Below are positions 1-64,000 of a DNA stretch of 64,000 bases, piece by piece. Source of the DNA: Escallonia rubra (lineage: Eukaryota > Streptophyta > Magnoliopsida > Escalloniales > Escalloniaceae). The notes under the pieces are model-generated. The model was not told the DNA's origin and made no database searches. It saw nothing but the letters and a program-made list of their open reading frames with translations. The stretch lies in contig JAVXUO010002860.1 of the NCBI GenBank assembly GCA_033065855.1, forward strand, positions 492,631 through 556,630. Reading direction: 5' to 3'. A program made the translations under genes and the position numbers. Within the stretch, counting starts at the first letter, position 1, and the number at the start of each line of letters is the position of its first letter.

Positions 1-1020
1 ATTAACAAATAAACCCGGGGAACTGCATAATTAACCAATCATTCGTTCTGCTTATCAACTATGATGAGAGTTACGTACCTGAGGATCAGCTATGACAGGT
101 GTCAATCATTTCCATAGGAAGAATAAAAGAAATCCAATTTGCCTCTTTTTCTCAGACAATGATCTCCTAGCAATCTAAAGAACAGTTCAGGCAACTCTCC
201 TTCATCAACCGTACAGGGGGGCCAGCCAGGTTCTGCCCAGCTGCTTCATGTTTCACCTGATTACCCACAAATGTGAGACACTGAAAACTTTAGATTGACC
301 AAGCATAGATCTGGAGCTTTTGACCCATGAACTGTTGGACAAGTCTTAGAGCGTCGTCTTGCAGCTGACAGCACATACGTGGAACCACCAGACAATTACG
401 CCACTACATGATTTATATTTTGACTGTCTGATGCAGTTCCTGTACAGCCTTTTTGCTGCATTTACACCTCCTAGCTTCACCACTCTTGCATCTCCCCTCG
501 ACATGAACAACCAAATATGTCTTTGAAATAAACACCTAAAGGAATAAAACCAGCCTCTACATATTTCCTTGAATTATCTGTGAACTGTGACGCAGATCTG
601 GCTTGAATAATGTCACTATAAGCGGATTCAGAAGCTAATTTTTTAAATCCGCCAGTGTTCACTCAACATTTCCACAACTATCATAATGAGTTGGTCTAAA
701 TTGTTTACACTAAGAGAGCTTATAGTCGCTGTGAGCCAGACATACCAGAATTTAATACAAGCTTTTTAAATCGGTGTATAGATAAAGAAACCCTTTGAGT
801 TATTTTATGTAAGGTAACGAAACAAACCCTTATTTCTAATAATTCAACTGGTATGATACTCTAGCAATAGTCACCCTTTAACAATATCCACTACGGCCGA
901 TACTTAAAGCTTTGATTAACACTCAACTTCAAGAGGCAAAAGTAAACCTCTGCAGGGCCTCCAAGGACGGTGGGGAACAAGGAGCAAAAGGTGACTTTAG
1001 ATTTGAAGAGGCATGCGAAA
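1..1020. other. 3' flank of mS23, no gene assigned
   Basis: No convincing coding exon was found on either strand. The minus strand has isolated splice-like signals, for example CCTCAG followed by GTACGT near position 80, but stops interrupt the neighbouring sequence and no family is recognisable. It may be 3' untranslated sequence or an alternative 3' end of the mS23 gene, or plain intergenic DNA. Confidence 0.4.
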
Positions 1021-3751
1021 TTACCAAGCACCTCGTCCCCCTCTTGTTCTGTCATGCATCTCAGCTGCCCTCTCCTCTTTCAGCTTCTCCATAATTTTGA
1101 GTACATCGGGATTGAAGAAACGGTCACGGACGAGCTTCCTTTCTTCGGCTTGTATCTCCTTGATAGCACTAGGATATGGGTTTGGAGGAGGCTTCTTCCC
1201 TTGAAGACGTGCTATTTGCCTCAACCGACCATATGCCTTATTTTCTCCTTTTTTCTCCAGCCGGTATTCCATCTATATAAAAAGTGGCTCTTAGTTCCTT
1301 ATTTTTAATGGGGTGTGGGGGAGGGTGGGGGGATCAGTAACAAAGATGTTATGGCACTGAGACACTTCAAAGCTGAATTACTTACATCAGCCATAGCCAT
1401 AGCTTCCTCCTCAGTCACTCCCTGCTCCTTCAAGTCGAGCACCCGACAACCAAATACACGTGCCGGTGGGGGGTCAAAATCGCAAAACCTATAGTAACAT
1501 GATGTATATGTAAAGTTACTGGTCAGGTTGAAGCTTCTTATTACAAAGCAAAAGTAGTCTTCTAGTACATAGATACGAGAGTAGTCTTGTATGAGAACAG
1601 CATGTATCACGTTTAACTGAATCAGCAAACATAACCAAATCAACTTATTCTTCATATAGTAGTATCACTTGATATGTCAATGACATATATCAATCGACTG
1701 TAACTCAATAAGATTCATCACGAACTGTAATTGTTCTTTAACTTACACTTTTAAGGCAAGCCTTGACTTGGAGGTCACAAGTTTGAAAAGCCGAAACAGA
1801 CTCTTCAGAAAGCAAAGGTGAAGGCTGCATACATCTAACGTTCCCCAAACCCGGCCATAACGGGAGCCTCATTCACTTCATTGGCTCTTTTGTTATGCAC
1901 AAGATCAGTATGGATTGGGGTTCTCCTTATTATGACTATATTAATTAATGCATTGTCAAGAATCAAGATTGCATAAGAACGTAATCCCAAAAGTTCACTT
2001 GTAGAACTTGTTTTATCAAGTTGGCTGAAGTGGTGATAATCAGCTGAGCTGATATCAGCTCCTCATGGAGTTACATTATTCAAAGTTCAGAATTACATAA
2101 ACAGTTCATATAGCCTATATATCTCAATCAGCATGTATAGATGCTTTAAATAAGGAGTTCAGCGTTCATTGTTATAATACCAAATAATTAGTACAACTCG
2201 TCTTCATTTCACATCAAGCAATACAATGGCCAAGGAGACAAACAGTAATCTCATAGTATACATAGACTTCTCAAACACTTAAATCTACACATTAAAGTAT
2301 CTATTCATGCCATCTTACATGCGTGTCAAACCACAATCCTGACACGTATACCAACCCATTTCACAAAGAATCATCCAATCCTACACATTTCTTGCACACA
2401 GAGTCAAATTTGTGTTGAGCACAACTAACCAATACTCTCTTTCCCCAGTCTCACAGTTACTTTCAGATTTAAAAGCGCGTCTATTTAGCTTTCTACCTAT
2501 ACACAACAATAACAAGTTTAAAGCAGGGAAAGAACTTGAGGCAGCTTAGCAATTTTAACAAGCATGCATAACCAATAAAAAAAATTGAACTGGTTCCTGG
2601 TAATGGAAGGAAAACATTATTAGAGAGGAATAGCAGTACTTGAAAGCATCCTCATATTTCGAATCTGGATGTTTCTTATAAAACTTCTTAATGTAAACAT
2701 CCTCAGGGAGACTGATCGGCTTAACTTTGCTCTCAGCACGCGGAAAATTCGCAGGTGGTGCCCTGGATGATACAATTCACAAATTTAGAGACAATAATCT
2801 TGCCAAAAACATAGATTAGAAGAATGAAAGGCATTGGCTTATTGTCAAAGTAAACGAGACCAAAACTTTTAAATTAGCAAACCTAAAATCCACTGATGAT
2901 AAGACCCAAATGAATAATTTTGTAATTTGAATGTATAAACAGTAAAACAAAATGGTTTTGACCTAAAATTTACACATCATATGACTAAAGAATTCAACAT
3001 CCATGATTAATAATTGAGAATTCATTATCTCATTTCCCCCTATTGGCAAAAAAAAAAGAGAACAATATACGATGGGTAGCCAAGAAAATGAAAACGGGTG
3101 ATATACTAATCCAAACTAATCAAAAAGTTTAGAACCTTGAAATGGAGCCATTCAACAAATTGAAGAATACAAAAATAATTTGAATTGGACTCATAACAAG
3201 ACCAAAAAGAAGAATATCACACATTATTGCATAGACAATAAAATCGAATGATTTTGAACAACATCCCACACATCATATGACCACGAACATCTAAGAGACA
3301 TCGTTATAAAATAAATTATGAAAGGAAATGAAATTGGGTAACATACTATTTTAAATTGATGGAAAATTTAGTAATTTAATCAAGAAATGAAGCCAATCAA
3401 CATGTTCAAGTGAAGAAGACTAAAAACCTAGATTCGACTCATTAAAAGCCAACAAATAAAACATTATCATTTGATGGCATAGACAGTATAGCTAGTACAA
3501 CGATTTTGCCACACAGAGACATTCGACAGACTTGATTATAGCAAAATTTATGGAAAAAAACATTAAAATAATAATAATAATAATAATAATAAGTCGAATG
3601 CTATTCTAGATTAGTTGAAAAGCCAACTAATTCAATCATGAAAAAGGGTAACATACTGTTCCATGGCTTTGAGCCAAACAGGCTCGGCCATTGCCAACCC
3701 CTTGACAAGCTTCCTCGTTCTTGTCAGCAGATCACCTTTCATAAACGACAT
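1021..3751 (-). CDS. Mitochondrial small ribosomal subunit protein mS23
   Basis: A four-exon gene read on the minus strand: 3751-3657, 2762-2640, 1488-1386 and 1272-1021. The exons sum to 573 nt and 190 residues, with GT-AG introns and consistent phase. The start MSFMKGDLLTRTRKLVKGLA, the central DPPPARVFG motif followed by LKEQG, and the tail IARLQGKKPPPNPYPSAIKE followed by RDRFFNP match my recollection of plant mS23 (MRPS23 family), a component of the mitoribosome small subunit. The protein is basic and has no obvious long cleavable presequence, as is common for this family. The ATG at 3751 gives the family's usual N-terminus. Introns are 1 kb or less; intron 1 holds an (AAT)n microsatellite. 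The gene diverges from the bL32m gene, which is also mitoribosomal. The family call is recognition by eye, without a database search. Confidence 0.88.
3567..3591. repeat. (AAT)n microsatellite in mS23 intron 1
   Basis: About eight uninterrupted AAT units lie in the first intron of the mS23 gene. No function is implied. Confidence 0.9.
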
Positions 3752-4867
3752 CGTTTCACCTGGTTCTGCAAAGGATAAGGAGAAATAAAAAATCCCAGAA
3801 ACCTAAAAGATTTGCTTAATGTTTTCTCAGATAAAATGGAACCTTTCGGTTCTTGAATCTTGAAAAGAGGGCTTCTTTTCGAGTTTTAAGATAAGGGTCT
3901 TTTTCAAAGGAGAAAGAGAAGTGATATTACCAAATTGCGTACAGCTTCTACTAGTTGTTTTATATGCTATACTATTTGTATGTTTATTTGGCACAAGTCT
4001 ATTTTTACTTGGAACTAGTGCTGCAACCCCCCCCCCCCTAACCCCCAACACATAATGAAAGCAAAATGAAGTGAACCTAAACCCTTTCTTCTTCAGCTCC
4101 TAAACCATCAGGTACGCCTCTTCCTTTCCCTCTCTGGCACTGAAACACAATTTTTCCCTCCCTTTCACTTTAATTATGTAAAAACAATCTCTTCAGATTT
4201 CTTCCTTTTCTCCAGTTTCTTTCCTAGGTCAATTTTAATCTGAATCTTACAAATTTGGGAAATATTCATTTTCTGCGCCTTACTTTGAAGGGTACATTTT
4301 ATTCCTGTCATTCATAATATCTGGGTTGAGATGTGTAAGTACTGGGTTCTGAGTTGTACGAGGTAGTCAAGTCCCTTGCACACCTGATGTTTGATAAAAG
4401 GAAAAACTTGTAGCATATAATTTGATGCTTGTTGTATTGATATTACATTGAGGGTATTTACTATTTAGCAAATCAAGTATTGCGTACTTTATCAGTGGGA
4501 AGGTGTTGGGGTTATGTTGGTTGGTGGGGGGTCGGGGGGAGGGGGGGAATAGGAGGTGGAGTTAGGAAGGGTTGATGCTGGGAACATAAAGAACTCACTA
4601 TGAGATACTTATGTTAAGGACTCTGAGTAAGAGTTTATGAGAATCTGAAGAAGTATTAGTGAATGTGCGAAGAGTTTGTTTACGACGGATGAATGACAAT
4701 GAATGAACACTTTTCGATGGCTATGATGATGGAATTGGAAACTATTAAAATTTGGTTTTTCGCCTAATGTTGTGCATATGATTTTATTGCTTAAAGTGCA
4801 GCTATTTAGGTTAGCAGTATCTTCTCTCTCTCTCTCTCTCTGAACAACTTAAAAGTGAGCAGAAACA
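3752..4867. promoter_or_regulatory. Shared upstream region of mS23 and bL32m
   Basis: Start codons of two divergent mitoribosomal genes lie 1,116 bases apart. A telo-box-like taaaccct sits at 4078-4085, inside a pyrimidine-rich stretch typical of plant ribosomal-protein transcript starts. On the plus strand an untranslated first exon seems to end at CAG/GTACGC (4111/4112). A plausible acceptor, ttagcag, ends at 4817, just before a (TC)n tract at about 4830-4850 in the presumed 5' UTR. A poly-C run lies at 4027-4038. The 5' UTR intron and shared promoter are inferred from position and motifs only. Confidence 0.5.
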
Positions 4868-7800
4868 ATGGCGTTGCGGATGGCGATACAAAGAAGTGCC
4901 CAGGGAAACATCGGATGCACATTAGGGCTCAGAAGATGGAATCACGCCATTGCTCAACCAGCACCGTTTGATAGTTCGATGAGTCACATAGCCATAGCGC
5001 CACAACTGGTCTTGCCAGAAATTGATGAAAGATCTGAGGCCAGCAACAGTGCCATTGGTTTTGAATTTCCAAGTTTCCCTTTCGGAGGTGGGTCAATGGA
5101 GCTCATGGCTGTTCCCAAGAAGAAGGTGAGATCTCTTTTCATCCTTTGGCACCGAAGCAGTTTCCTTTTTCTATATTCTTAAGATCATGCCAATTTTTGT
5201 TTGTGGAGTTTGAAGATCTAGGTTTCCATTATTTTTGTTGTATAGTTCTGCTTTTGGGGCTTTCTGGCAGTACAATTACTTCTATTAGTCTGCAATGTGT
5301 TGTTAGGGCCTTCTTTTGGTTCGTAGTCTGCTATGCGAATTGAAATCCTTGTTAAGTTTTTTTGTTGGTTTCACTGTTTGGTTCATTTTGAGCTCGGTTT
5401 AGTTCATCTGCTTCTGATTAATACCTGGTGATGCTTTTTGATAGAACACTTCATTTCCGCAATTCAGTGCACCTCGCTTTTTCTTGCTATAATTCTTGAT
5501 ATCTATTTATGTTTGACCCCGTACAAGTTTGTATATATGTTATGATTGCTGTAAAACTTTTGATGCGTGCTGTTACTGATTCCTTTAGGCTGTTTCAACT
5601 AAGGTGCACCTCGTATTATTTTTGTTGGCCATTAGAGTACTTTTTTCCTTCATCTTTTTACCCCAATGTTTGAAAAGAAAGCTATATCTGTTAAGGTGCC
5701 AACAAGGTGCAATCTGTAAGCATTTCCTTCCCTGCTGATGGGTCAGCCCCTCTGATCCTGTTATTTTGTTGTGTACAACTTTTGCACTTTTCTTGCTCTT
5801 GAAGTGAGAACACCAAGTCATTGCAGTTTTTATCTGTTTTGTTCTAGTTTTCATATGATATCTTTGAACTATCTGGTGTTTTTGATCACTTTACTTTTGG
5901 CCCTCTTAATTTAAGCTCTTTAAATGCGCCCTCTACTGAGCATGGTTTTCACAAGGACCTAGTGGCTTCTGGGGGAAGTATTAATTTCGATGGTTGTAGC
6001 ATTGATGTGTTACAACCACCTAATTGGGTTGTTCAATTTATAAAACTTCCCCGATTGATTACAGCAATCTCATCCAACTCTCACACCATTCTTTTATCCG
6101 ATCCCATCCAAGGGGTTGTGGTGCGTGTCGCTACAACGTTACGACGAATATTTGCTTGGGATTTGGGGGTAAGAGTAAGGCTCCTCTAAAAACTTATTTT
6201 AGTGCAACTTCGACAGTCAACTGTTTCATAGACGATAAATTGAAGCTCCCTCTTATGGAAAATAATAAAAATAAATTGAAAAAGCGTATCCCGGGTGAAT
6301 CTTGGTTTCTTCTCATTTGATTATCCAATTTGCCAATTTATAGTGTAGGAATACAGGTGCAACATATTTGAATGTAGAGACTTTTGATCTTTCTATAGTG
6401 GTATATCGTGACTTTTAGGTTATGCATCCAGTATCTTTTGTATTCTTATCCCAACCCCCAACATTTGTGTACAGTTTTGTATCCCTTTGCTTGTTACATC
6501 TTGTCATTAATACTCATGTTTCAGTTGTTATCAGGATAGATGCTACTGTATGTAATTATCGACTGAAAACTGATTATTCTCTTAGTGATAGGAATCGAAA
6601 CTTCTCCTCCTATATGTTACCTGTTCTTTGTGGTATGATTTAGCTGTAAAAACTTAACGAGGTTTTGTTGATATTGCAGACCACTCCCCACAAAAAAGGC
6701 ATAAGGAATGGACCAAAAGCTCTGAAACCTACTCCAGTGATCATCCGTTGCAAGTAAGGACTTTGTCATAAGTGTTTGCATTAGAGCTTATGCTTTCTAA
6801 GTGAAGATGGCATTTTACAAATCAAAATGGAAATTACTTCACTCGTGGAATGCTGTGGAATTCCTGCTAAAATACATTAGGAACCATTTTAGCTAAGTTC
6901 AAGAAAGTGATGAAGCCTTGGTGGCACAAGTTTTTGATAATATCCTTCAACTTCTACCCTCCTACAGACCTCATTTATAAAGCTTTGTAGTTAGAAACAC
7001 CTATGTTCCTGAGTTCAAACAAGATTTTCATTACAGGCATTTGGAGAAGATTCACATCTTAGAGTTAGAAGAGAAGAATTGGCATGGAGATGATGTTTAA
7101 GTGTCTTTAGTTGCAATTTTGCAAGGGATGGATATTTGGCATGTGTGAGGAGAATCAGGCTCGAGAATCGCAATTTATAGCAAGTGTTGGTTGCCCTTGC
7201 TATCCACTGTTTTTTACTCGTTGAGATGCAGGCAAATATAAGGATATTCTGAGAAGGCACGTGAAAGGGTGTGAATGTGTGATTGGTGGTTCATGCACAA
7301 AGGTGATGATTGAGAATAGATATCACGTGTATTGGTAAATAGTTTTGGAGGATATTGGAGGTATTTGGGTAGATAGATTAAAAGGAGTTTGAAGAGTGAC
7401 AACTTTAGCAAAACAGGTCAATAGTAGGAATTTCCTTCTTATCCAAAAGAAAGGGTGGAGGGGTTGGGGACAGTGACGGAGTCAGAATCAATTCAAGATC
7501 CTGCAATTTGAATAGTAGTTTAAAACTTTCTTTGGAAAAGGCTATATTTTGGGCTAATTGAGGTCCTCCTTTCTTTCAAAGGTGTAGGTGGGAGGTGGAG
7601 TTACGTGAGCCTTCCGAGTGGAAACTGTCTTTCCTTCATAAAATGCTTTTGTCAGGGTTAGTCAAAGCCAGTAAATTCTTTACAAGTGATGCTCTGTTTG
7701 AAGGGAAGAATGAGTGGATTGAGAAATCGGATGGGAGCTTTCGAGGGAGGAATAATTGGAAAATGGGAGGGCTGGAACTTTCTGTGCCAAATCTCAACTT

Positions 7801-8653
7801 GCATGCTTTGAATACTGTTTTTGTGGGCCGAACTGGAGTGTACACTCTTTTTAGAGGAGCTTTGTGAGATGCATAGCTAGTCAGTTTATGCCTTTCGCGT
7901 ACATGAGTTGTAGTTCAATTTCAATTGGCAAAAAAATGGGGTCTCAAAAAATATAGATGTTGAAACATCTAAAACAAGATGGAATGATATCGTAGAACAC
8001 AGTTACTGCCATATGTTCTCCGCTTCCGACCTCTCCCACTCTCTCTATTTCAGTTGGTTTGCCTGAATTTTACTTTTTCCTCTTGAGATAATCGTTTACT
8101 GCCAAAAATAATGACAACCGAAGGTGTTAAGACTTTAGGGAAATCTCCATTCTATCCAGTATATTTATTCTATCCACGGCTGGTGGATAAATGGTATTAG
8201 CTCCAAGTTAGTGAAGCTAGACTTGCACCTGTCTTTTGATGACAATTTCTTGATAACTTTAAATGTTGAGAGAGTGCTGTTTAAATTGTCTGGACGAGTG
8301 GACCAGGACTTGTGAACCAAAATTTGTGAAGATCAACATTACGACATGAGTCATGTTTTCAATCCTGTACTAACAAACTACCTTCTTGCCTGCTCCATTT
8401 TGTTGAAGTTGGAATGTTTTCACCCTTGCTACTCTTCCCCATTTGGCAGTGTTAATCGCACTTCAATTTGCTGCCAACGGCCATATGCCAGTCTTGCATT
8501 TGCATTAGATTTCAGTGTCTGCTCGACACATTTTGGGTTGCAATCTTTACATTAATGCATTCTTGCAGGGTTTGTGGTCGAGTCAAGCTTCCCCATTTCT
8601 TCTGTTGCAGTGGAATTAGGGACACCGATGAACAAAAGGGTCCAACTAATTGA
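4868..8653 (+). CDS. Mitochondrial large ribosomal subunit protein bL32m
   Basis: Three exons, 4868-5125, 6680-6753 and 8569-8653, sum to 417 nt and 138 residues. All junctions are GT-AG and in phase. The first 75 or so residues are a variable, Arg/Ser-containing extension that fits a mitochondrial targeting sequence. The bL32 core follows: MAVPKKK, then TTPHKKGIRNGPKALKP, then PVIIRCKVCGRVKLPHFFCC. Cysteines 110 and 113 form a CxxC and are followed by a Cys123-Cys124 pair, in the place of the zinc ribbon of bL32 proteins. The product would be a structural protein of the mitoribosome large subunit. Introns of 1.55 and 1.8 kb contain no gene I recognise. The gene is head to head with mS23. Mitochondrial rather than plastid targeting is inferred from family resemblance. 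Confidence 0.9.
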
Positions 8654-8770
8654 TATTATTCATTGCTAGGAGAAAGCCTAATATGTAGGTTTGATCATTT
8701 CTTCGCTCAAACCTCTAGAGATTGTTCAAGAGTTCAATATGGGTTACGTGCCTTTCTAATGAATAAATTC

Positions 8771-8812
8771 CTTTTGACATAGTTTTTTTTTGGTACATCT
8801 TTTGACATAGTT
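8771..8812. mobile_element. Micro-insertion: poly-T stub between 14-bp direct repeats
   Basis: A 14-base direct repeat, cttttgacatagtt, occurs at 8771-8784 and 8799-8812. It brackets only tttttttggtacat. Read on the minus strand this is a short stub ending in oligo-A after ACC, flanked by a target-site duplication. That is the pattern of an extremely 5'-truncated LINE or SINE insertion. The interpretation is inferred; the repeat itself is plain in the sequence. Confidence 0.55.
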
Positions 8813-8834
8813 ATCGTTCATTGTAAACCCTTAT

Positions 8835-8990
8835 TTACAAGATCGGAGTTACAGATTCTCCAAGCGCCGCATCTACTTTGGAAACTGCAGGATCACCATA
8901 ACGCTGCAATTTTTGTATCACAATGGCCAGAGCTGAGGCATTACCTTCCCTTAAAAGATCACTGATCTTCGAATAATTATCAACAGATCC
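8835..8990 (-). pseudogene. Unidentified short coding-like fragment
   Basis: The minus strand is open for about 50 codons ending at TAA (8835-8837). The predicted peptide looks protein-like: it contains DNYSKISDLLREGNASALA and ends GDPAVSKVDAALGESVTPIL. I found no start codon and no continuation upstream that keeps frame, and I do not recognise the family. It could be the last exon of a gene, a relic, or a chance open frame. It lies just beyond the 3' end of bL32m. Confidence 0.25.
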
Positions 8991-9060
8991 AGATCACAGA
9001 GACAATCTTCATGTCATATGGGAGAATGAGGCCCGTGCTGCCTCGTTGTACGTAGTACCG

Positions 9061-9125
9061 GAAAAATAGCACATCTTTTGACGTTCAAATACACAGAAAA
9101 ATAGGCATCTTTTGACGCTCAAATA
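9061..9125. repeat. Two imperfect 31-34-bp direct repeats
   Basis: Two adjacent copies of a unit resembling gaaaaatag-cat-cttttgacg-ctcaaata occur at about 9061-9091 and 9096-9125. This is a small local duplication upstream of the GCK gene. Confidence 0.6.
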
Positions 9126-9457
9126 GATAGATTTTTAACTATTAGACGGCGGGTTTACTAAGAGGTGGCACTCCCTTTGTTTTTCATCTCCTATTTCCCA
9201 TCAACATGCAATTGTAAACAATATTTAAATTTTTGTTTTTGTTTTTGTTTTTTCTTTTTTTTTGCCACAGGCCTGACTAGATCTCTGTTGTGCTGAAACC
9301 CTAGGGGTTAAAAAGATTTAAATGAAAAAAATGGTAATGTTTATTGAACAGATTAATACCACATGCATAGTTCGTGGCTTTCATCATCGTATACCTTCGA
9401 TTAAAATCTCACCCCCCACAAAGAGGGTTTAAGGAGAAAAGTTCCACAGGATCAGCC

Positions 9458-9901
9458 ATGGGAAACACACCTCTAAGCCCACCATCGAAACCTAAAGAGA
9501 CCCATAGCACCCCACCCCATGACCAATCACAGAGCGCCCACAAACCTAAAACCCAAGAATCTACAGACCCACAACCAATCGATGAAAAAGAAGAAACCCT
9601 AGAAAATGTATCAAAGGAGATGAATGCAGAGGAAGAAGAGGAAGAGGAGGGGGAATGAGGGTTCTGCTTGTTTATGAAGGGGGGTGGGTGCAAGGACAGG
9701 TTTATCGAGTGGGAGAATTGCGTTATGGAAAGGGAGAAGAACAAGGAGGACGTTGTGGGGATGTGCTCTGAGGTCACTGCGGCCATGTTCAAGTGCATGG
9801 AGGCCCATCAGGACTACTACGGCCTGGTCCTGGAGAAGGAGGAAGAGGTTAACCGGGGATCAGCGGCGGCGGAGGCGGATCCTATGAAGAAGGGGATTTA
9901 G
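9458..9901 (+). pseudogene. GCK-domain protein gene with an in-frame TGA
   Basis: One uninterrupted frame apart from a single TGA runs from the ATG at 9458 to TAG at 9899-9901. The first 66 codons encode a Ser/Pro/Thr-rich then acidic linker ending in a run of Glu. After the TGA (9656-9658), the frame continues GFCLFMKGGGCKDRFIEWEN and later MCSEVTAAMFKCMEAHQDYY, which match the plant GCK domain (PF07802, named for its Gly-Cys-Lys motif; function unknown). Family members usually have Cys directly before GFC, so the TGA looks like a one-base change of TGC. As read, translation from the first ATG would stop at residue 66; an internal ATG at 9674 could start only a damaged domain. It may be a pseudogene, a null allele or a sequencing error. 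Confidence 0.75.
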
Positions 9902-12497
9902 AAGGGTTTAGCGACAAAAGTGGTGGTTTTTCTGCTGTCAGTGTAAGTATTATGTCAGTGAAAGTTTAGGTTATTGATGAGGTATTATGGCATACTATTC
10001 GATGATTATCTTCCTTAATTGGTATTAAGAATGTTGTTGGAGTTCAGTTCATCCTTCTGTCATGGATCTTTTGTTTCATGTCTTATGGATTTTTTTTTCT
10101 TCCGGTTTATCTAATTTAGTGGCACTTAATGAAGTAACGATTGTCTAATATACAGGCCTTTTATATATTGCCACCCAACAAGTAAGGTGCAAAATAGCAT
10201 AAAAGGGTGTGGATATAATCTTTTTTAGGACTTCATAAAAAGATTAAATGGCGTCCAACCCTCTAAGGTTTGTTTGTAAATCATGGTAAGTCGAATCCCG
10301 AGGCTTTGAACTGTGCATTTAATCCCTTATTTTTGCATTGTAGCAATTGGACGCAAAATTTGTCCAAATACAAGGTTTTTAAGATTTTTTTGGGTGCCTT
10401 CAAACATTATATTATATTTATATTATATAAAAGAGGATCAAATTTATGTATGCCCCTTAAATTTTCAATTCTAACCTACTAAATCTCTAATCTCTTTTCC
10501 GTGCCTAATAAGTTCATGTAGTAAAATTTTGTATCCTATAAAACCTTCCGTTCACTTTTTTGGACTAAAGCGTTAAATGAATTTAAAATGGCAAAATGAC
10601 GGTAAATTTAGAGTGACCTCTCTTGAAAAGAAAAAAAAAACACTCTTGTCTCACATGGCCGTTGGTAGTAGAAGTCCCAAAACAGTTCACATATCAAAAA
10701 AGGTCCATCATCAAAGAAGAAGTTCAAGAAGACCGTGGATCATCATCAGAGAAGAAACTTGGGTTTGCGCTTTTTGAAGATGACCAATTGAAGGCGAGAT
10801 CGGAAGAAAAATAGTCATTTCAGGAAGAAACTTGGGTTTGCGCTTTTTTAAGATGACCAATCGAAGGCGAGATCGAGAAGAAAAATAGTCATTTCAGGCA
10901 GAATTTTCAAGCGATTAATGTAAGTGATTTAATCGTTTCATGGGGGTTTTATTTGGGGGTGATACTTAATTTCAATAAGGAAATGCTCACTTCTTGAGTA
11001 TGGGTACAAGTGCTTTCTATTTGTATCTAATTTTAAGGGATTCGACTGGAAAATGTTATGTTTTTTAGTGATTATTGAACTTCTTTTTTTTCATTTTCAG
11101 TGCTACTTTAGGATTATAAAATACTTGAGGTTTATTGGTACTTGCTTTTAGAAAGAAATGGTTGACATATGTTTGTGTGTAACGAATTACCCAATATAAC
11201 ACTTATTTATTTCAAATGTCAGTGTAAGTAATACCTAGACCTTTCTTTTTTGTACACCCCCATTTTCTTCCTACTTTACAATGGAAGTTTATCATGGTGG
11301 TGATCTTGTTACAAAATCAAAACTAGAGCCTCTTCTAGCCAAAGCTACTATTCCGGAATTGGAATAGAAAGAGGCCTTGCCCTTCTTGAGCGGAGGACAT
11401 TGATGGGGATAGATTGCCTGTGTTTGAACTAAATGACACAACCACTACAAAGTTAGGGTATCTATCATGTAGTTGTATTTTTCACTACTTCATACCTGGT
11501 AGAAGTTAGGATGGTGGTTTGGTGTTGATCCTTTTCCAACGTCAAGTTGTAGATACGATAAGTTGTATGTTAGCGAGTTTAATACAGTGATAAAAAGTAC
11601 CTAGAGCATAGAGGGATAAGGGTGTGCGAGTGGTGGTTGCCAGGGGTTGTCACCGGTCTGTGTGTTTGTGTGGGTGTCTTTGCATGAGTGTGATGGGCAG
11701 TGGTGTTTTAGGGGTGGAGTCTGGTTGTGGGACGATGTTTGGATAGGCGGAAAGGGATTAGGGTGGTCATTGGTGGTGGTAGCCGGTGTCTGTGGGTATT
11801 GGAGGCGGCAGCTTGCGTCTAATGATGGTGGCTACGCGTTGGCCACGGTGATAGAACGTTGGCTGCTAAGGAAGAAAAGGAAGACAGAAGGACATTTTTG
11901 ACAAAAATAGTCATGTCAGATAGCCTTTTGATGGCCTTTGACTATTTATAAGTTTTATGTGCCTCCACAGCAACAACACAACAAGGTGCAAAGTGTAATA
12001 ATAAAACTCAAGAGTGTAATTAACTCTTAACAAAAGTCTTCTCCAATGCTAATGTATTCGTCCTTAAATAACTATTCTCTTTAAGTTTACACAGTTTTAA
12101 AAGAACCGTTTTGACTATAACAGATCAGCGTAACGAGCATAAATTTTTTTTGGACAACCATTTCAAGACAGCTAATTTAAGAAGAAAGCGATTATCACGT
12201 TTACATAAACCTTCTCGCAAGGTCTTCGGCTGCCTAAAAATTAGGACTTTGACTAGGAAAAGACAAGGCCCCCGCAAGATTTAAAACGTGCCCAATTCGC
12301 CGTTATCTCTTTTCCAGCAAATCTAGTCTAGTACACTAGGCAAAAATGCGGCGGTAAACTCCTATTCAATTGAGTCAAAGTCAAACTTCTCGTATTTCCG
12401 GACGTCGGCACCGGTGAACCAACAGTCACCAACTTACCCTTCCCCCCGTCATCATAAAGTTGGCGATTTTTTTTTTTTAAAATAGAAAAAGAGAACT
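9902..12497. other. Intergenic region between GCK and CGS genes
   Basis: AT-rich sequence with no gene I can support. It contains the tandem duplication at 10751-10897, and a GT-rich stretch at about 11600-11900 that is open in several frames but resembles no protein. The last few hundred bases before 12498 should hold the promoter and 5' UTR of the CGS gene; no clear TATA element was identified. Confidence 0.6.
10751..10897. repeat. 73-bp tandem duplication
   Basis: Copies at 10751-10823 and 10824-10897 both begin gaagaaacttgggtttgcgc and end gtcatttcag, with a few substitutions and one-base indels between them. They lie in intergenic DNA. A shorter related segment, aaaaatagtcatgtcag, appears again near 11905. 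Confidence 0.8.
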
Positions 12498-15400
12498 ATG
12501 GCCGTGTCGAGTTGCCCTAGGGTTTTCCCGACCTTCGAGTGCCGATCGGACCCCGACTATGCCGGCACCACCCGGCCAGAGCACCCAAGCTCCGCCAGTT
12601 TCGCAACCGCCGGCAAGTCGCCGCTCGGCGGCCTCTCCTCTCTGATCCTGAGGTTCCCTCCGAACTTCGCGCGCCAGCTCAGCACCAAGGCGAGGAGGAA
12701 CTGTGGCAACATCGGCGTCGCACAGGTGGTGGCGGCCTCGTGGTCCGCCACTCCGCCGCCGCCTTCCGCCGCCGCCGCCGTCGATGCTCCTCCGATCGAG
12801 GTTGCGATTGATGACGGGGAATTGACGGCGGTTAGCGGTGGCGGTGATTGTGACACCAACCATGTACAGGTTTCGAGTCTAACTGGTTCAAACACGGCCT
12901 CGTTTTTGACCGCTGACGGCAGCATCGCCATTCACGCCGGTATGTAGCTCCAACTTTCAAACGTCGTATTGAGCTTTATGAAATGTAAATGGAAACAGTA
13001 GAGTCCTCTTTATGTCAAATATGCCTTTTATTTTTCTCGGAGAAGTGTGTTTAGTTTGATCGATGGGGTCAAATATTGTTCGCAAATTTGTTTACCAAAT
13101 GCGTCATGTGAGTTTTAAGGGTTATATGTAGCTTTGGCAGATGTGTGGATTTCTGGTTGAAGTTATGGTCTTGACGGTGGCTATTCATGGTCTTGATTGC
13201 TTTGAAGATGGTAATCCATTCTATACGGTTGTATTGGATTCTCTGGCCAGCCTAACATGACTTACTACCATCGCTGATAGTGTTGCTTTATTGTGTAGTT
13301 TGGAAAATGTTTTTTTGGGAGCTGAATCGAAACTGCATAAAAGTTGAAAGGTCTATCTCATTTTGTGTTTTTGGGCATAGTCACCAGAAGATAATGTTAA
13401 GAAAAAGAAAGAGGAAAACACTTAGGTTTTACATTTAAATTACTTGGGTTATACTAACTCTTTCAAGTGTCACTCGAGTCACTGGGTTGAAAAATTACGG
13501 ATACCAAATGTCCACGTTAGTGGCGACTAGGAAAAGATCATAGTGGTCAAATCTATGATTCAAAGAACTGTTTTTAATCACCTTTGTTAGTTATGACAGA
13601 TCAGACCTATGGTTCTGTTAACTTGAGGGTCCGCATTGACGCATGAAATAATCCATGGACCCAGCGATGTTAGGGTAAAAGTATATCTTGTTTTGCAACT
13701 CAAGCATGCTTTTTTATTTTAAGTAGTTGTAACATGACCTTAGGTCAGGAGTGAATTCAATTGCTGACTTGTCTTATGCAGGTGAAAGATTAGGTCGTGG
13801 TATAGTTACTGATTCAATTACTACTCCAGTTGTTAACACTTCTGCCTACTTCTTTAAGAAAACTTCTGAACTAATCGACTTCAAGGTATGCTCCTGTAGT
13901 TCATGAATTAACTTTTCCATGTTCTCAAGCTTCTGATGTTTATGTGCGACTTTGATGTTATAACAGGAGGGACGCCGTGCAAGTTTTGAGTATGGACGTT
14001 ATGGAAATCCGACCACTGTTGTTGCTGAGGAGAAGATCAGGTCTGTGCTACTTTTCTAAATGCATTTCCAAGGTAAAATTTCTAGTTCTTGCTACTAAAG
14101 AAGAATTCTAAAGAAAATAGATTGTCTTGTATATCTGAGCAGTGCACTCGAGGGGGCCGAATCAACACTACTGTTGGCATCTGGAATGTGTGCTAGCACT
14201 GTTATGTTGCTGGCATTGGTTCCAGCTGGTGGACATATTGTGACGACCACAGATTGCTACAGGAAGACTAGGATTTTCATTGAAACTATACTTCCCAAAA
14301 TGGGGATCAAGGTACTTTGTTGTTGGTTTGCTACTTGATTTATCGCATTGAAGTTTCGAGTATTCGCAGCTTGTATGTATGTGTTTTGGAGTTCTTGTGT
14401 GGATAATGCAGGAGTACCATACTTCCTTTATTTCGATGAACGTTATCATGAAGTTGTCCCTCAGTTGCCATCATACAAAGTGAGGAATCATGTGCAACTG
14501 GAGAAAGCATGAGAGATGGCAATTGTTTATAATTGTGGTGGTCAGTAGTCATGGTGTGCTTTATTACGGGATGGATATATTTTACTACTTTTTGAAAAGA
14601 AATTGTACTGGTCAAGCAGTTCATCAAGCAGTGGAACAGCTTTTTGTCAAAGTTAATAGTGTCAATTTGTTAGTTGCGTGGTTTTTCATTTCTTTACTTT
14701 TAAAAGTTATATATTCTCAGCGGTAAGAAACCTTTTTGTCTTTTCTATAGACCAACACTGGTGAAGAGGAGATTTCTAATATGCACCTCCTTATACGTAC
14801 TTGACTGTAGATTTACCTTTATATTTCTTCATTGTCTGTGTGGTGGAGGGAGGGGGCGGGGGGATGCAACTTCTAACAGCATATTTCTGGTAGTAGTATG
14901 TCGTTGATATTGTGTGTCAACTGCGGAGTGTGTTTAATTGTTAACTTAGTTGCTATTAGTAATCATATTAGGCTGACAGAAACCAGTGTTTGTTTGGTAA
15001 GATTGTTTGGCCTACGACTGTGTTGTTTGTTGACTTAGCTTCTATTGTTCTAGTAACACATTAAGGCTGACTAAAGTCAGTGTTTCTGTGGTATAATGTG
15101 GGACTCACATTTTATTTTCCTCTGGTCATCTTTTTGCAGGCCACTGTTGTTGATCCTGCTGATGTTCATGCTCTGGAATCTGCATTATATAAGAACCAAG
15201 TAAGTAGCCTCAGAATCTCCTTTGCTTTTCTTTTTAAATGATGTATTTTTTTTTTTACTAGTTCTCCAAGGGGGTGGTGTATCCTGGTTTCGTTAGTGTG
15301 AATTAGCAACTGTAATTCAGTTTGTCGGCAACAGGTCACTCTGTTCTTCACAGAAACACCAACAAATCCTTTCCTCCGCTGTGTTGATATCGAGTTGGTT

Positions 15401-18400
15401 TCAAAGCTTTGCCACAGTAAAGGAGCGCTGGTCTGTGTGGATGGAACGTTTGCAACACCTCTGAACCAAAAGGCCCTTGCTCTTGGCGCTGATATTGTTT
15501 TGCATTCAGCAACAAAATATATTGCTGGTCATAATGATGTTAGTATGCTTGTGTTTTTTGTGTATTTATCAGTAAGAAAGCATAAGCTCAAAAAATCTGG
15601 AGCTAATAAGAGTTCTATGGAATATTGTTTTAGGTCCTTGCTGGTTGCATCAGTGGTTCTGAGAAGCTTATTGCTCCAGTTAGAATGCTCCATAATGTTT
15701 TGGGGGGTGCTCTTAATCCGGTAAGTCATCCTGTGCTTCACAACCTTGTGTGACATATTATCTTGAACACCTGACTGAAAGGCTGACACAGTAGTCACAG
15801 CAGGGATCCATGTTAATGATCAGAGAAAATGGTAATCAGTCCAACTTATATTGGAATGCACTTTTGCTTTGAACCCAACTCGGTTGCCTTGTGCAGTTTG
15901 GTTTCTGCTGCTAGTTAAATGCCCTTTCAGTTTGCATCATAATCGTTTTTCTGTTTGTTTTACTTCTTGTTGCTTCTTATGGTAATGGCAGAATGCTGCA
16001 TATCTGATCATTCGGGGAATGAAGACGCTGCATCTTCGTATACAGCAACAGAACACTACAGCATTGAAGATGGCTAGACTTCTAGAGGCACATCCCAAGG
16101 TAGATTAGAAATTGGTGATTTGTTTTCCCGAATTAACGAGAAATAGCATGCAGCTTCAATTATTTCATCTATTTTATGAAACCACTGCCTGGGAACATTG
16201 GGGTCTCTCTATCTCTCGCTTTTAAACGCCAAGCAAGTGCAAGAGATTATTCATTCCAGGAAAAATTGGGAAAGTTACAACTTCTACCTAAGAATTTATA
16301 GACCTTTCGAGCTTCAACCCAATGCTACTGCTAAGATTGTGGACCTTTATCCGAAATTGATCTTAGATGAACTGTACTTCTTTTGGTTGGCACTCCATAA
16401 ATCATGTTCTCATCATTTTTCTTTTTACGTAGATACTATAGTTAATCTGTTTGTTACATAATATTTGTTTGAAGAATCTACTTGCATTATGATTTCATCG
16501 TATATTTATACTGTTGGAAGGGGCTATTTTCACCCCCTAATATGCTAATTCACCCACAGTTAAACAGTGCAAAACAAGAAATCAGAGTCTTTACTCTCCT
16601 CTATCTATCTCCCTCTGCAATCTCACCAAGCGCAGCTTCTGCCGCACAACCACCTCAACTAGCGATTAATCCCCCATCTCAAGTAGCACTGAGACCAGTA
16701 ATACAAGGACTCTCTCTTTCTTTAAATACTTTCCAGAGCGTGAGAAATCCAACGTAGCGAGCGTGGGAAACGCAAGTAAATTCCCTTCAATGCCAAGGGG
16801 GTGATGCTTTGCAGACGTTGGTTTAAGTTAGAATAAGGTGAATGAAGGACCTTATTACCCATTGGGTGAGGGTGGTTCCTCGAATGGCAGTGGTGTGAAG
16901 GTGTTGGGGTGCATTGAGGCTCCATTCATGAAAGGGAGGACCCATGATCTGGAAAATAAAATGATAGGTAGGTGTTGTTTTGCTAATTCTGCACTATTTC
17001 CTTTTTGTTTCTTGATATGTGATACAGGTAATATATCGAATTTGTAAGCCCAACAATTAAGCATACTGCATCAAATCAAGTTACCGGATTGAGTACCAGC
17101 TTGCATTTGTTGCTTCAATGTCTTCCTATTCTTCTTATTTAATCGTAATTTATTGTTGTCTTCTGTCAATTGTTATATGTCCGCTAATTAAAGATGGGGA
17201 GTGGGGAAAGTGGAAGACGGTGAGGTCGAAGTGTGTCATGATGGTGTCAATAGGCGAAGGTGGTTAGCTTATGGTGGTAGGTTGGAGGTTGCCAGGTGAG
17301 GTTAGAGGGGAGTAATGAAAGAGGATAGAAAAATCTGATAAATATGGCGGCCTCTAACTAAAGAGATGCGTTTCCTATTTTGCCCTTCCTAAGTGGGTGG
17401 ATTACCATATCAGAGGGTGGATAGCCTCCCCTCCCTGTAACATATGGCATATATACATACTCGTAGAGATGCATAGCAGCAAGTATAGTGCTGAACATGA
17501 AATATCACACGAGACAGCAGAACAATCAGGTGCATTTATGATCTTGATGCTTGTGAGCTTCGTTTTGTTTTCCTAGTAGACTCTAGTCATCTAACTCCTT
17601 CCGAGACCTTGCAGTGCTGGATCATTGTGCACTGGGCTAGCCCTTTTTTTATGTGTTCCACAGTAGATAGTGTAATATTATCTTTTGTCAGGCTGCAATC
17701 TTGCCACAGAACCTGACCGTATGCTTCTGCAGGTGAGCAGAGTATACTATCCTGGCCTTGCCAGTCATCCCGAGCACTATCTTGCCAAGCGACAAATGAC
17801 TGGTTTTGGAGGTGTAGTTAGTTTTGAGGTAAGTCCTGATTTTCTGCGTTACCAATGCTCTATAGTTGTCTTTTTGTAAATTCTTGAAGGCCTTACTAGT
17901 GTTTTCTGATGCAGATTAATGGGGACTTGATGACCACTGCAAAGTTTATTGATGCTTTGAAAATTCCTTACATTGCCCCATCTTTTGGAGGCTGTGAGAG
18001 CATTGTAGATCAGCCTGCAATCATGTCATACTGGTATGCTCTGTGCCCTGTAGACAAGTTTGTGCATCTTAGTGCTGACTGTGGATATAATTACATGTTG
18101 TCAATAATTACTCTATCACTTCAGCACACATAAAGATGTACAACCATAGATGCATTATCTAAAAACGCAAAGTTTTCGTAACATTCCTTGCGGACCAGTT
18201 GTGCTTGTGCATAATGTCCACGATCCTCAACATAACCCAAGAAACCTGAAATGACCACAGCCATTAGATCAAGTCAATTACGAACCTAACGGAGCTTTTA
18301 TTCAGTGATTACCATTGACCCCTAATGCCAAGCACATGCAACATCTTGGAAGTGCAAAATTCTTTTGTTTTTTCAAATTGTCTAGAATAAGGAATTCTTT

Positions 18401-19948
18401 CCCAATAAGCACGGTAAAGGCAGACAAAAAAGCAACGCAGTCATGGTCCAGGTCCAGCAGAATGATGGATAATTGGTGGAATGGCCTTTGAAAGGGTCAT
18501 CTTTCACAAGATGGAGGCATGGATAAAGTTGAGATATCATTCGTTGCCAAGAACCCACAGAATGTATCATAAGGTGAAAAAAAATCAATACTTCTCTATT
18601 AACCAGTGCTATAGGATATATTAACCTCCTTGAGGTCCAGCCTCCCATAAAACCATGTATATACTGGCTAGGAATTGCATCCATCCGTATAGCATTCCTC
18701 TGAGCCCAGAACATTACACCCAATTACCAAGCACTGTTTTGTTAAATATACCTGAGTTTCTTGCACCTAACCACCAAAGTAAAAGGCGGTGCACAACTTT
18801 TTCATGAAACAAGATAATATTTGAACCCATTACTCAAACTTACCGACAAGAAATCACACTGAAGCCTGATTAACCTCTTCTCCACGGGTTTCTGCATGGT
18901 TAACAAAGACAACAAGTAGGGTTAATGTGAATCTTCCGTTCCCCTATATATTTAGCTTCCACTTCCATGTAGTCGACCACCATTTTTTAAATCATTTGAT
19001 TGTACCATCCCAGATAGCTTTGGGTTCAACAGAGGCATCCAAAGGCGAACCATGTTTAATATGGGAAACTACTACTTTTTACAACCCAAAATAGCAGCAA
19101 AGGAATTTATCTTGGAATCTACGCCAACAGGATCACATTAACTTTTACCCAATGTATCCTTGAGTTGAGAGAAATCTTAAAGCCACAAAACAACACAATG
19201 AAGTTGACAAACATGTGTGAGACCTCTAATACAATCCTTCCCTGGATCATACTACAGACCTTGTAGCATCCATAAACCCAGTAGCTGCAGTAAATAAAAG
19301 TGGAGGCAGGGTTTTCCTTGATATTGTTAATTCTAGTAGAGAATCTCACTGGTGAAATGCATGTCAAGATCCACTTTGTTTATTCTAATTGTTAATCAAC
19401 TGTCAACACATCAGCTGTAAGATCAACATTTAAAAATCTGCTACAGAAGTAACCTGAGAGCCTTAACTGTTGCAAATGCAATGGAATAGTGATTAACCTG
19501 ATAGGCTCAAGTTCAGATCACTCTGAATCTTGCCATAGGATGCATTAGAACTTACTGTATTTGAAATAATAAGCAGAGATGATATGTGCTTAACAGAAGC
19601 ACGAGTGAAATTGTGTGGTCCATATATTTTCTCCTTGGAAATAGGATGGTTTAACCATGACTGGTAAAAGCCATATGTCCATTCTTGGTGTCCAAAACCT
19701 TCATTGTTCTAGTGAAAACTCGTCATATTCCTTTTTATATGTAAATGCATGGTGGTTGAACTGATTTATTTTGCTTGTAATGGGTTGGGTAGTTAGTCTG
19801 AGTATATGGTTGCACTTGAAACAGGGATCTTAGCCAGTTGGAAAGGGCCAAGTTTGGGATTAAAGACAATTTGGTTCGCTTCAGCTTTGGAGTTGAAGAC
19901 TTTGAAGACTTGAAGGCTGACATTCTTCAAGCTTTGGAGGCTATATAA
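12498..19948 (+). CDS. CGS1: Cystathionine gamma-synthase, plastid, PLP-dependent
   Basis: Eleven exons: 12498-12939, 13782-13885, 13967-14040, 14143-14311, 15140-15199, 15335-15538, 15634-15720, 15992-16099, 17733-17828, 17915-18033 and 19825-19948. They sum to 1587 nt and 528 residues, all GT-AG and in phase. In plants the enzyme joins O-phosphohomoserine and cysteine to make cystathionine, the committed step to methionine. The first 140 or so residues are a plastid transit peptide plus a variable region with Pro and Ala runs. The catalytic domain starts near [18 protein letters not shown] carries the Schiff-base lysine, Lys344 by my count. The C-terminal block [14 protein letters not shown], then [17 protein letters not shown], is canonical, and the protein ends DILQALEAI. 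Length is slightly below the Arabidopsis protein, mostly in the N-terminal linker. Intron 8 contains a TIR element. The gene looks intact and is probably autoregulated through the MTO1 region in exon 1. Confidence 0.96.
12690..12746 (+). promoter_or_regulatory. MTO1 nascent-peptide arrest region of CGS
   Basis: Codons 65-83 encode [19 protein letters not shown]. In Arabidopsis CGS1 the equivalent peptide, still inside the ribosome, causes S-adenosylmethionine-dependent elongation arrest and mRNA decay, stalling at the Ser after the Trp. Here that Ser is residue 83. Compared with my memory of the Arabidopsis sequence, there are two changes, Ser to Gly after the Cys and Ile to Val before VAAS. 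The glycine in NIG, a known mto1 mutation site, is kept. The regulatory role is inferred by homology. Confidence 0.8.
16517..17433. mobile_element. TIR element (large MITE-like) in CGS intron 8
   Basis: The left end reads ggaaggggctattttcaccc. The right end, reverse-complemented, reads gggaggggaggctatccacc. These form imperfect terminal inverted repeats about 0.9 kb apart, and further similarity follows (ctaatatg against ctgatatg). The interior has no transposase. I could not define a clean target-site duplication, so the superfamily is left open and the ends are approximate. The element accounts for more than half of the 1.6-kb intron. Confidence 0.5.
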
Positions 19949-20540
19949 GGTGTCTTACCGGCACTTATCTCCGCAACCCCTCCCTCCCCACCCAACCATA
20001 CCAAAGTAGTTCGCTGTTTCTCCATTTCCTAGTTGCCTCTGTTTGAAGTTCTCGACTATCCCTCCATTTCCTAGCTTTCAATGGAAGCCCTTGTAAGTGG
20101 TTTTTCTACTTGGATTTTGCTTACTGGACCTAAATCTGACTTGTTAGCAACATTGAAGACATGTTTACTGGTCGAGTGAGGAGTCACAAAGAGTGTTATT
20201 TGTTGTCAAATGGTTATCTATATTGTGCTGGGGATTTGTTTCGTTTAACATTTTGGTTTATAGGTGACCCCTTCACATCTTTACTATCACTTGATTCATC
20301 TTATTGCCCCTAGCTACTTGAGTCGTTTTCTTCTATTATCTCCGGAGGAATTATTCGTCAAAATGAAATAAAAAGGAGATAAAGAGTTATTCTTCGAGTT
20401 ATTTGGCTCATCACAAACATAAATGTCAAAGCATTGCCACATAGAAATGACAATAAGCATGAAGCCAAAAACTGTTATAATAAGCCCTTATTGTGTGGCA
20501 ACCAACGTCAAAACCAAGTCACAAGGGGGGGGTTCAAAAA
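19949..20540. other. 3' flank of CGS
   Basis: It should include the CGS 3' UTR; no poly(A) signal was singled out. No coding exon or repeat was recognised. Confidence 0.6.
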
Positions 20541-20882
20541 AGTTTCGTTCCTTTCTCTGACTTTATAAGTTCAAACTTTGACGATGTGCACAAGATATTT
20601 CTTTTTCTAATTGTACCAGACTGATGTGGACGTTGCACCCATAAGTTCTTCCAAGAGTTTCATTCCTTTCTCTGACTTTCTGAGTTCAAACTTTAATGAT
20701 GTGCACAAGATATTTCTTTTTTTAATTGTACCAGACTGATGTGGACGTTGCATTCATAAGTTCTTCCAAGAGTTTCGTTCCTTTCTCTGACTTTCCGAGT
20801 TCTAACTTTAACGATGTGCACAAGATATTTCTTTTTTTAATTGTACCAGACTGATGTGGACGTTGCACCCATAAGTTCTTCC
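20541..20882. repeat. 115-bp minisatellite, three tandem copies
   Basis: Copies at 20541-20655, 20656-20770 and 20771-20882 each begin agtttc-ttcctttctctga and contain gatgtgcacaagatatttct, then ccagactgatgtggacgttg, then cataagttcttcc. They differ at only a few positions. The first two copies are exactly 115 bases and the last is slightly short. No reading frame is shared, so it looks non-coding. Confidence 0.92.
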
Positions 20883-21506
20883 GTTGAGGGAATTTAAATT
20901 AGTTGACGTGCAAGCTACCTTGAGAGAAAAAAGTGGGAGCAACATCAAAACTATATCATGCATCTTATATAATTCATCAAAACTATATCATTTCTTATAA
21001 GTAACACTAGAATATTTAGGTACTTTATCATGTAAAATGAAAAAAAAAAATCTTGAAGCATTTCAAAGTGTTTAGGTGATTATTTTTGTCATTGTGAGCT
21101 AGATATACCGCATAACGAGAAAAGTGTTATTGAACTCGTCATCAAGCCTTCTTACCCCAAGAAGGCATAGCTCACTAAAATGAAACTTTCACAGAAGTGT
21201 TAGAAAGTTCGACTAAGAATGTCAAGAACAAGAAGTTGTAGAAAGTTGACCTATTTTAGAATTACACATAAACCTTCTCTTGTACTATTATGACCCGTTA
21301 ATTTGTCACAAGGTCTCGTACCATACTTAGGGGTGGCAAAGTGGTTAGGTCAGTGGGTTGGGTTTGGCTTGTAGGTTAAAACAGGTTGGATTTAAATGGG
21401 TGAGATCTGTCAGTGAATTGGGTCATTCCCTAAACTGCTTAATGGGGACCCCTACAGATGCTAGCTAAGATGCAATGTGATTTTATCGTCAATCACACGC
21501 AGTAGA

Positions 21507-21901
21507 GGGTGTTTTTGATTGATTTTAAAGTTGTCAAACTTGATTAAATTAGGTTTGGTAATAAAAAAAAAAAGAAGTAAACTGATTAAATATGCTCCAA
21601 TGTACTCAAAACTGATTAAATTCAGAATCCTCAATTTCTTGAATTCTGATTTAATCAGTTTTGGAGAATCAGGTTTGACCAAGAGAATTATCAAAATATT
21701 CTCATAAATAAACAAATATTAAATGCTTCATTTCAATTTGAATACATATGGTAATTTTGTCACACTAAACTTACTTTAATCCCTTTTTATCCAAACACTT
21801 TTAATAACTTTTAATGTGTTATGCTTAAATGGATTAAAACTGACTTTAGAAACTAGATTTAATTAAAATCTACTTTTGAGAATTAATCTCAAACGACTTC
21901 T
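21507..21901. mobile_element. MITE-like inverted-repeat element
   Basis: The left end (gtgtttttgattgattttaa) and the reverse complement of the right end (gtcgtttgagattaattctc) are imperfect inverted repeats. An inner pair around 21600-21660, aaactgattaaattcag against ctgatttaatcagttt, forms a further hairpin. It is AT-rich and has no coding capacity. Superfamily and exact ends are uncertain. Confidence 0.45.
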
Positions 21902-23086
21902 AAGCAAGTTACAAGGATCAATGAAATTGCTCTATTCGTGTACTATGGGCGAGGCTCTTTAAGACCCCTTTATTGTAATTTGTAGCAAAAAGAATATAGC
22001 GAGAAATATTTAAATTTAGTGACAAACATCTCTTAAAATGCGTGCAAATAGGATAAAGAGTGCCTTATCCAAAAAAAATTCTCAATTTGTTGCTTGTTCT
22101 TGACCGTCGTCGTCAGATCTAAGCCTTGGTAGTACATGTACGAACTTTCTCCTCTGTCAGTACCATAAAAGCATTATCGTCAAAATGTAAGTATTAATAG
22201 TAAATGGAATTATTTATATACAGCTATGGCTTTTGGATTGAAAAAGGTTAATTTACGTACACCACTCTAGCCATATGTTATTGAACGTATGTACAACGAG
22301 AAGTTTAGATTTAGCGAGAAATTTTTTTGAAAAGATTTGCAGACAAGAAGAGAATGTCATATCCAAAAATATATCTATAGTTCTGCCTGTTCACAAGTTT
22401 CAAGAGATTTCACCTGTAGGGATACGTGAATAAAATTCAAATTCTCACCACTCACATTAAAGTTTAATTAAGGTACTAGTAATGCACATTACAGTTTAAT
22501 TAATTAAGGTAGTAGTATCAGAATAAAGTTCAACTTCAAACACGTTCACTTAACATGCTATGCAATTAGGGAAAAAAAATGATGACAAAACAAAAGAGAA
22601 TTTTATCATCGTAACGTACCCACTCTATACATCACCGTCTATAGACATGTTGTTTTACTAAAAGCGTGTTTATCCTAAAAATTGGAAAAAGTGTGAAAAT
22701 AATAAAGGAGTCTTACCCATAATTCAGATCAATTAAAATCTGATCACTTTTATATGTAAATACCCCGTTTGTGATTTTTTTTATGAGAGGAAAGAAAAGG
22801 ACAGTGACTCATTTTTCATCCATTTCATTACCTTGTGAGTTTTTTAGGAGAGAAAATAAAAAAAATGGGGGGAAAGTTTAGGTTTCTTCATCTCCAAATC
22901 TTTTCTCTCAAAATTAAGAAGAAATGGAAAGAAACAAAACTTTCATAAGTAATATCTTCGTAATGTCCATATTGCTATGGAGATAATGAAAGCTAACATT
23001 TCTAATCCCAAGGTTTCAATACAAAATTTTACCATTTCACTTAGAAACAGGATAAGCGAATGAGGTGCAATATAAGTGGTGACTTC
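21902..23086. other. AT-rich intergenic DNA
   Basis: No gene, RNA or well-defined repeat was recognised here on either strand. Confidence 0.6.
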
Positions 23087-23665
23087 TTTTTTTTTTGGTT
23101 GGTAGGAAAGAAATACAATTAACTACGCCTTTCAAAGGCTACACGACTAATATCCGCTAACAAAAGTCTTTGAAGTTCAGTGCTGGGTTCTTCCACTCGA
23201 ACAAAGGATTGTGATTAGTCTGCTCCCAGATTGGCGAGGAGATCTGCACATCTGTTGCCTTCGCGTAATGTATGGCTTATCCGATATTTGCCTCTTTGAA
23301 TGATGAATTTGCAATCTGCAATGAGTCCTCTCTCAATTGATGGGTTTGGTTTTCTTCCTCAGTCAATAGCTGAATCGCCACCATTGAATCTGTCTCCAAA
23401 ATCAGTTTTTGAATATTGAGTTCCTTTGCCATCTTTAGTCCTTGGTGTATACCCCAAATTTCAGCTTCGAGACTTGTTGATTTTCCAATATTACCGCAGA
23501 AACCCCATTGCCATATCCCGCATTCATCTCTTAGGATTCCTCCGAAACCTCCTTGTCCTGGATTACCTCTTGCACATCCATCTGTATTTAGCTTGAAATG
23601 TCCTACCAATGGAAATTTCTGAGTAAATGTTGGGAGTGAGATAAGCAGCTGGGCAGGCCACTGCT
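23087..23665 (-). mobile_element. 5'-truncated LINE remnant with RNase H domain
   Basis: On the minus strand, an RNase H coding region is followed by about 120 bases of 3' UTR and an oligo-A tail, seen as a T run at 23087-23096. This order is that of the 3' end of a plant L1-type retrotransposon, truncated at its 5' side near 23665. No convincing target-site duplication was found. The element is old and inactive, because the reading frame is broken. Confidence 0.6.
23215..23665 (-). pseudogene. RNase H-like domain of a LINE, frameshifted
   Basis: The first open part, from about 23665 to 23340, contains HFKLNTDGCARGNPGQGGFG, then SLEAEIWG and ETDS. After a frameshift near 23335, the same domain continues as GLIADCKFIIQRGKYRISHT and LREGNRCADLLANLGAD, with stop TAA at 23215-23217. 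The four acidic catalytic positions of RNase H type 1 can all be seen (D in NTDG, E in EAE, D in ETDS, D in CADLLAN), but they lie in two frames. It is a relic of the retrotransposon's C-terminal RNase H, not a host gene. Confidence 0.75.
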
Positions 23666-23704
23666 ACTACGTACCTCTTGTTATTATGACCATGAAATGT
23701 TTTT

Positions 23705-24821
23705 GGGCTAATTACACCTATATCCCTGAGGTTAGGGGGTAATTACAGTCAAGGATACAAAGTTTCAAAATGTAACATTCCGTGACCAAACACTTTTAAA
23801 ATGTATCACCCGTGTCCATCCGTCAGGGTTCCGTCCAAAAAGTGTACTTTTTTATGATGTCATCAATACGTATTTTTAAAATGACAATATTACCCTTGTA
23901 CTGTATGTACTGAATACAATTTTAAACCTTAATTTAAAGATTAAGGTTTTGGTTTCTTCCCAATTTCTGCTGTCTTTTTCATCAATTTCTCAATCGGTTT
24001 CAAAACCCTAATTTATTTCAATCTCAATCTGCAAAATAGGGTTTCAAAACCCTAAGTTATCTCAATCTACAAATTAAGGTTTCAAAATGTTCTTAATTTG
24101 CAAATTAGGGTTCACAACCTTAATTTTTCTAAATCTGCAAATTAAATTTCTATTTTTTCTAAAGTCTCAATCTGAAATGCTCTACAAATTAGGGTTTCAA
24201 AATGTTCTTAATCTGCAAATTAATTTAGGCGTTCCTCTTCGATCTGAAGCATCTTGACGGGCGGAGAAACGCCGGTGATATGCACCATCACCGCATCCTC
24301 TTCGACAAGAACCATTCGGGCTACTTCGGCAAGGTCGGCATGGGCTACTTCCACCGCCTCCGCAACAAGTTCCACTGCCCCGTCGTCAACGTCGAACACC
24401 TCCGGTCCTTGGTCCCGCAGGAGGCCCGGGAGAAGGAAGCTCGCAGCGGCGCCGCACCCGTGGTGGACGTGACGCACCGTAAAGGCGTTGTCAACTTCAT
24501 TCGCCCACCGACAGCACCGCCGAGGGTCAGGCCAAAGTCACGGCGCACCGGAAAAAGAACGGTGAGCCCTAATTTGGTATCAGATCTGTCGAGAGGGAGA
24601 GGGAGAGAGAGAGAGAGAGAAAGGAGAGAAAAAAGATAAAAAGAACATAGATATTTTCAGAGAGGAATGAATGGCATTTCAGGGGCAATTATGTCTTTTT
24701 GTCAAAACCGTTAAGTATTTTTGTATTCCGTTTGTCAATGGACATAAGTGTTACATTTTGAAACTTTGTGTCCTCGCGTGTAATTTCCCCCAAACTTCAG
24801 GGATATAGGTGTAATTAGCCC
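23705..24821. mobile_element. Mutator-like element with captured gene (Pack-MULE)
   Basis: Both ends start gggctaattacacctatatc when read inwards. The inverted repeats extend about 75-80 bases with high identity. The element is bracketed by a perfect 9-base direct repeat, aatgttttt, at 23696-23704 and 24822-24830. Long TIRs plus a 9-bp target duplication are diagnostic of MULEs. The 1.1-kb interior has no transposase. Instead it has several aaaccctaa/aattagggttt motifs on the left and a GC-rich fragment of a ribosomal protein L27a gene on the right. It is therefore non-autonomous, and the good TIRs and intact target duplication suggest a fairly recent insertion. Confidence 0.88.
24259..24480 (+). 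pseudogene. Captured fragment of 60S ribosomal protein L27a (uL15)
   Basis: In frame, the fragment reads [20 protein letters not shown], then [35 protein letters not shown] and [10 protein letters not shown]. This matches the N-terminal half of eukaryotic L27a ([48 protein letters not shown] in my memory of the family). Similarity ends soon after DVT, so about half the protein is missing. Third codon positions are overwhelmingly G or C, unlike neighbouring genes. The frame runs on without stop into a (GA)n tract, so a chimeric peptide is possible but unproven. The fragment lies wholly inside the MULE. Confidence 0.8.
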
Positions 24822-24899
24822 AATGTTTTTTATTGCTAACCACGAACAAAGCATTTGCTTGCCCCCCAATCTTCCGAACTTCTTTAACGTAGTATATTC

Positions 24900-25255
24900 A
24901 CATACCCTCTGTTCCACATAATTTGATTAATTTTTTTTTCACGTAGATTAAGAATTTAAGTGATATATTATGTATTTCTCATTCAACCCGTTAGAGAGAG
25001 GAGGGAAAAAAGTGGGCTAGGAAATAGAGAAAATAGGTTAGTGGAATGTTAAATGTAGAGAGAAATGAATAAAAAAGTGGGTCAGGAAAGAGAAAATGAA
25101 TTTATGGAGATTTAATTGTGAAGAGAGAAATATAATAAAAAAAAAGTGTTAAAATGATAAATATGTAAAAATACTTACAAATTTTTTTTTAATTTAAAAA
25201 TGAGTAATTTTTGTGAAACGGTTCTAAAAAAAAAAGTTAATCAAATTACGTACAT
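24900..25255. mobile_element. Stowaway-like MITE, degenerate
   Basis: The left end contains ctctgttccacataatttga and the right end, reverse-complemented, contains gtacgtaatttgattaac. T-rich and A-rich blocks lie inside these ends. This resembles the CTCCNTNYGTCCCA-type ends of plant Stowaway elements in decayed form. There is no coding capacity, and the ends are approximate. Confidence 0.4.
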
Positions 25256-26150
25256 TGATTAAGACGTATAACTTTCCTTAATGATGAAAGATCAAGAGTT
25301 GTCTCCTTCAATCTAGTCTAGCTCTCAAATGCAACTTGTTATTTGTTAATTTAGAGTCAAGCCAAACTTGTTATTTTTGGATGTCTTTTCAAAAATAGTT
25401 TCTTTTATTGACTTGTACCTGCCTCTGCCCCTAGAAAAGGAATATAAACATTTCTATATTACTAGATTTAATATTGCCAACGGACTTCCTCCTTTACAAC
25501 ATGAGCATGATCATTCATTGTTTATTAATGTGTCTAAAGAAAATCAGCTCCAATTACCAATCTATTTCAATTTACCACAATTTTTAAAAGGTTTATTCAT
25601 AGCATTTGCAATGTCACTATATGTACATATACACGTACATAGGTATAAAAAGAATTACATAATTATTTATAGGACCGTGATAACAATTATGTGTTGACAA
25701 TTGCTCTCGCCGTCAATCCATCGCAATTGGTCGGGCCAGATCTAAGGTTCATTTAGGTTTTCTTGCAGTGAGATTAAGGAGATTTCGACCAAAATCTGGC
25801 CCGTTCATCCGCGATGGATGGACGACCAGATCACGCTAGCAAGAGTGCTCAACTACCACCAATGACATGTCTCATCACCATATTAACAACCACCACCCGC
25901 CACCACAATACAACCGCCATCATATCTACAACCACCACTCCACCACCACCACAACCACAACCATCATTTGCTGAGCCAACTACAACGCAAAGTCACCAGC
26001 ACCGTTGTCAGGTGGTCACTAGCAACGGCACCAGATAGTCACCTAGAGGCGACAATGGGTTCGATCTTTAGCTATATATTGGTCACAACATATTAGTGTT
26101 TTAGGTTTTGGAGCCTTGATTCAAAAGTCAAACTATAATTATAGGCACCC
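25256..26150. other. Intergenic DNA left of the tandem array
   Basis: No supported gene. An (ACC/CCA)-rich stretch at about 25,880-25,975 gives a Thr/Pro/His-rich open frame that looks like low-complexity sequence. The array homology begins abruptly at 26,151. Confidence 0.6.
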
Positions 26151-26555
26151 ATTCACGATCCATTTAAACCCGTGGTTTTTGGGTTCTACCCGTTTACACT
26201 CGTTTATTTACTTGCATTGGTGAATTTAAGTTGTTTTTAAGTGGGCAAATCTGAACGAATATTTGAAGTTATGTTGTTATTGCCTCTCCTAGCATACCTA
26301 GTTTGACCGCAAAAGTGACTACTCCCAAAACACTCCGGTGTATAAATTCTGCAAATGATTTGTGAATTAGTACTAACATCTAACCCGCAGTTAATTGCAA
26401 AGGCTATTTCCAACTTTCGTACTTTCATATACAACTACTTATTACCAAAAAAAAACAATGAAAGATTACACCAAATACATGGTTACATTTACACAAATCT
26501 CAAGCAAAAAAATTGGGGCTTTCCCCCTCTTCATCTTTGTTATCATCTTGGAACT

Positions 26556-29500
26556 CTATTCATCTTTGTTATCATCTTCCTCATAGTTGAAAGGTAAAGG
26601 TCTCTTGAAGGCGCGATACTTCCCAACGTTGTTCAGATGTTCATTCTCCAACCTAATCAAACAAAGGTAAGTAATTTTTCGTTGGTAACGAGAGACAGCT
26701 GCTACGTGACATCATTGGAGACTAATCAATTTTCCACATAAACCAAGAAGTTACCTGAAGAAATTCCATATGCCACGACGAATGATCTCTAGGCAAGCTA
26801 CAAGTGCAACCAAGCTTTCCCCAGGTAAGAAAGAAACCTCGAAATTCAACACGGTCTGCAGCCATGCAAATCTCAACAAGACATTCAAGACCTGCCACAT
26901 TCCATGAACGATGTCAGCATTTAGGAGGAGAAAAGTTCAAACTACACAGGCCTTAGTATCTAAATTCAATACTTTAGCGCTATGTTAAAGGTTTTGGAAG
27001 TGAAAATTCCTTTCTGGTTGCTCACCATGGCTACGAAATATATACTCGTGTGCGGGACGAGAAGCTTGTCTCGTAGAAACCGATTCTTAGACTTGCGTTG
27101 AAGAAGCCCCCAGTCCATAACAAGGTCCCAATATGTACAAAAGATAGCTGCAACAACTGAGGCAACCCCTGCTATGATCTTCCAATGATATCCCTTGTTC
27201 AAAGAATAAGCTGTCCTGGTACTGATCGCTACAATCGTTGAGAAATATTTCAATCCGTTCACTCCCTGCATTACATCTTTTTCTTCCACCAAGCGTCTGA
27301 GGCACTGCAAAAGTGAAGATACAAGGTACGTATAATGACGAACTGATGTGTTTTCAGGCGACTTTCTAGGTCAAATCACAAGGTACGTATAATGACGAAC
27401 TGCTGTGTTTTCGGCGACTTTCTAGGTCAAATGCAGCAAGTAGACACTGGAAACGAAGCATTTGTAAACCCTGAGCATTATCCTTTAAAATAGTGATCAA
27501 GTTACTCCTTAATTAGGCATTGCTTGGTTAAGTTATCTAAGAAGCAGATCAAATGGCAGACGTACCTGTAGAAGACGGTACCAATATGGAACCGAAGCTA
27601 CAATGAAGTAGAAAGTGTTGTACGCGTCATTTGTCTTGCAACTATTTTGCCTCTTCTTGTAGTCTTCCCAGCCATAGTAACAGATATAAAACTCCAAACT
27701 TCTAAAAGCTTGAACCTGATACGTACAAAGTTCAACCATTAGTGTCTACAATAGGCAATAGCAAAGGGAGATTGAAAAAGAAAGAAGAAGAAGAAACGCT
27801 TATGCGAAAGTGGTATATCTAGCGATAATATCATCCCCACCTGGCTAGTCAGTTGGTCAGCCAAGAAAAAATCTGGAAGTAGGACCTGCAGAAGAAAGAC
27901 ATTTTCGAAGATGAGTAAACAATGAGTCTTGTAATATCAGTTACGATACGCTTTTGCTTTGCAAGCCAGCCACCGATTTTCGTTCTTAATTTTACATTGT
28001 AGAGGGGAGCACAGATACAATGAAATACACATTTGAGGAAAAAGAAACGGCTTGAGCGATAAATGATGTTGAATGGGCATAACAGTATGACCGTCACAAG
28101 CTGCAGAGAAAGAAAGGAATCAGTGTCCTGATAAAAAAGTTGTTTCTCAAATGATGTGCAGACTTGAAATCTTTGGATATGGAATCCTTCGGCTGTGAAT
28201 TTGGATGCTAAAAGGAGGTGGGTATGAGCTAGATTATATTTCTTACCCCTACTAATCCGAGAGGAAGCAGCTCGGTGATTGCTTTGTAATCGCCTGTCTT
28301 TGGGTCCATCTCCATGTCAAGGTTCAAGAGGATACTGCCTAGCGCTAGCACCGACAGGCCAAAACTAAGGAGAAGAACTTCCCGATACCGCAGCTCGGTT
28401 CCATGCTTAAAACCAAATATGAACGTGTAATTCACTCGGTACCGCCTCCAGAAGTATATATTTGCAGCATACATCATCATGTGTAAAACAACGAATCCAA
28501 ATAAGCTGCATTGGAAATTTGGAATGACATTTTAGAAATTTCGGTTCCAAATAGAAAGCAAACAAAAATTCAAACTCTCATTTTTGTGTCAAGGTCTAAT
28601 GGCAAAGACTAAGACAGTGTTCATGTAGATTGTTTAAGTTGGTTCAATAGTTACCTATAAAGGGGAAACATGGTTTCCATGTACAATGTTCTTTCTTCTT
28701 CTTTTTCTAGAATATTGCGGGCGCGCATAATCAAAATTAGGGCCAGTGTCAGAGCAACTGAGCAGCCAGCAAAGAATCCTGCAATTTGTGGGATAAATAG
28801 ATTTCAGGCAGAGTTAACCAATTAAACGCCATTATAGGCAGTCGAAAACAAAGCATAACAAAAGATTTCTCAGCCTCCAAAATTACTTCCGCGAAATAGC
28901 TTTGTGACAAAAAAGTTTCCATTATACGTAATATTTGGCCGCTAAAAGTTCTAAGTCCTCCTTTACAATTACTTTACAGGAAATCTGGATGATATATTGA
29001 TTAGTCCTTACCCAAAGAGACTGTTACTGCATGGCTTTCTTTCTTTGCTTTTGGCCTTAAGAAGCGCATGCCCTTACTGCGATTCGAGTTAGTAAAATGC
29101 TTGATGAATGTAGCCTCAACCCTCTCCATAAGCTTGCCAACCTGAAAATTATTCATCAAAACAGGATTAATATCGTGTAAGAAATCTCCATAGGAATTGA
29201 TATTTTCTTAGCCTTATGGCTCAGCAAAAATATTACCTATGTTTAGCTTGTATTTTAACATCAAAATGCTCATATCAGTCATATTAACAGAGTACAACAC
29301 TAATATTGCATAGGCTAATAGTACTTTTTCTTAGAGCTGTTATCGACATTTTCAAATGAAAACGGGCGCAAACTTGCGTCACGAGGCTCACCTCATCAGA
29401 GCTGCCAAGATAGGAGTTGTCGACCATTTTCAAGTAAGGTTTTGAGGTACTTCTTGAAGATATCTGCAACAATTGAACAAGAACATTAGTAAGATAATTT

Positions 29501-30055
29501 GACATTAACTAAGTGTATAAACATCATACACTTTATAGAGGATTATACACATAAATAATCTAAATGAATTACCTTATCGTATTTCTTCATAATCTTCGAA
29601 AATGCCAAAATATTCAAGAAGCTGTTCCATATAAATGGCGAAAAGGTAAGTACAGATTTGACCGAAAGCTGTCCCAAAATGAAAGTCAATATCTTACCTG
29701 TAGCTCTTAAGAAGCCGAAGCTTGTGATAAAATTCGATGAAAGCGATCTTAAGTTGTTCTTGTATTTTGTTGAGGTTCTCTCTGTTGAACTTCAACTCTG
29801 TCTGATTAGGCACTTGGAGGAAGCCTTTGATGGTCGAACGAGGAGTCTCAACCGTGTTGTTCATTGTCACACGGCTAAGTATCTCCATTGGAGCTGGTCT
29901 ACTTCCGCTGATGCTCTTTGGCTTGTGTCGTCGACTATTATGGAGTACTATTGGTTCCTCCTCTTTTCTATGTTTATTACTGTCATCACTTGATTCATCT
30001 GATTGCCCATCTCTACCTGAGCCGTCTTCTTCTATTTTATCCAGAGGAACTCTTC
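26556..30055 (-). pseudogene. PHO1-like SPX-EXS transporter, copy A, exon 1 deleted
   Basis: Exons equivalent to 2-13 of copy B are all present: 30055-29698, 29621-29573, 29463-29392, 29141-29012, 28778-28655, 28505-28247, 28100-27996, 27885-27841, 27715-27566, 27304-27026, 26891-26755 and 26652-26556. All stay open and in phase, and the final exon has an in-frame 3-base loss. Exon 1, with the start codon, the first 193 residues and the promoter, is missing because of a deletion whose scar is at about 31,200. The exon 8 donor is weakened (AAT/GT in place of AAG/GT), and the intron before exon 11 has a 57-bp tandem duplication (27321-27432). With no N-terminal SPX helices, an ordinary PHO1 protein cannot be made. 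The open remaining exons imply recent loss, or use of another start. Confidence 0.85.
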
Positions 30056-31142
30056 CTGCACATATTAGTATTGGACATCAATTTATTGGTGTTGTACCAC
30101 AACATGTTTGGGTCACGATTGCATATTTTTTAAGCAGTTTCACTAGAAGTTTAGCTATTAGCTAGCGCACTTCAAGCTGATTTATACCGTGTTTAACTCA
30201 TAGCAAAGTTGGCAGTGAACCTAGGGCCCCGTCTACGTGAGCGAGCATCGTAAATCTTTTTCCGTGATATCAGTCGTGCAACTAGTATAAGTAACCAAAC
30301 TTCTACCGTGTTCAACTCATAGCAAAGATGGCTCCAGATGCTTTGCAACTAAGTCTACCGTATCCTGCTTTTATATACCTCATCTGTTTTCAAAAGTCCA
30401 TTAGCATTTACGTGTTTTCATTTCAGGTGTAAAAAGCACGGAGCGCAAATTTCGAGCTCATTGTATAGTTTGTTACATTTTAAGCAGACCCTTTAGATAT
30501 TTTGATGGAGAGAAAATTTGGCTGCTACCCCGGTTGGAAGAATCTTCCTCTTACTCCCTGTATAGCGACAATAAATCGTCTCTAAATATTTTTAATGACT
30601 TTTATTTAATGACTCTAAAAAGTGCTGTTAATAATTGTCATTGAAAGTATTAGAAAAAAAATTACGAAATATTTAACGATTATTAATTGTTACTACACAC
30701 GGGAAGATCGGAGAAAGATTCCTGCTGCAATCTGAATAGGAATGTTGTGATGACAACAAAGAACACACCAACGCAACTTGTTGCATCTGTAATTAGTAAG
30801 ACCTCGGTGAATTCCTAGACCCAAGGGATGCAACTTGGTGAACCAGTTGCTAAATCGGCCACGTCTGAGTAAGTTAATGAAGATGTAAGATGTGTGACCA
30901 GACCCCAATAAATGCATACCTTTCCATTTTTGACCACTGACACCAAAAGTTGTGTCATTCATGCATCCTTTATTGGACTTGAAAGCTTAGCCTGGTGTGC
31001 CACAAGGTTTAATCTGGTAGTAGTGAAGAAGTGAAAAAAGGATTTGGATATATATATTTCCTGTTCAAGGAATTACATAATGGCTGTGTATCCCATGTTT
31101 TAGTATCCTCAATTAGTGATTTGGTATCGTTAAAATGGAGAG

Positions 31143-31222
31143 ATATATATATATAGTTCATTTTGAAGAGCAATGCTACTAGAAATATGTTTAGGGTCCT
31201 ATATATATATATATAGTTCATT
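31143..31222. other. Deletion scar replacing PHO1 exon 1 in unit A
   Basis: B and C have about 970 bases (B: about 43,591-44,560) between agaaatat-ttta-gtcct and atgaaaggaaggtgggggct. In A these flanks are separated only by a second copy of atatatagttcatttt (ends at 31222), whose first copy ends at 31164. The extra copy looks templated from about 40 bases away. The break lies about a dozen bases into intron 1, next to the AT/GA microsatellite of B and C. Confidence 0.8.
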
Positions 31223-31784
31223 TTTTAATGAAAGGAAGGTGGGGGCTCGGGTGACGAAGTCAATTTTGAGACCATTCGACGGTTACCATGTGATAGGAGC
31301 CATTCTTTTAATGAAAGGAAGGCCGGCTTGGAACTTTTCTCTTAACACAGACGGAAAGGAACTCTATTTTGCCTTGATGCTGTGGTGGGTGTGAAGTTAT
31401 GGTAGCATTGATTCAGTCTGTCATTTTTGCTTCCATACCCAAAACCTTGCTTGAGAACATGATACGTGGTCAACTGACACTGCATTAATGGTCTAGAAGC
31501 GTCATATTTGGAAAAAGACTGGTTGTTACCCACGGTTTAAAAGAATATTTCTCATGCTCTCTCCATATAGCAATAATTAATGGTCGTAAAATATTTTTAG
31601 TGACTTTTATTTAATTACGCTAAAAAAAACACTGTTAAGAATTGTCGCTTAAAGTGTAAACAGAAAAGTCACTAAAAATATTTAACAACTACTAGTTGTC
31701 ATTTAAAGGAAAATTTCTACGGATTGGACAGCAGCCGAAAACATTGGTTATATTTGTTCTTGGATGTGTTATAAGGTACAAATG

Positions 31785-31844
31785 ATGCTCTAAAAGGATA
31801 CACAAAGTAATGGCAGCCATATTAATGCTCTAAAAGGATACACA
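31785..31844. other. Second deletion scar in unit A with duplicated filler
   Basis: atgctctaaaaggatacaca occurs at 31785-31804 and 31825-31844, at the point where A lacks the segment equal to B 45,063-47,712. Neither copy is seen at the matching flanks in B or C. The right flank enters the middle of a copia-like gag remnant that B and C carry at greater length, so A lost DNA rather than B and C gaining it. Confidence 0.7.
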
Positions 31845-31858
31845 TTTCCGCCCCTGGG

Positions 31859-31960
31859 TGATGTTTGGATCTCCCTTGAGCCTCATTTTCTTGACCAGTC
31901 AAGAACTCCAATTGAAACTGCAGTTGCAATCTTTTAAGAAAGGTACACGGTCAATGGCAC
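31859..31960 (+). pseudogene. Copia-like gag fragment, unit A
   Basis: The short stretch encoding DVWISLEPHFLDQSRTPIE matches the longer gag remnants of units B and C. It is cut on its 5' side by the second deletion. Confidence 0.45.
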
Positions 31961-32210
31961 TTATCTTGAAAACAATCATGATGCATGGAGGAAAAAAAAT
32001 TAGAAGATATCGTCTACTTTCACGCACTAATATACTACTTGTTAACACTATATTTGTCTCTAATAAATGTTTTGACGTTAATGTACTCTTTAGCGACAAA
32101 CAAACGTGTGAAAAACATCATGGACGCGGAAATAGACGTTACCAAACTGAAAATTTCAATTTGTTCTCGTATCCTGTTATGATAAACTTTAACATTCAAG
32201 GATGTCCTGT

Positions 32211-33657
32211 TAGTATTGGCAAAAGTTTCAAAGTCAAAGGAAAAAACCCCTCTCTCTCTCCACTCGACTCTTCACCGCCGACGGTTATTCGGCGAGTGGT
32301 GGCTTGTACATATGTAATAGCGGCTTGGCGTCTGTAATTTCCCTTTAATCGAGTCTTTTGGTGCTCTTCACGGCCTTGGGGAGTTGTGGTTGGCTGTTGC
32401 GCCTGGAATTGCGGTCTGCGTTTGGGTGGCATGGGCTGGGGCTGTGGTTCGGACTGGTGCTAGGGTTGCTGGTGGTAGGTGGTGGTTGCGTTTTGGTTGC
32501 CTCGTCTCCTATTTGGGTTTCGGTCGTGGCTGGGTTGGGCTTGCCTCCTGGTTTGGGGTCGAATTTCGTGGTGGTTCACAGTGGGTTAGGCACGGGGTGC
32601 TGTGGGTGTCGTGGGTCGAGGTGGTAGTCGATAGGGTGACCGAGGGAGGTTTTCTTCCTGCTCGGGGTCCCTCTTCTTTCTTCCCTTTCCCTTCCCAAGT
32701 ACGTCCCCCTCCCCCCTCTCTCGGTTCCTTGTGGGTTGGATGGTATTGGATGGTAGCTCTGTGTGACGCCGGCGTGGGGAGTGGTAGGTTGGAATTGGTG
32801 GTCTGTGGGGGTAGATGGTCGTAGGTGGGGTTGTGGGTTGAGGTGTGGTAATTGGCGGCGAGGGTGGTCGGCAATGGCTATAGTGGTTCTTGGCAACCGG
32901 TGGTGGGGTTCGTTGTGGCTGACGGAGGAACGGTGGCCAGCGATGGCGCCGGTACCAGGCTTGGCGGTGGGTCACGTGGTGCGGTTTGAGGTGGCGTGCG
33001 AGCGTGGGGCTCGATGGGCACTTGGTGTGCATGGTTGACAGGTGTAGCATGGGCACCTGGCGCTCGTTGACTTGTTATGTTCTGGGCTTATCCTTTGGAT
33101 TTTGTTTTTTTGTAGGTTCTTGTCTTTTCTCTAGTCATGGGCATACTTTCGGGACAGGGTGGTTGTCCTAGAGGTGTCAAAAGGGCCGGGCGGCCCGCGG
33201 GCTGGCCCGACCCGGCCCGGTTCTGGCCCGGGCTGGCCCGGCCCCGTCCATGAACAGTAGCGGCCCTGCACAAGCGGGCTTGGGGCCTGGGCCTGGACCA
33301 GGCCTTCAGATTCTGCGAAAAAGCCCGGCCCGGCCCGGCCCGAAAATGGCCCGGGTTTGGCCCGGCCCGGTTTTGGCCCGGGCTTGGCCCGGTTCTGCGG
33401 CCCGGTTGTTGTGCGTGAATCCTTGGCATCATGCTTCATGTTTGGGTGTGTCCCACGTTTGAAAAGGTTCTGTCAACTTGCCATTAACATTTCTTGCGTT
33501 TTCATTTTGGTTTGTCCTGTTCTTTTTTGTTGAGCCCAAAATGACTTTGAGTCATCTGACTTTCTTGTGTTCATGACTCATGTAGGTGTTGGATCTTGGC
33601 TTCTCATTTCTCACGAGAGCCACCAACCCTTCTTTATTTATTTGTGTGCCTATCTGC

Positions 33658-33693
<36 letters not shown>

Positions 33694-34816
33694 CTCATAC
33701 TGAAATTCTTCTTGCTATTTATACCCAAAGCTGTAAATCTTGTTCCTGACCAATTCCGAGATTTTCTGGTGACTTGCTATTTTCATGTTTACTTCAAAAT
33801 GGGTTCATAAGATGAGTGGATAAGACATCCAATTTTTTTTAGTTTCTTGGGTTGGAGTCCATTTAGGATTCAACCACCTACATTGCCATTCTTTGACTAC
33901 ACCATTTTCCACACAACCCCATATTTCAAGATTTCAACCTCTTTCAGCAGCAAAAGCTTAAGAACCCAAATTCTACTCAAGAATAAGCCACTGCCGGTTC
34001 AAGTCGTGTACCGGTATCTAGCTAACCATATGTTATTACCATCTTTGAATGTTTGCCTTTTTGGTCCCCTGTTTAAACAGTTTCTCTGTTTGGAAATAAT
34101 CTCACAATGTATATGGCAATATTTCCTTTTGGACTCAACTTTTGGGATTAAGGTATCGATATCTAAGAACGAACAAATAAAAGCATGTAGTCACCAATTC
34201 TTGGGATTAAGGTATCGATATTTAAAAGGAAATACTCATGTAGTCACCAATTCTTTTTTCCCAATTCAAGATAAATTCATGAGGAAGTGGTATCTCTAAT
34301 AAAACAACATTATGAGTAAAGAGGGATAATTATAGCCAATTAAAGAAAGAAATTACACACAAAAAAAAATTGGGCCCGACCCTAAATATTGGGCCTAGGG
34401 CCAGGGCTTGGACTGGGCCTAGCATTTCTCCCCAGTCGGCCCAGCCCAGATTGGCAGCCACTTGGCCCGGCCCTGTTTCAAGCCCGATGGGCCCGGGCCG
34501 GGCGGCCCAAGCCCGGCCCGTTTGACACCTCTAGGTTGTCCCTTGTGTCTAGTTAGTGTCTTAATTTGGATAAAAGTGTACTTATCTTTTATGCAGGTAG
34601 TCTTCGGTGGAGGTTCCTTGGCGATAAAGTCGTTCTTGTTTTAGCCGCTCTAGGATATTCAAGGACATCTGGCTATGTGCCGATCTTTGTCTGTGGTTAC
34701 ATTGCAGAGAAGCGGTCACCTGTTATTTTCTTTTATTGTATTCTATCTTGTACTACTTGCTTATTAATGATATGATTGGTAGGATTTTTACCTATAGTCA
34801 AAACAAAACAAAAAAA
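32211..34816 (+). mobile_element. Retroposon-like insertion private to unit A
   Basis: Units B and C read straight through aacgatgtcctgtataatga. In A this site is split by 2.6 kb, flanked by gatgtcctgt (32201-32210) and gatgtcatgt (34817-34826), a near-perfect 10-bp duplication. The right end is A-rich (caaaacaaaacaaaaaaa), as in a poly(A)-retrotransposed sequence on the plus strand. The left part is GC- and G/T-rich with no recognisable reverse transcriptase. The right part before the A tail reads like a LINE or transcript 3' end. It could be an internally deleted LINE or a retroposed transcript. It was later interrupted by an hAT element. Confidence 0.65.
33169..34533. mobile_element. hAT-type element nested in the retroposon
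   Basis: The ends are tagaggtgtcaaaagggccg and, reverse-complemented from the right, tagaggtgtcaaacgggccg. A perfect 8-bp target duplication, ggttgtcc, lies at 33161-33168 and 34534-34541. The 8-bp duplication and the AGxGGTGtc-type terminus fit the hAT superfamily. Both subterminal regions (about 33,185-33,410 and 34,375-34,520) are packed with ggcccgg/ccgggcc motifs, likely transposase-binding repeats. The 1.36-kb interior is AT-rich, has a (TC)n tract at about 33,663-33,690 and no transposase, so it is non-autonomous. Confidence 0.88.
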
Positions 34817-34826
34817 GATGTCATGT

Positions 34827-36780
34827 ATAATGAGCAAAAGTACAAAAGTGAGAGCATGACACGAAAGTTTGATACCTGCCAAAAAAATAAGTAACTAAAA
34901 AGTTTGATCCGTGTTGTCGTTTGACTATTGATAGTATACTTGTGATGGAAATCAATTGGTACTAATTATTTTCCCAAATGTTGGGTGCATATATCGATCT
35001 CATTTTCTCCCTTGCCTCGGTCTCTAATCTAATCTAATAAATTTGTTGTGTGGTCTAAGGTACAATATCCGTTATTGTACCCGAGCTATAACCCCGTGCA
35101 AATGCACGTGTGAATGAGTAAAAGTAAATGTCTTTTTTGTAAGGAAAATCTAAGTTTTGCTAACCAAGTTGGATTTAATTTAATTTTATGTAGAGTATTA
35201 ATGGGCAACCTTAACAAAGTTATATCCCATATTGAGCCAAGTATTTTAAAATCAATGGCATACTCTGCTTTTAAACTGTGAACCAGATGGTGCCACCTTA
35301 TTTAGAACTTTAAAATTAAGATAAAAACTTGGAAAGAGTACCAATATTATTTTTTGCCTTTGTATGTATGGATTTCTTTGGCAACAGTATTTTTCAGTCA
35401 TAATGGTTCGTGGATAGAAAATGGCAAGATTTTTTTTTTATATATATAATCACGCAAGGAAAAAGGAGGAGCCAAACTATCCAATTCAAACTTAATGAAC
35501 AATAAATTCGACTTTGTTTGGGTACGTCTATTTTTACGTCGCTAAAAGAGTAATTTTCTCGCTTTCTTGTATTATGTTAACAACAAGTGGATGCTAACAA
35601 AGATTTTCTAATTAATTTCTCGATCCTTTAGTACTCAGTTCTAGCAAGGTGTGAATGTCATCTCATTGTTGCGGGATCTAACTGAAAAAAAGTTTTGCGT
35701 TATTTATTAGTACTAGAGTGACTTGCTTCGCTCCTTGTTCAGCCATGGGATAAAGTTTCATCACACTAGTGTTGAAACTATACATTGCATCGACAAAAAT
35801 CATATTCCGTACTCTATATGCTTTGGGAGTAAAGCTTGCTTTCATTCAATCTATTACCAAAGACAAAAGGAGAAAAAGAACACCAATTTATAAGTGGTAT
35901 AAACAATAAACCTGAGTGATAATCAGCCATAAACTTATTAATAAAAAGATAACTTCAAAATGGAGTAGCAAGTATCATTTTCCTTGGGGCATGCTAGGCC
36001 AGGGTCAGTTTGAGGCTAAAAATTGATTGTGGTCAAAAGGCAAATTATTGTTATTGCTTGAACATAGAAAATTGCTTTGGAGATGGTCAAGCACAAAAGT
36101 ATTTGTTATATAATTAATTAAAAGTGCGTCAAGGAATTGCTTTTGGATTTCAAAAGTTCTTTTAATACTCAAATTTAGCTAAAGGAGCGGAGGAATTTGT
36201 TGTGTTTTAAAAAAACTTGTCATTTGTTCAGAAACTATTCTATGTAACACATCAAAACATGGCCCCATAGAAAAATGGGTGGAATGAATTCCTAACAAAC
36301 CGGTGAACGTAAATTGGATTTTAGCAAGATACTAATACTTTTTTATTTCTTTTGGTTTTAAGGTACAACTTGTTGACTTTAAGAGTCTAATACTAATACT
36401 TTGACGTTAATTGGTTTAGCAAGATACTAATACTTTGACGATTCCAATATTATTGCTCTTAATATTAATCTAACAATGTTATTAAGAATAATTTCATGAC
36501 TTATCGTAGCATGGAAGATTATCTGATTAAAGACCTTGGTTTTTGAGGACTTGGACTTGGGCTTAGTATAGGTTTCTTCGGTTGTAACTAATCAAATCTA
36601 AATTTTCTTAAAGATCTTCTAGAAAACCAAAAAAGATCAAACAAAGAAAGTATTTTGAAGGTTTTTCATTCGAAGGAAAAAGCTTTCTTTCGACTGAATT
36701 CTTCAGTCGTAAAATGTTCATTTCTCATTTATCTTTCATTCGACCGAAAATAATTTTTCATTTGACTAAATCTTTCAGTC
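34827..36780. other. AT-rich spacer of unit A
   Basis: Sequence shared with B (48,062-50,030) and C (61,331-63,260). No coding exon was recognised on either strand. Confidence 0.6.
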
Positions 36781-36784
36781 TTTG

Positions 36785-36935
36785 CTTATCTAGTTTTAAA
36801 ATCGTTTTCATTCAAAGCAAACACTTTTCATTCGAAGCACAAGTTTTCATCCGAAGCAAAAGTTTTTCAATCGAAGCAAAAGTTTTCAGTCGAAGCAGAA
36901 GTTTTCATTCGAAGCAAATCGGTTTCATTCGACTG
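36785..36935. repeat. Degenerate 19-21-bp tandem repeats, unit A
   Basis: About seven imperfect copies of a unit like aagttttcattcgaagcaaa occur in a row. The same array is present in units B (about 50,030-50,155) and C (about 63,262-63,388). The open frame across it (Phe/Ser/Lys-rich) is a by-product of the repeat. Confidence 0.8.
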
Positions 36936-37079
36936 AATCTTTCAATAGTTTCAAAATATCTCTACTCTTCCAATTGATTCGAATGAATCTTAGATTTATT
37001 CGACCGAATTCTTCAAAGATGTTTTCACAACCATTTCCTTCCACTGGTTTTATTCATCCATTCGGATGAAACTCTATGT

Positions 37080-37300
37080 TATCCATTTAACTACTTTTCA
37101 ACGATCATATTCCTTCGTAGTATAAAAGCGACTCTTAGAGAATTTACTACTCACTTTTCTGATCTCTGAAAATTCTCTCTTACTCTTCTAAAAAAGACTC
37201 TCTCATCTTATTCCTACATATCTATACTATTCTTTGAGCGACTTCCTCTTTGAGAAATTGAATAGCAAGATTCTTGATTCATTTCTTTAAGGTTTCAGAT
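37080..37300 (+). promoter_or_regulatory. TATA-bearing, LTR-like segment, unit A
   Basis: A tagtataaaagcgac box is followed by pyrimidine-rich sequence with many CTCT tracts, much like the U3/R part of a plant LTR or a promoter. I could not place LTR ends, a primer-binding site or a polypurine tract, so it is only a suggestion. B and C carry the same segment (about 50,345 and 63,575). Confidence 0.3.
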
Positions 37301-37310
37301 CTTCCCACAT

Positions 37311-37363
37311 AAGGTGTAGCTTATCTTTTTTTTTTTTTGTTGGTAAATAAGGTGTAGCTTATC
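37311..37363. mobile_element. Micro-insertion: poly-T stub between 15-bp direct repeats
   Basis: aaggtgtagcttatc occurs at 37311-37325 and 37349-37363 around a 23-base insert, a T run followed by gttggtaaat. On the minus strand this is accaac plus oligo-A, close to the tail of the LINE remnant at 23,087. It looks like a nearly completely truncated retrotransposition event. B (about 50,537-50,592) and C (about 63,769-63,824) also have it, with one extra T in the left repeat. Confidence 0.6.
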
Positions 37364-37679
37364 ATGGATGAGAATTGAAATGAGACATTCTGATTTGAGA
37401 GAAAGGAAGGATGCAGTCCGTATTAAGTAAACGACAGCATTTCTGTGTGCACCGTAGGCAATGCGCTTGTGGTGACACGCAGATTTCTTTTGCAGTTATT
37501 AATAACTTTAATTAGTTATGCTAAACCAATATTCTTTTAAATTGACACTAAAAATATTTATAAAAATATCACCCGTGGCAATCCCATTTTTATAGGCTAA
37601 TCAAGTATCGAAGATTCATGGAGTATTATTAATGCCTTTGACCTAATTAAAACCGGCTCCACATACACACTGACCATAC

Positions 37680-37925
37680 AGATGGTGGGTCCCGCCACGT
37701 GTCACCATCGTGCAGGACCAAAACTTGTGGGAGAGCCACCAGCCGTTGATGTCCCCTTCTTTGCCTGAATAAATAGGGTTTGCGGGGGGTCCCCCTCTTT
37801 TGTAGGAAACTCCCAAAAGGATAAGTGGGTCTCCCTTTCCTAGGGTTTGTTTCTCTCTCTCTCTCTCTCTCTTTGCCTTCTTCTTTTCATTTTCCCGGAT
37901 TAGTCGGCTCCCAATGTGGTGTCCG
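37680..37925 (+). promoter_or_regulatory. Promoter-like block at right end of unit A
   Basis: In plus orientation there is a G-box (gccacgtgtc, about 37,695), a TATA-like aataaatagggtt (about 37,768), then a (TC)n tract (about 37,853-37,872) and a pyrimidine-rich leader. Repeat homology to the next unit starts about 65 bases further on. Transcription from it would run antisense into the 3' end of the next PHO1 copy. Function is inferred from motifs only; a matching block in B lies at about 50,905-51,140. Confidence 0.35.
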
Positions 37926-38430
37926 GAAACCGGGTGGTCTAACCAAAAAAAAATAACCAAAAAAAAAAATTCGTAGGGGTAAAAAACCGATTCACGATCC
38001 ATTTAAACCCGCGGGTTTTTGGGTTCTACCCGTTTACACTCGTTTATTTACTTGAATTGGTGAATTTAAGTTGCTTTTAAGTGGGTAAATCTGAACGGAT
38101 ATTTAAAGTTATGTTGTTATTGCCTCCCATAACGTACCTAGTTGGACCGCAAAAGTGGCTACTCCCAAAACACTCCGGTGTATAAATTCTGCAAATGATT
38201 TGTGAATTAGTACTAACATCTAACCCGCAGTTAATTGCAAAGGCTATTTCAAACTTTCATACTTTCATATACAACTACTTATTACCAAAAAAAAAACAAT
38301 GAAAGATTACACCAAATACATGATTACATTTACACAAATCTCAAGCAAAAAAATTGGGGCTTTCCCCCTCTTCAAGTGTTTCCTTAAGTTCTCGTACTTG
38401 CCCGATTCCTCATTGTAGAATCTTGAAACT

Positions 38431-41400
38431 CTATTCTTCTTTGTTATCATCTTCTTCATAGTTGAAAGGTAAAGGTACAGACTTGAAGGCGCGATACTTG
38501 CCAACGTTGTTCAGATGTTCATTCTCCAACCTAATCAAACAAAGGTAAGTAATTTTTCGTTGGTAACGAGAGACAGCTGCTACGTGACATCATTGGAGAC
38601 TAATCAATTTTCCATATAAACCAAGAAGTTACCTGAAGAAATTCCATATGCCACGACGAATGATCTCTAGGCAAGCTACAAGTGCAACCAAGCTTTCCCT
38701 ATGTAAGAAAGAAACCTGGAAATTCAATACTGTCTGCAGCCATGCAAATCTCAACAAGACATTCAAGACCTGCCACATTCCATGAACGATGTCAGCATTT
38801 AGGAGGAGAAAAGTATCTAAATTCAATACTTTAGCGCTATGTTAAAGGTTTTGGAAGTGAAAATTCCTTTATGGTTACTCACCATGGCTACGAAATATAT
38901 ACTCGTGTGCGGGACGAGAAGCCTGTCTCGTAGAAACCGATTCTTAGACTTGCGTTGAAGAAGCCCCCAGTCCATAACAAGGTCCCAATATGTACCAAAG
39001 ATAGCTGCAACAACTGAGGCAACCCCTGCCATGATCCTCCAATGATCTCCCTTGTTCAAAGAATAAGCTGTCCTGGTACTGATCGCTACAATCGTTGAGA
39101 AATATTTCAATCCGTTCACTCCCTGCATTACATCTTTTTCTTCCACCAAGCGTCTGAGGCACTGCAAAAGTGAAGATACAAGGAAATTGTGGAATTTCAT
39201 AGATTCACAAGGTGTGTATAATGACGAACTGATGTGTTTTCAGGCGACTTTCTAGGTCAAATGCTGCAAGTAGACACTGGAAAGGAAGCATTTGTAACCC
39301 CTGAGCATTATCCTTTAAAATAGTGATCAAGTTACTCCTTAATTAGGCATTGCAATTGGTTAAGTTATCCAAGAAGCAGATCAAATGGCAGATGTACCTG
39401 TAGAAGACGGCACCAATATGGAACCGAAGCTACAATGAAGTAGAAAGTGTTGTATGTGGCATTTGTCTTGCAACTATTTTGCCTCTTCTTGTAGTCTTCC
39501 CAGCCATAGTAACAGATATAAAACTCCAAGCTTCTAAAAGCTTGAACCTGATACGTACAAAGTTCAACCATGAGTGTCTACAATAGCAAAGGGAGATTGA
39601 AAAAGAAAGAAGAAGAAGAAGAAACGTTTATGCGAAAGTGGTATATCTAGCGATAATATCATCCCCACCTGGCTAGTCAGCTGGTCAGCCAAGAAAAAAT
39701 CTGGAAGTAAGACCTGCAGAAGAAAGACATTTTCGAAGATGAGTAAACAATGAGTCTTGTAATATCGGTTACGATACGCTTTTGCTTTGCAAGTCAGCCA
39801 CCAATTTTTGTTCTTAATTTTACCTTGTAGAGGGGAGCACAGATACAATGGAAAACACATTTGAGGAAAAAGAAACGGCTTGAGCGATAAATGATGTTGA
39901 ATGGGCATAACAGTATGACCGTCACAAGCTGCAGAGAAAGAAAGGAATCAGTGTCCTGATACAAAAAGTTGTTTTTAAAATGATGTGCAGACTTGAAATC
40001 TTTGGATATGAGATTTGGCTGTGAATTTTGATGGTAAAAGGTGGTGGGGATGAGTTAGATTATCTTTCTTACCCCTACTAATCCGAGAGGAAGCAGCTCG
40101 GTGATTGCTTTGTAATCGCCTGTCTTTGGGTCCATCTCCATGTCAAGGTTCAAGAGGATACTGCCTAGCGCTAGCACCGACAGGCCAAAACTAAGGAGAA
40201 GAACTTCCCGATACCGCAACTCGGTTCCATGCTTAAAACCAAATATGAACGTGTAATTCACTCGGTACCGCCTCCAGAAGTATATATTTGCAGCATACAT
40301 CATCATATGTAAAACAACGAATCCAAATAAGCTGCATTTGAGATTCGGAACGACATTTTAGAAATTTCGGTTCCAAATAGAAAGCAAACAAAAATTCAAA
40401 CTCTCATTTTTGTGTCAAGGTCTAATGGCAAAGACTAAGACAGTGTTCATGTAGATTGCTTAAAAGTTACCTGTAAAGGGGAAACATGGTTTCCATGTAC
40501 AATGTTCTTTCTCCTTCTTTTTCCAGAATATCGCGGGCGCGCATAATCAAAATTAGGGCCAGTGTAAGAGCTACTGAGCAGCCAGCAAAGAATCCTGCAA
40601 TTTGTGGGATAAATAGATTTCGGGCAGAGTTAACCAATTAAACGCCAGTATACGAAAGCATAACAAAAGATATCTCGGCCTCCAAAATTACTTCCGCGAA
40701 ATAGCTTTGTAACGAAAAAGTTTCCACGAAAGTATTCTAGATGCTATACGTAATATTTGGCCGCTAAAAGTTCTCAGTCCTCCTTTACAACTTTACAGGA
40801 AATGTGGATGATATATTGATTAGTCTTGTGGAGTTACTTACCCAAAGAGACTGTTACTGTATGACTTTCTTTCTTTGCTTTTGGCCTTAAGAAGCGCATG
40901 CCCTTACTGCGATTCGAGTTAGTAAAATGCTTGATGAATGTAGCCTCAACCCTCTCCATAAGCTTGCCAACCTGAAAATTATTCATCAAAACAGGATTAA
41001 TATCGTGTAAGAAATATACATAGGAATTGTTATTTTCTTAGCCTTATGGCTCAGCAAAAATATTACCTATGTTTAGCTTGTATTTAACATCAAAATGCTC
41101 ATATCAGTCATATTAACAGAGTACAACACTAATATTGCATAGGCTAATAGTACTTTTTCTTAGAGCTGTTATCGACATTTTCAAATGAAAACGGGCGCAA
41201 ACTTGCGTCACGAGGCTCACCTCATCAGAGCTGCCAAGATAGGAGTTGTCGACCATTTTCAAGTAAGGTTTTGAGGTACTTCTTGAAGATATCTGCAACA
41301 ATTGAACAAGAATATATTAGTGAGATAAATTGACATTAATTAAGTGTATAAACTTCGTACACTTTATAGAGGATTATACGCATAATTAATCTAAATGAAC

Positions 41401-43490
41401 TACCTTATCATATTTCTTCATAATCTTCGAAAATGCCAAAATATTCAAGAAGCTGTTCCATATAATGGCGAAAAGGTAAGTACAGATTTAACCGAAAGCT
41501 GTCCCAGAATGAAAGTCAATATCTTACCTGTAGCTCTTAAGAAGCCGAAGCTTGTGATAAAATTCGATGAAAGCGATCTTAAGTTGTTCTTGTATTTTGT
41601 TAAGGTTCTCTCTGTTGAACTTCAACTCTGTCTGATTAGGCACTTGGAGGAAGCCTTTGATGGTCGAACGAGGAGTCTCAACCGTGTTGTTCATTGTCAC
41701 ACGGCTAAGTATCTCCAGTGGAGCTGGTCTACTTCCGCTGATGCTCTTTGGCTTGTGTCGTTGACTATTATGGAGTACTATTGGTTCCTCCTCTTTTCTA
41801 TGTTTATTACTGTCATCACTTGATTCATCTGATTGCCCATCTCTACCTGAGCCGTCTTCTTCTATTTTATCCAGAGGAACTCTTCCTGCACATAGTAGTA
41901 TTGGACATCAAGTTTTAGTGTTGTACCACAACTTGTTTGGGTCATGATTGCATATTTCTCAAGAGTTTCGCTAGAAGTTTAGATACTAGCCAGCACTTCA
42001 AGCTGATTTATACCGTGTTCAACTCATAGCAAAGTTGGCAGTGAACCTACGGCCCGTCTACTTGAGCGAGCTTCGGTAAATTTTTTTCCGTGATATTAGT
42101 CGTGCAACTAGTATAAGTAACCAAACTTATACCGTGTTCAACTCATAGCAAAGATGGCTACAGATGCTTTGCAACTAAGTCTACCGTATCCTGCTTTTAT
42201 ATACCTCATCTGTTGTCAAAAGTCCATTAGCATTTACGTGTTTTCATTTCAGGTGTAAAAAGCATGGAGCCCAAATTTCGAGCTCATTGTATAGTTTGTT
42301 ACATTTTAAGCAGACCCTTTAGATATTTTGATGGAGAAAAAATTTGGATGCTACCCCGGTTGGAAGAATCTTCTTCCTACTCCCTGTATAGCGACAATAA
42401 ATCGTCTCTAAATATTTTTAATGACTTTTATTTAGTGACTCTAAAAAAGTGCTGTTAATAATTGTCATTGAAAGTATTAGAAGAAAAATCACGAAATATT
42501 TAATGATTATTAATTGTCACTGTACACGGAATTGGAGAAAGATTCCTACTACAATCTGAATAAGAGTGCTGTGATGACACCAAAGAACACGCCAACGCAA
42601 CTTGTTGCATCTTTAATTAGTAAGACCTCGGTGAATTCCTAGACCCAAGGGATTCAACTTGGCGAACCAGTTGCTAAGGGGCCGTTTGACATGTTTTTTT
42701 TTTTTTTTTTTTCTTCTGTTTTAAAAATTTGTAAATTTAGTTGTGTTTGGTAACACTTTTTTTTCAATTTAAAAGTGGCTTTTTAAATTGTAGAGTAAAA
42801 AAAAAAAGGAAAAAGCTCTTCTTCTTTTTTTCACTTAAAATTCTTTTTTTGAGACCTCCACCACAACGCACCCACCGCCGGCAGCCACCTCCGGCCGCCG
42901 GCAGCCACCACCGAGTGGCAGCCACCACCGCCGGCAGCCACTGCCGGCGACAACCGCCTGCCAGCCACCACCACCGTCGACCACCGCTACGCTCCACCAC
43001 CGCCACCGCAAACCACCACAAAAAATAAAATCAAAATAAAAAGGGTTACCAAATACCAAAAAAAAAAAAAAAACTCAAAGAAAAAAAAGGGATAACAAAC
43101 ACCCACTGTTTTTGTAAAAAAAAAAATTTAAGCTACTTTTTAAAAACTGAAAACTAAAAAAAAAACGCTCAGACCCAAATCGGCAACGTCTGAGTAAGTT
43201 AATGAAGATGTAAGAGGTGTGACCAGACCCCAATAAATGCATACCTTTCCATCTTTGGCCACTGACACCAAAAGTTGTGTCATTCATGCATCCTTTATTG
43301 GACTTGAAAGCTTAGCCTGGTGTGCCACAAGGTTTAATCTGGTAGTAGTGAAGTAGATAAAAAAGGATCTGGTAGTGTGCCACAAGGTTTAATCTGGTGT
43401 GCCACAAGGTTTCCTGTTCAAGGAATTACGTAATGGCTGCGTATCCCATGTTTTAGTATCCTCAATTAGTGATTTGGTATCGTTAAAATG

Positions 43491-43554
<64 letters not shown>

Positions 43555-44185
43555 GAAGAGCAATGCTACTAGAAATATATTTACAGTCCTAAAAGAAAAA
43601 CTTACTGCTTGCTCTGGCGGCGGATGGAGTAGATGCCGATAACACTGCCGTGGAAGCAGCAACGTCGGCAGCAAGACGAGTGATCTCGCCTGACGCATCG
43701 AACGCTACGTGCCACTGCGGATTATCCACCTTAATCCGGAAGGCAATCAAGGCATCCATTTGCTTGTTCAGCACGGCCGCCTCCTTCATCACCTCGTCCA
43801 CTTTATCCTTGTAAAACTTGACAACTTTGTTAAACTCGTCATCGAGCTTCCTAAAGTACACCAGCTCCTTCCCTCCTCCCTCGTCCGCCGCCATCAGGAA
43901 CGTTGTCTCGTAGCGGTCTCCATCACCGTCCCGCTTCACCGTGTTCACTAGGATCGCCTGGCTCTCAATGTCGGTCGGTTCCGTGGGGGAAGTATGATGC
44001 CTTTGTGTCAGGCCGCTGAAAGCGCGGTACAGCGTAAGCCTTCGCTTCAGCGTGGGCTGCGCCGGGTGGTTTCTCGGTTTGGAGACTTGGATTTCCTTCA
44101 AGAGGGTTTTCAGGTACTCGTAATCCACGTATGCCTCTTTCCATTCGGGCACCAATTGTGAAGCTAGCTCTTTCCCAAACTTCAT
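38431..44185 (-). CDS. PHO1-like SPX-EXS phosphate transporter, copy B (intact)
   Basis: Thirteen exons: 44185-43606, 41885-41528, 41452-41404, 41292-41221, 40971-40842, 40594-40471, 40331-40073, 39928-39824, 39713-39669, 39547-39398, 39161-38883, 38769-38633 and 38530-38431. They sum to 2388 nt and 795 residues, all GT-AG and in phase, the usual size for plant PHO1;H proteins. The SPX domain spans about residues 1-330, starting [20 protein letters not shown]. Tyr22 and Lys26, plus the lysines in KIMKKYDK (322-329), fit the inositol-pyrophosphate site of SPX domains. Membrane segments begin near residue 400. The EXS part (about 525-780) includes [23 protein letters not shown] and [16 protein letters not shown]1 proteins export phosphate at the Golgi and plasma membrane, classically in xylem loading. 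The N-terminus resembles the PHO1;H3/H10-type subfamily. Intron 1 holds a MITE and a microsatellite. Confidence 0.95.
42678..43176. mobile_element. MITE in PHO1 intron 1, copy B (PIF/Harbinger-like)
   Basis: Unit A has the empty site gttgctaaatcgg. B has about 499 bases inserted after gttgctaa. The ends begin ggggccgtttgac and, on the other strand, gggtctgagcg, with a longer inner inverted repeat (gtgtttggtaacac against gtgtttgttatccc). A 3-bp taa-type duplication is probable but imperfect on the right. The centre is GC-rich ccgccggcagccacc repeats. End sequence and duplication size suggest PIF/Harbinger (Tourist) type. Confidence 0.7.
43494..43550. repeat. (AT)n(GA)n microsatellite near PHO1 exon 1, copy B
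   Basis: About 15 AT units run directly into about 13 GA units, 56 bases from the exon 1 donor site. Unit A has only a short AT tract here. Confidence 0.95.
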
Positions 44186-44560
44186 CTTTCTCGATCTCGC
44201 CTTTTTTAGGTCACCAAATCCTCGTTAAGTAGGCACTTTAGGGTCTTGGAGCTTGTAGTGTCAACTACTTTTCCGCTCTTGTTCTTGCTCTCGCTCTCAC
44301 TCAAATTTCTTTACTTAGATCAGAGATACCGAGCAGTGAAGTGCGTTCTTATACCATTGGTATGTCTATCTTGCTTTCCCAATACAGCTCAGAAGAAAAC
44401 ACCTACTAGGAGTGAAGAATGGGAAGGAACGTCTACAGCTCTGAAATTAGGAGATAGGGGAACGTCTGTTAGATAAGCATTGGTTTGTGTGGGAGTATAT
44501 ATATGGAAGAGGGAGAGAGACAGAGGCGGCTTGAAGCTCTAGGTTGGAGCAATTTTTTTA
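44186..44560 (-). promoter_or_regulatory. Promoter and 5' UTR of PHO1 copy B
   Basis: A tatatata element at about 44,495-44,504 lies roughly 310 bases upstream of the ATG on the minus strand, suggesting a 5' UTR of about 270-280 bases. By eye I saw no PHR1 site (GNATATNC) in the adjacent few hundred bases. This block is deleted from unit A and present in C (TATA at about 57,724-57,733). Confidence 0.5.
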
Positions 44561-47500
44561 TGAAAGGAAGGTGGGGGCTCGGGTGACGAAGTCAATTTTG
44601 AGACCATTCGACGGTTACCATGTGATAGGAGCCATACCTTGAATAATGTATGCTTGGAACTTTTCTCTTAACGCAGACGGAAAGGAACTCTATTTTGCCT
44701 TGATGCTGTGGTGGGTGTGAAGTTATGGTAGCATTGATTCAGTCTGTCATTTTTGCTTCCATACCCAAAACCTTGCTTGAGAACATGATACGTGGTCAAC
44801 TGACACTGCATTAATGGTCTACAAGCGTCATATTTGGAAAAAGACCAGTTGTTATACACACGGTTTAAAAGAATATTTCTCCTACTCGGTCGTAAAATAT
44901 TTTTAGTGACTTTCATTTAATTACGCTAAAAAAAATACTGTTAAGAGTTGTTGCTTAAAGTGTAAACAGAAGAGTCACTAGAAACATTTAGCAACTATTA
45001 GTTGTCATTATATACGGGATTGAAATAAGATTCCTAAAAACCGGGTAGCAGCCGAAAACATGGTAGCAGCCATATAATTAACGCTCCCGAATTAGCTAAC
45101 GGTAACCTTCGTACTACTAATTGATGCACATGATTTGTATAATTCATAATCATGTGAAACAGTGCAGAAGTGTTATTTGACAATTAGGGTGTGCCAATAT
45201 GGCTAACATAAAGCATCGTTCTTGTTCTGAATTTACTTTCAAATTAAAGGTTTGTAATTTAATAGATGGTTCATAATGCCCTCGGTATCATGAAAATATT
45301 TGAGCACCATAGAAACTACCAAAGTTTATTCTTTGACATTTTCAGAAGATAATATTGCTCTGTGACAGAACTAAAAAAAAAATGAAAAGTGCCAATAGAT
45401 CTTATTTTGACAAAACACGTTCTTTCTTTTTTTTTGGTTTAGATTTTTTTTTTCTTTGGAGGTCTCAGTGGTCTTAGCCACTGTAGCACCTTTCAAATAT
45501 TGGCATGTTATTGGATCTTGTTTTCTTAATTTATCTTTTCCCTTTTTGAATGGATGGATTGACCTTATTATTTATTTATTAATCATATTTAAGGTCGTCT
45601 TGGTAATAGCATGTCCCTGGTCCATCTGTGCACACCAGAAATGGCAATCGCGACCCTATTATTTATTAATCATATTTTTCACCGTAGGTATTATTTATAA
45701 CCAAAAAAAGTGAGGACTTGTCTTTAGCTAAATGTCACTTTAACGGCATTAAGAATTTTGTTGTTATTTGCAAAAAGAAGATGATGATAGTTTGGTAAGT
45801 AATTTGCTCATGTGAGGAAACTAACTTATGTAAAATGTGTTATTATTTGCGGATAAGTATGCTTGGTTATTTTTTAAAAGGTATTTATTTTAGCAGAAGT
45901 AATTTAGTAATTACTTTTTATATGATGTTGTATTATTACTTGTGGCTAAACACCACAAAACAAATCGTGACTTGAATCTAAGTCCTTTTTGTTCTTCCTC
46001 TAATGTTGGAAATTTTGCTGTCTATCAATTGCGAAATTCAGGTTCCAAACTTAAGCGGTTGTATTATGTAAACTCTCAGGGTTAACCAAAATCTAGTCTC
46101 TTTGTCTTTGTGTATGTACTTTCTTTCTGTTTTAACCTTTGTTTCCATTCTTAGAGAAGTTCTCATCAAGAGTCAAAAACGAATCTACACATTCGGAATC
46201 GATTGTAGGGTGCATGATTCCCTACGAATTGATTGCAAGTTTGCATCTAAGCGTAAACAATGGCACGCCCGATGTTACACTTTTAATTTGAAAGTAAAAA
46301 TGCCAAGCTGTAGAATTCAGGGTGTTTGAAAATATGTTTCTAAGTAAATCCTTGAGATTTCAAGCTCGATTTAATAGATTAAGGTCAACTTTGGCTAGAA
46401 TTCAGGGTGTTTGAAAATATGTTTCTAAGTAAATCCTTGAGATTTCAAGCTCGATTTAATAGATTAAGGTCAACTTTGGACTACTTTCTCTTTCATTATA
46501 GATGAAGCCGCGACACTGACTTGATTTAATGAAATTGTGGAATGATCTAATGGATCGTATGGATGCAAACCATCCCAACTTATTCTACCAACTTTTTGGA
46601 TAGAAACTTCTTATGAATTATATATAGAAGTTTGAAAACTCTATTAAAACATGGATGAGAGTAGATCATCCATCTACAACGTAGTATATTTTTTGAGAAG
46701 ATAATATTGCCCTGCGACAGAAATAAAAAAAAGTTTGAAAAGCGTCAATAGCACTTATTTCAACAAAACATGTTCTTCCTTTCGCTTTTAAAGAAAGTTC
46801 GAAAAGTAGGAGAATATAGTATTGCTAGGTAGGAACTTTTCTTCAAAACATGTTTTCCCTTTGGAGGTCTCAGTTAGTCTTAGCCACTTTAGGTTTTGGA
46901 CTGGGCTCTCATCTGACTGAATATTTAAAGAGAGAGTCTCCCCCACCATTTTACCAGAATTTGAATGTTCTAGGGTAGGACTTTTCAAATATTGGCATAT
47001 GTAGTTGACTCTTGTTTTCTTGAATTTTCCTTCTCCCTTTTTCCAAGTGGGTGGACGGATTGACTATGTATTTATTAGTTAATCATATCTAATGTAATGT
47101 CGTCTTGGTGTCCTAGTCCTCCTCTAGAACTTCAGTCTTTTCAAAATTTCCAGATTTCTGTCATGCGACTCTCATAAGATTGATCAATGCTGAACAGTAA
47201 AGTTCCTTTTTCCTCAGCGTTTCCCTTTCTTCGGCATTCTTCTGTACCCTCCTGCTGGACTCATCATGCATACAGCTCCTCCTTAATTTGGCCGTCAACC
47301 TTCTCACATTCCCACCCATCAGAATCAGATTACTCCCACTCGACCACGGCCCTTTACGGTTCCACTCAAGGTTGCCCATCTCCTCTTCATCCTCTGCTTT
47401 CTTCCTTTTCAAACCACGCTTCAGCTTCCTCGTCTCCAGCCTCATGCTTGTTGCTCCCAATGTCACGCACCGGCCTTGTGTCTCTTAAACTGGATGCCGA

Positions 47501-47570
47501 CTGTCTTGGTCAGTCATGACGTTTAGGTCTTGTTGATGGCTCTTTTCTTTCCATGCCCCTCTCAGGTTAT
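44561..47570. other. Spacer of unit B, no host gene
   Basis: Contains an 85-bp tandem duplication (46311-46479) and AT-rich sequence. Several open frames are conserved in C only because the whole unit is nearly identical. A minus-strand frame at about 44,668-44,860, containing KYDACRPLMQCQLTTYHVLK, recurs in all three units but matches no family I know. Confidence 0.55.
46311..46479. repeat. 85-bp tandem duplication, unit B
   Basis: Copies at 46311-46395 and 46396-46479 both begin tagaattcagggtgtttgaa and end gattaaggtcaactttgg. They are identical by eye. Unit C has the same pair at 59548-59716 with one substitution. Confidence 0.93.
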
Positions 47571-47812
47571 CAGTGATGCCATTAATGGTCAAGCTATTAC
47601 CAGTCCTGCCTACACTGCTTGGGTTGCACGGAACAAGGTCTTTGTTCATGGCTTCATCCTACCTTAACCAAGGACATCCTCCAAGAATTTCATGACCTCT
47701 CTTCCTCTCGTGATGTTTGGATCTCCCTTGAGCCTCATTTTCTTGACCAGTCAAGAACTCCAATTGAAACTGCGTTGCAATCTTTTAAGAAAGGTGCACG
47801 GTCAATGGCACT
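47571..47812 (+). pseudogene. Copia-like gag remnant, unit B (frameshifted)
   Basis: One frame reads INGQAITSPAYTAWVARNKV then FVHGFILP. After a frameshift near 47,662 the next reads TLTKDILQEFHDLSSSRDVW then ISLEPHFLDQSR. The pattern (W-x-x-x-D/N ... I-x-x-x-L ... S-x-D-x-W ... L) is that of the N-terminal gag of plant copia elements (UBN2-type). No LTR, protease or polymerase is nearby, so it is an old fragment. Confidence 0.55.
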
Positions 47813-50800
47813 TATCTTGAAAACAATCATGATGCATGGAGAAAAAAAAATTAGAAGAGATAGTCTACTTTCACGCACTAATATACTACTTGTTCACACT
47901 ATATTTGTCGCTAATATATGTTTTGATGCTAATGTACTCTTTAGCGACAAACAAACGTGTGAAAAACAGCATGGGACGCGGAAATAGACGTTACCAAACT
48001 GAAAATTTCAGTTTGTTCTTGTATCCTGTTATGATAAACTTTAACATTCAACGATGTCCTGTATAATGAGCAAAAGTACAAAAGTAAGAGCATGACGGGA
48101 TACGAAAGTTTGATACCTGCCAAAAAGATAAGTAATTAAAAAGTTTGATCAGTGTTGTCGTTTGACTATTGATAGTGTACTTGTGATGGAAATCAATTGG
48201 TACTAATTATTTTCCCAAACGTTGGGTGCATATATTGATCTCATTTTCTCCCTTGCCTCGGTCTCTAATAAATTTGTTGTGTGGTCTAAGGTACAATATC
48301 CGTTATTGTACCCGAGCTATAACCCCGTGCAAATGCACGTGTGAATGAGTAAAAGTAAATGTCTTTTTTGTAGGAAAATCTAAGTTTTGCTAACCAGGTT
48401 GGATTTAATTTAATTTTATGTAGAGTAGTGGGCAACCTTAATAAAGTTATATCCCATATTGAGCCAAGTATTTTAAAATCAATGGCACACTCTGCTTTTA
48501 AATTGCGAACCAGATGGTGTCAGCTCATTTAAAACTCTAAATTAAGATAAAAATTTGGAAAGAGTGTCAATAATTTTTTTTTTGCCTTTGTATGTGTGCA
48601 TTTCTTTGGCAACAGTATTTTTCAATCATAATGGCTTCGTGGATAGAAAATGGCAAGATTTTTTTATATATATATAATCACACAAGGAAAAGGGGGGAGC
48701 CAAACTATCCAATTCAAACTTAATGAACAATATGTTCGACTTTGTTTGAGTACGTCTATTTTTACGTCGCTAAAAGAGTAATTTTCTCACTTTCTTGTAT
48801 TATGTTAACAACAAGTGGATGCTAACAAAGATTTTCTAATTAATTTCTCGATCCTTTAGTACTCAGTTCTAGCAAGGTGTGAATGTCATCTCATTGTCGC
48901 GGGATCTAACTGAAAAAAAGTTTTGCGTTATTTATTAGTACTAGAGCGACTTGCTTCGCTCCTTGTTCAGCCATGGGATAAAGTTTCATCACACTAGTGT
49001 TGAAACTATACATTGCATAGACAAAAATCATACTCCGTACTCTATATGCTTTGGGAGTAAAGCTTGCTTTCATTCAATCTATTACCAAAGACAAAAGGAG
49101 AAAAAGAACACCAATTTATAAGTGGTATAAACAATAAACCTGAGTGATAATCAGCCATAAACTTATTAATAAAAAGATAACTTCAAAATGGAGTAGCAAG
49201 TATCATTTTCCTTGGGGCATGCTAGGCCAGGGTCAGTTTGAGGCTAAAAATTGATTGTGGTCAAAAGGCAAATTATTGTTATTGCTTGAACATAGAAAAT
49301 TGCTTTGGAGATGGTCAAGCACAAAAGTATTTGTTATATAATTAATTAAAAGTGCGTCAAGGAATTGCTTTTGGATTTCAAAAGTTCTTTTAATACTCAA
49401 ATTTAGCTAAAGGAGCGGAGGAATTTGTTGTGTTTTAAAAAAACTTGTCATTTGTTCAGAAACTATTCTATGTAACACATCAAAACATGGCCCCATAGAA
49501 AAATGGGTGGAATGAATTCCTAACAAACCGGTGAACGTAAATTGGATTTTAGCAAGATACTAATACTTTTTTATTTCTTTTGGTTTTAAGGTACAACTTG
49601 TTGACTTTAAGAGTCTAATACTAATACTTTGACGTTAATTGGTTTAGCAAGATACTAATACTTTGACGATTCCAATATTATTGCTCTTAATATTAATCTA
49701 ATAATTTTATTAAGAATGATTTCAGGACTTATTGTAGCATGGAAGATTATCTTATTAAAGACCTGGTTTTGGAGGACTTGGACTTGGGCTTAGTATAGGT
49801 TTCTTTGGTTGTAACTAATCAATTCTAAATTTTCTTAAAGATCTTTTAGAAAACCAAAAAAGATCAAACCAAGAAAGTATTTTGAAGGTTTTTCATTCGA
49901 TGGAAAAAGCTTTCTTTCGACTGAATTCTTCAGTCGTAAAATGTTCCTTTCTCATTTATCTTTCATTCGACCGAAAATAATTTTTCATTTGACTAAATCT
50001 TTCAGTCTTTGCTTATCTAGTTTTAAAATCGTTTTCATTCAAAGCAAACACTTTTCATTCGAAGCAAAAGTTTTCATCCGAAGCAAAAGTTTTTCAATCG
50101 AAGCAAAAGTTTTCAATCGGAGCAGAAGTTTTCATTCGAAGCAAATCGGTTTCATTCGACTGAATCTTTCAATAGTTTCAAAATATCTCTACTCTTTCAA
50201 TTGATTCGAATGAATCTTAGATTTATTCGACCGAATTCTTCAAAGATGTTTTCACAACCATTTCCTTCCACTGGTTTTATTCATCCATTCGGATGAAACT
50301 CTATGTTATCCATTTAACTACTTTTCAACGATCATATTCCTTCGTAGTATAAAAGCGACTCTTAGAGAATTTACTACTCACTTTTCTGATCTCTGAAAAT
50401 TCTCTCTTACTCTTCTAAAAAAGACTCTCTCATCTTATTCCTACATATCTATACTATTCTTTGAGCGACTTCCTCTTTGAGAAATTGAATAGCAAGATTC
50501 TTGATTCATTTCTTTAAGGTTTCAGATCTTCCCACATAAGGTGTAGCTTTATCTTTTTTTTTTTTTGTTGGTAAATAAGGTGTAGCTTATCATGGATGCG
50601 AATTGAAAGGAGACATTTTGGTTTGAGAGAAAGGAGATGATGCAGTCCGTGTTAAGCAAACGATAGCATTTCTGTGTGCACCATAGGCAATGCGCTTGTG
50701 GTGACACACAGATTTCTTTTGCCGTTATTAATAACTTTAATTAGTTATGCTAAACCAATATTCTTTTAAATTGACACTAAAAATATTTATAAAAATATCA

Positions 50801-50904
50801 CCCGTGGCAATCCCATTTTTATAGGCTAATCAAGTATGGAAGATTCATGGAGTATTATTAATACCTTTGACCTAATTAAAACCGGCTCCACATACAAACT
50901 GACC
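47813..50904. other. AT-rich spacer of unit B
   Basis: Equivalent to the spacer of unit A without the retroposon. It holds the 19-21-bp repeat array (about 50,030-50,155), a TATA-bearing LTR-like segment (about 50,345) and the poly-T micro-insertion (about 50,537-50,592). No gene was recognised. Confidence 0.6.
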
Positions 50905-51140
50905 ATACAGATGGTGGGTCCCGCCACGTGTCACCATCGTGCAAGACCAAAACTTGTGGGAGAGCCACCAGCCGTTGATGTCTCCTTCTTTGCCTGAATA
51001 AATAGGGTTTGCGGGGGGTCCCCCTCTTTTGTAGGAAACTCCCAAAAGGATAAGTGGGTCTCCCTTTCCTAGGGTTTGTTTCTTTCCCTCTCTCTCTCTT
51101 TGTCTTCTTCTTTTCATTTTCCCGGATTAGTCGGCTCTAA
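50905..51140 (+). promoter_or_regulatory. Promoter-like block at right end of unit B
   Basis: Same G-box (gccacgtgtc), aataaatagggtt and CT-rich leader as in unit A, but with a shorter CT tract. It abuts the junction with unit C. Confidence 0.35.
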
Positions 51141-54100
51141 TGTGGTGTCCGGAAATCGGGTGGTCTAACCAAAAAAAAATAACCAAAAAAAAAAATTCGT
51201 AGGGGTAAAAAACCGATTCACGATCCATTTAAACCCGCGGGTTTTTGGGTTCTACCCGTTTACACTCGTTTATTTACTTGAATTGGTGAATTTAAGTTGC
51301 TTTTAAGTGGGTAAATCTGAACGGATATTTAAAGTTATGTTGTTATTGCCTCCCATAACGTACCTAGTTGGACCGCAAAAGTGGCTAATCCCAAAACACT
51401 CGGGTGTATAAATTCTGAAAATGATTTGTGAATTAGTACTAACATCTAACCCGCAGTTAATTGCAAAGGCTATTTCAAACTTTCATACTTTCATATACAA
51501 CTACTTATTACCAAAAAAAAAACAATGAAAGATTACACCAAATACATGATTACATTTACACAAATCTCAAGCAAAAAAATTGGGGCTTTCCCCCTCTTCA
51601 AGTGTTTCCTTAAGTTCTCGTACTTGCCCGATTCCTCATTGTAGAATCTTGAAACTCTATTCTTCTTTGTTATCATCTTCTTCATAGTTGAAAGGTAAAG
51701 GTACAGACTTGAAGGCGCGATACTTGCCAACGTTGTTCAGATGTTCATTCTCCAACCTAATCAAACAAAGGTAAGTAATTTTTCGTTGGTAACGAGAGAC
51801 AGCTGCTACGTGACATCATTGGAGACTAATCAATTTTCCATATAAACCAAGAAGTTACCTGAAGAAATTCCATATGCCACGACGAATGATCTCTAGGCAA
51901 GCTACAAGTGCAACCAAGCTTTCCCTATGTAAGAAAGAAACCTGGAAATTCAATACTGTCTGCAGCCATGCAAATCTCAACAAGACATTCAAGACCTGCC
52001 ACATTCCATGAACGATGTCAGCATTTAGGAGGAGAAAAGTATCTAAATTCAATACTTTAGCGCTATGTTAAAGGTTTTGGAAGTGAAAATTCCTTTATGG
52101 TTACTCACCATGGCTACGAAATATATACTCGTGTGCGGGACGAGAAGCCTGTCTCGTAGAAACCGATTCTTAGACTTGCGTTGAAGAAGCCCCCAGTCCA
52201 TAACAAGGTCCCAATATGTACCAAAGATAGCTGCAACAACTGAGGCAACCCCTGCCATGATCCTCCAATGATCTCCCTTGTTCAAAGAATAAGCTGTCCT
52301 GGTACTGATCGCTACAATCGTTGAGAAATATTTCAATCCGTTCACTCCCTGCATTACATCTTTTTCTTCCACCAAGCGTCTGAGGCACTGCAAAAGTGAA
52401 GATACAAGGAAATTGTGGAATTTCATAGATTCACAAGGTGTGTATAATGACGAACTGATGTGTTTTCAGGCGACTTTCTAGGTCAAATGCTGCAAGTAGA
52501 CACTGGAAAGGAAGCATTTGTAACCCCTGAGCATTATCCTTTAAAAGAGTGATCAAGTTACTCCTTAATTAGGCATTGCAATTGGTTAAGTTATCCAAGA
52601 AGCAGATCAAATGGCAGATGTACCTGTAGAAGACGGCACCAATATGGAACCGAAGCTACAATGAAGTAGAAAGTGTTGTATGTGGCATTTGTCTTGCAAC
52701 TATTTTGCCTCTTCTTGTAGTCTTCCCAGCCATAGTAACAGATATAAAACTCCAAGCTTCTAAAAGCTTGAACCTGATACGTACAAAGTTCAACCATGAG
52801 TGTCTACAATAGCAAAGGGAGATTGAAAAAGAAAGAAGAAGAAGAAGAAACGTTTATGCGAAAGTGGTATATCTAGCGATAATATCATCCCCACCTGGCT
52901 AGTCAGCTGGTCAGCCAAGAAAAAATCTGGAAGTAAGACCTGCAGAAGAAAGACATTTTTGAAGATGAGTAAACAATGAGTCTTGTAATATCGGTAACGA
53001 TACGCTTTTGCTTTGCAAGTCAGCCACCAATTTTTGTTCTTAATTTTACCTTGTAGAGGGGAGCACAGATACAATGGAAAACACATTTGAGGAAAAAGAA
53101 ACGGCTTGAGCGATAAATGATGTTGAATGGGCATAACAGTATGACCGTCACAAGCTGCAGAGAAAGAAAGGAATCAGTGTCCTGATACAAAAAGTTGTTT
53201 TTAAAATGATGTGCAGACTTGAAATCTTTGGATATGAGATTTGGCTGTGAATTTTGATGGTAAAAGGTGGTGGGGATGAGTTAGATTATCTTTCTTACCC
53301 CTACTAATCCGAGAGGAAGCAGCTCGGTGATTGCTTTGTAATCGCCTGTCTTTGGGTCCATCTCCATGTCAAGGTTCAAGAGGATACTGCCTAGCGCTAG
53401 CACCGACAGGCCAAAACTAAGGAGAAGAACTTCCCGATACCGCAACTCGGTTCCATGCTTAAAACCAAATATGAACGTGTAATTCACTCGGTACCGCCTC
53501 CAGAAGTATATATTTGCAGCATACATCATCATATGTAAAACAACGAATCCAAATAAGCTGCATTTGAGATTCGGAACGACATTTTAGAAATTTCGGTTCC
53601 AAATAGAAAGCAAACAAAAATTCAAACTCTCATTTTTGTGTCTAGGTCTAATGACAAAGACTAAGACAGTGTTCATGTAGATTGTTTAAAAGTTACCTGT
53701 AAAGGCGAAACAATGGTTTCCATGTACAATGTTCTTTCTCCTTCTTTTTCAAGAATATGGCGGGCACGCATAATCAAAATTAGGGCCAGTGTAAGAGCTA
53801 CTGAGCAGCCAGCAAAGAATCCTGCAATTTGTGGGATAAATAGATTTCAGGCAGAGTTAACCAATTAAACGCCAGTATACGAAAGCATAACAAAATATTT
53901 ATCAGCCTCCAAAATTACTTCCGCGAAATAGCTTTGTAACGAAAAAGTTTCCACGATGGTATTCTAGATGCTATACGTAATATTTGGCCGCTAAAAGTTC
54001 TCAGTCCTCCTTTACAACTTTACAGGAAATGTGGATGATATATTGATTAGTCTTGTGGAGTTACTTACCCAAAGAGACTGTTACTGTATGACTTTCTTTC

Positions 54101-55913
54101 TTTGCTTTTGGCCTTAAGAAGCGCATGCCCTTACTGCGATTCGAGTTAGTAAAATGCTTGATGAATGTAGCCTCAACCCTCTCCATAAGCTTGCCAACCT
54201 GAAAATTATTCATCAAAACAGGATTAATATCGTGTAAGAAATATACATAGGAATTGTTATTTTCTTAGCCTTATGGCTCAGCAAAAATATTACCTATGTT
54301 TAGCTTGTATTTAACATCAAAATGCTCATATCAGTCATATTAACAGAGTACAACACTAATATTGCATAGGCTAATAGTACTTTTTCTTAGAGCTGTTATC
54401 GACATTTTCAAATGAAAACGGGCGCAAACTTGCGTCACGAGGCTCACCTCATCAGAGCTGCCAAGATAGGAGTTGTCGACCATATTCAAGTAAGGTTTTG
54501 AGGTACTTCTTGAAGATATCTGCAACAATTGAACAAGAATATATTAGTGAGATAAATTGACATTAAGTAAGTGTATAAACTTCATACACTTTATAGAGGA
54601 TTATACGCATAATTAATCTAAATGAACTACCTTATCGTATTTCTTCATAATCTTCGAAAATGCCAAAATATTCAAGAAGCTGTTCCATATAATGGCGAAA
54701 AGGTAAGTACAGATTTGACCGAAAGCTGTCCCAAAATGAAAGTCAATATCTTACCTGTAGCTCTTAAGAAGCCGAAGCTTGTGATAAAATTCGATGAAAG
54801 CGATCTTAAGTTGTTCTTGTATTTTGTTAAGGTTCTCTCTGTTGAACTTCAACTCTGTCTGATTAGGCACTTGGAGGAAGCCTTTGATGGTCGAACGAGG
54901 AGTCTCAACCGTGTTGTTCATTGTCACACGGCTAAGTATCTCCAGTGGAGCTGGTCTACTTCCGCTGATGCTCTTTGGCTTGTGTCGTTGACTATTATGG
55001 AGTACTATTGGTTCCTCCTCTTTTCTATGTTTATTACCATCATCACTTGATTCATCTGATTGCCCATCTCTACCTGAGCCGTCTTCTTCTATTTTATCCA
55101 GAGGAACTCTTCCTGCACATAGTAGTATTGGACATCAAGTTCTAGTGTTGTACCACAACTTGTTTGGGTCATGATTGCATATTTCTCAAGAGTTTCTCTA
55201 GAAGTTTAGATACTAGCCAGCACTTCAAGCTGATTTATACCGTGTTCAACTTATAGCAAAGTTGGCAGTGAACCTACGCCCCCGTCTACGTGAGCGAGCG
55301 TTGTAAATCTTTTTCCGTGATATTAGTCGTGCAACTAGTATAAGTAACCAAACTTATACCGTGTTCAACTCATAGCAAAGATGGCTCCAGATGCTTTGCA
55401 ACTAAGTTTATCGTATCCTGCTTTTATATACCTCATCTGTTGTCAAAAGTCCATTAGCATTTACGTGTTTCCATTTCAGGTGTAAAAAGCACGGAGCGCA
55501 AATTTCGAGCTCACTGTATAGTTTGTTACAGTTTAAGCAGACCCTTTAGATATTTTGATAGAAAAAATTTTGGCTGCTACCCCGGTTGGAGGAATCTTCC
55601 TCCTACTCTCTGTATAGCGACAATAAATCGTTTCTAAATATTTTTAACGACTTTTATTTAATGACTCTAAAAAAGTGTTGTTAATAATTGTCATTGAAAG
55701 TATTAAAAGAAAAATCGCGAAACATTTAACGATTATTAATTGTCACTGTACACGGAATTGGAGAAAGATTCCTACTACAATCTGAATAAGAGTGCTGTGA
55801 TGACACCAAAGAACACGCCAACGCAACTTGTTGCATCTTTAATTAGTAAGACCTCGGTGAATTCCTAGACCCAAGGGATGCAACTTGGTGAACCAGTTGC
55901 TAAGGGGCCGTTT

Positions 55914-56403
55914 AACACGGTTTTTTTTTTTGCTCTTTTTTTCAGTTTTAAAAATTGGAAAAATTAGGAGTGTTTGGTAACACTTTTTTTTTCAATTTAA
56001 AAAGTGGCTTTTTAAATTGTAGAGTAAAAAAAAAAGGAAAAAGCTCTTCTTCTTTTTACTTAAATTTTTTTTTTTTAGACCTCCACCACAACGCACCCAC
56101 CGCCGACAGCCACCTCCGGCCGCCGGAAGCCACCACCGAGTGGCCGCCACCACCGCCGGCAGCCAACTCCGGCGACAACCGCCGACAGCCACCACCACCG
56201 TCGACCACCGCTACGCTCCACCACCGCCACCGCAAACCACCAAAAAAAAAAAAATCAAAATAAAAAGGGTTACCAAACACCAAAAAAAAAAAAAAAACTC
56301 AAAAAAAAAAAAAGGTTATCAAACACCCACTTGTTTTTGTAAAAAAAAAAAAAATTAAGCTACTCCTTTAAAACTTAAAACTAAAAAAAAAACTCTCAGA
56401 CCC
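55914..56403. mobile_element. MITE in PHO1 intron 1, copy C
   Basis: Same element and same insertion point as in copy B, about 490 bases, differing by homopolymer lengths and scattered substitutions. It is an orthologous insertion inherited by duplication. Confidence 0.7.
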
Positions 56404-56717
56404 AAATCGGCCACGTCTGAGTAAGTTAATGAAGATGTAAGATGTGTGACCAGACCCCAATAAATGCATACCTTTCCATTTTTTACCACTGACACCAAAA
56501 GTTGTGTCATTCATGCATCCTTTATTGGACTTGAAAGCTTAGCCTGGTGTGCCACAAGGTTTAATCTGGTAGTAGTGAAGTAGATAAAAAAGGATCTGGT
56601 AGTGTGCCACAAGGTTTAATCTGGTGTGCCACAAGGTTTCCTGTTCAAGGAATTACATAATGGCTGTGTATCCCATGTTTTAGTGTCCTCAATTAGTGAT
56701 TTGGTATCGTTAAAATG

Positions 56718-56719
<2 letters not shown>

Positions 56720-56779
<60 letters not shown>
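56720..56779. repeat. (AT)n(GA)n microsatellite near PHO1 exon 1, copy C
   Basis: Same compound microsatellite as in copy B, with slightly different repeat numbers. Confidence 0.95.
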
Positions 56780-56783
<4 letters not shown>

Positions 56784-57414
56784 GAAGAGCAATGCTACTA
56801 GAAATATATTTACAGTCCTAAAAGAAAAACTTACTGCTTGCTCTGGCGGCGGATGGAGTAGATGCCGATAACACTGCCGTGGAAGCAGCAACGTCGGCGG
56901 CAAGACGAGTGATCTCGCCTGACGTATTGAACGCTACGTGCCACTGCGGATTATCCACCTTAATCCGGAAGGCAATCAAGGCATCCATTTGCTTGTTCAG
57001 CACGGCCGCCTCCTTCATCACCTCGACCACTTTATCCTTGTAAAACTTGACAACTTTGTTAAACTCGTCATCGAGCTTCCTAAAGTACAGCAGCTCCTTC
57101 CCTCCTCCCTCGTCAGCCGCCATCAGGAACGTTGTCTCGTAGCGGTCTCCATCATCGTCCCGCTTCACCGTGTTCACTAGGATCGCCTGGCTCTCAATGT
57201 CGGTCGGTTCCGTGGGGGAAGTATGATGCCTTTGTGTCAGGCCGCTGAAAGCGCGGTACAGCGTAAGCCTTCGCTTCAGCGTGGGCTGCGCCGGGTGGTT
57301 TCTCGGTTTGGAGACTTGGATTTCCTTCAAGAGGGTTTTCAGGTACTCGTAATCCACGTATGCCTCTTTCCATTCGGGCACCAATTGTGAAGCTAGTTCT
57401 TTCCCAAACTTCAT

Positions 57415-60400
57415 CTTTCTCGATCTCGCCTTTTTTAAGTCACCAAATCCTCGTTAAGTAGGCACTTTAGGGTCTTGGAGCTTGTAGTGTCAACTACTTT
57501 TCCGCTCTTGTTCTTACTCTCGCTCTCACTCAAATTTCTTTACTTAGATCAGAGATACCGAGCAGTGAAGTGCGTTCTTATACCATTGGTATGTCTATCT
57601 TGCTTTCCCAATACAGCTCAGAAGAAAACACCTACTAGGAGTGAAGAATGGGAAGGAACGTCTACAGCTCTGAAATTAGGAGATAGGGGAACGTCTGTTA
57701 GATAAGCATTGGTTTGTGTGGGAGTATATATATGGAAGAGGGAGAGAGACAGAGGCGGCTTGAAGCTCTAGGTTGGAGCAATTTTTTAATGAAAGGAAGG
57801 TGGGGGCTCGGGTGACGAAGTCAATTTTGAGACCCTTCGTCGTTACCATGTGATAGGAGCCCAACCCTGAATAATGTATGCTTGGAACTTTTCTCTTAAC
57901 ACAGACGGAAAGGAACTCTATTTTGCCTTGATGCTGTGGTGGGTGTGAAGTTATGGTAGCATTGATTCAGTCTGTCATTTTTGCTTCCATACCCAAAACC
58001 TTGCTTGAGAACATGATACGTGGTCAACTTACACTGCATTAATGGTCTAGAAGCGTCATATTTGGAAAAAGACCGGTTGTTACACACGGTTTAAAAGAAT
58101 ATTTATCCTACTCTCTCCCTATACCAATAATTAATGATCGTAAAATATTTTTAGTGACTTTCATTTAATTACGCTAAAAAAAATACTGTTAAGAGTTGTT
58201 GCTTAAAGTGTAAATAGAAAAGTCACTTAAAACATTTAACAACTATTAGTTGTCATTATATACGGGATTGAAGGAAGATTTTTACAAACCGGTTAACAGC
58301 CGAAAACATGGTAGCAGCCATATAATTAACGCTCCCGAATTAGCTAATGGTAACCTTCGTACTACTAATTGATGCACATGATTTGTATAATTCATAATCA
58401 TGTGAAACAGTGCAGAAGTGTTATTTGACAATTAGGGTGTGCCAATATGGCTAACATAAAGCATCGTTCTTGTTCTGAATTTACTTTCAAAGGTTTGTCA
58501 TTTAATAGATGGTTTATAATGCCCTCGGTATCATGAAAATATTTGAGCACCATAGAAACTACAAAAGTTTATTCTTTGACATTTTCAGAAGATAATATTG
58601 CTCTGCGACAGAACTAAAAAAAAATGAAAAGTGCCAATAGATCTTATTTTGACAAAACACGTTCTTTTTTTTTTTGGTTTAGATTTTTTTTTCTTTGGAG
58701 GTCTCAGTGGTCTTAGCTACTGTAGCACCTTTCAAATATTGGCATGTTATTGGGTCTTGTTTTCTTAATTTCTCTTTGCCCTTTTTGAATGGATGGATTG
58801 ACCTTATTATTTATTTATTAATCATATTTAAGGTCGTCTTGGTAAAAGCATGTCCCTGATCCATCTGTGCACACCAGAAATGGCAATCGCGACCCTATTA
58901 TTTATTAATCATATTTTTCACCGTAGGTATTATTTATAACCAAAAAAAGTGAGGACTTGTCTTTAGCTAAATGTCACTTTAACGGCATTAAGAATTTTGT
59001 TGTTATTTGCAAAAAGAAGATGATGATAGTTTGGTAAGTAATTTGCTCATGTGAGGAAACTAACTTATGTAAAATGTGTTATTATTTGCGGATAAGTATG
59101 CTTGGTTATTTTTTAAAAGGTATTTATTTTAGCAGAAGTAATTTAGTAATTACTTTTTATATGATGTTGTATTATTACTTCTGGCTAAACACCACAAAAC
59201 AAATCGTGACTTGAATCTAAGTCCTTTTTGTTCTTCCTCTAATGTTAGAAATTTTGCTGTCTATCAATTGCGAAATTCAGGTTCCAAACTTAAGCGGTTG
59301 TATTATGTAATCTCAGGGTTAACCAAAATCTAGTCTCTTTGTCTTTGTGTATGTACTTTCTTTCTGTTTTAACCTTTGTTTCCATTCTTAGAGAAGTTCT
59401 CATCAAGAGTCAAAAATGAATCTACACATTCGGAATCGATTGTAGGGTGCATGATTCCCTACGAATTGATTGCAAGTTTGCATCTAAGCGTAAACAATGG
59501 CACGCCCGATGTTACACTTTTAATTTGAAAGTAAAAATGCCAAGCTGTAGAATTCAGGGTGTTTGAAAATATGTTTCTAAGTAAATCCTTGAGATTTCAA
59601 GCTCGATTTAATAGATTAAGGTCAACTTTGGCTAGAATACAGGGTGTTTGAAAATATGTTTCTAAGTAAATCCTTGAGATTTCAAGCTCGATTTAATAGA
59701 TTAAGGTCAACTTTGGACTACTTTCTCTTTCATTATAGATGAAGCCGCGACACTGACTTGATTTAATGAAATTGTGGAATGATCTAATGGATCGTATGGA
59801 TGCAAACCATCCCAACTTATTCTACCAACTTTTTGGATAGAAACTTCTTATGAATTATATATAGAAGTTTGAAAACTCTATTAAAACATGGATGAGAGTA
59901 GATCATCCATCTACAACGTAGTATATTTTTTGAGAAGATAATATTGCCCTGCGACAGAAATAAAAAAAAGTTTGAAAAGCGTCAATAGCACTTATTTCAA
60001 CAAAACATGTTCTTCCTTTCGCTTTTAAAGAAAGTTCGAAAAGTAGGAGAATACAGTATTGATAGGTAGGAACTTTTCTTCAAAACATGTTTTCCCTTTG
60101 GAGGTCTCAGTTAGTCTTAGCCACTTTAGGTTTTGGACTGGGCTCTCATCTGACTGAATATTTAAAGAGAGAGTCTCCCCCACCATTTTACCAGAATTTG
60201 AATGTTCTAGGGTAGGACTTTTCAAATATTGGCATATGTAGTTGACTCTTGTTTTCTTGAATTTTCCTTCTCCCTTTTTCCAAGTGGGTGGACGGATTGA
60301 CTATGTATTTATTAGTTAATCATATCTAATGTAATGTCGTCTTGGTGTCCTAGTCCTCCTCTAGAACTTCAGTCTTTTCAAAATTTCCAGATTTCTGCCA

Positions 60401-60820
60401 TGCGACTCTCATAAGATTGATCAATGCTGAACAGTAAAGTTCCTTTTTCCTCAGCGTTTCCCTTTCTTCGGCATTCTTCTGTACCCTCCTGCTGGACTCA
60501 TCATGCATACAGCTCCTCCTTAATTTGGCCGTCAACCTTCTCACATTCCCACCCATCAGAATCAGATTACTCCCACTCGACCACGGCCCTTTACGGTTCC
60601 ACTCAAGGTTGCCCATCTCTTCTTCATCCTCCCCTTTCTTCCTTTTCAAACCATGCTTCAGCTTCCTCGTCTCCAGCCTCTGTTTTCTCCTCTTCTCCCA
60701 TGCTTGTTGCTCCCAATGTCACGCACCGGCCTTGTGTCTCTTAAACTGGATGCCGACTGTCTTGGTCAGTCATGACGTTTAGGTCTTGTTGATGGCTCTT
60801 TTCTTTCCATGCCCCTCTCA
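57415..60820. other. Promoter and spacer of unit C
   Basis: The first 360 bases match the PHO1 copy B promoter and 5' UTR (TATA at about 57,724-57,733). The rest matches the unit B spacer and includes the 85-bp tandem duplication at 59548-59716. No additional gene was recognised. Confidence 0.55.
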
Positions 60821-61068
60821 GGTTATCAGTGATGCCATTAATGGTCAAGCTATTACCAGTCCTGCCTACACTGCTTGGGTTGCACGGAACAAGGTCTTTG
60901 TTCATGGCTTCATCCTACCTTAACCAAGGACATCCTCCAAGAATTTCATGACCTCTCTTCCTCTCGTGATGTTTGGATCTCCCTTGAGCCTCATTTTCTT
61001 GACCAGTCAAGAACTCCAATTGAAACTGCGTTGCAATCTTTTAAGAAAGGTGCACGGTCAATGGCACT
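60821..61068 (+). pseudogene. Copia-like gag remnant, unit C (frameshifted)
   Basis: Same broken gag fragment as in unit B, including the frameshift before TLTKDILQEF. Confidence 0.55.
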
Positions 61069-64000
61069 TATCTTGAAACCAACCATGATGCATGGAGAAA
61101 AAAAAATTAGAAGAGATAGTCTACTTTCACGTCTACTTTCACGCACTAATAAATTACTTGTTCACACTATATTTGTCGCTAATATATGTTTTGACGCTAA
61201 TGTACTCTTTAGTGACAAACAAACGTGTAAAAAACATCATAGGATGCGGAAATAGACGTTACCAAACTGAAAATTTCAGTTTGTTCTCATATCTTGTTAT
61301 GATAAACTTTAACATTCAACAATGTCCTGTATAATGAGCAAAAGTACAAAAGTAAGAGCACAACGAGATACAAAAGTTTGATACCTGCCAAAAAGATAAG
61401 TAATTAAAAAGTTTGATCTGTGTTGTCGTTTGACTATTGATAGTGTACTTGTGATGGAAATCAATTGGTACTAATTATTTTCCCAACCGTTGGGTGCATA
61501 TATTGATCTCATTTTCTCCCTTGCCTCGGTCTCTAATAAATTTGTTGTGTGGTCTAAGGTACAATATCTGTTTTTGTACCCGAGCTATAACCCCGTGCAA
61601 ATGCACGTGTGAATGAGTAAAAGTAAATGTCTTTTTTGTAGGAAAATCTAAGTTTTGCTAACCAGGTTGGATTTAATTTAATTTTATGTAGAGTAATGGG
61701 CAACCTTAACAAAGTTATATCCCATATTGAGCCAAGTATTTTAAAATCAATGTCATACTCTACTTTTAAATTGTGAACCAGATGGTGACACCTTATTTAG
61801 AACTTTAAAATTAAGATAAAAACTTGGAAAGAGTATCAATATTATTTTTTGCCTTTGTATGTATGGATTTCTTTGGCAACAGTATTTTTCAATCATAATG
61901 CTTCGTGGATAGAAAATGGCAAGAATTTTTATTTTTTATTTTTATAATCACCCAAGGAAAAAGGAGGAGCCAAACTATCCAATTCAAACTTAATGAACAA
62001 TAAATTCGACTTTGTTTGGGTACGTCTATTTTTACGTCGCTAAAAGAGTAATTTTCTCACTTTCTTGTATTATGTTAACAACAAGTGGATGTTAACAAAG
62101 ATTTTCTAATTAATTTTTGGATCTTTTAGTACTCAGTTCTAGCAAGGTGTGAATGTCATCTCATTGTTGTGGGATCTAACTGAAAAAAAGTTTTGCGTTA
62201 TTTATTATTAGAGTGACTTGCTTCGCTCCTTGTTCAGCCATGGGATAAAGTTTCATCACAAAAGTGTTGAAACTATACATTGCATCGACAAAAATCATAC
62301 TCCGTACTCTATATGCTTTGGGAGTAAAGCTTGCTTTCATTCAATCTATTACCAAAGACAAAAGGAGAAAAAGAACACCAATTTATAAGTGGTATAAACA
62401 ATAAACCTGAGAGATAATCAGCCATAAACTTATTAATAAAAAGATAACTTCAAAATGGAGTAGCAAGTTTGAGGCTAAAAATTGATTATGGTCAAAAGGC
62501 AAATTATTGTTATTGCTTGAACATAGAAAATTGCTTTGGAGATGGTCAAGCACAAAAGTATTTGTTATATAATTAATTAAAAGTGCGTCAAGGAATTGCT
62601 TTTGAATTTCAAAAGTTCTTTTAATGCTCAAATTTGGCTAAAGGAGCGGAGGAATTTGTTGTGTTTTAAAAATACTTGTCATTTGTTCGGTAACCATTCT
62701 ATGTAACACATCAAAACATGGCCCAATAGAAAAATGGGTGGAATGAATTCCAAACAAACCGGTGAACCTTAATTGGATTTTAGCAAGATACTAATACTTT
62801 TTTATTTCTTTTGGTTTTAAGGTACAACTTGTTGACTTTAAGAGTCTAATACTAATACTTTGACGTTAATTGGTTTAGCAAGATACTAATACTTTGACGA
62901 TTCCAATATTATTGCTCTTAATATTAATCTAACAATGTTATTAAGAATAATTTCATGACTTATCGTAGCATGGAAGATTATCTGATTAAAGACCTTGGTT
63001 TTTGAGGACTTCGACTTGGGCTTAGTATAGGTTTCTTCGGTTGTAACTAATCAAATCTAAATTTTCTTAAAGATCTTCTAGAAAACCAAAAAAGATCAAA
63101 CCAAGAAAGTATTTTGAAGGTTTTTCATTCGAAGGAAAAAGCTTTCTTTCGACTGAATTCTTCAGTCGTAAAATGTTCCTTTCTCATTTATCTTTCATTC
63201 GACCGAAAATAATTTTTCATTTGACTAAATCTTTCAGTCTTTGCTTATCTAGTTTTAAAATCGTTTTCATTCAAAGCAAACACTTTTCATTCGAAGCAAA
63301 AGTTTTCATCCGAAGCAAAAGTTTTTCAATCGAAGCAAAAGTTTTCAATCGGAGCAGAAGTTTTCATTCGAAGCAAATCGGTTTCATTCGACTGAATCTT
63401 TCAATAGTTTCAAAATATCTCTACTCTTTCAATTGATTCGAATGAATCTTAGATTTATTCGACCGAATTCTTCAAAGATGTTTTCACAACCATTTCCTTC
63501 CACTGGTTTTATTCATCCATTCGAATGAAACTCTATGTTATCCCTTTATCTACTTTTCAACGATCATATTCCTTCGTAGTATAAAAGGGACTCTTAGAGA
63601 ATTTATTACTCACTTTTCTGATCTCTGAAAATTCTCTCTTACTCTTCTAAAAAAGACTCTCTCATCTTATTCCTACATATCTATACTATTCTTTGAGCGA
63701 GTTCCTCTTTGAGAAATTGAATAGCAAGATTCTTGATTCATTTCTTTAAGGTTTCAGATCTTCCCACATAAGGTGTAGCTTTATCTTTTTTTTTTTTTGT
63801 TGGTAAATAAGGTGTAGCTTATCATGGATGAGAATTGAAAGGAGACATTCTGATTTGAGAGAAAGGAAGGCTGCAGTCCGTGTTAAGTAAACGACAGCAT
63901 TTCTGTGTGCACCGTAGGCAATGCGCTTGTGGTGACACACATATTTCTTTTGCAGTTATTAATAACTTTAATTAGTTATGCTAAACCAATATTCTTTTAA
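61069..64000. other. AT-rich spacer of unit C to window end
   Basis: Equivalent to B 47,813-50,790. It holds the 19-21-bp repeat array (about 63,262-63,388), the TATA-bearing segment (about 63,575) and the poly-T micro-insertion (about 63,769-63,824). No gene was recognised. Confidence 0.6.

Follow-up and report, generated by a model that had tools for sequence, protein, structure and literature searches.

A probable PHO1-type tandem array of four or more genes, two of them broken, in Escallonia rubra

How many PHO1-type genes stand side by side at this locus of Escallonia rubra, which of them could still encode a phosphate exporter, and by what processes did their neighbours come to differ? 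The window, by which we mean the whole stretch of 64,000 nucleotides analysed (C1149:492631-556630), ends on its right at the end of the contig itself (C1149, 556,630 bases), inside the array, and the genome searched comprised 566 Mb in 3,222 contigs. Self-comparison of the window revealed direct tandem units beginning at 26147, 37986 and 51212, and reproduced the lengths of 11.8, 13.2 and at least 12.8 kb given in an initial annotation of the sequence:

26147..37985, minus strand: unit A, 11.84 kb (11,839 bp)
37986..51211, minus strand: unit B, 13.23 kb (13,226 bp)
51212..64000, minus strand: unit C, at least 12.79 kb (12,789 bp), stopped by the contig end

Each unit carries one minus-strand PHO1-type gene with SPX and EXS parts, and the three units are homologous neighbours in one orientation on a single contig, which is the arrangement of a tandem array. 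In the same self-comparison, B and C aligned at 97.1% identity over 14.47 kb, and A and B at 93.7% over 4.35 kb, with shorter pieces at 89-98%.

A row of PHO1-type genes is of an already known kind, and the tandem expansion of plant PHO1 families assumed in the initial annotation is in print: in the part of PMC3680083 drawn on here, 55 of 125 Class IA PHO1 genes lie in tandem repeats of two to three genes, and Class II has none. The array resembles the Class IA dicot clusters of that source in its neighbouring SPX-EXS genes, and differs from them in having at least four units, two of which are broken. Our search of the literature for PHO1 pseudogenes or gene conversion in tandem returned, judged by titles, nothing on PHO1 gene clusters. 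The maize PHO1 family has been described in PMC5029887, a source likewise used in part.

The second unit holds the intact gene of the window, modelled from anchors and a simple splice-site score:

38431..44185, minus strand: gene B, intact PHO1-type gene with SPX and EXS, 795 codons in 13 exons
44185-43606, minus strand: B exon 1, 580 nt, uninterrupted
41885-41528, minus strand: B exon 2
41452-41404, minus strand: B exon 3
41292-41221, minus strand: B exon 4
40971-40842, minus strand: B exon 5
40594-40471, minus strand: B exon 6, 124 nt
40331-40073, minus strand: B exon 7
39928-39824, minus strand: B exon 8
39713-39669, minus strand: B exon 9
39547-39398, minus strand: B exon 10
39161-38883, minus strand: B exon 11
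38769-38633, minus strand: B exon 12
38530-38431, minus strand: B exon 13

All 12 introns are GT-AG and the stop follows 795 codons, in agreement with the open frame first reported for this copy. Pfam placed SPX (PF03105) in exon 1 (E 3.9e-43) and exon 2 (E 2.9e-17), and EXS (PF03124) in exon 7 (E 3.1e-14) and exon 11 (E 8.8e-31), giving the N-terminal SPX and C-terminal EXS of the PHO1/XPR1/SYG1 family. The spliced protein matched Arabidopsis PHO1;H1 (PDB 9jf8; also 9ik4), a relative with a solved structure, across both domains (residues 1-789, E 9.6e-145 with 9jf8), and more weakly human XPR1 (best E 1.3e-67) and a SYG1 homologue (E 4.1e-39). The domain hits and the 9jf8 match together bear out the PHO1 identity proposed earlier. 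According to the part of PMC3680083 consulted, the ancestral PHO1 gene had 14 exons and the first intron was lost in 119 of 130 Class I genes; the 13 exons of B, with exon 1 uninterrupted, fit the first-intron loss of Class IA, a comparison made by exon structure alone. In the portions of PMC10231389 and PMC13083964 cited here, SPX is the sensor and EXS the transport part. The gene product of B, and perhaps that of the fourth copy described below, would be a predicted membrane phosphate exporter whose N-terminal SPX may sense inositol pyrophosphates.

The initial annotation counted three copies, one of them intact. This count is too low, because the array is broken by the contig end and a further unit, D, with an intact exon 1, opens another contig. 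A DNA search of the contigs with B 38000-44400 recovered A, B and C on C1149 and, at 96%, C1150:1-2763; the best 40 of 4,675 candidates were scored, and the remaining matches were mostly an intron-1 repeat. The contig concerned (C1150, 156,728 bases) starts inside exon 2 of the partly assembled copy:

C1150:1 to ~8895: unit D, partly assembled, following the array unit to ~8.9 kb

In D, all 580 nt of exon 1 are open, as is exon 2 as far as the contig shows it (262 nt); the donor and acceptor are kept. Its EXS half was not found in the assembly by a protein search with the EXS half of B, in which all 38 of 38 candidates were scored; close matches were confined to A, B and C, with weaker ones on C2628, C1358, C1357, C1993 and C2966. 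It is contig number, orientation and fit that suggest C1150 follows C1149. Over ~8.8 kb the mismatches were 2.54% between B and C, 2.91% between B and D, and 2.69% between C and D; with the three about equally distant, the reading of D as an allele of C is disfavoured.

The first unit contains a gene that has lost its beginning:

26556..30055, minus strand: gene A, exon 1 absent, exons 2-13 open over 600 codons
31156..31219, minus strand: 64-bp stretch in A, replacing ~1.04 kb of B (43509-44551)

No match to exon 1 was detected in 26000-34800, and exons 2-13 were all found, with every splice site kept and the frame open over 600 codons, so that the loss of exon 1 noted in the initial annotation is upheld and a full-length product is abolished. 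The DNA of B that is missing from A (43509-44551) comprises exon 1 and ~370 bp upstream of the ATG, and by eye the 64 bp of A still include sequence of the 5' end of intron 1. We considered whether A had never possessed exon 1 and rejected this, as exon 1 is present in B, C and D and in part in a PHO1-like paralogue elsewhere in this genome, on C2628. The EXS half of that paralogue is 49-64% identical per piece, and in the 4.2 kb read it also encodes exon 1 sequence corresponding to B residues 72-154.

The remaining exons of A carry the marks of a constrained past. The alignment of A with B has a single exon gap (3 nt, in frame; 1,805 positions aligned) and 16 gaps in introns (1,610 positions; Fisher P 7.6e-5). 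The dN/dS comparison of the shared exons suggested with the initial annotation gave, over exons 2-13, NG86 dN 0.0143 and dS 0.0512 for A and B (600 codons), and dN 0.0028 and dS 0.0105 for B and C. With the C2628 paralogue as outgroup, 15 of the 37 codons that differ between A and B were placed on the side of A (8 silent, 7 replacement) and 6 on the side of B (3 and 3); the other 16 (7 silent, 9 replacement) were unplaceable. The 8:7 ratio on the side of A corresponds to P 0.012 at an assumed silent share of 0.235, and P 0.050 at 0.30. These patterns show constraint on average, over a time that includes the period before exon 1 was lost; the silent and replacement counts are too thin to speak for selection afterwards.

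The third unit, in contrast to B, has lost its reading frame:

51657..57414, minus strand: gene C, 13 exons, frameshifted at exon 6, 470 codons
53821-53697, minus strand: C exon 6, 125 nt, one more than in A and B (124)

As the initial annotation stated, a one-base insertion lies in exon 6 (125 nt) and the frame is lost there, ahead of EXS; the frameshift abolishes a full-length product. The splice sites are kept, and the premature stop falls at 53461, in exon 7, after 470 codons. The extra base is seen in neither A nor B, which marks it as derived in C. With the stop in exon 7 of 13, six exon junctions remain downstream. Plant transcripts with a stop ahead of such junctions are usually degraded, and decay of the C mRNA is accordingly to be expected.

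Two features of the non-coding DNA speak to the history of the units:

42678..43176, strand not assigned: dispersed repeat of ~490 bp, in B within intron 1; shared with C and D, empty site in A
38193..40416, minus strand: probable conversion tract, B resembling C, exons 7-13 and introns

The repeat occurs on 36 other contigs at up to 86% identity, among the candidates scored, and interrupts intron 1 of B, C and D at one shared position. The corresponding site in A is uninterrupted, and we therefore rejected a deletion in A as the cause of the ~500-bp difference in intron 1. The shared repeat, together with the empty site, indicates that B, C and D had a common ancestor after A split off.

In the ~2.2 kb of 38193-40416, B and C show three ungapped differences, with 84 sites at which B equals C, 3 at which A equals B and 0 at which A equals C. 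The region 41986-42660 yielded 24, 18 and 10 such sites respectively (Fisher P 5.3e-12, both regions having been chosen post hoc, after inspection of the profile). The longest run of identity between B and C is 1,128 bp, introns included. Introns and flanks in this stretch diverge by 4.8% between A and B, 5.3% between A and C, and 1.9% between B and C. In these regions, picked post hoc, the tract has more identity than constraint would explain and is flanked by older divergence. To judge from these sequences, gene conversion is probably the simplest cause of the near-identity of B and C over the EXS half, with an assembly chimera also possible.

We regard it as quite likely that at least four PHO1-type genes (A, B and C, with D on C1150) stand in tandem and are subject to birth-and-death evolution. 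The units would have multiplied by unequal crossing-over, A having branched off before the ancestor of the other three, and gene conversion would have homogenised B and C in part. A, which has neither a start codon nor the first half of SPX, and C, through its frameshift and mRNA decay, would be loss-of-function copies. In the part of PMC7179932 drawn on here, mutants of the SPX ligand residues, as cited there, do not complement a PHO1 null, and PHO1 without residues 84-114 retains some phosphate export. The units and the lesions in A and C agree with the earlier description of an array in flux. Could the pattern instead be an effect of assembly, with B, C and D in part alleles or misjoined repeats, or with the extra base of C a consensus error near the contig end? 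The contig does end inside the array, the lesion in C is a single base, and plant alleles can differ as much as B and C, which are 97.1% alike. However, a single contig free of N carries both B and C, the junction sequences at 37986 and 51212 are alike, D is equally far from C and from B, and no further contig with a gene unit appeared among the best 40 of the 4,675 candidates. Nor is the extra base isolated, since other differences surround it: its patch (40417-40731 in B terms) holds 6 sites at which A equals B, 4 at which A equals C, 9 at which B equals C and 2 three-way sites, several of them real-looking, and the adjoining 2.2 kb is free of gaps between B and C. An assembly effect is thus unlikely.

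The fates of the two broken genes admit other readings of lower probability. One would make A a working, N-terminally clipped PHO1 of ~545 residues, started by a Met in exon 2 and carrying EXS without the first half of SPX. Its open exons, its intact splice sites and the signs of past constraint are compatible with this, as is an ATG at codon 250, a position occupied by Leu in B and, as far as a weak alignment tells, in the C2628 paralogue. Yet exon 1, the start codon and ~370 bp of upstream DNA are gone, and the first in-frame ATG of exon 2 is preceded by three out-of-frame ATGs and has no purine at -3. A simple scan of 30056-34800 for a replacement first exon (donor score of at least 7.5) yielded one weak candidate of 14 codons, and A has replacements at K559, M668, H740 and V781, residues at which the paralogue agrees with B. 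We therefore consider a clipped A very doubtful, and equally so the extended proposal that A has been kept as an SPX-clipped exporter partly free of inositol pyrophosphate control, with conversion keeping the EXS halves of its neighbours alike. The initial annotation had further proposed that the broken members might act as decoys, A as an EXS-side protein without a full SPX and C as an SPX-only protein. The 470 open codons of C do include the whole SPX region, but with decay of its mRNA expected, a stable fragment is extremely improbable; the predicted product of 470 residues, moreover, is SPX followed by one membrane-like stretch (by eye) and a frameshifted tail, rather than SPX alone. A decoy role for A is likewise unsupported, given that it lacks a start codon, half of SPX and the proximal upstream DNA.

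Under birth-and-death evolution, this one array would present phosphate-exporter genes that multiply, exchange sequence and decay. The count of PHO1 genes taken from this assembly is too low, a further copy being cut by the contig end. If A were functional after all, it would offer a natural test of a PHO1 that has lost the first half of SPX. The foremost candidate genes for studies of how this plant handles phosphate are B and D.

The PHO1 array appears to continue beyond the window, where a fourth unit, D, occupies positions 1-8895 of the next-numbered contig (C1150), placed after C1149 by its number, orientation and fit. Exon 1 of unit D is intact, as is exon 2 over its visible part. Within the array, the insert of approximately 2.6 kb that is found only in unit A looks like a mobile-element insertion. 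The features of the window are as follows.

15302-15721, ORF resembling an exon for a PLP enzyme of Cys/Met metabolism (PF01053, E 1.1e-30), with the array to its right
20541-20882, 115-bp tandem repeat, three copies
23280-23663, minus strand, RNase H/reverse-transcriptase-like fragment (PF13456, E 7.8e-18)
About 32211-34826, the insert of unit A
42678-43176, dispersed repeat of ~490 bp in intron 1 of gene B, likewise in intron 1 of C and D
45010-47709, 2.7 kb lying between gene B and unit C and absent from A (an insertion or a deletion)
46311-46479 and 59548-59716, 85-bp tandem repeat, two copies each in B and C (matches of 100% and 98%)

A DNA search with B 38000-44400, in which 40 of 4,675 candidates were scored, gave matches to the intron-1 repeat on at least 36 other contigs. 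By eye, 10-bp direct repeats with one mismatch were seen to flank the unit A insert, parts of which exceed 50% G+C.

More distant PHO1-like EXS exons were detected elsewhere in the same genome, on contigs C1357, C1358, C1993 and C2966, with 33-81% per piece; the scores of C1357 and C1358 were near-equal.
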